Assembly (NCBI GenBank): GCA_001972305.1
Contig: BDDD01006660.1
Coordinates: 1 to 64,000 of the forward strand
Length of the DNA: 64,000 nt
Reading direction: 5' to 3'
From: Cephalotus follicularis
Lineage: Eukaryota > Streptophyta > Magnoliopsida > Oxalidales > Cephalotaceae
The position numbers and the translations under genes were made by a program. Positions 1-64,000 of the stretch are shown here, one piece after another. The notes below the pieces were generated by a model that saw nothing but the letters and a program-made list of their open reading frames with translations, was not told the origin of the DNA and did not search any database. Within the stretch, counting starts at the first letter, position 1, and each line of letters starts with the position of its first letter.

Positions 1-368
1 TGAGTGTTTCATATTGAGAGCTGTATTATTCATATCAACCTATTTGAGAGGTTATCTTGTAAACACTTTCACATTTTACTTTTAAAAGAGGAGAATCCTC
101 TAAGGTCTTGAGGTCAAGGTCTTGTGATTGAGGTCAATCACGAAGTTGTAAGGTGTAACGAATTGCAGCCTTAATCAATTCGAGATAGTGGAAACTCAAG
201 GAGCTCCCTTGGGAAAAGTGGACGTAGGCAAGAGTTAGCCGAACCACTCTAAATTCGGAGAAATTTTTCTTTCCTTGACTCTTTACATTTAAAGTTTTTA
301 AATTTCCGATATTTACTTCAATATTCAATTCACCCCCCTCTTGTATATTGCAAGAGTGTTTTATTTCA
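1..368 (+). mobile_element. Ty1/copia (Sirevirus-like) LTR, 3' part
   Basis: The stretch resembles the U5 half of Sirevirus-like LTRs. It has the block around 'agtggacgtaggc' and 'ccgaaccactctaaat', an AT-rich stretch with a 'tttccg' motif, and a pyrimidine-rich 'ttcacccccctctt' near the end. It probably ends at the CA at 367-368, because the following sequence matches family A LTR. Another copia LTR in the window (ending at 46492) shares the terminal ATTTCA. The left end lies outside the window, so a solo LTR and a whole element cannot be told apart. It sits inside an older minus-strand gypsy LTR. The copia assignment rests on recognised LTR motifs, without coding support. Confidence 0.6.
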
Positions 369-885
369 CATATCTAAAAATCGTTATCAAACGATATAAA
401 CATATATTTTCATAGTCGGAAAAATCAACTCATTTAATTCACCATAAAAGAGATGATTGCATAACATTTCATAAACAAATCATAACTGAGCATAGATAAA
501 GTCAGAACATTTAATTTCGTAAAAATGTTAAAACTGACTTTAGTTCCAGAACGTGTCAAAGCCCGAAACATAACAAAGTTCATAAAATCCAAAGGAACAT
601 ACTCATAAAACTGGGTTTATTTCAAATAATCCAGTTGTTCAAAAACGAGTGTCGAGGAGCAGAATATCCGTACCTTATGTTATCACAGATTAGCTTACGA
701 ATAACCGATAAATCTAATAGCCCCGCATAGCACAATAATCTATACAATATAACAAAATTCATACAAGGGTCTAAAAATCATTTTAGGCATGCATCGGAAT
801 CATAATGATGTTTAAAACCGACCAGGATTAATCAAAAGAACAAACGGATAAGAGAATATGAAAACAGGAATTTACAGGACAATCC

Positions 886-1096
886 AGCCGACTGATACAG
901 GACTCCAGTCGACTATCCAAAGGGTGGAAGTCAACTACACAATAGAGCCAGTCGACTGCACAAACCGAAACACAGGCAGTCGAATGTGACAGGGGTCTAG
1001 TCGACAGTGCAAGACAAAATAGCCAACTGATTTCATACACACAGTTAACTACCCAAATGAAACAGCCGACTGTTCAAGTAGGCAGTCGACTATTAT
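886..1096. repeat. Array of about ten TCGA-centred palindromes, ~21-bp spacing
   Basis: Motif centres (CAGTCGACTG or one to three changes from it) lie at about 888, 909, 931, 952, 980, 1001, 1023, 1045, 1066 and 1086. The steps are 21, 22, 21, 28, 21, 22, 22, 21 and 20 bp. Spacers between the motifs are unrelated in sequence. The array sits within the family A LTR, and the homologous array is at 50976-51085. See the cross-family finding. Confidence 0.8.
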
Positions 1097-1158
1097 GGGT
1101 GACAGAAAAGCAGACTATGACAGTTTTGTGCAATATTGCTGCCAAAACTTGGATTACT

Positions 1159-4100
1159 TGACATGCCCCGTTCCCGAGCACCCCCACCAGAGGACGACCG
1201 TGCCAGGTGGAAGGATCCCTAACCTGGATCCCTAACCAAACCCCAACAACAACAAAGGCTAACGCTAAGGACAAGGCAGGCGTTAAAACGCACTGCCAAG
1301 GAGAGCCACACACCCCAGGCCAAACGTACCCAAGGCATAGAAACAAGGAATGCCAGAGCAAGAAGGAGGAAAGAAGGAAGGGTAAAACAGCAAAAGAACC
1401 CTTACTTAAACTGTCCCCAAAACTCACCATTTAACTAAAAGAAAAACGCACCACACCCACTTAGAAAATGAACCGTTTAACTAAAGGGAACGCGCACCAC
1501 ACCTACTGCCCAAGCGCACCGTTCCGCAAATGGGAACATGCCAGGGGAGGGAGCCAGGGCAGAGAACGCAACACTACATCTTGCCTGGGGTCCCGGGCAG
1601 GGATGCCAACACAACATAACGTACCACCAACTAGGCCCGCGCCCCATTCTAAGACATGCCTTCCCCGGATGAACCATCCTCGGGCATGTACTCATTGGAC
1701 GACAACACTTAACAAAAGCTAAGCCTGGAATAAACACAAGGGCCCGGGGACAAAAGCCAAACGCATGGGACAAGCACCCGAGGTCCCACCAACACTCAAA
1801 CTACACTAAGGAGATAACATCTCACCTCGGTCAGGCACCCAGGGGATCCACCAGGGCTCACCCACCAAAACGTCTCCAAGGACCGAGCTAGTCCGAGGTC
1901 GGGAGGTTGGGAAAAACTAAGCAAAACTACTTACCACCACATAACGCCTACGACATGCCGGGAACAGCACCTGGGGACGCCACCAGACTCCAGCTTAGGG
2001 TTAACCAACCCGAGCTACGAGGTCAACCTAAGGTTTGACCAACCATGATCAAAGCCACCTTTCCCCAGGCATTTCAGCAGAGGTGCCATGCACAAAAAGA
2101 CCCAGGGAGAAACACTGAAGTTTCACCAAGGCCAGGGCTTGGGAGACCTGCTCCTCTGCCTAGGGTCAAACAACCCCCGAAACCTACGTCGTCCCTGCAC
2201 ACCCAAACACTAAGCCAAAAACAGTACCAACAACAAAGTATATAAAACTGAAGAAAAGAATTATATACACGGTCCCGGGCAAACTGCCGAGGACGCCCAA
2301 CTTCCAAGAGTTTTACACACGTTTACAAGAAGGTTTTAAAGGATATAGATATTAACAAAATATATACAAAAACCCCATGAATGTCCCCAAATGCATGCAG
2401 GTCTCCGTGGCCTTGGAGCCATCCTAAGGTGCTGTGTTCGGCGTCTGCCTCTCTCTGCAAGCTGTCCTTAGTGGATCTCAAGAACACTGCTGCCCCGATC
2501 CCTCTGCACACAAAACTGAGAGGGGATTAGTCCAACTGACTAGTGAGTAAGATCAAAGAATATCCTGGGCGACCCACTTCCACTGGGGTGCCAAGAGTCA
2601 AGGTGAACGTGCCCTGCCCCAACTGGGCCGAGGACAACCCATAACCACTGCTCAACAAAACAAGGCAGGGGTGAAAATATACAAGGATATCAATGAAAAA
2701 AAAGAAAGTCTGAGGAGACTTCAGAGCTATCAGCTCAATGACTGACCTCAAGGAAAGACGATAAACAACTGTTTATATGTCAGAACATGCCAAGGATCCA
2801 AGGGTCCACAAAAGATCAACTCTAAGGATCAACAGTTCACAAGGGGACTACTGGTACTGTATCAATCACAAGCACATTCCACACGCACACATGCACAATT
2901 GACTCACACATTTCCATAGCCGGAACCACCTCGGTAGCATAAATGACAACTCCGTTGACGTTCTATCAATGCGGTCATGGGCTACAGGATTGAACACATC
3001 CCTCATATACTCAATATAGATACCCACTTCCAGAGCACCGCATGAACATCAGTAGAAGGGCTACGCAAGCTCTCCTCCACTGGCAAATCATACGTTGGCA
3101 CACCTCAATACATGAACCTCGAACGAGGGGCTACACAAGCCCACCCCCATCGGCAATCATGAGCTCAGCACTACACCAGGTGAACCTCAATCGAGAAGCT
3201 ACCTCTTCGACAATCACATAGCGTTAGTATCGTCCAAGGAGCCCACGAATCACCGCTCAGCTCCACCCTTGAAGAGATAACAAAGGAGAACCTCGGCTCA
3301 GAGGTAAGTGTATCACCACTTAGACCATCTCGTGCCGGCAATCTCATACATAACCAAGTAACCAGTATCCAAGGACAACAACACATGATATCAAATAAAG
3401 CATGAACAATTAAACAAAAAGTGAAGCAACAAGTTAAACCCAGGCGTTGAGCCTTCAGCTCAGAAACAACAGTATTCACATGCAATATCAACAAGATAAG
3501 AGAAGAAATCCTAGTAAAAGATAATACCATGGAAGGGAATATAATCAATAACTCTCAGTTATCAATTGATAGAAAGAAGAACATCCCACTCACTAGTATC
3601 AACAGTTTTCTCAGCTAGCTTCCTTGTTGCACGGGCTCAGAGCCTAGATCTTCCTCTGTAAGACCAACACACAACAAAGCTTAGCTACCATGAACAACAT
3701 CTCTGAAGCTATGCAAGAACCACATACAACCATGAAAACCAAGGCGAAGCTCTTCTTCGGCCCCAAAGGTCGTACCTGCACCAACGATGCGATGCACCAA
3801 AAGCACTGGGGAGGACACTCACCTGCTAGAAGTGTAGACGGGTGAAAGAAAGTTCCAACCTCAAACAACGCTCAAAGCATCAGAAGAAAGATGAAGAAGA
3901 AAGATGAAAGCTCCCTCTCCCAACACTTCTTTAGGCATGAGGTGATGGACATGATATCTGCCAAAGTCAACTATCAAGCTTCATAAACAAGCTTTGCACA
4001 TATCCCAACACCAACTAAACCTCTCTTATAACTTAACCACACATAAACATTGGGCCTCCACACAGCCCACAGCCAAACAAACACTTAACCAAGAAGGAGA

Positions 4101-4183
4101 AGCCCAAACCAACACAAAGGAGAAAAAAAAATTTCCCCCTAGTCCAAACATCAATTTACCCAAAATTAATGCGGGCCATTACA
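1159..4183 (-). mobile_element. Solo LTR of a Ty3/gypsy element with intact 5-bp TSD
   Basis: Read on the minus strand it starts TGTAATGGCCCG at 4183 and ends CGGGGCATGTCA at 1159. The two ends are imperfect inverted repeats bounded by TG and CA. The 5 bp on the left (1154-1158) and on the right (4184-4188) are both TTACT, a target-site duplication. Joining the flanks restores the order seen in the family A LTR at 50500-51000, which confirms the insertion. No coding domain is visible across 3.0 kb, so this is a solo LTR, the usual product of recombination between two LTRs. TGTAATGGCCCG-type ends are familiar from plant gypsy LTRs. The body is GC-richer than its surroundings. Confidence 0.85.
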
Positions 4184-5654
4184 TTACTCAATGCTAAAAG
4201 ACTACCAACACATAAAATGACTATGTATGGCATTTAAAACGATAACACAACACTGAATTTAAGAAAGATATGTTGACAGTGATTAACTTAAGGTGAGTGA
4301 TGCACTCAAACCATGCATACCTCTTCCTAATCAATTTTCTATCAAGTTACCATTGTCATATCTTTAAACCAGATTGCACAACACATATGAGATGTCTACA
4401 GGCTTACTAACATACTCAGAACAATTGACAGAACATAGAAGGCAAAAACCAAAACCGAATTAAACTCTAGTAGCCTTTGTCACACCCCGTTTTTCCAAGT
4501 AGACAACATATAAAGCGGTAAGGCAATCAACATAAAATAATTCAGCTCAAGCGATAATATGAATAAACAAAAACCTTCAGTAGCGGAAGCAATAACATAA
4601 ATGAGCCGAATTTAAACATGCATCACACATCCAATACTACGTGATGCACAACAAGTTATAATAAAACCCAACATCATTGTCGATCGCCCAAAAACGAAGC
4701 GTGATAATACAGTACGAGATATAGAAATCCATGTTACAATAATCCAATTAACATGATCAATGTTCATTAATTCAATACAGGAAAATAAGAGAAACAACTT
4801 GGTCTTCTCCTTAGGTCTCCTTGCATGCTTCCGATCAAACCCACTCCATCAATCTGTTACAGTAGGGGTTAGCCTTTGTCCTCACTCGGCTAAGTGAATA
4901 AACTTATAAATACGGTTCGAATCATATGATAATGAGTATCATGAATGAATGCATTATGATGCAGTATGACATGTAATTTTCACAATAATTTTATCTCCGT
5001 ATATACATATAAAATTGTATGCGTGTTCACAGTACAAGTACAACCTCATAAGTTATCAACACAAGCAGTAAATATGTTCCAAAAGGAACCAGACAAACCA
5101 GTCGTCATAACCGTCGCCACCTCCTGGCCCCAACGTCATGCACTCTTACCCCATTCCCGTTTGCGATTGGTTTTGGAGCAAGTCCTCCGTATGTTGCCTA
5201 GCACGGCGGCTAAACCAACAGCAAGTTACTAGCACAGCGGCTGAGTAATCAATAGGTACAAGCATTGCATAGTACAAGTCAAGCAATAAAATATATTTAC
5301 TTGATCAAATATATTTGTTTAAAATATATTACTCCGTTCACAAGTTGTGATAAGTTATAAAACATAAAACAATGCATCTGATTTCATAATCAATCTTTTA
5401 AAACATTTCTCCGTCTTTGGAAATACTTCCCCAATCATTTCAAAAATATATATACTCATATGTTGACAAATATACATTTTCACAAAATAATGATTATAAA
5501 AATCATGCAAGCTTTTCAAAATGGTTAATACTTTTTAGAAATCAACCATAATGTAATTCACAATAATAATGCAAACATATGCTCAGAATGCATCTAGGAT
5601 CGTTTCTAGAGTCGTTTCGGGTCTAACGGGTCCCATTCGAGTAAAATTCCATTA

Positions 5655-5795
5655 AACAGGGGGATAGGCGTCGATGTCTATCCATAAGGCATCGACGTCT
5701 TTACCCTAAGGCGTCGATCCTATGTACAGATATTCCCAGACGTTTTTTGGATAAAAGACGTCGATGTCTTTCTAAAGACATCGATGTCTTTATGA
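5655..5795. repeat. TCGA palindrome group 1 in the Tekay LTR
   Basis: Centres are at 5671, 5692, 5714, 5761 and 5781. The one at 5774-5791 is a perfect 18-bp palindrome, AAAGACATCGATGTCTTT. Its neighbour at 5754-5771 differs by a single base pair. Spacing is 20-22 bp within sub-groups. Confidence 0.8.
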
Positions 5796-6007
5796 TACCA
5801 GAATGTATCAGTTCGTGAGTCTGGATTCTAGAGGGAAGAATCCAGCCCCTAAATCCTCAAATAATCGAAGCTTAACCTCTTAAGGCGTAAGAAAAGCTAC
5901 TGGTTAACAGAGTATATAACCAGAACGTCAATTCGTACACAAACATGTAATCCCAAGTGGCTAAATTACCATCAGCAATAAACATTATAGTTCTATGATT
6001 ACCCAGA

Positions 6008-6096
6008 AAAGGCGTCGATGCTTTTACTCAAACATCGATGTCTTTTTCATACGAACGCGAAGACATCGACGTCTTCACGTAGACGTCGACGTTTAT
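6008..6096. repeat. TCGA palindrome group 2 in the Tekay LTR
   Basis: Centres are at 6015, 6035, 6066 and 6086, forming two pairs of 20 bp. Arms are of the GACATCGATGTC/GACGTCGACGTC type. Confidence 0.8.
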
Positions 6097-6844
6097 CCAA
6101 CCCAGAACGTTTTCTCCATATTATTAACACAGCAGGCCATCATCAAAATCATCCATACATAAACCAATTCAAATACTCATGTAATTTGCACATGCATGTT
6201 TACTCCGTACATGACATTAGTCATCACAACAAGTCCAGAATCACAATTCAACCATTAACATGCAATTCATCATGTTATCCACTAACTTAAAACCCAAAAT
6301 GCATGTATAAGATCATCAATTTCCCCTACCTTGTTGTTCCAAGTTAGGAACTGGAAAGTCCAACCATTTAAGTTCCCAGGTTCTAGCCACAGCAGCTCCA
6401 AGATCCTCTCAGTAACTGCCACCCACGAACTCCAAGTTCTAGCTCCAATCAAGCTCAACAATGGTGGCACTTACACTCACTGGTTTTCTTTTCTTTCTTT
6501 CCTTTAGTGTTTTAAATGAGAGAGAGAGATGAAGGAGGAGGTGTTTTACTATGGCAGGAACCCTCTCCTTTTCTCTTTGCTTCACAGATAAGCACACCCT
6601 CACGTGCTCACCTTCTTCACTCTCTAGTTTTGGCTCATTTCCCTTCTCCTTTCTGCAGGTTGCAGGTGAAGATGGTATATTCTATTGCATGCACCAGGTG
6701 AGAGGCACGTTTTGAGCATGCCTGGAAACACACCAGCATGATCAACACGTCGCATTGTGCATGTTAAGGCGTCTGGATAATGCCTCAAAGATCCCCCATT
6801 GCATGTTACTCTGTTAGTGTATAACGTGACAGATGTTCTTTACA

Positions 6845-6999
6845 AAGGCATCGACGTCTTTCCTTAGACGTCAATGTCTTTTCCTTTTTCACCAGAAGGT
6901 GTCGATGCCTTCTCTCTATATCGACGTGCATGCCCATGCATTCACGTGTACCTCGGTTCCCATAGGCGTCGACGTCTTTCTAAAGACATCGACGCGTTT
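6845..6999. repeat. TCGA palindrome group 3 in the Tekay LTR
   Basis: Centres are at 6851, 6902, 6921, 6969 and 6989, with a degenerate site near 6871. Pair spacing is 19-20 bp. Confidence 0.75.
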
Positions 7000-7168
7000 C
7001 CTCCAAAACTGCGCCGTTTCAAGTTTAACTCACATGTTTCTTTCCCTAATCAATATTTAGGGTTTGGAGACATCTTTTGAGTTTGAAATTTCAACATTCT
7101 CATTAATTCAAGTTTAAGATTACATCTCAAAACGAAATATTACAATTAGGAAAATACCGGGTGTTACA

Positions 7169-8337
7169 TTCGCCCTCCTTCAAGAAATTTTGTCCTCGAA
7201 ATTAACACAATACTAAAAGAAATGCGGGTAACTTTCTCGGAGGTCATCCTCACGTTCCTAAGTCGCTTCATCCGGCCGATGAAATATCCACTGAACCTTT
7301 ACCATCGGAATGGACCGGTTCCTCAATACTTGTGTCTTCCAATCCCAGATTCTCACGGGTCACTCCTAGCAGGAAAGGTCATCCCTCACTGTAACTGAGT
7401 CATAGTCCATGACATGTGATGGATCTCGGATATAACCTCGTAGCATCGATACATGGAAGACATCATGTATACCCGATAAGGTAGGAGGCAAGGCTAGCTG
7501 ATATGCTACCTCCCTAACCCTCTCCAGAATCTCAAAAGGACCAATATAGCGTGGCGCTAGCTTGCCCTTCTTCCCGAATCTTTGCACCCCTTTCAACGGA
7601 GATATCTTCAAAAACACGTGATCCCCAACATTGAAGGTTAAAGGCCTTCTCTTCACATTGTCAGCACAGCTCTTCTGCCGACTCTGCGTTGCTAGCAACT
7701 TTTCCTTGATGAACTTGACTTTTTTCGTAGTCTCCTCCACCAAATTCAACCCAAGCAATGGTCGTTCACCAACCTCGTCCCAGCAAATGGGTGACCTACA
7801 CTTTCTCCCATACAGTGCCTCATATGGAGCCATACCAATACTCGAGTGATAGCTGTTATTATAAGAAAACTCTATCAAAGGGATATGGTCTTCCCAGGTT
7901 CCACCAAAATCGATCACACAAGCCCGAAGCATAACCTCCAGGGTTTGGATGGTACGCTCTGACTGTCCATCTATCTGAGGGTGGAAAGCAGTACTGAGAT
8001 TCAATCTCATTCCGAAGGCTGTCTGGAATCTCTTCCAGAAATTGGAAGTGAAGATCAAATCCCTATCGCAAACAATGCTCACCGAAACACCGTGCAGCCT
8101 CACAATCTCCTTCACATACAATCGAGCCAACTTGCTCGTAGAATCAGTGACATGTGTGGGCAAGAAGTGTGCTGATTTGGTGAGTCTATCAACAATAACC
8201 CACACGGCATCATGACGATGCCTAGTCAGTGGAAATCCAGAAACAAAGTCCATAATAATGTGCTCCCATTTCCACTCCGCCACTGGTAATTACTGTAACA
8301 GTCCCGCAGGTCTTTGGTGCTTGGCCTTGACCCTCTG
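7169..8337 (-). pseudogene. Tekay-type integrase and chromodomain region (3' internal part)
   Basis: The minus strand encodes the integrase catalytic core and C-terminal part of a chromovirus. Recognisable are the WKWEHIIMDFVSG start of the core, [12 protein letters not shown], the second catalytic aspartate in IVCDRD, the SERTIQTLE block with the catalytic glutamate, the [25 protein letters not shown] block, and the HDVFHVSMLRGY segment leading into the chromodomain. About 300 residues of the main block are open. A purine tract and the 3' LTR follow. The upstream side stops where the LTR beginning at 8338 starts, so only the 3' end of the element is present. It is a fossil piece; family assignment is by motif order. 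Confidence 0.85.
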
Positions 8338-10142
8338 TGTAACACCCCCGATTCGGAACCGGGATCACTCCTGATTCCGGATCGGTGTGTCACACAAAAC
8401 TGAACTAAAAACATGTCAAAGATCTTAATCTTAATCATCATCAATACGTGGTGGTTCTAAAAATCTGAAAACATGAATAATCATGAAACATAAACTGAAT
8501 CTGAAAACTTTGTCATAAATCAAGAATCACAATACTGTTTAGATAACTAGCCTATACACGACCATAACACTACTAAGAACATAACCAGGTCAAACTCCTA
8601 GATGATCCTCTGACATAGGGAAACTCTCTCATCACACTTGCCCATGCTGTCCCTGAAAACCTGCCGCATGGAAAACAAAAACGCGGCTGAGCAAACTTCA
8701 GTACGGATATAGAATCATAAAACAGTTTACGAACAGTTTATGAAACAAATCAGTTACGAAACAACATAAATACGAATCAAAATAGAACAGTTTACGAAAC
8801 AAAACAGAACAGTTACGAATCATAACATATCCGTTATGAATCATAACAGAACGAAACAAAACTGTATCCGAAATAAAACAGTTTACCAAAACGAAACAGA
8901 ATCCGAAACAAAACAATATCATGCTCAATACAGTATCTGAAACAAACACAATACGTTACAAAATATTTTACGAAACGAAACACTTTACGAAACAGAATAG
9001 GACATTTTGCGGAATAAAAGAAAACTGTTTCTGAACAGTACTAAACAAACAGATTTCGAAACAAAATAAAACATTAATCGATAAAGATAATTTAAAAGCA
9101 GTAAGATTTCAAAAGTTAACTCCAAACAGAAATCTTAAGCAATAAATTAGTTTAAACATTCTTTGAAGTCACATATGAACTTTCATAAAAACCAAATCCA
9201 TAACTTTCAAAACATATATGAAAGCTTTCAAAACATAAGTTCCATAACTTTCAAAACATACACGAAAGCTTTCAAAACTTAAGTTCCATACTTTGAAAAC
9301 ATAAAGCATACCTTTCCCAAAACACAGGTTCCATAACTGAGCACCAAAACACATAACATATCAGAAACACATAGTAGCAAGGGAGTAGCTAATTCCATAT
9401 TGCCAAATAGAATTGTAGTGTACGGCACTACACATACAATTCCCATATCCCAAAACATATCCCAATACCATATAACTAGGATCGATCCATACGCCCCTAT
9501 CACAAATCCTATCCAAGGATATCACAGAGAGACGTCGTAAACTAATCACATCGTTACGGAAAGTGTCATGCCCCCGTGCCAGGCTCACAGCATGCCTATG
9601 GTAGCCCCATAGGTGGTTAAAAAGCTCAGTATATCACCATTTTAAAAACTATGATTTCATCAAATCATTTAAAACACATAGAAAAGTTTCTCAAAACATA
9701 ATCATAAATCGTTCTCAAACGATATAATCACATGCTTTCATAATCGAAAAATCAACTCATTTAATTTCACAATAAGGAGATGATTGCATAACATTTCGTA
9801 AACACATCATAACTGATTTCATAAAGTCATAATATTTACCTCATAAAATATCAAACGACTTTATTTTCAAAATCCAAATATACGAAATTCAAAAACAAAA
9901 GGGAAATATTCGTAAAACCGAATGATAACAAAACCAGAATCTGTATTTAATCTCAAAACAGAATCGAAACAGTAAGAGTGTGTCAAGGAACGAAAAACCC
10001 GTACTTCCTTTACTAAACAAAACCGAATGATAACCAAAACGAAGAATTCTTATTTTTAAAACGCGAACTAAATTTATTAAAACCCAAACAGCAGATGATA
10101 ATCCAAGACGAAGAAATCCATACTTTTTTTTAACATATTCCA
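8338..10142 (-). mobile_element. Partial gypsy LTR related to families A and B
   Basis: On the minus strand this ends ...CGGGGGTGTTACA at 8338. Its body matches the family A LTR (51300-52440) and B LTR (53340-54000) in order, including the block for 'catgcggaaggt' and a 'gtgccgtacac' block. The inner edge cuts the Tekay integrase, and the flanking 5 bp there are CTCTG. The far part is missing from 10143 onward, where element E begins. There is no coding sequence. It is an older copy, judging by many differences from the A copy. Confidence 0.7.
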
Positions 10143-10681
10143 TGTAGCGACCCCGACCCGAGCTCGCTAATAGCTCAAAGCGAACTCCAAGATCGGTTGC
10201 GCTACGTTGGGTGTGAAACGTTACATCCTTAGGTACTTTTTTTTTATTTTATAAAAAGTACACAACATCATAAACTTATATCTCGCAACATCATACATAA
10301 CCTTAAATCCAAACTTTATACATAATCATCTTACATGAAGATATCTTAACCATCTGACACATATAACTTCAATGCGTCGACGTTCAAAATTAGGAGATCG
10401 ACTCTCACCTAAAGCATCGACGCTTTAAGTGTAACTCTCGGCGCTTTAGACAGTTTTCTTCTCATCACTTAGCTAAAAAAAAAATTTCTTCTCGGGGCGC
10501 TGCCCCCTGAACCCCCGCCCGCTGTCCGGGCAGCGGGACCCCCCGTCCGCTCACCGGGGAGCGACACCCCCGTACTCCCCGAGCGTAGGGTCATACTACG
10601 GGTCCCTTAAACTATCTGCCAATTACACAATAGCAATCATATTCCATAAATAATATCTTACATGGAATTTGGGTCATCACA
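10143..10681 (-). repeat. 3' LTR of element E
   Basis: Minus-strand start TGTGATGACCC at 10681 after the purine tract; minus-strand end ...GGGGTCGCTACA at 10143. Length is 539 bp, shorter than the partner LTR. It holds TCGA-type motifs centred at 10377, 10398, 10417 and 10438 (steps 21, 19, 21) and a GC-rich hairpin block. Confidence 0.65.
10491..10583. repeat. GC-rich inverted-repeat block in the E LTR
   Basis: The outer arms CTCGGGG (10491-10497) and CCCCGAG (10577-10583) can pair. Inside, CCCGCTG and CAGCGGG (10518-10537) form a 7-bp perfect stem with a 6-base loop. The block is strikingly GC-rich within AT-rich sequence. Blocks like 'ggggcgctgcccc' occur in other plant LTRs, and their role is unknown to me. 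Confidence 0.6.
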
Positions 10682-11778
10682 ATCTACCCTCCTTACAAAA
10701 ATTTTGTCCTCAAAATTTGTTATACCTTAGATTCAAAAGATGAGGGTATTCTTATCCCCAATTCTCAAGTGGCATTTGTAGACTTCATGATCCCTTCACA
10801 ACATTTCCACTAATGGAATCGTCTTGGTTCACAGAACTTGTTCTTTAGAATCCCAAAATCTCCAATAGTCCAAAGTATTATGGAATAAGCTTTCCCTTTT
10901 GTCAATTCTCTTTACTCCTCTCCAAGGCAATACCTTTAAGAGAAACATAATCTCCCACTTCAAACTGTAGCTCCCTTCGTCTCTTATCCACATGACCTTT
11001 TTATTCAATTTGGGTTGCTAGAAAATGCTTCCTTACTTACCTTTTCTGTTTCCAACAATTTCCTTCCTCTTTCTTCTTCCCATACATAAACGTTTCACAT
11101 CTCCGTCCGTTATCTCCTTGAGTATCCGAATCATCAACTTGATGCATCTTAACTCTTTTCACTAAAGACAGTTGAGATATGACTTGACATAATAAATCTT
11201 CTTCTCCTTGCCCTTTTTAAGTTCCAAACTCAACCTTTTGAAATACCTTGATAACTCCTCTTGTGTGGATCTCATCGTTACCAACTTTCCTATCCTCTTG
11301 CGACTTAAAGCAGCTGTCACGGCGTTCGCTTCCTCCTGACATATTAGACATTCAACACCTCTGCCCGTTGTCTTCTTTAAATCATCAAACTAACACTGTT
11401 CGATTTGTTAGTTCAACTAAAGACAGCCGAACTACAACTTGAGATAAGAATGCTATTTCTCCCTGCTTTCTAACTTCCAAGGTCAAACCTTGAAAATCCC
11501 TTAATAACTTCTCTTGTGTGATAATCATTACTGTCAAAAACTTTTATACTCCTGTGCATCAAAACATCCGCGAAAACGTTCTCTTTTCCTGGATGGTACA
11601 CTCATAATCCTTAAGACTCCAAGAAACTCTCTTTGCAGTGATCAGACCATTCTAACTTAACATTTTTCCTTGTCACCCTTGTATGAGGGTTCGCAATGCG
11701 AGATGAACTTCAAATAAACCTTCGGTAGTAGCTTATCAATCCAATAAAACTTCATATTTCAGCTTTCAACATTGGTCT

Positions 11779-12114
11779 TTACCATTCCCTTATTATCATA
11801 GTCTTATTAGGGATCATTAAAATACCTTCTTTTGAAATTACATGGCCCAAGAAGGATACTTCCTTCATCCAACATTGGCACTTACTGAACTTAGTATACA
11901 ATTGTTCCCTCCTCAATGTTTGCAACACATTGGTCAAATACTCTTTATACTCCACTTCTCGATCTGGTTGCATACCAGGTAAATCTTCAGGAAAAACATC
12001 GGTGAACTCGTTAACAACATGTAACTCTTCTATCATCATCTTGTCTTTATCGACATCCAACACATAGGCAAGATAGCCTTCGCATCCTTTTTCCAATAAT
12101 CGTTTAGCTTGCAT
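11779..12114 (-). pseudogene. Element E protease/RT-junction relic
   Basis: The minus-strand translation shows the chromovirus segment between protease and RT: 'GCEGYLAYVLDV', then 'VVNEFTDVFPEDLPGMQPDREVEY', which precedes the RT domain in Tekay-type polyproteins. An RT-like 'TKFSKCQCWMKEVSFLGHVIS' segment follows. It is a relic of one broken polyprotein. Confidence 0.7.
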
Positions 12115-12599
12115 CGTTGATATGATCTTTAAGGATCCACCGACTCCCTTGCTTCGGAAAACAAACTCAAGTTGTTCCGGTATAGCAAACCTAACTTCCT
12201 TCTTAAAACAGTCAACACTAGCATGATTCGCTAGAATTCAATCCTTGCCAGCCACATCGTCATTAGAATCTTCTACATCCTCAGCTGTCATGACACAAGT
12301 TCTAACTGATGCTCTAGGTTGTTGAGTTCCATCCTTTCTTTCTCCATTGGACTTTCTTTCTTGCTGCAGTAGATAGAGGATTATCTACCTTCCTCTTTTC
12401 TTGTCCTTAGTCCTTTCACTTTTGCTGGTATTTCGGATTATTGCATTCCTCAACACCGCTTCGTAGGTTTGCGGATCCTACGCTATCAACAAACGTCGGG
12501 TTTTAAACCCTTGCGAAATTTATTCGCTCTTCTTTACTCTGTTGACACTATGTGAGCCGCATATCGAGACAATCTCGTAACTTCGCCTTGTACAAAGCC

Positions 12600-12970
12600 A
12601 TCGATTCGGACTTACCTTCTTCCAATCAAAGAAAGTCCTCATCCATCTTATCCTTCATCGGCTAAGGAAAATATTTGTCCATAAACACTTCCTTAAACTT
12701 TTCCCACGTCATCGTTACTATCTCCGACGTGTCTTCGTCATTTCGATCATGTCCCACCATCGATATGCTTCTCCTTCTATCTCGTCGAACAGAAACTCTT
12801 CCTTCTGACGATCGATACAATCTATCTCTTTGAAGATCTTTTCCTTCCCTTGGATCCATACTTCGGTCTCCATAGGATCTGTCACTCTGAAAATGCTTTC
12901 GGATGTTGTTTTGTAAACTGTTCTTCTTCGTTGACCAGTACGTCCCTTCTTTGACCGCGACTTCGTCATA
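12600..12970 (-). pseudogene. Element E gag relic
   Basis: The minus strand encodes short traces of a retrotransposon gag core: 'GEAYRWWDM', followed by 'TWEKFKEVFMDKYFP', the W-x-x-F-x-x-x-F-x-x-x-Y-F-P pattern typical of gag in Ty3/gypsy. It lies between the primer-binding-site end and the protease relic, the expected order. Too little remains to place a subfamily. Confidence 0.6.
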
Positions 12971-13504
12971 AGTCGGTCATCTCGTTACTACTTGCGAGTT
13001 AGCCCTTAACCTTAAAAAGTTCTACTCAAGCCCTTACAAAGAACTAACATCTACACTTCTTTACACATATCTTACATTCACTATTTATTTCTTACATAAA
13101 ACTTTTTCATAATCATTCTAGTCTTCATCACTAGAATCATCATCATCGGGTACCTCTTCTCAGATACGCCATATCATCATTAGCAAGTTTCCTCTAACTT
13201 CTCGTATAACTATTCCATTCATTTCCATATAAACCTCAAAAGAACATTCATACTTAATTTAGCTTCTCTAAAGCATTCACCTTTTCATTCTAACTTTTGT
13301 CTATACGTTTCTTCCATAAGCGAATATACAATTCATCTCTGCTCATTGCTAGGATCATTCTTAAAATTTATTTCTCTTCTCGAAGTTCCTCATTCCTAGT
13401 GATTGAATCTTATACTAGTCTCCAAATAATCTGACTCAATCTTTAATGAAATCTAAAGAAATCATATCAGAAAATATTTCCACACATCTTATATCCTCAA
13501 TTAT

Positions 13505-13793
13505 AACAAAATCAACTCTCTGATATAATAATATCAAACTCTTCATATTCCATAATAATATCAAACTCTCTGATAAAATCTCTCTAATACCATTACTGTA
13601 ATCAGTACTAGTCACCAAAAATTATAACAATTCAATTCTCTGATACCATTCTTGGTATCAATGCTAGTCACCAAAATCTACTAATCACCAAAATCTCTCT
13701 GATACCATTTATGGTATCAGTACTAGTTACCAAAATCGCCCTGATAAAATTTCTATGATAATATTTCTCTGATAATATTTCTCTGATACCATT
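13505..13793 (-). repeat. Array of PBS-like palindromes in the E leader
   Basis: The primer-binding-site complement CTCTGATACCATT occurs exactly at 13638-13650, 13697-13709 and 13781-13793, with decayed copies near 13583 and around 13510-13570. The last copy is the functional-position site next to the LTR. Two inner copies continue into mirror-image arms: GATACC-ATTCTT-GGTATC at 13642-13659 and GATACCAT-TT-ATGGTATC at 13701-13718. Between them runs a shared 'actagtcaccaaaat'-like spacer, so this is a decayed tandem repeat of roughly 60 bp. Confidence 0.7.
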
Positions 13794-13795
13794 CT

Positions 13796-14690
13796 TGTAG
13801 CGCCCCCGACGCGAGTCCGCTTTAAGTTCAAAGCGAGCTCTGAAGATCGGTGCGTTACGTGGGTGCGAACCATTGACCGTCAAATCGTTTAATCATTCAA
13901 CGATCCATTTCATACCATTTAATCTTGACTTAGATTTAAAATCTAACATTATTACTTAATAACTTCACAGGATCGCATATACATACATCTTTGAAACATC
14001 AATTTCAAAATATCATATTCTCATTATCATGATCGTTCCTAATACCCTTGCATTTGTACATCACTTACATGTAACTTACACAACGGAAAAACATAAACCT
14101 TTAGCATATCATAATCCAATTATATTCATTACTAACATTTATCATGAGTCTCTCATACTCTCAAGTATGTTCTATAACTTTCAACACAACTTCTAAACAT
14201 CGTCGTTTTATTCGAAAACGTCATAAACTACAACATTCACTTCTATACTTTAACATCTATACATCGTTTATCATAACACATTACACAGCGGAAAACATTA
14301 ACACATATGACATAAAACATAACTTCTTAGCATAAACTTCCTTTCCTTACTCTTCTTTTGCGAACTTCCTCTAAAGCTCGCAACTTCACGTTCAACATTT
14401 CCTGGAAGATTTATTTGAAAACAAAACATTGAAAGGAGTGAGCTTTTAAGAGCCCAGTAAGAATCATAGTCAATAAACGTTGTCGAAATCCGTTATTTTT
14501 GATAATCTTTATCAAAACATTTCAACATCATACTTTTAATAATATCTTTGAAAATAGTCTTTTAGTTTTATAAAATCAGAACATTTCTAAAATCATACCT
14601 TTTCTGGTATATATAACCAGCATACTTGAAAACAATCAAAACGTTTTCCGTTTATACATTCTTGTGGCATATATCTCAACCAATAAAAAC
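13796..14690 (-). repeat. 5' LTR of element E (outer edge uncertain)
   Basis: It begins TGTAGCGCCCCCGAC, matching the end of the 539-bp partner LTR, and the match fades after about 80 bp. An internal duplication is suggested by two 'cacaacggaaaa/cacagcggaaaa' blocks (about 14079 and 14283). A 'gtgagcttttaagagcccagtaag' block near 14438 is typical of LTR transcripts of this group. From about 14650 the match to any known part is lost. Confidence 0.45.
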
Positions 14691-14779
14691 GCAGGCAGCA
14701 CGGCAGTAGGGGCAGGTGAAGGATGGAGAATTCATTGAAGAATATTGTCACCGTCGTCACAATGTTTGGCTAAGTATTT

Positions 14780-15413
14780 TAATCCCTAGATGTGGATGAA
14801 CCCATGTTATATATGTATTTCAGTTTTGGTTTCAAGTTTAATTGCATGTTTGTGAGACACTTTTTCTTGTTAATGTAGTGACAACATTTATGAGAAGAAT
14901 TTTTAATATATAAAATCTGTGTTGATGACATGTAATATTTTTCTATGTGATTGAACCAATGATAGCCTTTAAGCAATCAACCTTTTGAGAGTATCAAGGT
15001 TTGACAGGATAGGTTGTACCTAGGTTAATTCGGTAAATTTCTGCGCTAAACTGAAACTTGTGCCATGAATTTAAATATAAATATACATGCGGGGATTCTC
15101 ACATCTACGGGATTGATTTTTCATATTACTTTTCTTATTAAATTATTTTGTTAGTTCACGTTAGATATTTAATTTGAATTGTTTAGTTTTTCATTAAATT
15201 AGTTTAATCCAAAACAATTCCCTCTTTTTAATTTATTTATTTGCATTGCTAGCTTAGATTAAATTAATTTAATATTTGTTATTTCTGTTTAGTGGCATCC
15301 AAAGTTAATTTTTATAGCATTTCCTTTCAGCTCTTCATGGGAACGATCCCTACTTCCACTTGCGAAATTGTTAGCTTAGGGTAATTTTGATTCGGTCTAA
15401 CGACACCCATCAA
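14780..15413 (+). mobile_element. Athila-like LTR 3' end (relic)
   Basis: The AT-rich stretch ends in 'gggaacgatccctacttccac' followed by a 'gacacccatca' end, which resembles the 3' end of Athila-lineage LTRs. No primer-binding site or coding region follows. It stops where the family D pol begins, in the shared bases 'actgcacc'. The left edge is not defined; 14690-14780 shows nothing I can assign. Confidence 0.4.
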
Positions 15414-17658
15414 ACTGCACCAATTTCTCGAGCACCGTAACATATGGCACTGATAGAATAGAAAGAGTTAAAGATACAGTTACAGAATCTTCTGGATAAA
15501 GGTTTTGTAAGACCTAGTGTTTCACCCTGGGGAGCACCTGTTCTTTTGTCAAGAAGAAAGATGGATCGCTCCGTATGTGTATTAACTATCGACAGCTCAA
15601 TAAAATTACAGAAAAGAATAAGTACCCTCTACCGCACATTGATGAGTTGTTTGACCAGCTCAAAGGAGCGACAATGTTTTCTAAGCTCGACTTGAGATCG
15701 GGCTACCACCAGTTGAAAGTCAGACCGGAGGATATTCCGAAGACGGCTTTCAGATCGAAATATGGCCATTATGAGTTCTTAGTTATGCCTTTTGGTGTGA
15801 CTAATGCTCCAGAGGCTTTCATGGACCTAATGAACCGAGTGTTTAGACAGTATTTGGATCACTTCATTGTAGTGTTCATTGACAACCTCTTTGTCTATTC
15901 TAGGACCAATGAGGAGCATGCCCAACACCTCTACATTGTATTGCAGATATTGAGAGATCACCGATTGTATGCCAAATTAGACAAGTGTGAGTTTTTGTTA
16001 TCGGAAGTTACTTTTCTTGGGCATATTTTTTCTGGTGACGATTTATCAGTGGATCCATAGAAAGTTGAGGCAGTGAAAGTTTCGAAACGACCGACGAATG
16101 CTTCCGAAGTTCGCAGCTTCTTGGGTTTAGCAGGGTATCAGCGTCGGTTTGTGCAGGGATTTTCCCGTATTGCTACACCTTTGACCAGATTGACACAGAA
16201 GAACACTGCCCTTGTGTGGGATAGTGATTGCAGAGAGTGGCTATTGCTATTTATGAAAGATTGAAACCCGATCTCTCCCTATCTACAGATGGGTTATTGA
16301 CATACAAGAACAGAGTTTGCGTTCCAACCGATGGCGAGTTGAAGGAAGAGCTTCTTTCTCGAGCTCATAAATCTCGTCTCTCTATCCATCCTGGGAGTAC
16401 GAATATGTTTTGTGACCTAAAACTCAGCTATTGGTGGATTAGCATAAAGAGAGAAATCGTGGAATTTGTATCGGGATGCCATACTTGTCAGCAAGTAAAG
16501 GCAGAGCACCAGAGACTGGCAGGCTTGCTTCAGCCTTTGCTCATTCCTGAGTGGAAATGGGAGCACATTACCATGGATTTTGTATCCGGGTTACCTCTGA
16601 CTCATGACAGACACGATAGTATATGGGTTATTTTTGACCGACTCACGAAGTCGGCCCACTTTCTACCGATTTGAATAAGTTATTCTAGAGAAAAGTTGTC
16701 CAGTTTGTTCATGAAAGAGATTGTTAAAGCACATGGAGTTCCTTTCAGCATTGTTTCCGATCGAGACTCTTGCTTCACTTCTGGGTTTTGGAGGAAGTTA
16801 CAGGCAGCTATGGGTACAGAATTGAGTTTAAGCACCGCTTTTCATCCCCAAACAGATGGTTTGTCCGAAAGGACCATTCAGACATTGGAGGATATGCTCC
16901 GAGCATGCGTTCTTGACTTTTGAGGTAGTTGGGATGACTACTTACATTTGATGTTCTCGTATAACAATAGTTATCATGAGAGCATACAAATGGCTCCTTA
17001 TGAAGCCCTATATGGTAGGAAGTGTCGATCGCCAGTTTGTTTGGATCAGGTCAGTTAAAAGAGTATTTTGGTGCCAGAGATTGTACAGATTACCGCAGAG
17101 AAAGGGAAATTTATTAGAGACCGATTGATTGTTGCTCAAAGTAGACAGAAAAGCTATGCTGATGTTCATCGCAGAGGCTTGGAGTTTAGTGTTGGTGACA
17201 ATGTTTTCCTCAAAGTGTCGCCCACTAAAGGAGTCATGAGATTCGGGAAGAAAGGGAAGCTTTCTCCTCATTTTTTTTGGACCTTTCGAGGTATTGGATC
17301 GGATTGACCGACTTGCTTACAGGTTTGCCTTGCCTCCAGCATTGTCGGGAGTGCATGATGTGTTCCATGTTTCTCAGTTGAGGAAATATGTTCGAGATCC
17401 TTCACACAATATTAAGTATGGTTAGATTCAGCTGGAACCCGACTTATCATTTATCGAGACTCCTATACAGATTGTTGACTTGCAGATCAGAGTATTGAGG
17501 AACAAGACCATCCCTTTGGTCTGTGTTCTATGGCTGTATCATGGTTCTATGGAGCACACCTAGGAGTGTGAGGACGATATGAGAGAGACATATCCTTCCT
17601 ATTTGATTGATGATTAACCGATGAATCTAGGGACCAGATTCTTTTAAGAAGGAGAGAA
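15414..17658 (+). pseudogene. Family D pol, first (partial) unit: RT and integrase
   Basis: Starts inside the RT. The RT blocks [27 protein letters not shown] and [17 protein letters not shown] are clear, followed by the integrase zinc-binding segment (HPGSTNMFCDLKLSYWW...CHTCQQVKAEH), the [15 protein letters not shown] core start and the [16 protein letters not shown] block. The C-terminal [18 protein letters not shown] segment precedes a purine-rich tract and the LTR. Domain order equals that of the second unit. It is a fossil copy with several breaks. Confidence 0.85.
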
Positions 17659-17849
17659 TGTGACGACCCGAAATCACTTTGGTATTGTTCATGCATACAT
17701 TGTACCGTATTGTACTGTATCAGACCGTATTGTATTGTATTGAATTGAGGTATTCCTATACCTATTGATATTGTATTGGTTATATGCATGTATAGTCGGG
17801 ATTCTAGGCTGAGTTTCAAAGAGTTTATCGAATTAACTATATAAGTCAA

Positions 17850-17935
17850 TTTCTCACTCTCATCCTCTCATTCTTTCATTCTTCACCCTCTCTCTATCTT
17901 TCTCCCTCTTTCTCTCTTGCTGGCAGCCTCCCTCC
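17850..17935 (+). repeat. CT-rich tract in the D LTR
   Basis: Nearly pure pyrimidine sequence (ctctct/tttct runs) about 190 bp inside the LTR, conserved in the second LTR at about 24487-24575. Such tracts often lie near plant transcription starts, but no TATA box is clear here, so a promoter role is only a guess. Confidence 0.5.
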
Positions 17936-18375
17936 ATCTGCCTAGAAGCCGGATTTGCATCTTCTTCAACAAGGATACTGATTGCAAGTTGTGGGTTACC
18001 GATTGAACAAGAAAGTAGCGGGTTATTGGGAGATTTCTACCGATTGATAGATTGGAAAATCAACTTTTGAAGCTTCAGTGATAGGTAGGACTTCTTACCG
18101 AATTGCCTACTGCTTGTATTGAGTGATTGAATTGAATTAATTGAATTGAATGATTGAATTGAGTGCATTGAATGAATTGGGGTTTTAGGGTTTTTAGCAA
18201 ATCCTTGACCTAATTGTTAATAGAAAGATTGAAATGTTAAATTGAAGGTTGTAACTAGTTTTACTAACCTTAAAGATTGATTTTAACCCTTGATTTCTTA
18301 AAGAATGGGTTTTAATTGGATTTTGGCTTGAAAATTGCTGGTTTTCTGCAGAAAAATTGACCATTCCCAGCAAAG

Positions 18376-18665
18376 CATCGATCCCCTTGCCCATAGACAT
18401 CGATGTCTTTCGCTTTGGGATGCAACCTCCTTGATTTCGCATCAAAGACATCGACGTCTTTGACATAAGATGTCCTTTCCCAGAAAAGGGCATCGACGCG
18501 ATACATCAATACGTATTCCCAGGCCATTTTTATTGAAACACGTCGATATCTTTGTCCAAGGACATCGACGTCTTCAGCCAACTGAGAAAGACATCGACGT
18601 CCTTCTACCGTTTTTAAAGGCATGCCCTGATACGCATCGATGTCTTTGGCCAAGGACATGGACGC
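18376..18665. repeat. TCGA palindrome array in the D LTR (copy 1)
   Basis: Centres are near 18378, 18400, 18451, 18493, 18543, 18565, 18594 and 18637, with arms of the GACATCGACGTC type. Pairs are 22 bp apart. The array is conserved in the partner LTR at about 25014-25320. Confidence 0.75.
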
Positions 18666-18932
18666 ATTTTGGGCTGAGTGGAGTTTTTAAATGTTAAAGC
18701 TGGTTTTTCAACCCTTTTCACATTGTCGCTTGATCGGAGCCTCACTTGAGGTATTCAAGCGTTTAAAACACAGTTTTCAATGGTTTTCAAAGATCGAATT
18801 GATAGATTGATAGAGTGACAGCTTGAGCCATAGGTTACGACCTACTGACTTTCATTGACCAAATAGATGTTCATTCCTATTCCGTCGATTCGATTATCAC
18901 CGCATAGCAGTTATTGATTGATTGATTGTTGC

Positions 18933-19148
18933 GTCATAAGTGTTGTTGTGAATCTAAGTCGGTATTATTGACGCACATTCACATTTCTCCAGTAGACAGC
19001 ACCACTTATTGGCTTTGCTTCGATGTTGTATTGATACAGTGATCGATTGCTTGAGTCATAAGTGTTGCTACGAGTCTAAGTCGGTATTATGGACGCACGT
19101 TCCCATTTCTCCATTAGACACCACCACTTATTGACTTTGCTTGGAAAT
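18933..19148 (+). repeat. Two 122-bp tandem units in the D LTR (copy 1)
   Basis: The block 'gtcataagtgttg...aagtcggtattat.gacgcac' followed by '..ccaccacttattg.ctttgctt' occurs twice, starting at 18933 and 19055. The partner LTR has the same pair at the same spacing. Confidence 0.8.
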
Positions 19149-20217
19149 TGTACTGACATGATTGATTATATTGTATGGATCCTATAGAGCGACCTTATGA
19201 TCCGCGTCAGCGTAATAGGTTGTTGACTATGTCCATCTATTTCGTCGAACGTTTCATTTATTGTATTGACCTGCTGACGAGAAGTATTGATTGTTGCTCC
19301 CTAACGGTTGAGCTTATTGATTGATTGATCGACGATTGATACTCCCCTTGAGGTTCGTAACTCCCTAACGGTTCAGTAGTTCATTCGGGTGTAGCATCAG
19401 CGTGAGTGTTTTGACCCAGCCATACACTGGAAGATCTATGACTTCCAGACCTAATCAGTCTGAGAACCGTAGATAAATCTCCCACCCTTTTCGAAGAACT
19501 ACCTTTCGTGGGATTGATCACTGCTAACTGATTGACATTGTATTGACCTGGGGTCGCATGCTTTATAGGATATTGATTGATTGATTGAGTATTTTATGCA
19601 CTACCTTTGAGTGTCTTCCATTGATTGATTAATATAGATCCTATCCGGATGCTCTGTTATAGGCCATGGTCATACGGGTAGTCTGATCGCCAACTGTACA
19701 TATGCATTTTCCATGTCATGCATTGATATTGTACAACGCACATTGATATTGTATAGATTGTCAACGATATTGCACATTGTACATGCATACATACTGCATG
19801 AGGTTTCTGCTTAGCCAGTATGGCTAACCCCATCCTTCGGGGTGGGGTTGTGATGTACCTTGTGTGCAACATAGGTAGGACAGCAGGTAGCAGTGGACAG
19901 AAGAACTGAAGACTCGATTTGATCGCACGAATGCTTGGGCATCGCAGAGCCAGTTGTGAGATATTGTAGTGAAAGGATTGAAATGTTTTGTACTGAGATG
20001 CTGTATTGAAGAATTAATAAGTGTATTGTAAAAGATTGATATTGTAAAGGATTGGTATTGTATTGTATCGTTTTTATGGATATTGTATCTTCCGCAACAT
20101 GTATTGTAAAGTTTTAAGTTTTTTCGCATTTTTATATTGCTAGTCCCGACCATTGTATTGTTATTGGATTGAGAGTAATGCCACGTATCCGCCCTGCGGG
20201 CGCGGGGTGTTACAGAA

Positions 20218-20235
20218 TGGTATCAGAGACATTGG
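20218..20235 (+). other. Primer-binding site of D
   Basis: TGGTATCAGAGACATTGG, three bases after the LTR end, fits the tRNA-Met-type primer-binding site used by plant chromoviruses. Confidence 0.85.
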
Positions 20236-20369
20236 TTGGCCTTCTAGCTAAGTATATTAATACGTTGATTGAGATTGACTGAATGGATTCGTATGATGTA
20301 GGTCCTTATCTATTCATGCTATTGCTTAATCGAAAAAGAGATTGATATTAGGTTTGAAAGAGATTGTAT

Positions 20370-21480
20370 ATGATCGTCCCGTTGTTGAGCCGCTTCATAA
20401 AATTTCAGCCTCCAGCATTTGTGGGACTCCCTGAACCTACCCTTGCTGAGTTTTGGCTAACTCATTTGGAGAAATTTTTGAAGCATGGGATGTGATAATG
20501 AACGAAAATTTCTATTGGCAGTGTATATGCTCCAAGGAGAAGCTGAGCACTGGTGGGCTATGGTTAACACAGATTGGACAAGGAATGGTACAGTCCGCTC
20601 TTGGGATGCCTTCAAAAGAGAATTCAATGCAAGGTACTACCCTCAAGTAGAGACAGACAGAAGAGAGATTGAATTTGCTAACTTGGTACAAGGAAGCATG
20701 ACAGTTGCTGAGAATGAGGCGAGATTCACGCAGTTAGCGCAATTTGCCCCATACTTAGTCGAAGTCCAAGAGCGTAGAGCAAAGAAGTTCCTTCGAGGAC
20801 TGAGATTGGATTTGAGGAGGCAGCTACTCCCTTCTGGTTGACCTCCATATCGGATATTTCTTCCCAAGCTATGCAGCTTGAGGATATTGCAGCTGAGGCT
20901 AAATTGATGAGAGATATAGCCCGCCCCAGGCCTACTCCCTCTTCTTGACAGAGTGGAAGTGACAGTGGCAATGTTAAATCGTAGAAGACTGATAATAGCC
21001 CCTGACCTGGTTCTCATGGTAGCAATCAGGATAGCGGGAATCTGTCCCGTTCTCGGAGGAGAGGCAGATCTAGGAACGAACGCCGAGGAGACCGATCTTC
21101 AGCACCTAGTCAGGGTACACCCTCCAGATTTTCTGAAAGTGGTAATCAGAGTGCTACGATTCCTTGTGTGCATTCTCAGAAGACTAACAGTACTTCTGAG
21201 AATAATAGATGGTTCTTGGGCCATTTCTTGGTTTGTGGTGCTTCCGACCACATTGTTAGAGATTGTCCTCGGAGTTCTCGTCCTAGAGGATTTGATTGGA
21301 CACAGCGTTCACCGCCTCCACCAGGACAGACAGCCAGTGCACCGTCTTCTTCCTGTGGGACTTCGCAGTCCCAAGGGAAACAACCTATGAGTTATGCTCC
21401 GATGGTTCAGGCTAGAGTGTTTGCTATGGAACCAAGTGTTGTAGCAGGGTCAGATGTTATGATTGGATGTGCCATTTGAC
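20370..21480 (+). pseudogene. Family D gag
   Basis: The gag core is visible as 'PTLAEFWLTHLEKF'-like and 'MLQGEAEHWWAMVNTDW' segments, then 'SWDAFKREFNARYYPQ' and 'FANLVQGSMTVAENEARFTQLAQFAPYLV', the typical Ty3/gypsy gag order. A Gly/Ser/Arg-rich region and a CCHC-type knuckle trace ('FLVCGASDHIVRDCP') follow. It is a fossil with several breaks, and no full reading is implied. Confidence 0.75.
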
Positions 21481-21745
21481 TCTTTCAGCATCCAGCACAG
21501 GTTCTTATTGATTCGGGTTCATCCCATTTATTCATTGCATTGCTTTTTGTCTCCCATGTTGGTTTGAGACCCGAATACCTTCCTTTCTTGATGGAGTTAT
21601 CCACACATCTCGGTGAGTCAGCGACCACCGATCGAGTGTGTAAAGATTGTATTGTAGAGATTGATGATCGTTGCTTATTAGCCGATCTTATTGTTTTACC
21701 GATGGATAGCCTAGATGTGATTCTTGGCATGGATTAATTGTCTGC
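21481..21745 (+). pseudogene. Family D protease
   Basis: Retropepsin-like signature LIDSGSSHLFI near the start and 'LIVLPMDSLDVILGMD' at the end, the usual bounds of the gypsy aspartic protease. It sits between gag and RT as expected. Confidence 0.75.
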
Positions 21746-21836
21746 TAACTTTGCTCAAGTGGATTGTCATCGGAAAATAGTGGTTTTCAGTTCTCCGGGA
21801 TGACCACCTTTTCGATTTCTTGGCACCTTTGAGCCA

Positions 21837-22900
21837 TTGTTTGTTCCGATGATTTCGGCCTTGCATCTGGACAGATTGTTACGACAGGGATGCCAGGGGT
21901 TTCTGGCACATGTACTTTATACCGATAGATGGCGGCCGGAACTGGAAGATATTCCAGTGGTTTGCGAGTTCGGAGATGTTTTTCCTCAGGATTTGACTTC
22001 CTTACCGCCTGACAGAGAGATAGAGTTTGTGATCAATTTGATAACAGGAACTGCACCAATTTCTCGAGCACCATACCGTATGGCACCGATAGAATTGAAA
22101 GAGTTAAAGATACAGTTACGAAATCTTCTGGATAAAGGTTTTGTAAGACCTAGTGTTTCACCCTGGGGAGCACCTGTTCTTTTGTCAAGAAGAAAGATGG
22201 ATTGCTCCGTATGTGTATTGACTATCGACAGCTCAATAAAGTTACAGTAAAGAATAAGTACCCTCTACCACACATTGATGAGTTGTTTGACAAGCTCAAA
22301 GGAGCGACAATGTTTTCTAAGCAAGACTTGAGATCGGGCTACCACCAGTTGAAAGTCAGACCGGAGGATGTTCCGAAGACGGCTTTCAGATCGAAATATG
22401 GCCATTATGAGTTCTTAGTTATGCCTTTTGGTATGACTAATGCTTATGTGGCTTTCATGGACCTAATGAACCGAGTGTTCAGACAGTATTTGGATCAGTT
22501 CATTGTAGTGTTCATTGACAACCACTTTGTCTATTCTAGGACCAATGAGGAGCATGCCCAACACCTCTACATTGTATTGCAGATATTGAGAGATCACTGA
22601 TTGTATGCCAAATTCGACAAGTGCGATATTTTGTTATCGGAGGTCACTTTTCTTGGGCATATTGTTTCTGGTGACGATTTATCAGTGGATCCATCGAAAG
22701 TTGAGACAGTGAAAGTTTCGAAACGACCGACGAATGCTTCCGAAGTTAGCAGCTTCTTGGGTTTAGCAGGGTATCATCGTCGGTTTGTGCAGGAATTTTT
22801 CCGTATTGCTACACCTTTGACCAGATTGAAACAGAAGAACACTACCCTTGTGTGGGATAGTGATTACAGAGAGTGGCTATTGCTATTTATGAAAGATTGA
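21837..22900 (+). pseudogene. Family D reverse transcriptase
   Basis: The linker 'VVCEFGDVFPQDLTSLPPDREIEF' is followed by 'TAPISRAPYRMAP', '[10 protein letters not shown]', '[14 protein letters not shown]', '[17 protein letters not shown]', '[12 protein letters not shown]' and the '[19 protein letters not shown]' connection block. These are all landmarks of a chromovirus RT, in order. It is a fossil. Confidence 0.85.
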
Positions 22901-24062
22901 AACCCGATCTCTCCCTATCTACGGATGTGTTATTAACATACAAGAACAGAGTATGCGTTCCAACCAATGGCGAATTGAAGGAAGAGCTCATTTCTCGAGC
23001 TCATAAATCTGTTCTCTCTATCCATCCTGGGAGTACGAATATGTTTTGTGACCTAAACCTCAGCTATTGGTGGATTAGCATAAAGAGAGAAATCGTGGAA
23101 TTTGTATCGGGATGCCTTACTTGTCAGCAAGTAAAGGCAGAGCACAAGAGACTGGCAGGCTTGCTTCAGCCTTTGATCATTCCTGAGTGGAAATGGGAGC
23201 ACATTACCATGGATTTTGTATCCGGGTTACCTCTGAATCGTGACAGACACGATAGTATATGGGTTATTTTTGACCGACTCACGAAGTCGGCCCACTTTCT
23301 ACCGATTCGGATAAGTTATTCTAGAGAAAAGTTGTCCAGTTTGTTCATGAAAGAGATTGTTAAAGCACATGGAGTTCCTTTTGGCATTGTTTTCGATCGA
23401 GACTCTCACTTCACTTCTGGGTTTTGGAGGAAGTTACAGGCAGCTATGGGTACAAAATTGAGTTTAAGCACCGCTTTTCATCCCCAAACAGATGGTTTGT
23501 CTGAAAGTACCATTCAGACATTGGAGGATATGCTCCGAGCATGCGTTCTTGACTTTTGAGGTAGTTGGGATGACTACTTACATTTCATGTTCTCGTATAA
23601 CAATAGTTATCATGAGAGCATACAGATGGCTCCTTATCAAGCCCTATATGGTAGGAAGTGCCGATCACCAGTTTGTTGGGATCAGGTCGGTGAAAAGAGT
23701 ATTTTGGGGCCAGAGATTGTACAGATTACCGCAGAGAAAGGGAAATTTATTAGAGACCGATTGATTATTGCTCAAAGTAGACAGAAAATCTATGCTGATG
23801 TTCATCGCAGAGGCTTGGAGTTTAATGTTGGTGACAATGTTTTCCTCAAAGTGGCACCCACTAAAGGAGTCATGAGATTTGGGAAGAAAGGGAAGCTTTC
23901 TTCTCATTTTTCTTGGACCTTTCGAGGTATTGGATCGGATTGGCCGACTTGCTTACAGGCTTGCCTTGCCTCCAGCATTGTCGGGAGTGCATGATGTGTT
24001 ACATGTTTCTCAGTTGAGGAAATATGTTCGAGATCCTTCACACATCATTAAGTATGGTTAGA
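22873..24062 (+). pseudogene. Family D integrase and C-terminal segment
   Basis: HHCC-type zinc segment ('HPGSTNMFCDLNLSYWW', 'CLTCQQVKAEH'), core start [15 protein letters not shown], second acidic motif in 'IVFDRDSHFTSGF', and the '[22 protein letters not shown]' block. The C-terminal GDNVFLKV and [18 protein letters not shown] segments precede the chromodomain position. The 3' LTR starts about 230 bp further on. Confidence 0.85.
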
Positions 24063-24280
24063 TTCAGCTGGAACCTGACTTATCATTTATCGAGACTCCT
24101 ATACAGATTGTTGACTTGCAGATCAGAGTATTGAGGAACAAGACCATCCCTTTGGTCTGTGTTCTATGGCTGTATCATGGTTCTATGGAGCGCACCTGGG
24201 AGCGTGAGGATGATATGAGAGAGACATATCCTTCCTATTTGATTGATTGATTAACCAATGAATCTGGGGACCAGATTCTT

Positions 24281-24294
24281 TTAAGGAGGAGAGA
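24281..24294 (+). other. Polypurine tract of D
   Basis: Purine-rich TTAAGGAGGAGAGA immediately before the 3' LTR; the first unit has the matching tract before 17659. It would prime plus-strand synthesis. Confidence 0.7.
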
Positions 24295-25013
24295 ATATGA
24301 CGACCCGAAATCCCTTTGGTAATGTTCATGCATACATTGTACCGTATTGTACTGTATCAGACCGTATTGTATTGCATTGAATTGAGGTATTCCTATACCT
24401 ATTGATATTGTATTGGTTATATGCATGTATAGTCGGGATTCTAGGCTGAGTTTTAGAGAGTTGGTCGAATTGACTATATAAGTCAATTTCTCACTCTCAT
24501 CCTCTCATTCTTTCATTCTTCACCCTCTCTCTATCTTTCTCCCTCTTTCTCTCTTGCTGGCAGCCTCCCTCCATCTCCCTAGCAGCCGGATTTGCATCTC
24601 CTTCAACAAGGATACCGATTGCAAGTTGTGGGTTGCCGATTGAACAAGAAAGTAGCGGGTTATTGGGCGATTTCTGCCGATCCATTGATTGGAAGCTCAA
24701 CTTTTGAAGCTTCAGTGATAGGTAGGACTTCCTACCGAATTGCCTACTGCTTGTATTGAGTGATTGAATTAAATTGATTGTATTGAATGATTGAATTGAG
24801 TGTATTGAATGAATTTGGGTTTTAGGGTTTTTAGCAAATCCTTGACCTAATTGTTAATAAAAAGATTGAAATGTTAAATTGAAGGTTGTAACTAGTTTTA
24901 CTAACCTTAAAGATTGATTTTAACCCTTGATTTCTTAAAGAATGGGTTTTAATTGGATTTTGGCTTGAAAATTGCTGGTTTTCTGCAGAAAAATCGGCCA
25001 TTCCCAGCAAAGC

Positions 25014-25320
25014 ATCGATCCCCTTGCCCATAGACATCGATGTATTTCGCTTTGGGATGCAACCTCCTTGATTTAGCAGCAAAGATATCAACGTCTTTGC
25101 CATGAAATGTCCTTTCCCATAAAAGGGCATCGACGCGATACATCAATGCGCATTCCCAGGCCATTTTATTGAAACATGTCGATGTCTTTGTCCAAGGACA
25201 TCGACGTCTTCGGCCAACTGAGAAAGACATCATTGTCTTTGAAAGACATCGACGCCCTTCTACCATTTTTAAAGGCATGCCCTGGTACGCATCGATGTCT
25301 TTAGCCAAGGACATGGATAC
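25014..25320. repeat. TCGA palindrome array in the D LTR (copy 2)
   Basis: Same array as in the middle LTR. Several sites have drifted, but the 20-22-bp phasing between neighbours is kept. Confidence 0.7.
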
Positions 25321-25587
25321 CTTTTGGGCTGAGTGGAGTTTTTAAATGTTAAAGCTGGTTTTTCAACCCTTTTCACATTATCGCTTGACCGGAGCCTCAC
25401 TTGAGGTATTCAAGCGTTTAAAACACAGTTTTCAATGGGTTTCAAAGATCGAATTGATAGATTGATAGAGTGACAGCTTGAGCCATAGGTGACGACCCAG
25501 TGACTTTCATTGACCAAATAGATGTTCATTCCTATTCCGTCGATTCGATTGTCACCGCATAGCAGTTATTGATTGATTGATTGTTGC

Positions 25588-25798
25588 GTCATAAGTGTTG
25601 TTGTGAGTCTAAGTCGGTATTATGGACGCACATTCCCATTTCTCCATTAGACCCCACCACTTATTGGCTTTACTTCGACATTGTATTGATGCAGTGATCG
25701 ATTGCTTGAGTCATAAGTGTTGCTGCGAGTCTAAGTATTATGGACGCACGTTCCCATTTCTCCATTAGACACCACCACTTATTGACTTTGCTTGGACA
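25588..25798 (+). repeat. Two 122-bp tandem units in the D LTR (copy 2)
   Basis: Starts of the repeated block are at 25588 and 25710, the same 122-bp step as in the partner LTR. The duplication therefore predates this array. Confidence 0.75.
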
Positions 25799-26856
25799 TT
25801 GTACTGACATGATTGATTGTATTGTATGGATCCTATAGAGCGACCTTATGATCCGCATCAGCGTAATAGGTTGTTGACTCTGTCCATCTAATTTGTAAAC
25901 TATTTCATTTATTGTATTGACCTGGTGACGAGCAGTATTGATTGTTGCTCCCTAACGGTTGAGCTTATTGATTGACGATTGATGCTCCCCCTGAGGTTCG
26001 TAACTCCCTAACGGTTCAGTAGTTCATTCGGGTGTAGCATCAGCGTGATTGTTTTGACCCAGCCATAGGCTGGAAGATCTATGACTTCCAGACTTGATCA
26101 GTCTGAGAACCGTAGATAGATCTCCCACCCTTTTTGAAGGACTACCTTTCATGGGATTGATCACTGCTAACTAATTGACATTGTATTGACCTGGGGTCGC
26201 ATGCTCTATAGGATATTGATTGATTGATTGGGTGTTTTATGCACCACCTTTGAGTGTCTGCCATTGATTGATTATTATAGATCCTATCCGTATGCTCTGT
26301 TATGAGCCATGGTCATATGGGTAGTCTCATCGCCAACTGTACATATGCATTTTGCATGTCATGCATTGATATTGTACACCGCACATTGATATAGTATAGA
26401 TTGTCACCGATATTGCGCATTGTACATGCATACATGCTGCATGAGGTTTCTGCTTAGCCAGTATGGCTAACCCCATCCTTCGGGGTGGGGCTGTGTTGTA
26501 CCTTATGTGCGGGATAGGTAGGGCAGCAGGTAGCAATGGACAGAAGAACTGAAGACTCTATTTGATCGCACGACTGCTTGGGCATCGCAGAGCCAGTTGT
26601 GAGATATTGTAGTGAAAGGATTGAAATGTTTTGTATTGAGATGCTGTATTGAAGAATTGATAAGTGTGTTGTAAAAGATTGATATTGTAAAGGATTGGTA
26701 TTGTATTGTATCGTTTTGATGGATATTGTATCTTCCGCAACATGTATTGTAAAGTTTTAAGTTTTTCCGCATTTTATATTGCTAGTCCCGACCATTGTAT
26801 TGTTATTGGATTGAGAGTAATGCCACGTGTCCGCCCTGCGGGCGCAGGGTGTTACA

Positions 26857-27591
26857 CAAAATGAGTAAGAATAAAAGTAGGCTAAGGCGCACAACAAGAA
26901 CTTTTGAAAGAGACTTGATGATGTTGAATGCTTGTTTTGATTTTTTTTATTGATCTTTGTATGTATGTTCTCTTATATTCTTGTTATGTTCTCTCTTCAA
27001 ATCTTTTTGTTTGTAGCCGTTTTTCACTTGAAAAATCCGTTGGATGTGTCTTGGAGTTTGTTGCTTCAAAAACGTCGCATTAAAACTCTGTCAGATATTT
27101 TTCCAACTGTCCAAAGCGTCGACCGTTTGCCTCAAAGCGTCGCCACTTATGTGACCGTTGAGTATTTGAATTTGAATTGTCTGGTGAAAGAACTGACATT
27201 CTGGATTTGGGGTCGACTGTTTCCTCAAATTGCTGACACTTTGTGTTGAGCGTCGCCGCTTTGGGCAGGCCTAAAATTCTCTAGGTTTAACCGCTGATAT
27301 AGGCCTTCTAAGCGCTAGCGCTTAGCCTCAAAGAGCCGACGCTTTTATTAGAGCATCGACAGTTTGGCCATTTTCTCCTTTGCTCCAAATACTCCAACTG
27401 TTGGCGCTTTGTTCCTTGCCTCGACCCTTGTACGAAGCGCTGAAGCTTACTTCCTGAGCGTCGACGCATTAAGCTGTTTCTTAAAATTTCTTGTTGTTTT
27501 GCACATTCTATCTTTTACTTGCACATAAAAAAACTTTGTAAAACACAAATATGTTATCATCAAAACTAGGATTGAGACATAAATGTCAACA
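26857..27591 (-). mobile_element. 3' LTR (5' portion) of the minus-strand copia element
   Basis: On the minus strand it starts TGTTGACATTTATGTCTC at 27591, right after a GGGGGAGAT purine tract, the characteristic Sirevirus-type junction. The inner end is cut by the family D array. It belongs with the copia pol and gag on the same strand at 36487-49852, which places the start of a large nest here. TCGA-type motifs are present at 27075-27465. Confidence 0.8.
27073..27466. repeat. TCGA-type palindrome array in the copia LTR
   Basis: Centres are near 27075, 27119, 27140, 27253, 27315 (AGCGCTAGCGCT), 27336, 27356, 27421, 27440 and 27461. Neighbouring pairs are 19-21 bp apart. Arms are of the AGCG..CGCT type. 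Confidence 0.7.
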
Positions 27592-27605
27592 ATCTCCCCC
27601 TTATT
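27592..27605 (-). other. Polypurine tract of the copia element
   Basis: Minus-strand AATAAGGGGGAGAT directly before the LTR start. A further pair of 'ctccccctta' blocks at about 27683-27710 repeats the tract, as often seen upstream of Sirevirus 3' LTRs. Confidence 0.75.
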
Positions 27606-27850
27606 GATGATGACAAAATTTGCTTCATTTCAAACAAGAATTATAATAATGCACAAGTAAAACATATTCATATACACATACTCCCCCTTAATTCAATATC
27701 TCCCCCTTAGTTAAACAAGGGGTGTTTACTTGTCTGTAATAATCGCAAATTCAATCCGTGTATATTGTACTCTTGATGAATAAAATATGCACTTACTTGA
27801 ATTTTAATGTCTAATTGTTATATGAATTGCGGTTGTGAATTCAATTGAGG
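27606..27850 (-). other. Copia 3' untranslated region
   Basis: AT-rich non-coding sequence with repeated polypurine-like blocks, lying between the copia LTR and element F. There is no coding signal. The border with the F LTR is not exact. Confidence 0.5.
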
Positions 27851-27882
27851 AAATAAACTTGAGCAACCAAATTCAAGCAAAA

Positions 27883-28008
27883 CAGCTGACTGTTACAGGG
27901 TAACGGTCGACTGCCTCGTTTATGGAGGAACAACCGACTGTCACAGGGGAACAGTCGACTGTTTGATACGTGGTATGACAGTCGACTGCCTGTTAAAGAC
28001 AGTCGACT
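27883..28008. repeat. TCGA palindrome array 1 in the F LTR (48-bp double unit)
   Basis: Centres are at 27886, 27907, 27934, 27955, 27982 and 28003. The steps alternate 21 and 27 bp, a 48-bp unit of two palindromes repeated three times. The best copy is AACAGTCGACTGTT, a perfect 14-bp palindrome. Confidence 0.85.
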
Positions 28009-29054
28009 GGAATGGTACAGAACAGGTGTCTGTGCATGCATGTGAGACATAGCCAAGGAAAGTGCATGATAGACAGGTGTCATGCGAGACAGCAACTGCC
28101 ATAACATGCAGGAGGAGTGCCCTACATGTGCTCTGCAGACCTGCTAACCTGCAACATAAGAATTGAAAGAGGTAATGTGAGAGGAAGTTATGCATGTGAG
28201 AGAGAGAAGGGAGAAAATGTTAAATGACAATACTAATGAATGAAAACGGGATTGTGAATACTTTTCCCTTATAAACAGAAGCTGACTGAGTGTTTTGAGA
28301 GTTAGAAAACACTGAGGATAAAGGGAGGCTTGCTAGAGGATTGTAGGAGTTGCATTTGGAGGATTTGGGTGTTCAAAGAGACTTGAAAGCTTCGGATTTT
28401 CCTGGTAAGTTCCCAAATCCGAGCTCACCACTGATGTGGTGGTTTGTTGATAATGTAAATAGGAGAATGTTAGAATGTCTTATGTTAACATGATTAAGGT
28501 TAGCAATTTCTGGAATTGAAATAGAATTGGTAAATGGTTGAAGAAGAGTTGAGATTATAAGCCTCTAAATTGAATTATAGTTGTTGTTATGGTTGTCAAT
28601 AAGTATATGTATTCTAATCACCTCTATACATACCCTATATAACATGAAAACTTAGTACTTGCTGAAATTGGAGTTAGTTAATGGAGAGATGTTGTTAAAT
28701 GTAAGAATGGAGGCTTAATGAACTATTGATGAGCTACTGTTAGAATAGTAAATGTAACTGGATAATTAGTTAACTTACTGATTAAGTGACTGAACCTTCA
28801 AGCATGCATGCTATAGATTAAATTCTGCTGAGATTGGAAGATTGATTTGGTGAAGAGCTTTGGACATTAAAGAGAGAGATCAATCCAAATTGATCTCGGG
28901 ATAGCGTTTAAGGTAGGGGTAATGACATGTTTTGGAAGATATATTATGCATATCATGTATGGTTAATTTTCTGTTTGATTGCATGTATTGATTGGGTTAG
29001 TATTTAGACATTGAAATGCATACCCTGCTACTGCCTACTCTTTTCTGGGCAAAG

Positions 29055-29166
29055 CAGTCGACTGTTCTTCATGACAGTCGACTACTCAAACAAACCAGTC
29101 GACTGTTAAGAACAAACAGTCGACTACTCAACCAAACAGCAGACTGTTCTTGGGAACAGCCGACTG
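29055..29166. repeat. TCGA palindrome array 2 in the F LTR
   Basis: Centres are at 29058, 29078, 29099, 29120, 29140 and 29160, with steps of 20-21 bp. The consensus is CAGTCGACTG. Spacers differ from those of array 1. Confidence 0.85.
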
Positions 29167-30462
29167 TCCTGGGATAAAATTTTGATACAGCCTCTGATTA
29201 GACCTTAAATTGAATGTAATTACCCTGGCTTCCATATGGGATGACTAGAACAGTCAGTCCTGGCCTTATATAATTACATTTCAGAGATTAAACAACGTAT
29301 GCACCCCTTGAGGAAGTTGTGCAAGAGTGACTATGGTATGCTAATACCTTATTAAATTTCTTGAATTGCTACTGTGCTTCCTGTTTTGCTGTATATGCTA
29401 CTGTTATAATTAGTATATACTTTTTTGGGTGTTCATTAACACTACTATCCCTTATTTTCAAATGATTGAACCAACTAGTGCTTTAAGCACAAATATGAAT
29501 TCCTTACGATTTTCAAATGGAAATATATGTTTTCAAATGATTACTGATTTTTCCTCCAATGTGAGGTACTGTTACTGGACTGAATATCATTTTCCTCCCA
29601 TGAGATGGACAATCACTGAGTTGTTAAATGTTTCTAAAGAAAACAGCTTTTATTGCATACTATTGATATACGTAATATTACTAGTGAATTGATTGTCTAT
29701 GTTATTGTCGTTAGTCGAGTGATAGGAGACGTCACTGGCTACGGAGGTGGTCCTATGTGCCAGGAGTTGGCTAGAGTACCCACCCAAACTGTCTGCAATG
29801 CAGATCTTGATTGTTAAACTGCCCGCTAATGCCAGTAGTAACTGACCTGATCTATCATCTTCGGAGTGAAGGGTGATAGATAGGTGGTGCACAGTTGGTG
29901 CTAGGAGTTAGCGACATGTGACACCCAAACCACTGGACTGATTAATTGTACCCTTGTGCGGTATTCTTGCATTGTATTGTCTATGGCCACTTGGCATTGT
30001 TGCTTATATATTGAAATACTTAATTATGTTATTTTCAATATAAAATGTCATACATGTTGCATTTACATATTCCTTATCATGAATTATCTTCCTACTTAGC
30101 CAAGTGAGGACAACGACTAACCCCCCTACAATTTCAGATTAAGTAAAGGCATTAAAGAAGGAGCGTTGTTGAAGCTCGGAGAGCTTTGATCTACTTAAGG
30201 TTGTTATTTTATTTTGTAATGTAATTGTAATGAACAATTCTCACTCCGTTGATGTTTTACTTTCCTCATGTAAAAGGATAATTGTTGGATTGTACGAGCA
30301 CGTAGTATGGGCTGCGTGCGGATGACTTTTATTTTATAATCCATATATGAATGCTTCCACTTATTTATGAAATGTTGAAAGGAATGCTGGATAATTATTT
30401 ATTTCTGATATCACCATATATGCTTGTCCTTGAGGGGATTGAAAGGCGGGGTACTGACAGCA

Positions 30463-30474
30463 TGGTATCAGAGC
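30463..30474 (+). other. Primer-binding site of F
   Basis: TGGTATCAGAGC, the classic plant initiator tRNA-Met site, three bases after the LTR end. Confidence 0.9.
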
Positions 30475-30517
30475 ATATTGCATATATACTAGCTGGGATA
30501 AGTTTCTCGGAAATTAA

Positions 30518-31680
30518 GTGAATTGTTTCCTAATGAATATGTCATTCCATATAGGAAACAGAATGGACCTACGAAGAGGAAGAAGGGGAAGGCGTAGAGC
30601 CGACGAAGGAGGCAATGCACCGCCAGTGCATGGAAATGATCCGCCAACGAATGAAGGAGTGAATATTCCTCCAGTGCATGATGAGAGGAGTAACTTTGAC
30701 CGCATGGCTGACCTCTTTCAACAACAGATGCAAGCTAATGCAGCGAACATGGAACAGATTCGGCAAATGTACAAGGCTAACCGGACCTATCATCAGGCTC
30801 CTGAAGCTTGTCATACTGGTGGATTTGGCCGCGATCTAGAGCGGTTCATGAGACAGAATCCTCGGACATTCAACGGTGAACTAAATGCTACTGTGGCCGA
30901 GCAATGGATTAGAGATATGGAGAAAATATTTGCTGCCCTGGAGTGTACTGATGAGCAAAAACTCAACTTTGCTGTATACTGCTTATGGGGCGAGGCTACC
31001 TATTGGTGGGAATGGACTGAAGCAATGTGGGAATCTCGTGGGCTTGACAGGACTTGGGACAGATTTCAGTCTGAGTTCCTTGAAACTTATGTGCCACAGA
31101 TAGAGCGTGACCGGAGCGAGACTGAACCGATGGAGTTATGTCAAGGGGACATGACGGTAGCTCAGTACCAGACTAGATTTGTGGAGCTGGCAAGACATAT
31201 ACCTTATCTTGTGGAGGGTGAATCACGGATGATCCGAAGGTTCCTAAAAGGCCTTCGACCTGACATCAGATCTAAACTGTTGATGTTGCAACTAACCTCT
31301 TTTGTAGATGTTGCTGAGAGGGCGATGATTCTAGAAGCAGATACGAATGAAAGGAGAGCGGAACGGTCTCATACTAATCAATCGAGGGCAGCGTAGTCAC
31401 AGGGGCAGGGGAGTAATAATCCTGCTAAGTCAACAAAGTCTAACAACAAAGGTCAAGGAGGTTCTCGACGAAAAAATTCACGATCAAGGACACCTAGCCG
31501 AAGCAGTCAACAAAATGCGGGTGGATGTACTTTTTGTGGTCATCAGAACCATGATGAGACTGAATGCTGGAAGAACATGGGAAAGTGCTTGAGATGTGGT
31601 TCACAAGAACATATGCGGAACAGTTGTCCTATGATGAGGGATCAGGCACGCGGCCAACAGAGAAGTGCTGGTGCTAGTAG
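30518..31680 (+). pseudogene. Element F gag
   Basis: The open N-terminal block (about 290 residues) has a basic start (RRGRRGRRR) and the gag core: 'NPRTFNGELNATVAEQWIRDMEKIF', 'LWGEATYWWEW', 'TWDRFQSEFLETYVPQ', 'LCQGDMTVAQYQTRFVELARHIPYLV' and 'FLKGLRPDIRSKL'. Downstream lies a CCHC zinc knuckle ('CLRCGSQEHMRNSCP'). Size and order match Tekay-type gag, the structural protein that packages the RNA. Confidence 0.85.
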
Positions 31681-32098
31681 TAGTTTTGAGGCTACTCAAC
31701 CGCGGAAGGATACCGGGAAGGGGACTGTGAAAGGTAGGGTCTACACCTTATCTAAAGATGATGTGCCAGAATCTAGTACTATTGTGGGAGGTACTATTTA
31801 TATATCTGGCATACTAGCTCATGTATTGATTGACCCTGGTGCGACGCATTCATTCATTGCATCTGAATTTGGTCGCAATTTGCATGGTGTTACTTCTAGA
31901 TTACCTTATGTATTGGAGGTGAGTACTCCTGCGGGTACTTGTCTTCTATCTGACACTATAAAGAAGGATTGTGAGATCATGGTAGCTGGGATTCAGTTAT
32001 CTGCTGACTTGATAGTATTACCTATTTGGGATTTTGATGTGATCTTGGGGATGGACTGGCTGTATGCTCATCATGCTTGTGTTGATTACTACAACTAG
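31577..32098 (+). pseudogene. Element F protease region
   Basis: Retropepsin-like fold signature around 'AHVLIDPGATHSFIAS' (the DPGAT form is frequent in plant gypsy elements). It closes with 'ADLIVLPIWDFDVILGMDWL'. It follows the zinc knuckle and precedes the RT linker, as in intact relatives. Confidence 0.8.
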
Positions 32099-33801
32099 AT
32101 GATGAAATTTTACCTTCAAGATGGGACTGACTGCAAGTTTATTGGGGAGTAGAATGTTTCTACTCCGATCATTTCATATACTCGACCACAGAAGTATCTC
32201 AAGCAAGGGTGCGAAGGCTATTTGGCCTATGTGATTGATCATACGAAAGGTACGCCCAGTATATAACAAGTGCCTGTTGTATGTGAATTTCCTGATGTAT
32301 TTCCAGATGATCTCACTTCGTTGCCACCGGAGAGAGATATAGAGTTCAGCATTGAACTATTGCCTGGGACTGCTCCTATATCCAAAGCCCCGTACCGAAT
32401 GGCTCCTGCCGAACTAAAGGAGTTAAAGATTCAATTGCAGGATTATCTTGATAAGGGCTTCATCAGAACGAGTGTATCACCGTGGGGAGCACCGATTCTT
32501 TTTGTGAAAAAGAAGGATGGATCGATGCAGTTATGCATTGATTACAGGCTGCTAAATCAGGTAACGGTGAAGAACAAGTATCCTCTGCCATATATTGAGG
32601 AGTTGTTCGACCAATTGCAAGGCTCAACTGTATTCTCCAAACTGGACCTCAGAACAAGTTATCATCAGTTGAGGATCAGAGAGGGTGATGTGGAGAAGAC
32701 CGCATTTCGAACCAGATATGGGAATTACGAATTCTTGATACTGCCGTTTGGTTTGACAAATGCCCATGTAGCCTTTATGTGTCTGATGAACAAAGTGTTC
32801 CAACCCTATCTTGACCAGTTTTTCATTATATTCCTGGATGACATCCTGATTTATTCGAAAAGCATCGAGGAACACATGCAGCACTTGAGAATTGTATTGC
32901 AGACACTACAGAAGGAACAGCTATATGCCAAATGCAGCAAGTGCGAATTTATGATGAAATTTTACCTTCAAGATGGGACTGACTGCAAGTTTATTGGGGA
33001 GTAGAATGTTTCTACTCCGATCATTTCATATACTCGACCACAGAAGTATCTCAAGCAAGGGTGCGAAGGCTATTTGGCCTATGTGATTGATCATACGAAA
33101 GGTACGCCCAGTATATAACAAGTGCCTGTTGTATGTGAATTTCCTGATGTATTTCCAGATGATCTCACTTCGTTGCCACCGGAGAGAGATATAGAGTTCA
33201 GCATTGAACTATTGCCTGGGACTGCTCCTATATCCAAAGCCCCGTACCGAATGGCTCCTGCCGAACTAAAGGAGTTAAAGATTCAATTGCAGGATTATCT
33301 TGATAAGGGCTTCATCAGAACGAGTGTATCACCGTGGGGAGCACCGATTCTTTTTGTGAAAAAGAAGGATGGATCGATGCAGTTATGCATTGATTACAGG
33401 CTGCTAAATCAGGTAACGGTGAAGAACAAGTATCCTCTGCCATATATTGAGGAGTTGTTCGACCAATTGCAAGGCTCAACTGTATTCTCCAAACTGGACC
33501 TCAGAACAGGTTATCATCAGTTGAGGATCAGAGAGGGTGATGTGGAGAAGACCGCATTTCGAACCAGATATGGGCATTACGAATTCTTGATACTGCCGTT
33601 TGGTTTGACAAATGCCCATGTAGCCTTTATGTGTCTGATGAACAAAGTGTTCCAACCCTATCTTGACCAGTTTTTCGTTATATTCCTGGATGACATCCTG
33701 ATTTATTCGAAAAGCATCGAGGAACACATGCAGCACTTGAGAATTGTATTGCAGACACTACAGAAGGAACAGCTATACGCCAAATTCAGCAAGTGCGAAT
33801 T
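32099..33801 (+). repeat. Tandem direct repeat (~852 bp) over the F RT
   Basis: Two adjacent units at a constant offset of 852 bp, nearly identical (a handful of differences). This implies a very recent duplication or an assembly effect. Confidence 0.9.
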
Positions 33802-33900
33802 TTGGCTAGATCATGTGACTTTCCTAGGTCGCATTGTGTCGAGTGAAGGATTGTCAGTGGATCCTTTGAAGATAGAGAGTATTGTTGATTGACCCCAACC
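32099..33900 (+). pseudogene. Element F reverse transcriptase region (with direct repeat)
   Basis: RT landmarks occur: '[24 protein letters not shown]', '[19 protein letters not shown]', '[17 protein letters not shown]', '[14 protein letters not shown]', '[19 protein letters not shown]', '[11 protein letters not shown]' and '[17 protein letters not shown]'. Most of these landmarks appear twice, because the region holds a tandem direct repeat of about 850 bp. The repeat copies differ at only a handful of bases. The RT would copy the element RNA into DNA. It is a fossil. Confidence 0.9.
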
Positions 33901-33901
33901 G

Positions 33902-34680
33902 AGAAACGTTACTGAGGTTCGTAGTTTCTTTGGATTGGCTGGTTACTACCGAAGGTTCATCAAAGGATTTTCAAAGCTTGCTGCACCTTTGACACAGTTG
34001 ACTCAGAAGAAGTCAAGTTTTGTGTGGGATGATGCTTGTGAGGCAAGTTTCCAAGAGTTGAAGAGTCGGTTGATTTCGGCTCCAGTGTTGGCATTACCTG
34101 AGGGTAATGAGGGTTTTACTATCTATACTGATGCTTCTGGGAAAGGATTGGGATGCGTTCTTATGCAACATGGTAGGGTGATTGCATATGCATCGAGGAG
34201 GTTAAAGTCGTACGAGGAAAATTATCCCGTACACGATCTTGAGTTGGCAGCCATAGTGTTCGCTTAACATAAATGGAGGCACTACCTCTATGATGCTCAA
34301 TTTGAGATCTTTACAGACCATAAAAGTTTAAAGTATCTGTTTTCTCAAAAGGAGCTCAACATGAGACAGAGACGATGGGTGGAGTTCTTCAATGATTACA
34401 ACTACAACATTCAATACCACCCGAGGAAGGCGAATGTAGTGGAAGATGCGCTGAGTCGCATGGCAATGATTGCTGGAGCAATGGTATCAAAGTGGAAGCT
34501 ATTGGAGGAAATTCAGAGATGGAATCCGTTCATGGTTTCCAGTGGAGTTATTGTGGCAAGTCTAAAAGCACAACAGAAACTTCTAGAGCGTATTCTGACT
34601 GCTCAGTATAGTGATTCTGAGTTATGGAGTATTCGTGAGAACCGAGACCGAGTTCTCCATTCATACTGATGGCATACTGA
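33902..34680 (+). pseudogene. Element F RNase H region
   Basis: The RT connection ('[27 protein letters not shown]') leads into RNase H with '[48 protein letters not shown]' motifs in pieces. The domain ends with '[35 protein letters not shown]', the standard Ty3/gypsy RNase H landmark. This activity removes the RNA strand during reverse transcription. Confidence 0.85.
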
Positions 34681-36486
34681 GGTTCCGAGGAAGGATATGT
34701 GTTCCGGATGACGAGAGCGTCAAGAATGAGCTACTGCAACAAGCTCATAAGTCAAAATACAGTGTTCACCCGAGAAGTTCCAAGATGTGGCACGACCTAA
34801 AAAGAGACTACTGGTGGAGTGGTATGAAAAGAGAGATTGCCGAATACGTAGCAAGACGTTTGACCTGTCAGAGAGTGAAGGCTGAATATCAGAAACCTGC
34901 GGGACTGCTACAATCACTACCAGTGGTTGAATGGAAATGGGAGAATGTGTCCATGGACTTCGTGTCAGGATTGCCGAGGTCACGGAATCAGCATGAAGCA
35001 GTGTGGGTAGTAGTGGACAGACTCACGAAGTCTGCTCACTTCCTTCCGATGAACATGACGTATTCTATCGAGAAGCTTGCTCGATTGTATATCCGGGAGA
35101 TAGTGAGATTGCATGGAGTGCCGGTCAATATTGTTTGTGACCGAGATGCTATATTTACTTCAAGGTTCTGGAAGAGAAGCGATGGGAACAACCTTGAACT
35201 TTAGCACTGCATAATTGACCGACGGACAGTCCGAGCGTACTATTCAGACTCTGGAGGATATGCTATGGGCTTGCATGATTGATTTTTTTGGGAGTTGGGA
35301 GGATCATCTGGCACTGATTGAGTTCTCCTACAACAACAGTTTCCACAGCAACATTGGAATGGCTCCCTATGAAGCCTCGTATGGGAGAAAGTGTAGATCA
35401 CCTATTTGCTGGGACGAGGTAGGTTAGAGACAAGTGTTGGGACCAGACTTGGTACAAGAGACGACTGATAAAGTGGAAATAATCAAGAAAAGACTGCTAG
35501 CTGCACAAAGTTGGCAGAAGAGTTACGCCGATAGCAAGAGGAGAAAGCTAGAGTTTGAGAAGGGGGATCATGTTTTCCTGAAGATCTCAATGAGCTACTG
35601 CAACAAGCTCATAAGTCAAAATACAGTGTTCACCCGGGAAGTTCCAAGATGTGGCACGACCTAAAAAGAGACTACTGGTGGAGTGGTATGAAAAGAGAGA
35701 TTGCCGAATACGTAGCAAGACGTTTGACCTGTCAGAGAGTGAAGGCTGAATATCAGAAACCTGCGGGACTGCTACAATCACTACCAGTGGTTGAATGGAA
35801 ATGGGAGCATGTGTCCATGGACTTCGTGTCAGGATTGCCGAGGTCACGGAATCAGCATGAAGCAGTGTGGGTAGTAGTGGACAGACTCACGAAGTCTGCT
35901 CACTTCCTTCCGATGAACATGACGTATTCTATCGAGAAGCTTGCTCGATTGTATATCCGGGAGATAGTGAGATTGCATGGAGTGCCGGTCAATATTGTTT
36001 GTGACCGAGATGCTATATTTACTTCAAGGTTCTGGAAGAGAAGCGATGGGAACAACCTTGAACTTTAGCACTGCATAATTGACCGACGGACAGTCCGAGC
36101 GTACTATTCAGACTCTGGAGGATATGCTATGGGCTTGCATGATTGATTTTTTTGGGAGTTGGGAGGATCATCTGGCACTGATTGAGTTCTCCTACAACAA
36201 CAGTTTCCACAGCAACATTGGAATGGCTCCCTATGAAGCCTCGTATGGGAGAAAGTGTAGATCACCTATTTGCTGGGACGAGGTAGGTTAGAGACAAGTG
36301 TTGGGACCAGACTTGGTACAAGAGACGACTGATAAAGTGGAAATAATCAAGAAAAGACTGCTAGCTGCACAAAGTTGGCAGAAGAGTTACGCCGATAGCA
36401 AGAGGAGAAAGCTAGAGTTTGAGAAGGGGGATCATGTTTTCCTGAAGATCTCACCTTCGAAGGGGATACACCGTTTCGAAAATCTC
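34611..36486 (+). pseudogene. Element F integrase region (with direct repeat)
   Basis: The zinc-binding N-terminus ('[17 protein letters not shown]...[19 protein letters not shown]') is followed by core landmarks '[20 protein letters not shown]', '[14 protein letters not shown]', '[22 protein letters not shown]' and '[32 protein letters not shown]'. Then come the C-terminal [10 protein letters not shown] and KGIHRF segments. A direct repeat of about 864 bp makes most landmarks appear twice. The chromodomain and 3' LTR are not in this window. Confidence 0.9.
34726..36453 (+). repeat. Tandem direct repeat (~864 bp) over the F integrase
   Basis: Two adjacent units at a constant offset of 864 bp with only a few differences. 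Size and freshness resemble the RT repeat in the same element. Confidence 0.9.
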
Positions 36487-36918
36487 ATGTTTTCTATATA
36501 GCTTTAAGTCAATAGGTTTACCTTGATCATCTTTATCTAGCTTCGTAGTTGTGCTCATGGGGGTCTTACTCTTTTTGGAGTTCTCCATCACAAATCTTTT
36601 AAGTAGGTCTTTTACATACTTTGATTGGTTGATGAATATTCCTTCTTCTAGTTGTTTGACTTGAAGTCCAAGGAAGTAGTTGAGCTCCCCCATCATGCTC
36701 ATTTCAAATTCGTCCTGCATGATCTTCGCAAAATTCTTGCACAACTTTTCATTAGTAGATCCGAATATGATATCATCAACATAAATTTGAAAAATCAAAA
36801 TTTCTTCATTCAAAGTTTTTGTAAATAATGTAATATCAGTTCTCCCTCTTTTAAACCCCTTTTCAAGTAAGTAACTACTTAGTTTTTCATACCAAGCTCT
36901 AGGAACTTGTTTCAAACC
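36487..36918 (-). pseudogene. Copia reverse transcriptase, C-terminal part
   Basis: The minus strand reads the copia RT downstream of the 'ALYGL' landmark: 'QVPRAWYEKLSSYLLEKGFKRGRTDITLF', 'FQIYVDDIIFGSTNEKLCKNFAKIMQDEFEMSMMGELNYFLGLQV' and 'INQSKYVKDLLKRF', with the YVDD active-site box. The N-terminal part of the same domain is at 46493 onward on the same strand, on the far side of an inserted copia LTR with matching flanks. Both therefore belong to one element. Confidence 0.9.
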
Positions 36919-37037
36919 TGTTGGCTTTTAGTCTAAATCCTAAGTTTAAATGATTACAAATTTGTATTTAACTTTGATGCTTAATGTGCAAGATATTACA
37001 AAGCTTCACATAAGGCAAAATATCAACTGCAAGCAAA

Positions 37038-37190
37038 AGACATCGACCTCTTTTGGAAAACACATCGACGCCTTTGATCCAGCAAAGTTACAGGCCAATT
37101 TTTGTGAAAGACATCGATCCCTTTCAACAATGACATCGACGTCTTTAGTGCCCAAAGTTACAGGTCAAATTCTAGTGAAGACATCGATCC
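37038..37190. repeat. TCGA palindrome array in the plus-strand copia LTR
   Basis: Centres are at 37043, 37065, 37114, 37136 and 37184: pairs 22 bp apart, repeated every 70-71 bp. Each unit also contains 'aaagttacagg.caa'. Arms are of the GACATCGACGTC type, like the D and Tekay LTRs. Confidence 0.8.
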
Positions 37191-37195
37191 ATACA

Positions 37196-39018
37196 AGCAC
37201 CCACTATCCAAGTACCATTGTGTCTTCTTGGATAGTGCCTTCAAACACACCTACAAACACAAATTTCAAATTTTTGTTTGAGGTACCCAACAAACTTTGG
37301 GTCCTTTGGGGTTAATTACAATGGTTCCTTTGGGAACCCAACTCTTCCTTATTCTAGTGAAATTTGAATCATTCATTATATTTTCTTTGTAAAAACAAGA
37401 AGTAGAGATATGACCATTCTTACCACAATTATTGCAAGATATAAACATTCTTCTTTTATACATAATATGTCTTTTATAAAAGCATGATGAAGATGTATGA
37501 CCGTTTTTACCACAATGGTCACACGAAGCATTTATCTTTTTCTTGTATATAGAATTTTTCTTATGATAGCATGATGAAGATGTATGTCCATGTTTGCCAC
37601 AAAAATTACAAGAGTTATTCATATTTTTCTTAAACATGGCATTCTTCTTATGAAAGCAGGTGAAAGATGTATGACCATTCTTACCACAATAGTCACAAGA
37701 AATCTTTACACTTTTTTTCTTAATATGAGCTTTTTCAACCTTCTCTTTTTCTATCCTCTCTTTCCTTTCAAAGAAGTTTGGATAAAGCTTCACATTGTTC
37801 ATCTCCTCATATCCTAGCCCGACCTTATCAAAAACACATCTTTGCATACCGAGAAGATTTTCATGTTTTTGAGTACTATTAGAAAACTTTGAGAAAGTTT
37901 TCTTTAATGCGTTTATTTCTTCCTTAAGGTTTCTATTTTCCTTCTCTAAATATGCTACTTCATTTTCTAGGAGATCTACTTCAATTTCGTTTGAGTTATC
38001 TTCCTTAGCCAAATTAATTGATTTAAGTTCCTCATTTGCATTTACTAAAGTCTTGACCTTTTTCTTTAAAGATGCAATCATAGAAATATATTTTTCTACG
38101 ACTAAGACAAGTTCATCATAGGTTACCTCATCGCTTTCTTCCTCTTATTCTCCCTCCAAGGCCATCAAAGTTATTTGAGACACTTCTTCATCTGAATCTT
38201 CATCCGAGATAGACTCATCAATATCATCCCATGTGGCAATCATAGCTTTATTCTTCTTCTTCAAGAGATCCTTCTTATTGAGTCGGGGGCAATCACTTTT
38301 GTAATACCCCGGTTTGTTGCACTCGAAGCAAACGATCTCTTCTAGCTTGATTGACTCTCCCTTTTGGTAGATTTTCTTGTTTGGCTTTCCACCAAACTTC
38401 TTCTTGCTACCTAGGAATTTTTTGAACTTTCGTGTGATGAGGGCTAGCTCTTCATTTTCATCATCGTCCTCAGAGTCTTCGATTAGGTACGATTTCAATG
38501 CAACTATCTTCTTTTTCTTTTTCTCCTTCTCCTCATCATCATCTTTATTTTGCATTGAAAGTTCATGGGTCATTAGTGACCCGAGAAGATCTTCTAATGG
38601 AAGGATGTTGATGTAATACCCTGTTTGCCTGTACGCATTTTTACGGGTTTTATTTGTTTCGTTTAGTAGTTGTCCACTTTATTTTGGGTTTATATTTTGG
38701 GGCTGATTGATACCAGCCTTGGATTTGGGCATGTTAGTATGAGTACTTTGTTTTGGTAAAATTTAAGTCATTTTATTTTATTTTCCTCTTTTTGCAAACA
38801 AATTTTATAAAATGCATAATTATAAACCTTTTAAAACAAATTAATTAAAATTACAAATTCTTTTAATTTTCTTAATTTTTTTTATCTTTTTCTCCTCCCT
38901 CCCTTATCTCTCCTGTCTCTTTCTCCCTCTCAATATTTCCCTCCCGTAATCCTCTCCCTCTTCCTTTTTCTCTCCCTGAAAATCTACACATCTTCCTTAT
39001 CTAAACTAATTTGGTTTC
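37196..39018 (-). repeat. Duplicate of 48438-50260 (copia gag plus start of A LTR)
   Basis: About 1.82 kb, nearly identical to the segment at 48438-50260 (roughly ten differences by eye). It covers copia gag on the minus strand and, from 38612, the first 407 bp of the plus-strand family A LTR (TGTAATACCCTG). It therefore copies a pre-existing nested junction. It ends exactly at the Tat-lineage LTR. Confidence 0.95.
37266..38573 (-). pseudogene. Copia gag, duplicated copy
   Basis: Encodes the C-terminal half of a Sirevirus-like gag. It includes 'MTHELSM', a lysine/glutamate-rich region, one knuckle 'CFECNKPGYYKSDCP', a coiled-coil-like stretch and four regularly spaced CCHC knuckles. The four-knuckle block translates identically to the copy at 48507-49322. 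See that entry for details. Confidence 0.85.
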
Positions 39019-39988
39019 TGTTGATACAGAAATACTTCTCTCAACAGTATCCTACGTGGAGGACTTTGATTTGTTAAGAGAAACGCTTTGTCACTGATGC
39101 CTTAAGGAAGAATCTGATCTCGGACACCTGCACAAGATAACAACAATGGTGAAGGTCCAGGAGGTTGTTCTCCCGGGGACACTCCGACGCTCAAGTTAGT
39201 CAAGGTGCAGATGAAATATTATACTCTCTTGAATGTAAAAATTGCCGACCTTTGTTCAGTGTATTGAACTTGTATTTATAGTGGAATTTGGTAGTTGTTA
39301 GAGCGTGTAAATCGGATGTGATCATTATCCCCTAGGAAGTGCCGAGGATCTCGGACATTCCTTATCTCCGCCAGTAAAGTAGCTGTTTTCCTTCATTTCT
39401 CCCTTAATTATCTCCTCTTTCCTTTTGTTGTAGTTGATTAGGATTCTACCTCCTTGTTTGGATAAGTATGGATCCCGTGAAATCTGTTGAAGTTATTCCC
39501 CTTATCCTATCTTCCATAGTTGTTGATAGTCATCCTTATCTACTAGACTTAGAAGATAAGGATCCCCAGAACTTAGGCTTAATTTGTGTCCTCATTCCGT
39601 AAATGAGGGAAGCTCCTGTCGTTGATCTGCAGAGAAGAGGAGCTGTCATGAGGCTAATGTGATAGTTAACCCTTGACTGCTAAGTCTTCTTCTTCCAAGG
39701 ATATGTACTTTAAAAAAATGTCTTATTATGTGGCCGAGGGTGTCCTCGGCTAGGTGGCATTAAATGGTCTCCTCGGACCTGGATCCGAGGAGTATAATTT
39801 TTGTATTGGGATCACTGGGTGCGTCCTCGGAACTTGTGCCGAGGAAGAAACCTCCTTTTACCACTGTTATGTTGGCGTACATGCTTCCTCTGCCTTTAAT
39901 TCTTTAATTCTTATCTCTTTGGACACTTGGCAATGTGATCAAGAGGACACGTGTTGCTTTGAATTTGACTTAATTTTTCCCCACATCA
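39019..39988 (-). repeat. 3' LTR of the Tat-lineage element
   Basis: Minus-strand start TGATGTGGGGAAAA at 39988, after a G-rich tract; minus-strand end ...GTATCAACA at 39019. Length is 970 bp. It is rich in 'cctcgg/ccgagg' motifs, as is the rest of the element. No TCGA palindrome array is seen here, unlike the other LTRs. Confidence 0.85.
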
Positions 39989-40003
39989 TATGCCCCCCTG
40001 GTC
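39989..40003 (-). other. Polypurine tract of the Tat-lineage element
   Basis: Minus-strand ACCAGGGGGGCATA next to the LTR start; it would prime plus-strand DNA synthesis. Confidence 0.75.
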
Positions 40004-40391
40004 CTTGTTCTCTGACCTTGGTCAGAGGAGAAGGAGCAGAGTTGAGAGCCGTAGCCCAGGCCATCCACCTCTGTTGGGCTTGCTATTAATCCTCTTCCTA
40101 TGCACCAGCCGAGAACAAAGACTTGTATTATTTTTTGAGGAATGTAGGAATGTTGCACGTGCCTGGGTAGAGGATCAGAGCTTCCCCCCTGTCTTCTCAT
40201 ATCCCATCAGTTGGTTCTCGTGCTTTGAATCCTCATCATTACCCCTAAGTAACGTATCAAACTCACTTAACACATGGCACGAGCAGAGCGTTGCCCGTCT
40301 CTGTCGCTTCGTTTCCCGCGCTTGGAATGTCGGTTGGTTTCTTGGCCATTGGATCTTCACTAGATGGAGGGCCAGGATTAGATCTAGGGTC

Positions 40392-40398
40392 TATAAAA
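40392..40398 (+). promoter_or_regulatory. TATA box for the antisense ORF
   Basis: TATAAAA in the context 'agggtctataaaagaaaccc', about 220 bp upstream of the first ATG of the plus-strand ORF. A start about 30 bp downstream would give a leader of roughly 190 bases. The element's own transcription runs on the other strand, so this would be an independent antisense promoter. Confidence 0.55.
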
Positions 40399-40619
40399 GA
40401 AACCCTAAATCACTGAGCCACTCTTTTATGCTTTCTTGCTCTCTTGCTTTCTTGCTAATACCAGAGAATCTCCAAGACCCACAGTTCTTCAAATCTCGTT
40501 TCTTCGCCTTTTAATCATCTTCAACCAAAGTAAGTTGTTGATCTTTCTACTGTTCTTGAACTGATTCTTATCTTCCGTTTTCACTTTTTTCTTCGTATCC
40601 CTTGTTCCCTCGAACCTAG

Positions 40620-43055
40620 ATGGCTAGAACAAAACGTACCGCTAGGGTTTCTCCTCCCCTGGAGGTTGAACCCTTGGCTATGGTGATCCCCCCTACTGAG
40701 GGTCCTCCTGCTGAGGGCCCTTCTGCAGAAAGTCCCCTCCCCTCTGAGGGTAGCTTGGGGGCTGCTGTGGGTGAACCGGTAGTTCCCGAGACCGAGGCTG
40801 ACTCCTCTGCCCCTGATGGCTTTGGTGTCAGTGCTCTCTCAGAGGAGGAGGTAGTTGAACTAACCACCAAGTTCAACTTCCCCTCTGGGCTGAGATTCCA
40901 ACTCCCCAAGGATCCTCGGATGGTCACCAAGAGTAAAAAGGGCCTTTTCGTTGTCTTCGAAGGGGCTCTTACTCATGGTTTGAGGATCCCTGTTCCTAAC
41001 TTTGCTTTGTCAATTTTGGAGACGTTCAAAGTCCACCCTTCTCTTCTCCAACCCCAGTCATGGACTTTCATAATAGGATTTCTTGTTAGGTGTATTGAGT
41101 CCAAGGTGACTGCCACAGTGGGATTGTTCCAACAATTTCACGTCATCTCGTCCTCGCCAGGGAAGCGTGGCTACTTCTTTAAATCACGTTCTGGCATTGC
41201 CAAAATTCTCACCAAACCAACCCAATCAATCAAACATTGGAGGACTAAATATTTTCTCATAAAAAACTTCGAGGGGTTCGTCTCCCCCGTGTGGTGTGAC
41301 TCCTTGGACACCACACGTCTTAATAGGAGGCCCACTTTGACCGCGGCCGAGGACCTGGACCTCAGTAAACTTATCCAATTGGTGCCCGAGGAGGTGAACT
41401 CCGTGGTTGCCGAGGAGCATCTGGTCCGAGCTGGACTAAGTGTGGCTCCGAGACAAGGGTCACACTCGGCCGTGGTCGAGGAAGTCTCAGGGGGTGAAAG
41501 GTCCCCTGCTCAATCCCTGCCCCAAGAAATGGGGGAAAACTGTATAAAGCTTTCATCTCCTCCGTCTTACTTTTTGTCTTCGCATTTCTTTCTAACTTGT
41601 TTTAATTTTGAATTACTACCGCTTTTTTGACCTCTGTCTGTGCAGCTATGTCTTCTCGGAGAGGTTTTAACACTCTGTTCTCTGCATGCAAGGCCTCCAA
41701 ATCCTCTTCTGTCATTGCTACTGAGAAGCAGAAGGAAGCTGAGATGGATGCCAGGCGAAAGGTTGCCGTGGAAGTGGCTAGGAAAAAACTTGCCGAGGAG
41801 GAGGCAGCCAAGAAAAAGGCTGCAGAGGGGGCCAAGCAAAGGGCCAAAGATGCCTTGGTTGGGGCTAAGCAGCTAAAGAAAACAGGGGTCACTTCCAAGG
41901 GGAAAGGCTCCAAGCGCACTGGCGAAGAGCGCTCCTCTGACAAGCTTCAAAATAAAAGAGGGAGGCTCATCACTGCGTCCGAGAAGGACTCCATCCTTGG
42001 ACGTGCTGAGGAAGTCCCCATCGTATTGCCCCCCTCTCAGGACGTGGAGAGGATGATAAAGGAGCTAGAGGGGGTTGGGATTGGATCCTCTAGCCTAAAC
42101 ACTCAAGGGTTGCCTTTTGCCCTTAGCTCGCTCTGCATGTTCCCAGATGAGTTAGAAGCAAAGGAGGAATGGTCTAACAAAGACCTTGTACAAAACTGAC
42201 TTCGAAGCCAATTCGAGGTAAATGAAGATACTCTGCTAGTACAATTTATACTTGTGTTTTCTGTACTAACTTCATTCTTCTCTGCAGGCTTTGAATAATA
42301 GCCATCTCTTGGCTGAGAACTATTCCATCATCTTGGAAAGAAACGACAAGCTGAGGTTGGAGGTAATGGAGGAGAAGGAGACTTCTCGGATCGCCAAGGC
42401 ACAACTGGAGGAGGTCTTGAAGGCTCAAGAATCCACTGTTGAGAAGAAGAACAGGGCCGTTCTGGAGAACGACGAGGCCCAAAAGGAGCTTGCTAAAGCT
42501 CAATATCTGTTCAAGTCCTTGCAGAAGCAGCACGAGGATACTTTGAAGAGGTATGAAGAGGCCATGAAGAGGCGTGAAGAGGAGAAAGCCAAGGCTGTGA
42601 AGGATGCCCTCGATGAGTTTAGGTCCTCGGACGAGTTCATTACTTTGATGGAATCCTCCATAGAGGACTTCAAGGCTTCTGATGCCTTTGGTGCTGAAAT
42701 TGTAAAGGAATCCGCCGAGAACTATCGTCGGGGGTTCTACACTTGTAAGAATTGGGTCCAGGCTTTGCACCCAGAGGTTCCCCTGGACGAGGTCGCCTTC
42801 TGCTCGGCTGCTCATACTTTCGATTTTTATCCAGAAGTGAAGTGCACAACTCTTGGTGATTGTATTCCCACCTCCACTGGTATCACGGCCTCTGTCCCAA
42901 AACATAGGCTGTATGGGGATTCTCCTGTTGTAGTACGAGGAGTGGTTCTGTATGCCCATAATACACTTGGTAGCTCCTCGGTCCATCTTCCCTTGCTATC
43001 TTCCAAGCGTTTTTTCAAGCCCGAGATGATTTCCCTGTTGATCACCTCGGCTTGA
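40620..43055 (+). CDS. Antisense ORF (aORF) of the Tat-lineage element, gypsy-type 'Transposase_28'-like
   Basis: Plus-strand coding blocks lie opposite to gag-pol, between integrase and the 3' LTR. The first block opens MARTKRTARVSPPLEVEP, is Pro/Glu-rich, then has a globular segment ('KGLFVVFEGALTHGLRIPVPNFALSILE', 'WTFIIGFLVRCIESKVTATVGLFQQFHV', 'SIKHWRTKYFLI') resembling the plant 'putative gypsy type transposon' family. The second and third blocks are Lys/Glu/Ala-rich with a long coiled coil, ending in 'FYTCKNWVQALHPEVPLDEVAF'. Spacers between blocks end in pyrimidine-rich CAG sites and look like introns. The 3' end overlaps the integrase on the other strand. Extra and antisense ORFs are known in Tat-lineage elements; their function is not established. 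I considered a captured host gene but prefer the aORF reading. Confidence 0.7.
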
Positions 43056-44626
43056 CCATTGCTTTGGGGATAGGCTACTGAAGCAAGCCTGTGCTCTATT
43101 CTCCATTCTCTGCAAAAGTCCCTGAAAGCTTGGCAATCAAATTGTTTACCATTATCTGTGATGATGGTCCTTGGAACCCCAAATCTGCAGATGATCGACT
43201 TCCACACAAAACTTTCTGTGTTCTTCTCTGTAATTGTGGCCAAAGGTTCTGCCTCTACCCACTTAGTGAAGTAATCCACTGCTACAATGACAAACTTCCT
43301 CTGGCCCGTAGCCATTGGTAGTGGTCCAACGAAGTCCATTCCCCATTGTGCAAAGGGCCATGGGGCCGTTATTGATGTCAGAGGTTGAGAAGGCCTTCTA
43401 CTAATGTTGGAATTTCTCTGACATTTGTCACACTTTCTTACCAAGTTTATTGCGTCTTGATGCATAGTCGGCCAATAATAGCCCTGCCTTAGCAACTTGT
43501 GAGACAGAGTTCTGCCCCCAGTGTGGTTGCCGCAAATTCCTTCATGAACTTCCCTCAGAGCATAATCGGCCTCTGAAGGGTTTAGACATCTCAGCCAAGG
43601 AAACGAGAAAGACCTTTTGTAGAGAATCCCATCTCGGAATTCGAACCTGTTGGCTCTGTAAACCAGCTTCCTTGCCTCTGCTGGGTCCTCGGGCAGAATC
43701 CCATCTCTTAACCAAATAACAAAGGGAGTCATCCAGTTTGGCTCCTGTGGATCATCTATGTCCATTACTTCTGCTTGAGAGATGGTTGGACGCTCCAGGA
43801 AATCAACTAGCACTGTTTGGCTCTTCTCCAACTCCTCTGCCGTTGCTAGCTTTGAAAGCTGGTCTGCTCTGATATTCTCTGCTCTTGGCACTTTTACTAT
43901 TCTCAAATCTTCGAAGGCCGACTTCAGGCTTTGAAAATGGGCTAAGTACTTTGTCATGAGCTCTTCTCTGGCCTCATACTCCCCATTTGCCAAACCAACT
44001 ACCAGCTGAGAATCACTTGAGGCTTCAATCCTCTGCACCTCCAAGTGTTTTGCAATCGTCAATCCAGCTATCAAAGCTTCCCACTCAGCTTCATTATTTG
44101 TGGCTTTGAATTTGAACCTCAAAGCATACTCCAATGTCCAACCATCAGGACTTGTTAATACCAATCCTGCTCCACTGCCAGTGAGGCAAGAGGATCCATC
44201 CACTGATAACTTCCACATTCCCTTCTCGCTCTCGGAAGGGTTCTCCTCCATACAGCCCGTAGGTGTATTATCTCCAACAAAGTCGGCCAGTACCTGAGAT
44301 TTGATTGCTGGTCTGGACTCGAACTTCACATCATACTCGCCTAGTTCTACTGACCACTTAATAAGCCTGCCCGAGGTGTCAGGCTTGGCAAGAACTTGTT
44401 TGAGTGGTTTGTCAGTTAGAACCTTGATTGTATGGGCTTGAAAATACGGCCTCAGCTTTCTGGCCGAGATGATCAAAGCATAGGCAAACTTCTCCACCTC
44501 TGGGTATCTCCCCTCTGCATCATTCAAGGCCTTGCTCACGTAATACACTGGCCTTTGTACTTTGTCCTCTTCTCGGACTAGCACTGCACTCACTGCGCCC
44601 GAGGTGGCCGCAAGGTACAAACACAA
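42827..44626 (-). pseudogene. Tat-lineage RNase H, archaeal-type RNase H and integrase
   Basis: About 600 open residues. First comes the end of the retroviral RNase H ('VYYVSKALNDAEGRYPEVEKFAYALI', 'LIKWSVELGEYDVKFESRPAIKSQVLADF'). Around residues 130-270 lies a second, archaeal-type RNase H ('WKLSVDGSSCLTGSGAGLVLTSPDG', 'NNEAEWEALIAGL', 'SDSQLVV', 'NIRADQLSKLA'). From about residue 355 follows integrase with a zinc segment ('HEGICGNHTGGRTLSHK..CDKCQR') and core landmarks 'QWGMDFVGPLP', 'IITDNGKQF' and 'YPQSNGQAEVINRE'. The tandem RNase H pair is diagnostic of the Tat lineage. It belongs to an incomplete element. Confidence 0.95.
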
Positions 44627-44647
44627 GTCTTCTCCATCCTTTGGTTT

Positions 44648-46335
44648 TTAGATCAAGGGAGGAGAAGCCAGATACTCCTTCAACTTGTCAAAGGCTGCTT
44701 GACAGTCGTCCGACCACGAGAATCCCTTGGGATCTCTGAGTACCTTGAAGAAAGGGAGGCACTTCTCTGCTGATTTAGAGACAAACCTGCTTAGGGCTGC
44801 AATCTTCCCATTTAATCTCTGCACATCCCTAATGGTTTGAGGTGGCCTCATGCCTTGAATTGCCGAGATCATCTCTGGATTGGCTTCTATTCCTCTGCTA
44901 GAAACCATAAATCCAAGGAACTTCCCTGAGGTGACCCCAAATGTGCACTTGGACGGGTTAAGCTTCATGTTGTATCTCCTCAATACTTCAAAGGTCTCCT
45001 CCAAGTCCTTTACATGAGGGTGCCTAGCTGGGGTCTTGACGAGCATGTCGTCTATGTACACCTTCATATTCTTCCCTATATGAGGTTCAAATATCTTGTT
45101 GACCAAGCGCTGGTAGGTTTCCCCTGCATTCTTCAAGCCAAAGGGCATAACCTTATAACAATACATTCCTCGGTCAGTTATGAATGCTGTCTTTTCTTCA
45201 TCCGGTCTATGCATTGGGATTTGATTGTACCCCGAATAAGCATCCAAGAAGCTTAATAGTCTGTAGCCCGAGGTTGCATCCACCAGCTGATCAATCTTCG
45301 GTAGAGGGAAGTTATCCTTTGGACAGGCTTTATTGAGGTCAGTGAAGTCTATGCACATCCTCCATTTTCCATTAGCCTTCTTGACTAACACAGGATTTGC
45401 TAGCCAGTCCGAGTAATGTACTTCTCGGATAAAGCCTGCCTGTAGCAATTTGCTCACTTCCTCGGCTATTGCTTGTTGCCTCTCAAGGGCAAAGTTCCTC
45501 TTCTTCTGTCTGATCGGTGGCCTGGCTGGATCCACACTTAGCCTGTGAACCATCACTTCTGGACTGATACCAGGGACCTCCTCTGCCGACCATGCAAACA
45601 CATCCTTATTATCACGGAGGAATGTTATTAACTCCTCCTTCTCCGCCTCTCCCAGTTGTGAGCCAACTTGGAATACTTTTTCTTCGTTGCCCTCCTCCAC
45701 GGGCACTTGAAGGACATCCTCAACAGGTTGTGGGCGTTCTGGCTCCGTATCACCTCTGAGCTCTATGTTTGCAATGGTGAGGACCTTGCCCTTCCCCTTA
45801 TCCGAGATGGCAGTTTTATAACATCTCCTCGCCACCTCCTGATCTCCTCTGACTTCCCCCATGCCAAACCTCATGGGAAACTTCATCAGCAAGTGTCTCG
45901 TAGACACTATGGCCTCCAACAAATTCAATCCTGGTCGCCCCACTATAGCATTGTAAGGGCTTGGGGTGTCTACCACAAGGAATGTTATCTCGACCTGAGA
46001 CTGACGTGGGGCTGTGCCTGCAACCACGGACAGGCTGATTGATCCCAGGGGATGGATGGTCTCACCTGCAAAACCAACCAGTGGGGTTTTAACTGGCTTT
46101 AACTGGTCGACTGGTATTCTCAGCTGATCAAATGCGTGCTTATATAGGATGTCGGCCGAGCTGCCATTATCGATGAGAATTCTCTTCATGGTAAAGAGCT
46201 CTACCAGAAGAGTCACTACCACTGGATCATCATGAGGAAGACGTACTCCCTCATAGTCCGCCTCCGAGAAGGATATCACCTCCTCATCTCCACCAGTTCT
46301 AAGCCTTTTGCTGTGAGGAACTTGTTGCACAGCAA
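44648..46335 (-). pseudogene. Tat-lineage protease and reverse transcriptase
   Basis: About 560 open residues. The retropepsin-like domain has 'RILIDNGSSADILYKHAF' and 'FLVVDTPSPYNAIVGRPGLN' (roughly residues 30-140). A linker with 'FAWSAEEVPGI' leads to RT landmarks 'VKKANGKWRMCIDFTDLNKACPKD', 'FPLPKIDQLVDATSGYRLLSFLDAYSGYNQI', 'YCYKVMPFGLKNAG' and the YIDDMLVKT active-site box, then 'FLGFMVSSRGIEANPEMISAI'. Protein motifs match Tat/Athila rather than chromoviruses. The upstream side stops at the copia LTR piece. Confidence 0.95.
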
Positions 46336-46492
46336 GGGAAAACCACTATAAATCGTTTGCACACTCTCTATCCCTTATCTCTTTACTTGTTATTGTTTGA
46401 TTGTCTTTGTGTGATTGTTTATATTCATAACTTAACTTGTTAATTCCGCAAACAAATTGTTTTAGTTTAAGGTTGCCATATAGGTCATTTCA

Positions 46493-47050
46493 AAACCATA
46501 TAGGGCTTTAGAAAGTTTATACACATGTTTTGGTGAACGAGGGTTTTCAAACCCGGGAAGTTGTTCCACATACACTTCCTCCTTTATTGTGCCACTTAGA
46601 AAAGCACTTTTTACATCCATTTGATAAAGGGTGAAATCCTTAAAGGATGCATAAGCAAGTAGCATGCGTGTTGATTCTAGCCTAGTTACGGGAGCAAATG
46701 ACTCATCAAAGTCAATTTCCTCTTTTTGGGATTATCCCTTAGCAACTAACCTAGCTTTATTTCTAATTACTATTTCTTGTTCATCTACTTTATTGCGAAA
46801 TACCCATTTAGTTCCGATTATGTTTTGGTTATTTGGCCTAGGGACTAGATTCCATACTTTATTTCTTTCAAATTGGTTTAATTCCTCTTGCATGGCATTA
46901 ATCCAATTTTCATCCTTTTCGGCTTCATCTATATTTCTAGGTTCTATTTGTGTAAAAAATGCAACATAATTTTGATTAATATTAGATCTAGTAGATACTC
47001 CTAATCTAGGATTACCTATTATTGCTTCATGAGGGTGTCCTCTTAACACC
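46493..47050 (-). pseudogene. Copia reverse transcriptase, N-terminal part
   Basis: Landmarks: 'NWINAMQEELNQFERNKVWNLVPRPNNQNIIGTKWVFRNKVDEQ' and 'RNKARLVAKG', then the 'MLLAYASFKDFTLYQMDVKSAFLSGTIKEEVYVEQLPGFENP' block and 'HVYKLSKALYG'. These are classic copia RT motifs. Confidence 0.9.
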
Positions 47051-48150
47051 TTTAAAGTTTTGTCGTGGAGAGCTTCTTGATAGCTTTCTTGAGGGGTTGC
47101 TCCTAGTGTGGATTCCTCATTTTTTGTTTCTTCTAGATTTAGCTTATCAACTCCATTTTCAACAAAATCTATACATTCAACATCAATAACTTCTTTTGGA
47201 AGTTTTGGGTTAGTTTCATCAAATACAACATGCATTGATTCTTCAACAAGTAATGTTCTTTTATTAAAACATCTATAAGCTCTATTACTAGATGAATAAC
47301 CAAGAAAGATACCTTCGTCAACTTTGGAGTCGAATTTACCAAGATGCTCTTTTCCATTGTTGTGGATGAAGCACTTGCATCCGAAGGTGTGAAAATAACC
47401 AATGTTAGGCTTTCTCCCCCTCCATAATTCATATGGAGTCTTTTTTAGATTTGGCCTTATAGATATGCGATTTAAGATATAACACAAAGTACTTATAGCT
47501 TCCGCCCAAAAATATTTTGGTAAGTTATTCTCGTTTAAAAATGTTATACACATTTCTTGTAAAATTCTATTTTTCCTTTCAACAACCCCATTTTGTTGAG
47601 GTGTTCTAGGAGTAGAGAACTCATGTATAAATCCATTTTCATTGCAAAAATTTTCAAACATATGATTTTCAAATTCTTTTCCATGATCACTTCTAATTTT
47701 AGAAATAGAAATGTCCTTTTCATTTTGAATGATTTTACAAAAATTTGAAAATTCTTTAAAAGCTTCATTTTTGTGGGCTAGGAAAATAGTCCATGTATAT
47801 CTAGAATAATCGTCTATTATAACCATGGAATAAGATTTACCACCTGGACTTCTAATATCTATTGGACCAAACAAATTTATATGCAAAAGTTGCAATGGCC
47901 TAGTTGTGGAAACAATGTCTTTGCTTTTAAATAATGCTCTAGTTTGTTTTCCATATTGACATGCACCACAAACTTTATCTTTTACAAAGCTAATTTTACG
48001 GAGTCCTTTAACTAGTTCATGTTTTAGAAGCTTCGAAATAGTTGACATACCTACATGACCTAATATTCTATGTCATAGCCAACTATCTTCATTTATAGAC
48101 ACTAGACACTTAACATTATGCAAATCATCGATATTTACCACATATACATT
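47050..48150 (-). pseudogene. Copia integrase
   Basis: Zinc-region end 'VCGACQYGKQTRALF' is followed by the core: 'PLQLLHINLFGPIDIRSPGGKSYSMVIIDDYSRYTWTIFL', 'IRSDHGKEFENHMFENFC' and 'PQQNGVVERKNRILQEM'. The downstream GKNPYELWRG-like segment reads 'KKTPYELWRGRKPNIGYFHTFGCKCFIHN'. A further conserved tail is 'DEGIFLGYSSSNRAYRCFNKRT'. Integrase would insert the DNA copy into the genome. Confidence 0.92.
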
Positions 48151-48189
48151 CTCATGTCTATATCCTACAAACTTAATTTTATTATTATT

Positions 48190-48495
48190 TATGTCTATCA
48201 CTTTACAAGAATCCTTTTAAAGGTGACTCTACAATCCTTGTCACATAATTGACATATGCTCAAGAGATTGTGTTTGAGTCCATCAACAAATAGAACATTA
48301 TGAATAGAGGTTTTATTGTTACCTATGGAGCCAAATCCTTTGATCTTTCCTTTTGCATTGTCTCCAAATGTTACATCTCCTCCTTTCTTTGATTCGAATT
48401 TGATAAAGAGACTTTTGTTGCCCGTCATATGTTTGGAGCACCCACTATCCAAGTACCATTGTGTCTTCTTGGATAGTGCCTTCAAACACACCTAC
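48190..48495 (-). pseudogene. Copia protease
   Basis: 'WYLDSGCSKHMTGNKSLF' is the copia aspartic protease signature. 'GGDVTFGDNAKGKIKGFGSI' and 'IHNVLFVDGLKHNLLSICQLCDK' follow. It sits between gag and integrase. Confidence 0.9.
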
Positions 48496-48506
48496 AAACA
48501 CAAATT

Positions 48507-49852
48507 TCAAATTTTTGTTTGAGGTACCCAACAAACTTTGGGTCCTTTGGGGTTAATTACAATGGTTCCTTTGGGAACCCAACTCTTCCTTATTCTAGTG
48601 AAATTTGAATCATTCATTATATTTTCTTTGTAAAAACAAGAAGTAGAGATATGACCATTCTTACCACAATTATTGCAAGATATAAACATTCTTCTTTTAT
48701 ACATAATATGTCTTTTATAAAAGCATGATGAAGATGTATGACCGTTTTTACCACAATGGTCACACGAAGCATTTATCTTTTTCTTGTATATAGAATTTTT
48801 CTTATGATAGCATGATGAAGATGTATGTCCATGTTTGCCACAAAAATTACAAGAGTTATTCATATTTTTCTTAAACATGGCATTCTTCTTATGAAAGCAG
48901 GTGAAAGATGTATGACCATTCTTACCACAATAGTCACAAGAAATCTTTACACTTTTTTTCTTAATATGAGCTTTTTCAACCTTCTCTTTTTCTATCCTCT
49001 CTTTCCTTTCAAAGAAGTTTGGATAAAGCTTCACATTGTTCATCTCCTCATATCCTAGCCCGACCTTATCAAAAACACATCTTTGCATACCGAGAAGATT
49101 TTCATGTTTTTGAGTACTATTAGAAAACTTTGAGAAAGTTTTCTTTAATGCGTTTATTTCTTCCTTAAGGTTTCTATTTTCCTTCTCTAAATATGCTACT
49201 TCATTTTCTAGGAGATCTACTTCAATTTCGTTTGAGTTATCTTCCTTAGCCAAATTAATTGATTTAAGTTCCTCATTTGCATTTACTAAAGTCTTGACCT
49301 TTTTCTTTAAAGATGCAATCATAGAAATATATTTTTCTACGACTAAGACAAGTTCATCATAGGTTACCTCATCGCTTTCTTCCTCTTATTCTCCCTCCAA
49401 GGCCATCAAAGTTATTTGAGACACTTCTTCATCTGAATCTTCATCCGAGATAGACTCATCAATATCATCCCATGTGGCAATCATAGCTTTATTCTTCTTC
49501 TTCAAGAGATCCTTCTTTTTGAGTCGGGGGCAATCACTTTTGTAATACCCCGGTTTGTTGCACTCGAAGCAAACGATCTCTTCTAGCTTGCTTGACTCTC
49601 CCTTTTGGTAGATTTTCTTGTTTGGCTTTCCACCAAACTTCTTCTTGCTACCTAGGAATTTTTTGAACTTTCGTGTGATGAGGGCTAGCTCTTCATTTTC
49701 ATCATCGTCCTCAGAGTCTTCGATTAGGTACGATTTCAATGCAACTATCTTCTTTTTCTTTTTCTCCTTCTCCTCATCATCATCTTTATTTTGCATTGAA
49801 AGTTCATGGGTCATTAGTGACCCGAGAAGATCTTCTAATGGAAGGATGTTGA
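48507..49852 (-). pseudogene. Copia gag with four 29-residue zinc-knuckle repeats
   Basis: The gag end 'ILPLEDLLGSLMTHELSM' is followed by a charged Lys/Glu/Asp region and one knuckle 'CFECNKPGYYKSDCP'. A coiled-coil-like segment comes next (about 70 residues with ENEVAYLEKENRNLKEEI), then four CX2CX4HX4C knuckles. In the 271-residue block the first cysteines fall at residues 129, 158, 187 and 216, exactly 29 apart. The linkers are basic (HKKN..KKK). The knuckles likely bind RNA. A near-identical copy is at 37266-38573. The N-terminal gag part is missing because the A LTR begins there. Confidence 0.9.
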
Positions 49853-52457
49853 TGTAATACCCTGTTTGCCTGTACGCATTTTTACGGGTTTTATTTGTTT
49901 CGTTTAGTAGTTGTCCACTTTATTTTGGGTTTATATTTTGGGGCTGACTGATACCAGCCTTGGATTTGGGCATGTTAGTATGAGTAGTTTGTTTTGGTAA
50001 AATTTAAGTCATTTTATTTTATTTTCCTCTTTTTGCAAACAAATTTTATACAATGCATAATTATAAACCTTTTAAAACAAATTAATTAAAATTACTAATT
50101 CTTTTAATTTTCTTAAATTTTCTTATCTTTTTCTCCTCCCTCCCTTATCTCTCCTGTCTCTTTCTCCCTCTCAATATTTCCCTCCCGTAATCCTCTCCCT
50201 CTTTCCTTTTTCTCTCCCTGAAAATCTACACATCTTCCTTATCTAAACTAATTTGGTTTCCTTTTCCTATCCTTTCCGTTTTGGCTTCCTCTTTGCTATT
50301 TATGTAAGACAATGCCAATGTGTCAGCCATCTTTTCCCGAGTATAGCTGCTGCCGAACCTGCCTATGTCATTGGGGCTTTGTTTTCTATAATTCTTGCTA
50401 CATCAATAAGGTTAGTCTCTTCAAGGTTAAATTCAGGAAGTGTTTTATTTATATTTGAATGGCATTGTCAAAACTTTGAGGGTGTGTTTTCTTTCCTTTG
50501 ATTCTGTCAACAGTTGTGTTCTTTTTCAGTTAGTGTCACCATTGTAGGTTAGTTTGTTGCCTTAATGTGATGGTTATGCTATTAGTTTTACCAAGAATTC
50601 GTTTTGGCATGTATGGGTTGCTAGAGATAGTTTTGTTTTGGTTTCTACATTCTTGAATTCCTGTCAAATAAATCATGAGGTGATAGCAATCTGTAGACAC
50701 CTAGGGAGTATTGTATAATCTGGTTTTGATGCATGTGATCATGATAAGTGGACAGAATTGGAGCTATGCATTTGTATGTCATGGTTTATGTTTTCTGTCA
50801 CCTTAAATAAATTGCTGTCAATATGTCTCAGTCAAAATTCAGTGTTATAACATCGTTTTACATACCATACAAAGTTGTTTCTGATGTTGGTAATCTGTTG
50901 GTGTTGAGAAATCTGAGTTTTGGCATCTAGATTGCACAAAACTGCACAAAACTGCTGTTCTGTCACCCAGAACAGTCGGCTGCCCATATGAACAGGCGGC
51001 TGTTTTGTGTTGTGTAATCAACTGGACCTGTTGTGTAGTCAACTGCCACCCCTTTGACAGTCGACTACAGTCATGAAACAGTCAGATGGTTTGTCCTGTA
51101 ACTTTCTATTTTCATCCGTTTGCTCTTCCAATGAATCCAGGACTGTTTTAAACATCATTATGATTCTATTTTATGCCCAAAATAAATTTTAGACCCTTAT
51201 TTGAATATTGTTATGTTGTATAGATTATTGTGCCACGTGAGGCTAATAGATTTATCGGATATTCGTAAGTTACTCTGTGATCGCAAAAAGGTACGGATAT
51301 TCTACTCTTTGCTACTCCCTTCAATTTTAGCGAAATAAAATCAGTTTTGGACATCTAAATTATTTGAAATGAATTCAGTTTTATGAATATGTTTCCTTTG
51401 GTTTTATGAACTAAGTATATTTGCTATGCTTCAAAATAAAGTCAGTTTGATATTTTACGAAAACGATTATATTTTCTGGCTTTATAAATTCAGTTGTGAT
51501 ATGTCTCTTTATTGTGAAAATAAAAGAGTTGCCTTTTGATTATGAAAGTATGCGTTATGTCAAACTCTATCGTTGAGAACGATTTATGATTATGTTTTGG
51601 GAAACCCTTCTATGTGTTTTAATTGATTTTGATGAAATCAAAGTTTTTGAAATGGTGAAATACTGAGTTTTGTACCCACCTATGGGGTGTACCATAGGCA
51701 TCCTGTGGGCCTGGCAAGGGGGAATGACACTTTCCGTAACGGTGTGATTAGTTTACGGTGGCTCTTTGTGATATCCTTGGATAGGATTTGTGATAGAGGC
51801 GTATGGATCGATCCTAGTTATACGATTTGGGATATGTTATGACATGGGAATTGTATGCGTAGTGCCGTACACTGCAATTATATTTGGCAATGTGGATGTC
51901 GCGAATCCCTTGCTACGATGTGTTTCTGATATGTTATATGCTCAGTATGGAACCTATGTTTTTGGAAAGGTATGCTTTATGTTTTCAAAGCTATGAATTT
52001 GGTTTATATGTTTTGCTGTGTGCGTTTACAAAGTATGTTTAAACTATTTTCTTGCTTAAGATTTCTGTTTTAAAGTACTTTTGAAATCTTCTTGCTTTAA
52101 AATATCGTTTACTGTTTTATATTCTATATTCGTACTGAGGTTTGTTCAGTAGCGTTTTCTTTCCATGCGGAAGGTTATCAGGAGCGACGGGGCAATGTGT
52201 GACGAGAGTGACTCCCTTATGTATGAGGGTCATCTAGGAGCTGATCCCTTCGTGTTTATGTGGTCATAGTGGAACCTGTTTAATGAACAATATGTTAATT
52301 TCAGTTCATGACTTTTGGTTATGAATAAGTTTCAATATGTTATTAGATATGTTTTAAACCACCACGTACTTAATAAAGATGAACTTTCTAGTATGTTTAG
52401 TTATGTTAAGTTTCTGTTATATGCACTGTAGTGGCTCCCACAGCTCGGGGGTGTACA
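49853..52457 (+). repeat. 5' LTR of element A
   Basis: Starts TGTAATACCCTG and ends GGGGGTGTACA, 2.6 kb. Its first 407 bp occur again at 38612-39018. Its middle part matches the minus-strand pieces at 369-4477 and 8338-10142. It carries a TCGA palindrome array. It begins with an AT-rich stretch and then a CT-rich tract near 50135-50220. Confidence 0.9.
50973..51088. repeat. TCGA-type palindrome array in the A LTR
   Basis: Centres are near 50976, 50996, 51018, 51039, 51061 and 51082, with steps of 20-22 bp. Several sites are degenerate (CAGTCGGCTG, CAATCAACTG), but the phase is kept. Confidence 0.75.
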
Positions 52458-52462
52458 GTTTA

Positions 52463-52479
52463 TGGTATCGGAGAATAGG
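52463..52479 (+). other. Primer-binding site of A
   Basis: TGGTATCGGAGAATAGG, five bases after the LTR end. It has one change from the usual TGGTATCAGAG core and keeps the ATAGG extension seen in family B. Confidence 0.7.
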
Positions 52480-52626
52480 TTGTGTTCCTTAGAAGACCAA
52501 ACTAGGTTGATTTATGAGCTTGGGTAGACTTGGATTATGGATGTTATGTTATGGCCTTTCTGATATGTTTTCTGTTTTGATTTTTGTGTTTCGGTTTGAT
52601 ATCTCGTGTTTCAGTTTCCTTCGTAG

Positions 52627-53083
52627 ATGGTACGTACAAGAAACACTCCTCGGAGAACTGCACCAGCTGGGGCTCAGAATGAAGTCAGAAATGAGCCTTC
52701 TGTGGAAGTGCTGGTTTGTCAGGCAGTTGCTCAGGAAGTGAATCGTGTAATGCAACAACAATATCGGGAACAAGTGGTTGAAGAGAATGCTCCGACAGAG
52801 TTTCAGGTGGTTATAGGAACTGGGGATAGGCATGACACACCTGCTTATGTTTGGCCGGAGCGGTTTCAAAAACAGAGGCCGCAGTCTTTCAGTTCGGCTG
52901 TGACACCTGTGGAAGCTGAACACTGGATAGAACACATGGAGAAGATCTTTAGTGTACTGAGGTGTGATGATAAGCAGAAGGTAAGGTTGGTGGCTTGCAA
53001 ACTCAAATGAGATGCCAAGAAGTGGTGGAATACTCTGAATTTGACTAAGGGAGGAGGTTATGCAGATGCACTGTTATGGTCTG
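52627..53083 (+). pseudogene. Element A gag, N-terminal part
   Basis: Begins MVRTRNTPRRTAPAGAQNE and includes 'QAVAQEVNRVMQQQ' and 'WPERFQKQRPQSFSSAVTPVEAEHWIEHMEKIF'. It aligns with family B gag along its length. The chromovirus gag core starts where the B array interrupts it. Confidence 0.85.
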
Positions 53084-54429
53084 TGTAACACCCACGATGG
53101 TGGGAGCCCTTACAGGAAATAATACCAAACTGAAACATAACGGAATACCTAAACAAAGACTGATGCGAAACAGATGTGGTGGTATGAAACATAACATATA
53201 ACAAAACCGATGTTTAACAAAGTCTAAAAAAAAACTTAACAATACATAAGTAAAAGCAAACCATAATCCGATATCCAAATACTGTTTAAGAGGAAACTAG
53301 TCTGATATTAACTAAAAATATGAGCAACACTACTGAAAACAAAATGGATCAACTCCTAGCTGATCCTCTGACAAATGGGTAACTCTCATCACACGTTTCC
53401 CCCATCCTTCCGGAAACCTTCCGCATAGAAACAAAAACGCGGCTGAGAAAACCTCAGTACGGATAAGGAAGTAAAACAGTAAACGGTGAACAAATGATTG
53501 GAACTTTAAATTTAGCAAAGTAACATAATAAATATTCTTCAAGATGTAAAGCAAAATATTTGAAAATGAGCAGTTATAAAATCGTCATAACTTTACGAAA
53601 AACATATTTTCATAATTCAAAACTTTATCTGATTTCATAATTCCATAACAGAGAATTCTGACATACATACATATATAGGTGCAAGGGTTCGCGAGGCCCA
53701 CATGCTCTGACGGAAAAGTCATGTACGGCACTACACAAACAGTCCCAAATGCTGAATTTCTGAATTCTGACAATAACTAGAGTATACTCATGTCCTCCAT
53801 GCCAAAGAACATGCCTATGATACCTCATAGGTAGGGTTTTTCTCTGTATGTTATTATGCTAAAAATTCATTTTATTCTAAAACAATTCTTAAACATACTT
53901 ATGTAAACTGTCTCCAGACATATCTGAAATTATTTAAAGAGGATCATACTTTCATATCAAAAATCAAAATCAAAATCCGATCTGTATCTGAAGTATAACA
54001 TACTCCCTAAAGTGGAAGCCATGTCCAAACAATAACACATTTTCGATAACAGAAAATATGTATATTAAAAATTAATATCCGATGTAACGATAATAAATTC
54101 GTTTCAGTAATATTATTACCAAAATGAGGATATTCAATCAAAATATGAATTTTATTCCGATTAAAACACGGAGCATAATCATAGAAGCATAAATCCGTTC
54201 AAGAACGATGTATCAGTAAAAAATAACTTTGTTTAATTTAACCAAAGGAATATCCAAGAATCGAAGAATCCATACATTAGCAGGTTGAAAATCTAAGAAA
54301 TCTAGAATACCGGACAAAAGCACCCTAGAAGTGTCCTAAACTCCACCACGAATGATATTAAGACCTAAACACATGAGTCCAAACATCACATAACATAAAA
54401 AGTAGCAATTATCAAAACTGCCAGAGAAA

Positions 54430-54557
54430 GCGTCGACAGTTTGTTCCTAGGCGTCGACGGTTTCATTGCACAAAAGGACAAAGCGTAGAGTAAAGAGTCG
54501 ACTGACCACAGCACAAAACAATACAAAGCGGCGACGCTCAAGGAATTAAGCGTCGTG
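54430..54557. repeat. TCGA palindrome group 1 in the B LTR
   Basis: Centres are near 54433, 54454, 54498, 54531 and 54553, mostly paired at 21-22 bp. Arms are of the AGCGTCGACGCT type. Confidence 0.65.
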
Positions 54558-54832
54558 GTTTACGTCGAATACAGAATACCAGTTGCAGAAAACAGTTTCA
54601 ATTTCATGAACAACTCAGATTTTTCATATACAGAAGTTATAGTAGCAATAAACAGACTTAAAAAACATGTCATATGAGTCTGTAACTAGCAGTATGGTGA
54701 TTATAAATGCACAATCATGAAAATAACAAGTTTAGCATAGCATTTTCATGTCAAAACATGGTTTTAAAATAGTTTACAAAATCATGAACTATAATCTGAT
54801 TTTTTTTCCTGTGAATAATCCGTAAAACAGTG

Positions 54833-54853
54833 ATATATATATATATATATATA
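54833..54853. repeat. (AT)10 microsatellite
   Basis: Pure alternating AT run inside the B LTR, absent from the partner LTR. Confidence 0.95.
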
Positions 54854-55332
54854 CACGTACATACGTCAATAACATGATTTCTTGTTTTTAAGCATCAATA
54901 TTACAAATTATGCATAAAACCCATGAACATATAAAGATAACAGCAGAAATTTAGTTTCAAGAGGCTTCTAAAATCATGCTCACGATTAAATTCTAGCCTG
55001 TTTCAATACGAATTAATGGGTGGTATAGAAACTACATAGTACAAGCTACAACTTTCGTTTAGAATTTACCTACAAAAGACGTCAAAATCGGTGTAGAAAA
55101 ATGCTTGCAAAGTTGCTGTTCGTGTTTGTCAAAATGTGCAGATAGTTTTCTTTCAACATAATACTTAGATTTTTAAAACCAGAAAAAAGAGTAAAATTAA
55201 TGGTAAAATCGTGCAACTAATAAGTTTCCTTTCATGCAGATTCAGTTTTGAACAAAGAAGGAAAATCATATCAACAAAAATGGCAAAAACCCCTTTTTTC
55301 CTTAAACATGTCACCGTCCAAACTGGTATGGA

Positions 55333-55475
55333 AAGCCGACTAAAGCGTCGACTATTTACTTAAAGCGTCGACAGTTAAGAACATAAATACAAAACGCGTC
55401 GATGTTACACGTTTATGCGTCAACGTGTCACACAACACCCAAAGCGTCGGCGGTTCAAAATAGAGCGTCGGCGCT
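55333..55475. repeat. TCGA palindrome group 2 in the B LTR
   Basis: Centres are at 55348, 55368, 55399, 55420, 55447 and 55468: three pairs 20-21 bp apart. The pairing resembles the 48-bp double unit of the F LTR. Confidence 0.75.
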
Positions 55476-55599
55476 TTGTGCCCAGAAAACAAAAATAAAA
55501 GAATTTCAAACTAAAAATCAAAGCGTTCACAAACCATAGCATACATAAAAAGATATAAACCCAACATAAAACATGTAAGCATAGAAACGGGATATTACA

Positions 55600-55611
55600 T
55601 CCACCCCCCAT
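55600..55611 (-). other. Polypurine tract of B
   Basis: Minus-strand ATGGGGGGTGGA adjoining the LTR start. The second copy of the junction is at 63131. Confidence 0.75.
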
Positions 55612-55653
55612 AAAAAAAAGATTTCGTCCCGAAATCACAACCTTAAGCATACC

Positions 55654-55935
55654 TTATTCAAACAGGGGAGGATATTCCTCTCGAATATGTTCCTCCAACT
55701 CGCAAGTAGCTTCGCTTTCGGGATGATTCTTCCACAAGACTTTTACAAAAGGGATGGTCTTACTACGAGTAACCCTATCTTGTCTATCCAAAATAGCCTC
55801 AGCCTCCTCATCGCAAGACAAGTCCTCGCGAATACTAGCAAAAGGGTAGTGAACCACGTGCAAGGGATGGTACTGGTAACCCCTTAACATAGACACATGG
55901 AACACGTTATGAACATGAGATAACTGTGGAGGCAA
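55654..55935 (-). pseudogene. Family B chromodomain segment
   Basis: 'LSHVHNVFHVSMLRGYQYHPLHVV' is followed by 'SIREDLSCDEEAEAILDRQDRVTRSK' and 'IPFVKVLWKNHPESEATCELEEHI', the chromodomain position and pattern of Tekay-type integrase tails. This domain steers integration to heterochromatin in the family. Confidence 0.85.
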
Positions 55936-57660
55936 AGCTAACCGGTAAGCAACCGCTCCAATCTTTTCCAGAAATTAAAATGGCCCGATAAACCATAGAC
56001 TCAACTTTCCCTTCAGCCCAAACCTTCGAACTCCTTTCCATGGTGAAACTTTTAGAAACACGTGTTCACCAACTCTAAACTCCAATTCCCTCCGATGTTT
56101 ATCTACATAACTCTTATGTCGGGATTGAGGGACTTTCAGTCTTTCCCTAGCTACAGTCACTTTTTCAGTAGTGATCTGAACTAGCTCAGGTCCTTCGATA
56201 GCTCTCTCTCCAACCTCATCCCAACATGTCGGAGATCGACATTTTCTCCCATACAGTGCCTCAAATGGAGCCATCCGAATGCTAGCATGCCAACTATTAT
56301 TATATGCGAACTCCACCAAGCTCAAATATTCATCCCGGTTTCCAGCCCACTCTAATGCACAAGACCTCAGCATGTCCTCTAAAGTCTGGATGGTCCTCTC
56401 CGACTGTCCATCTGTCTGTGGGTGAAAAGTTGTACTGTAATTGAGCCGTGTTCCCCAAGCTTTTTTGAATCCCTTCCAAAATCTAGACGTGAAACGAGGA
56501 TCCCTATCCGAAACAATGGAACAGGTGTCCCATGTAGTCTCACAATCTCTTGCTGGAAAACTACCGCAAACCGATCTACAGAAAAGTTCTCCCGGATAGC
56601 CAAGAAATGTGCCGATTTAGTCAAACGATCCACCACTACCCAGATGGTATCATTTCTCTTGAACGTCCTTGGCAATCCTGTAACAAAGTCCATTGCTATG
56701 CTCTCCCATTTCCAAACTGGAACCTCCAAGGGCTGTAACAAACCACCGGCTCGTTGGTGCTCAATCTTAACCTGCTGATAGATCAAACACCTCCCAACAT
56801 AATCTGCTACATCCCTCTTCATTCCATTCCACAAGAAATTCCGCTTCATGTCCCCATACATTTTTGTAGAACCTGGATGTATAGAGAATGGAGAACTGTG
56901 CGCCTCTGACAAAACAACGTCTCTAATAGTAGTATCTGCCGGCACACACAACCGACTACCCAACCAGATCACTCCATGTTCATCCACACGGAACTCTAAC
57001 TGTTTACCATCATCAACATTCTGGATTAACACCCATAGTTCACCATCATCACTCTGAGCCGCCTTAATCCGAGATATAAGGGTAGGCTCTATACTCATAC
57101 AAGCCATATAACCTCCAGAACCCCGAACAAACAAATTCAATTCCAAACTCTCCATATCTGCTATCAACTGCGGCTGTGTAAACAAAGCTGCTACACTTCC
57201 AGAACTCTTTCTACTCAAGGCATCAGCTACCACATTTGCTTTACCGGGGTGGTACTGAATATTCAGGTCATAGTCCTTCAGCTACCCAGATGGTATCATT
57301 TCTCTTGAACGTCCTTGGCAATCTTGTAACAAAGTCCATTGCTATGCTCTCCCATTTCCAAACTGGAACCTCCAAGGACTGTAACAAACCACTGGCTCGT
57401 TGGTGCTCAATCTTAACCTGCTGACAGATCAAACACCTCCCAACATACTCTGCTACATCCCTCTTCATTCCATTCCACCAGAAATTCCGCTTCAAGTCCC
57501 TATAAATTTTTGTAGAACCTGGATGCATAAAGAACGGAGAATTGTGCGCCTCTGACAAAACAACGTCTCTTATAGTAGTATCTGTCGGCACACACAACCG
57601 ACTACCCAACCAGATCACTCCATGTTCATCCACACGGAATTCTGACTGTTTACCATCATC
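55936..57660 (-). pseudogene. Family B integrase region (with direct repeat)
   Basis: Zinc segment 'HPGSTKMYGDMKRNFLWNGMKRDVADYVGRC', core start '[37 protein letters not shown]', then '[41 protein letters not shown]' and '[18 protein letters not shown]'. A direct repeat of about 646 bp covers the RNase H end and the integrase start; its copies differ by about 4%, so it is older than those in F. Confidence 0.88.
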
Positions 57661-57927
57661 AACATTCTGGATTAATGCCCATAGTTCACCATCATCACTC
57701 TAATCCGCCTTAATCTGAGATATAAGGGTAGGCTTTATACTCATACAAGCCATATAACCTCCAGAACCCCGAACAAACAAATTCAAATCCAAACGCTCCA
57801 AATCTGCTATCAACTATGGCTGTGTAAACAACGCTGCTACACTTCCAGAACTCTTTCTACTCAAGGCATCAGCTACCACATTTGCTTTACCGGGGTGGTA
57901 CTGAATATTCAGGTCATAGTCCTTCAG
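56636..57927 (-). repeat. Tandem direct repeat (~646 bp) in B pol
   Basis: Two adjacent units at a constant offset of 646 bp, with perhaps 25 differences by eye. Confidence 0.85.
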
Positions 57928-58250
57928 AAGCTCCAACCATCTCCTCTGTCGCATATTCAACTCCTTTTGCGTGAAGATGTACTTGAGACTCTTGTGATCA
58001 GTGAAAACATCACAAGTTTCTCCGTACAACTAGTGCCTCCAAATCTTCAATGCAAAAACCACAGCTGCTAACTCCAGATCATGTGTAGGGTAGTTCACTT
58101 CATAAGGCTTCAACTGTCTTGAAGCATAGGCTATCACATGACCGTACTGCATAAGAACACATCCCAAACCCTTCTTGGAAGCATCGCTGTAAATCTGGTA
58201 TCCCCTGATCCTGACGGTAATCGAAGAATTGGTGCAGACACCAGACCATT
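57814..58250 (-). pseudogene. Family B RNase H region
   Basis: '[61 protein letters not shown]' is the standard Ty3/gypsy RNase H end. The upstream part of the domain lies toward the RT. Confidence 0.85.
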
Positions 58251-59717
58251 CTTCAGTTTCTCAAAACTTGCTTCCCTTTCTTCGTTCCACACAAATTTTG
58301 CTCCTTTTCTTAAAAGTTGTGCCAGTGGCAAGGCTATGGAGGAGAAGCCTTCCACAAACCGTCTATAGTAGCTAGCCAGACCCAAAAAGCTCCTAACTTC
58401 CATTATCATAGTAGGCCTCGGCCATTTTGTAATAGCCTCAACCTTAGCAGGATCCACACTAATACCATCTGCTGTAACCACATGGCCTAAGAATGTTACC
58501 TGCTCCAACCAAAATTCACATTTCAAAAACTTCGCATAAAGCTGATTCTTCCTCAAAATACCCAGAACTATCCGAAGTTGAGCTTCATGTTCTTCTCTCG
58601 ACTTAGAATACACAAGAATGTCATCAATGAACACAATAGCAAACTTGTCCAAGTATTCATGAAACACCCGATTCATCAGATTCATAAAGACTGCCGGTGC
58701 ATTTGTAAGTCCAAATGGCATCACCAGAAATTCATAATGTCCGTACCGTGTATGAAAACCAGTCTTAGCTATGTCTTCATCTTTCACCCGTAGCTGATGA
58801 TAGCCCGTTCTCAAATCGATCTTAGAAAAATACCGTGCACCTTGGAGTTGATCAAAAAGGTCATCAATCCTAGGCAAAGGGTATTTATTTCTAATAGTGA
58901 TCCGATTAAGCTCTCTGTAGTCTATGCACAACCTCATAGACCCGTCCTTCTTCCTGACAAAAAGAACCGGAGCTCCCCACGGTGAAACACTAGGCCGGAT
59001 AAAACCCCGATCCAAAAATTCTTGTAACTGTTCCTTCAGTTCTTGCAATTCTAACGGTGCCATTCTGTAAGGTGTTTTAGATATTGGTGCTGCTTCGGGA
59101 ATGAGCTCAATGGTAAACTCCACTTCCTGTTGCGGTGGCAAACCCAATAACTCCTCCGAAAACACATCTGAAAACTCTCTAACAACCTGATAGTCCTCAA
59201 GGCGAGGCTCATCCTTAGAGACGTCTTTTACAATAGCTAGGTATCCCTCAGCACCCTTAGCTACCAATTTTTGATCCTTCAAAACAGAAATAACCTTAAC
59301 TTCTCTTTTCGGCTGTGAACCCTGATAAACAAAGTCAGGCCTATCCACAACCCCAAACAAAACCCTCCGAGTGTGACAGTCAATCGTGGCACAATGGCGA
59401 TCCCACCAATCCATGCCAAAAATCATGTCAAAGTCATGCATATCTATTGGGAAAAGATCTGCATGTCGAACGCGATCATCAAAAACGATACGACAAGCAC
59501 GAAAACATTCGGATATTACGACAGATGTCCCCATAGGGGTCGAAAGAACCAAAGCTGGATCCAGAGATAGAGATGGCACCCCAAGATGCCGAACAAAAGA
59601 TCTCACTACTACAGAGTGAGTCGATCCAGTATCATACAAAACATAAGCCATACGACAACAAACAGAGACATAACCCGAAACAGTACCTGGAGCACCCGCT
59701 GCCTGATGAGTAGTCAA
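58134..59717 (-). pseudogene. Family B protease and reverse transcriptase
   Basis: About 527 open residues. The protease has '[19 protein letters not shown]' (around residue 30) and '[18 protein letters not shown]'. The linker '[24 protein letters not shown]' leads to RT landmarks '[17 protein letters not shown]', '[28 protein letters not shown]', '[23 protein letters not shown]', '[20 protein letters not shown]', the [11 protein letters not shown] active-site box and '[21 protein letters not shown]'. It is the best-preserved chromovirus RT in the window. Confidence 0.95.
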
Positions 59718-59783
59718 AGCAAAGACTCGGCCACCTACATTGCGTTGTCCCGCGTCTCCGCCATTACCTTTCCTCTCCTTTTC

Positions 59784-60782
59784 TCAAGGGTCTGTGCAAT
59801 CCATAAAATGATGGCCCTGCTGTCTGCACACAAAGCATGCTCCTGAAGCATTGTAACAAGTCCCAACCGGATGCCTCTTCCCACAAGTCTCACACTGTGC
59901 AATCTGAACATTGGGGTTACCACCACCAGTAGCTCCTTGATTCTTATTTTTCTTTTGCTGCTTACCATTTCGGCCTTTACCCTGCTGTCCCGAATTTTGG
60001 CCATGAGAATCTCCCCTATTTCTCTTCTTTTCTCCTTCTAAACGAGCAGCCTGAAAATCCAATTTTCCCATTTCTATGTTCTTCGCAGTGTTTATAACCT
60101 CTGACACATCCGCAAACCTTGAGTTAATCAGCTTACCCCTAAGCTGATAATGCAACTTCCATTTAAACTTTTCGGCCAGTTCTACTGCCGACCCCGCTGC
60201 AGGTCTTGCAAAGCCTGCCAACCTGGTAAACCGGGCTAAAAACTCCGTAACAGACTCACCTTCCTTCTGTCTCGTCATTAGAAACTCCCTAGCATAAGCC
60301 TCTTTATCAGCAGTGGGGAAATACTGCTGATAAAAGATCTCACAGAAATCAGACCAAGACAAAGTCTCAATAAAACCTCCACCCTTAGCTATTTTCAAGG
60401 TCTTCCACCATGTCTGGGCATCGCCCTCCAGCTTATACGCAGCCAACTTAACCTTCTGATTATCACCGCATTCCATCACATCGAAAATCTTCTCCAAATG
60501 AACAATCCAATGCTCAGCCTCCACTGGTGTTGGCGCCGAAGTAAAGGATCGCGGTCTCTGTTTTTGGAACCTTTCCATCCATACATGAACTGGAATATCA
60601 GGATGATCTCCAACTCTCCTAGCTGCATGAGCATCAATGGGTACATTCTCCCCAGCTACTTGCTCACGACGACCGTGCTCATGATTTTGCTGTTGCTGCA
60701 TCACTCGGTTCACTTCCTGAGCCACAGCTTGTCTAACCATCTCGTCAATTGCAGGCTCATTTCTTGCTCCATCCTGAGCCAA
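59784..60782 (-). pseudogene. Family B gag
   Basis: About 332 open residues. The start 'MAQDGARNEPAIDEMVRQAVAQEVNRVMQQQ' matches element A gag. The core has 'VWMERFQKQRPRSFTSAPTPVEAEHWIVHLEKIFDVM', 'LEGDAQTWWKTL', 'SWSDFCEIFYQQYFP' and 'EFLMTRQKEGESVTEFLARFTRLAGFA'. A basic Gly/Gln/Lys-rich linker leads to CX2C-type zinc motifs ('CETCGKRHPVGTC', 'CFVCRQQGHHFMDC'). Length and order fit chromovirus gag. Confidence 0.93.
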
Positions 60783-60975
60783 AAACTAGTTCGGTCCTCT
60801 AAGGGGTGTTCCATGTTCGTGCAATCTACGCAACAAAACCAGGACAAGATAAAGGCAAAAGAATCAAAGTATCAAAACGAAACGACACATCAAAAGATCA
60901 TAACGAAGAAGTCCTAACCCGGTGTCTACCCAATCTCACAGGTCAAACCTAGTTAGGTCTTCTAAGGAAACAAAA

Positions 60976-60993
60976 CCTATATCTCTGATACCA
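60976..60993 (-). other. Primer-binding site of B
   Basis: Minus-strand TGGTATCAGAGATATAGG, a few bases after the 5' LTR end (60999). It is of tRNA-Met type with the ATAGG extension shared with element A. Confidence 0.85.
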
Positions 60994-60998
60994 CAATC

Positions 60999-63130
60999 TG
61001 TAACACCCTTGATGGTGGGAGCCCTTACAGGTAATAATACCAAACTGAAACATAACGGAATACCTAAACAAAAGACTGATGCAAAATGGATGTGGTGGTC
61101 TGAAACATAACTTATAACAAAACCGATGTTTAACAAAGTCTAAAAAAAAACTTAACAATACATAAGTAAAAGCAAACCATAATCCGATATCCAAATACTG
61201 TTTAAGAGGAAACTAGTCTAATATTAACTAAAAATATGAGCAACACTACTGAAAACACAATGGATCAACTCCTAGCTGATCCTCTGACAAGTGGGTAACT
61301 CTCATCACACGTTTCCCCCATCCTTCTGGAAACCTGCCACATAGAAACAAAAATGCGGCTGAGCAAACCTCAGTACGGATAAGGAAGTAAAAAAGTAAAC
61401 GGTGAACAAATAATTGGAACTTTAAATTTAGCAAAGTAACATAATAAATATTCTTCAAGATGTAAAGCAGAATATTTGAAAATTAGCAGTTATAAAAACG
61501 TCATAACTTTACGAAAAAAATATTATCATAATTCAAAACTTTATCTGATTTCATAATTCCATAACAGAGAATTCTGACATACATACATATATTGGTGCAA
61601 GGGGTTCGCGAGGCCCACATGCTCTGATGGAAAAATCGTGTACGGCACTACACAAACAGTCCAAAATACTGAATTTCTGAATTCTAACAATAACTAGAGT
61701 ATACTCATACGCCTCAAAAGGATCCATATCCAACTCTCAGGATACATATTTAAAAGAGACGCCGTAGACCGATCACACCGCCACAGTAGGTGTCATGTCC
61801 TCCGTGCCAAAGAACATGCCCATGATACCTCAGAGGTAGGGTTTCTCTCTGTATGTTATTACGCTAAAACTTTATTTTATTCTAAAACAATTCTAAAACA
61901 TACTTATGTAAACTGTCTCCAGACATATTTGAAATTATTTAAAGAGGATCATACTTTCATATCAAAAATCAAAATCAAAATCCGATCTGTATCTGAAGTA
62001 TAACATACTCCCTAAAGTGGAAGCCATGTCCAAACAATAACACATTTTCGATAATAGAAAATATTTTTATTAAAAATTAAAATCCGATGTAACGATAATA
62101 AATTCTTTTCATTAATATTATTACCAAAATGAGGATATTCAATCAAAATATGAATTTTATTCCGATTAAAACCAGGAGCATAATCATAAAAGCATAAATC
62201 CGTTCAAGAATGATGTATAAGTAAAAATTAACTTTGTTTAATTTAACCGAAGGAATAGCCAAGAATCAAAGAATCCATACCTTAGCAGGTCGAAAATCTA
62301 AGAAATCTAGAATATCGGACAAAAGCACCCTAGAAGTGTCCTAAACTCCACCACGAATGATATTAAGACCTAAACACATGAGTCCAAACATCACATAACA
62401 TAAAAAGTAGCAATTATCGTAAGCATCAATATTACAAATTATGCATAAAACCCATGAACATATAAAGATAACAGCAGAAATTTAGTTTCAACAGGCTTCT
62501 AAAATCATGCTCACGATTAAATTCTAGCCTGTTTCAATACGAATTAATGGGTGGTATAGAAACTACATAGTACAAGCTACAACTTTCGTTTAGAATTTAC
62601 CTTCAAAAGACGTCAAAATCGGTGTAGAGAAATGCTTGCAAAGTTGTTGTTCATGTTTGTCAAAATGTGCAGATAGTTTTCTTTCAAAATAATACTTAGA
62701 TTTTTAAAACCAGAAAAACGAGTAAAATTAATGGTAAAATCGTGCAACTAATAATTTTCCTTTCATGCAGATTCAGTTTCCAACAAAGAAGGAAAATCAT
62801 ATCAACAAAAATGGCAAAAACCCCTTTTTTCCTTAAACATGTCACTGTCCAAACGGGTATGGAAAGCCGACTAAAGCGTCGACTGTTTACTTAAAGCGTC
62901 GATAGTTAAGCACTTAAATACAAAACGCATCGATGTCACACGTTTAAGCATCAACGTGTCACACAACACCCAAAGCGTCGGCGGTTCTAAATAGAGCGTC
63001 GGCACATTGTGCCCAGAAAACAAAAATAAAAGAATTTCAAACTCAAAATCAAAGCGTTCACAAACCATAGCATACATAAAAAGGTATAAACCCAACATAA
63101 AACATGTAAACATAGAAACGGGATATTACA
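60999..63130 (-). repeat. Middle B LTR (5' LTR of the complete unit)
   Basis: Minus-strand start TGTAATATCCCG at 63130; end AGGGTGTTACA at 60999. Length is 2.13 kb. A TCGA palindrome group lies at about 62868-63005, homologous to the one at 55333-55475. The purine tract of a further B unit adjoins its start, so it is shared between two units. Confidence 0.9.
62868..63008. repeat. TCGA palindrome group in the middle B LTR
   Basis: Same pairs as at 55333-55475, with a few drifted sites. The phasing is retained. Confidence 0.7.
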
Positions 63131-64000
63131 TCCACCCTCCCTAAAAAAAAGATTTCGTCCCGAAATCACAACCATACACATACCTTATTCAAACAGGGGA
63201 GGATATTCCTCTCGAATATGTTCCTCCAACTCCCAAGTAGCTTCGCTTTCGGGATGATTCTTTCACAAGACTTTTACAAAAGGGATGGTCTTACTACGAG
63301 TAACCCTCTCTTGTCTATCCAAAATAGCCTCAGCCTCCTCATCGCAAGACAAGTCCTCGCGAATACTATCAAAATGGTAGTGAACCACGTGCAAGGGATG
63401 GTACTGGTAACCCCTTAACATAGACACATGGGAAACGTTATGAACATGAGATAACTATGGAGGCAAAGCTAACCGGTAAGCAACCGCTCCAATCTTTTCC
63501 AGAATTTCAAACAGCCCGATAAACCATGGACTCAACTTTCCCTTCAGCTCAAACCTTCGAACTCCTTTCCATGGTGAAACTTTTAGAAACACGTGTTCAC
63601 CAACTCTAAACTCCAATTCCCTTCGATGTTTATCCACATAACTCTTCTGTCGGGATTGAGCTGCTTTCAGTCTTTCCCTAGCTACAGTCACTTTTTCAGT
63701 AGTGATCTCAACTAGCTCAGGTCCTTCGATAGCTCTCTCTCCAACCTCATCCCAACATGTCGGAGATCGACATTTTCTCCCATACAGTGCCTCAAACGGA
63801 GCCATCCGAATGCTAGCATGCCAACTATTATTTTATGCGAACTCCACCAAGCTCAAATATCATCCCAGTTTCCAGCTCACTCTAATGCACAAGAGCTCAG
63901 CATGTCCTCTAAAGTCTGGATGGTCCTCTTCGACTGTCCATCTGTCTGTGGGTGAAAAGTTGTACTGTAATTGAGCTGTGTTCCCCAAGCTTTTTGGAAT
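63131..64000 (-). pseudogene. Second B unit: integrase end and chromodomain segment
   Basis: Sequence parallels 55600-56470 closely: chromodomain segment, '[29 protein letters not shown]' and '[39 protein letters not shown]'. It runs off the window. It proves that another B internal region lies to the right and shares the LTR at 60999-63130. Confidence 0.9.

Follow-up and report, generated by a model that had tools for sequence, protein, structure and literature searches.

TCGA-centred dyad arrays and the LTRs that carry them

Several long terminal repeats (LTRs) in the 64,000-nucleotide stretch of DNA analyzed here (the window) carry clusters of short dyads centred on TCGA. Three related dyads were distinguished by their arms: class I (AAAGACRTCGAYGTCTTT) in families C and D and in a 268-bp fragment, class II (CAGTCGACTG) in families A and F, and class III (AAAGCGTCGACGCTTT) in family B, a Sirevirus LTR and, in a class III-like form, family E. 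With degenerate units included, each LTR holds 15 (C), 12 (F), 10 (A), 10 (B), 9 (D), 7 (Sirevirus), 5 (fragment) or 3 (E) units.

Among the class I carriers, the C LTR was read on the minus strand from its start, TGTAACACCCGG at 7168, to 4600, which is the limit of the stretch read and not the LTR end. Its upstream block (6843-6999) comprises six units, with TCGA sites some 176-314 bp from the LTR start, and its downstream blocks (5663-6096) nine (5672-5782 and 6016-6087). The first D LTR copy (17659-20213, plus strand, TGTGACGACCCG...GTTACA) is followed by a Met-type PBS recognized by eye and has TATATAA about 180 bp in; its nine-unit array (18370-18668) begins about 540 bp downstream of this TATA-like box. 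The plus-strand array at 25014-25323 is family D again and differs from the first by one additional 19-bp unit, 19 bp from its neighbour (25231/25250). The fragment (36928-37195), formerly described as plus-strand copia, has no assignable lineage; its plus-strand array (37035-37194) comprises five units at steps of 22, 49, 22 and 48 bp.

Class II is represented by the LTR-only family A, whose first array (A1, 880-1095, minus strand by inferred orientation) has ten units at steps of 20-22 bp and one of 28 bp; the units at 932, 1024 and 1046 mismatch at 3 of 10 positions each and were placed with spacing in mind. A diverged, plus-strand copy (A3, 50972-51088) has six units and is missing a 92-bp block of A1 that holds four whole units. 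The F LTR (27840-30459, plus strand), in which 27840 is not a fixed 5' boundary, leads into a Met-type PBS, recognized by eye, and gag. Its two six-unit arrays flank a TATAAA near 28270: F1 (27882-28009), with alternating 21- and 27-bp steps, lies upstream, and F2 (29054-29166), with steps of 20-21 bp, downstream.

All class III carriers are on the minus strand. The first B LTR copy (53083-55599, TGTAATATCCCG...GTTACA) contains a downstream block of four units (54425-54540) and an upstream block of five to six (55341-55478). Only the upstream block recurs in the second copy (62871-63008), as the downstream one lies in a stretch missing from it. The E LTR (10144-10679, 536 bp, TGATGACCC...GTCGCTACA, boundaries by eye) is nested in an A-type LTR, and its three units (10369-10426) lie upstream of TATA-like sites. 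The Sirevirus LTR (26868-27591, distal end by eye) adjoins three copies of AGGGGGAG (27706, 27687 and 27600), the terminal one followed by AT and TG, in agreement with the Sirevirus definition of several such PPTs. Its array (27112-27470) consists of seven irregularly spaced units, four with TCGA, a fifth TCGA at 27421 being left out of the unit count, and no TATAWA match was found in this LTR.

In B, C, E and the Sirevirus LTR, the TCGA sites of the upstream blocks lie about 130-475 bp into the LTR; C, B and F each carry second blocks, and the only array of D is downstream of its TATA-like box. The CpG observed/expected ratio was higher in the array than in the rest of its own LTR in six of six LTRs (0.84-2.06 versus 0.34-1.19; B, C, D, E, F and the Sirevirus LTR).

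The preliminary description had placed such arrays in at least six unrelated families, gypsy and copia alike. Their presence in both superfamilies stands, with fewer independent cases: the D, B and A entries listed second belong to LTR families already counted, and the coding regions of C, D, F and B are related, all four being chromovirus-like. A chromovirus of the Tekay/Del type has gypsy-type gag, protease, RT, an integrase ending in an SH3_Tf2-1-like domain, and a chromodomain. The assignment here is drawn from the coding domains beside the LTRs: gag, RVP_2, RVT_1, H2C2 and SH3_Tf2-1 for B, with a Chromo match of 20.9 bits, below the cutoff of 25.1; gag, RVP_2, RVT_1 and H2C2 for F; RVT_1, H2C2 and a below-cutoff SH3 for D; and an adjoining SH3_Tf2-1 ORF for C. 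These gypsy-type domains set B, C, D and F outside the Sirevirus definition.

Symmetry, core and clustering of the dyads

Across the window, TCGA is exceptional among palindromic tetramers for its palindromic flanks, 26 of its 210 sites having 5 or more of the 7 arm pairs (Markov-2 null: mean 3.4, maximum 12). Among the 16 NCGN cores, TCGA has a mean arm match of 2.46, while the others reach at most 1.97 and at most 5 such sites. The LTR intervals in which arrays had been claimed (4305 bp) hold 67 of the 210 sites, or 15.6/kb versus 2.40/kb elsewhere, with a mean arm match of 3.67/7 versus 1.89 outside, and 37 of the 50 TCGA sites with at least 4/7 arm pairs lie within arrays, the other 13 being scattered. 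The claimed symmetry and clustering were therefore borne out, as was the enrichment over a null, here for the window. Most units are nevertheless imperfect: 17 perfect TCGA palindromes of at least 10 bp occur in the window, 12 of them inside the claimed regions. In absolute numbers, TATA and ATAT cores (18 each) exceed TCGA, which ranks highest only per core (8.1% versus 6.0% and 4.1%, respectively).

When arms were scanned with the core ignored, TCGA occupied 49 of 82 array matches, a count that takes in the second A, B and D copies, compared with 1 of 247 (class I), 1 of 193 (class II) and 11 of 261 (class III) matches outside, where "outside" for one class takes in the arrays of the others. 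CCGA/TCGG was the second commonest core in arrays (10), and the deamination products TTGA/TCAA were found 3 times; the central CG is mostly retained, and symmetry is evident at the consensus level. Consensus scans of the whole window gave only isolated matches beyond the arrays, and no motif clusters at 37.2-50.9 kb, the location of a Tat-like element, scanned as a region and not as a delimited Tat LTR.

Arms, spacers and spacing

Both arms had been said to change together. This is true between motif classes (z 7.5) and fails within classes (z 0.6) and within families (z 1.0), with class I alone borderline (P 0.076). Within classes one arm does not track the other, as expected for independent half-sites. 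Arm mismatches in class I favour A-C over G-T (21 versus 6), a bias that is hard to explain by half-site recognition alone. Over all classes, no sense-strand G-U preference was found (29 G-T versus 41 A-C, 67/71 units; 52 versus 79 at all positions).

With dyads masked, A1 and A3 were the sole pair among 12 arrays compared that aligned (E value up to 0.05). Spacers are therefore unrelated between families, as proposed. Within arrays, F2 and A1 retain a trace of tandem duplication (spacer pair identity 0.47 versus 0.28 and 0.34 versus 0.27 in shuffles); F1 (0.36 versus 0.26, sd 0.07) and A3 (0.22 versus 0.23) showed no clear trace. The Sirevirus and B arrays have an exact 18-bp stretch in common (100%) that deviates from the class consensus. 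Between LTR copies, array sites were no better conserved than the remaining LTR: the values for motif, array spacer and remainder are 0.062, 0.080 and 0.048 in D and 0.078, 0.080 and 0.026 in B.

Gaps of 19-22 bp between TCGA sites number 25, tenfold the null (2.5). For an unbiased count, we used TCGA-bearing units alone with the second D and B copies removed, and 20 of 45 steps were 19-22 bp (null mean 3.2, maximum 11 of 5000). In class II, 16 of 19 steps are 20-22 bp, with no shorter step (null: mean 2.0 and maximum 9 of 20000), a count that takes in the three A1 units placed with spacing in mind; because class II words are 10 bp long, packing does not force a 21-bp step. Class I has 13 of 24 steps at 19-22 bp, compared with 5.7 under a close-packing null (P 0.0001). 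Longer steps recur at 27-33 and 40-51 bp with no significant 10.5-bp phase in two tests (P 0.15 and 0.14). Of the helical phasing put forward in the preliminary description, the adjacent 20-22-bp step remains, and the possible binding on one face of the DNA is argued from this step.

Relation to known LTR repeats

This kind of feature is already published for Sirevirus (copia) LTRs, whose palindromic "repeated motifs" (RM) were described by Bousios et al. 2010 (PMC2829016). Published repeats start 200-400 bp into the LTR and extend for 300-500 bp, near the 130-475 bp noted above for the upstream blocks. Like RMs, the words described here are palindromic, and one array lies in a Sirevirus LTR. 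RMs are further present in high copy, clustered in the upper LTR half and coincident with a CpG island; here copy number and position vary between LTRs, and the array CpG ratio exceeds that of the remaining LTR in the six compared. RMs are called Sirevirus-specific relative to other Ty1/copia elements, whereas most arrays here occupy gypsy chromovirus-like LTRs or the unclassified A, E and fragment. A CGG-CCG core occurs in 12 of 13 published RM elements, Tnd-1 excepted, and 2 of 13 RMs are TCGA-centred (Vitis, CGGTCGACCG; Tnd-1, ACAATCGATTGT); the core here is YCGAR. RMs number at least 8 per element, compared with 15 (C) down to 3 (E) here, and lie in the upper LTR half upstream of TATA, as do F1 and E but not the D array. 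Further differences are the measured step of about 21 bp between neighbouring units and, in several LTRs, a downstream block. In the gypsy lineage Del, the 5' part of the LTR is similarly CpG-rich and variable in length, with plastic CpG islands (Cruz et al. 2014, PMC4029996); the accessible text does not mention palindromes and reports eudicot Del without islands. As far as our limited literature search shows, what is new is that gypsy chromovirus-like LTRs, neighbouring a Sirevirus, carry the same kind of array with a word in common.

What may maintain the arrays

We consider it fairly probable, from sequence evidence, that the arrays are cis-regulatory and provide candidate sites for one or more dimeric host proteins requiring the central CG. 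One DNA-binding protein of the host, or a small set of relatives, would bind the dyad as a dimer through central YCGAR, best TCGA, with class-specific arms around the common core. Adjacent dimers, tending to lie about 21 bp or two turns apart, could contact each other and bind cooperatively, and we propose that different elements keep or regain arrays because these raise LTR transcription. The common cause acting on DNA suggested in the preliminary description fits the three related dyads with one core, the symmetry, retained CG, unrelated spacers and the word common to B and Sirevirus, with small RNAs as a less likely alternative. Also in favour of a dimeric host protein are the raised CpG ratio in arrays, the arms that do not track each other and the upstream-block positions near those of RMs; against it are the unexceptional conservation of array sites, the longer steps that lack a significant 10.5-bp phase, the placement of the D array downstream of the TATA-like box, the second blocks of C, B and F, the irregular Sirevirus array and the class I mismatch bias.

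The arrays might instead be silencing targets, either because hairpins of the transcribed palindromes supply small RNAs or because a repeat-bound host factor recruits RNA-directed methylation, which we regard as unlikely. RNA folding of ten array stretches yielded z scores of -1.6 to -6.9 against shuffles, below -3 in 6 of 10, and the class I excess of sense A-C mismatches is of the kind still pairable by antisense RNA. Clusters of palindromes in the regulatory part of maize Sirevirus LTRs have been reported to be small-RNA hotspots (2016 work cited in PMC10760457 and PMC5311732). At Arabidopsis siren loci, REM proteins and GDE1 recruit RNA-directed methylation, robustly with at least double repeats (PMC12270911). 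These siren repeats are repeated words at a set spacing that plant DNA-binding proteins recognize, as proposed for our arrays, but they are 10-bp direct repeats separated by 1 nt and are not palindromic. Neither the maize word (CACCGGACNNNGTCCGGTG) nor the REM/GDE1 motif (TTTTGCTTATNTTTTGCTTAT) had any match in the window at up to 3 mismatches. Arms show neither compensation inside classes nor an overall sense G-U preference, and being a target would by itself bring no benefit maintaining arrays in elements.

Palindromes in RNA serve dimerisation or packaging in retroviruses and yeast Ty1. Such a role for element RNA here is very improbable: the second C, B and F blocks and the D array, 0.7-1.5 kb into the LTR or past a TATA-like box, may belong to a transcribed leader, but the other blocks sit in the upstream LTR part, and the same lack of compensation and G-U preference applies. 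A further reading, which we also doubt, derives the shared words by descent, with little present function, from an ancestral repeat that recombination or template switching carried from LTR to LTR and that expanded as units were duplicated. Whole-unit differences inside families A and D, duplication traces in F2 and A1 spacers, the exact Sirevirus/B match and the unexceptional conservation of array sites would all suit such a history. Between families, however, homology is gone outside the dyads although the word persists, a single core with three arm classes requires selection or very old exchange, and drift alone would be expected to erase the central CG first, yet TTGA/TCAA account for only 3 of 82 matches.

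Returning to a dimeric host protein, we tentatively suggest that superfamilies in one plant genome may have converged on, or may share, one regulatory word in arrays of YCGAR dyads about two turns apart, with one dimeric host protein family as a common LTR switch and the arm classes matching its paralogues. If gypsy chromovirus-like elements share the word with a Sirevirus in one genome, in comparable arrays, a host factor common to superfamilies becomes testable, and what reads LTR palindromes becomes approachable with defined probes, namely, core, arm and spacing variants of the ~21-bp repeat.

Retrotransposons carrying the arrays

Nested plant LTR retrotransposons make up the window. Gypsy coding domains with chromovirus features adjoin LTR families B, C, D, and F, whose pol pieces were about 64-71% alike in DNA by self-comparison; the Pfam search took in 40 ORF pieces (a few twice) out of 145 of at least 80 aa. 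Self-comparison also revealed D as a plus-strand LTR-internal-LTR element whose 4.8-kb duplicated segments are 94.6% identical, B as a minus-strand element of the same layout (duplicated segments, 95.5-96.1% identical), and pieces of an LTR-only family, A, at roughly 378-1158, 8566-9923, and 50907-52250. A distinct minus-strand LTR of 536 bp, E (10144-10679), sits within an A-type LTR. The A-type and B LTRs have roughly 155 bp in common (8566-8726, 53326-53480, and 61242-61394; 78-79% identity), so these families are partly related. The minus-strand copia LTR (26868-27591) bears the Sirevirus signature as defined in PMC2829016, namely, AGGGGGAG plus AT and TG with three PPT copies, and has no coding region of its own in place. 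The array that the preliminary description had assigned to a plus-strand copia element was recovered, but its carrier is an unclassified 268-bp fragment (36928-37195), flanked by a copia RT remnant and a duplicated gag piece.

Several coding regions are themselves duplicated. The F pol region holds two adjacent near-perfect duplications (32099-33802, 852 bp, 99.4%; 34725-36453, 865 bp, 99.8%), which reflect either real recombination or an assembly artefact, and the B pol region an adjacent 646-bp one (56636-57927, 95.5%). A 1.82-kb copia gag segment occurs twice (37196-39018 and 48437-50260, 99.5%), flanking a Tat-like element; within its ORF, near a CCHC zinc knuckle, lies an 87-bp tandem repeat (37371-37723 and 48612-48964), each unit of which, by eye, seems to encode one knuckle.

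TCGA-centered palindromes are enriched and fall into three classes

TCGA stood out for palindromic flanks among the 16 palindromic tetramers and among the 16 NCGN cores. Its density in the regions previously claimed as arrays was 6.5 times that outside, and the arms of TCGA sites matched at 3.67 of 7 positions there versus 1.89 outside; in the enrichment and NCGN-core counts, LTRs present twice contribute both copies. Flank symmetry, density, and arm match thus bear out the claim that these arrays are real and above chance. Perfect TCGA-centered palindromes of at least 10 bp numbered 17, 12 of them within the claimed regions; those with TATA and ATAT cores numbered 18 each.

The units, each a single dyad, have three arm types: class I (AAAGACRTCGAYGTCTTT), carried by C, D, and the 268-bp fragment; class II (CAGTCGACTG), by A and F; and class III (AAAGCGTCGACGCTTT), by B, E, and the Sirevirus LTR. 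Consensus scans returned 39, 36, and 27 matches versus 8.6, 18.6, and 0.8 expected, respectively, from five Markov-1 samples, with one site allowed to count in two classes. Among 82 arms-only matches, again including second LTR copies, the core was TCGA in 49, CCGA/TCGG in 10, and TTGA/TCAA in 3. The letters at minus/plus 3 in 29 class I units were mixed (A-C 14, A-T 7, G-T 6, G-C 2), indicating that the outer CpGs vary and the central CpG is mostly kept, a retention that partly reflects the finding of units largely via TCGA. All six LTRs tested were richer in CpG within the array than in the rest of the LTR.

No by-eye choice of units enters the TCGA flank and density figures, the arms-only cores, the NCGN-core comparison, or the steps between TCGA-bearing sites. 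The lists behind the symmetry, relatedness, mismatch, and degenerate-unit spacing figures include degenerate units picked by eye; in A1, one of two arrays in A copies, spacing guided the placement of three units, which were then moved by up to 2 bp to where the match was best, and an eleventh candidate (6/10 mismatches) was dropped.

Adjacent units are often about two helical turns apart

When only TCGA-bearing sites were considered, 20 of 45 nonredundant steps measured 19-22 bp, versus a mean of 3.2 and a maximum of 11 under the null; with the TCGA flank symmetry, these counts rule out chance as the origin of the arrays. Including degenerate units, and leaving out the gap 5782-6016 in array C, 36 of 58 steps were 19-22 bp and none shorter, the others being 27-33 bp (8), 40-51 bp (11), or longer (3). 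The absence of 23-26-bp steps hinges on a B unit near 55425, omitted here and from the masked-alignment and CpG comparison, whose inclusion would bring in two steps, of 24 and 25 bp. Packing of units is rejected as the sole cause of the 21-bp step: class II words span only 10 bp, yet 16 of their 19 steps were 20-22 bp. Steps alternating between 21 and 27 bp in F1, one of two F arrays, and between 22 and 49 bp in the 268-bp fragment read as pairs of sites. No 10.5-bp phase reached significance among longer steps (P = 0.15 and 0.14); of the helical phasing originally proposed, the two-turn adjacent step therefore has support and a general helical grid does not.

From the LTR start, to within a few bases, TCGA offsets were 176-314 and 1079-1494 in C, 197-248 and 1031-1163 in B, 260-300 in E, about 130-473 in the Sirevirus LTR, and 720-979 in D, where a TATA-like box lies at 180. 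F1 precedes and F2 follows the TATAAA near 28270; these TATA-like sites are plain TATAWA matches rather than mapped promoters. GT-like and CAG-like junctions were seen by eye downstream of such boxes in C (4600-7168), D (17659-20213), and F (27840-30459), and a leader intron around the downstream arrays of these LTRs is possible.

Symmetry resides in the class consensus

The preliminary description held that both arms change together. Over all 71 units, arm match exceeded that of freely shuffled arms (0.539 versus 0.399, z 7.5) but was no higher than after shuffling within class (0.531, P = 0.30) or within family (0.526, P = 0.18). For class I by itself, the excess over the within-class shuffle was borderline (P = 0.076), and class II went in the opposite direction. 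Symmetry is a property of each class consensus, and in single units the two halves decay separately. Pairing of the sense RNA was weighed as the maintained property, and the ten array stretches examined, a set without the Sirevirus array, the E array, and the downstream block of B, did fold more stably than shuffled sequence (z -1.6 to -6.9). Mismatches showed no sense-strand G-U preference (29 versus 41) in a tally of 67 of the 71 units, without 27338, three B units, and class I positions plus/minus 3; class I mismatches leaned to A-C, 21 to 6, a bias not readily explained by half-site recognition alone. Despite the stable folds, the lack of within-class arm compensation and of a G-U preference argues against sense-strand pairing and favors half-sites that would be read on DNA.

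As CCGA is the second commonest core, CBF/DREB proteins were considered as readers of the arrays; YCGAC resembles the DRE core. Single-domain AP2 proteins generally bind as monomers, so this reading stays a lead. Scanning viral contigs with a 15-bp motif gave at least 120 stretches; 78 of the 80 stretches listed held a single match, which we attribute to chance. The pattern of two units matched 8 stretches. The 4 stretches that reverse-transcriptase searches brought up in viral contigs and the 217 in prokaryote genomes included no confirmed relatives.

Arrays of different families share units but not spacers

With dyads masked, only A1 and A3, from two copies of the same family, aligned among 12 arrays, in agreement with the earlier statement that spacers are unrelated between families. 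With dyads unmasked, stretches of 12-19 bp were common to arrays of different families; an exact 18-bp stretch in the Sirevirus and B arrays departs from the class consensus and hints at exchange between arrays. Whole units distinguish A1 from A3 (92 bp, four units) and D2 from D1, the arrays of two D copies (one unit, 19 bp). Between LTR copies, the arrays were no better conserved than the rest of the LTR. Selection visible at that level is thus rejected, and any selection acted on the lineages of the elements, not on these insertions.

Relation to known LTR repeats

PMC2829016 describes the Sirevirus repeated motifs (RMs) as palindromic, present in 8-32 copies per element in the upper half of the LTR, associated with CpG islands, and Sirevirus-specific relative to other Ty1/copia elements; 2 of 13 RM words are TCGA-centered. 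The arrays are the same kind of feature, their upstream blocks lie close to the RM position, and they seem to act in a similar way. Unlike the arrays, RMs have no downstream LTR blocks described in the sections of that paper covered here; RMs also have a CGG-CCG core that the arrays lack, and most carriers here are not Sireviruses, so we did not file the arrays as RMs. Del LTRs carry length-variable 5′ CpG islands that are absent in eudicots, according to PMC4029996. Among the papers listed in literature searches, which do not extend to subscription papers, none pointed to palindromic arrays in gypsy or chromovirus LTRs, nor did passages of PMC11656987, PMC12016029, PMC12537502, and PMC6911290, the last of which reports palindromes at insertion sites; the 37 papers containing any of five motif words had no LTR topic, judging by titles and abstract openings. 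The arrays are real and above chance, and they extend a known kind of feature to new carriers.
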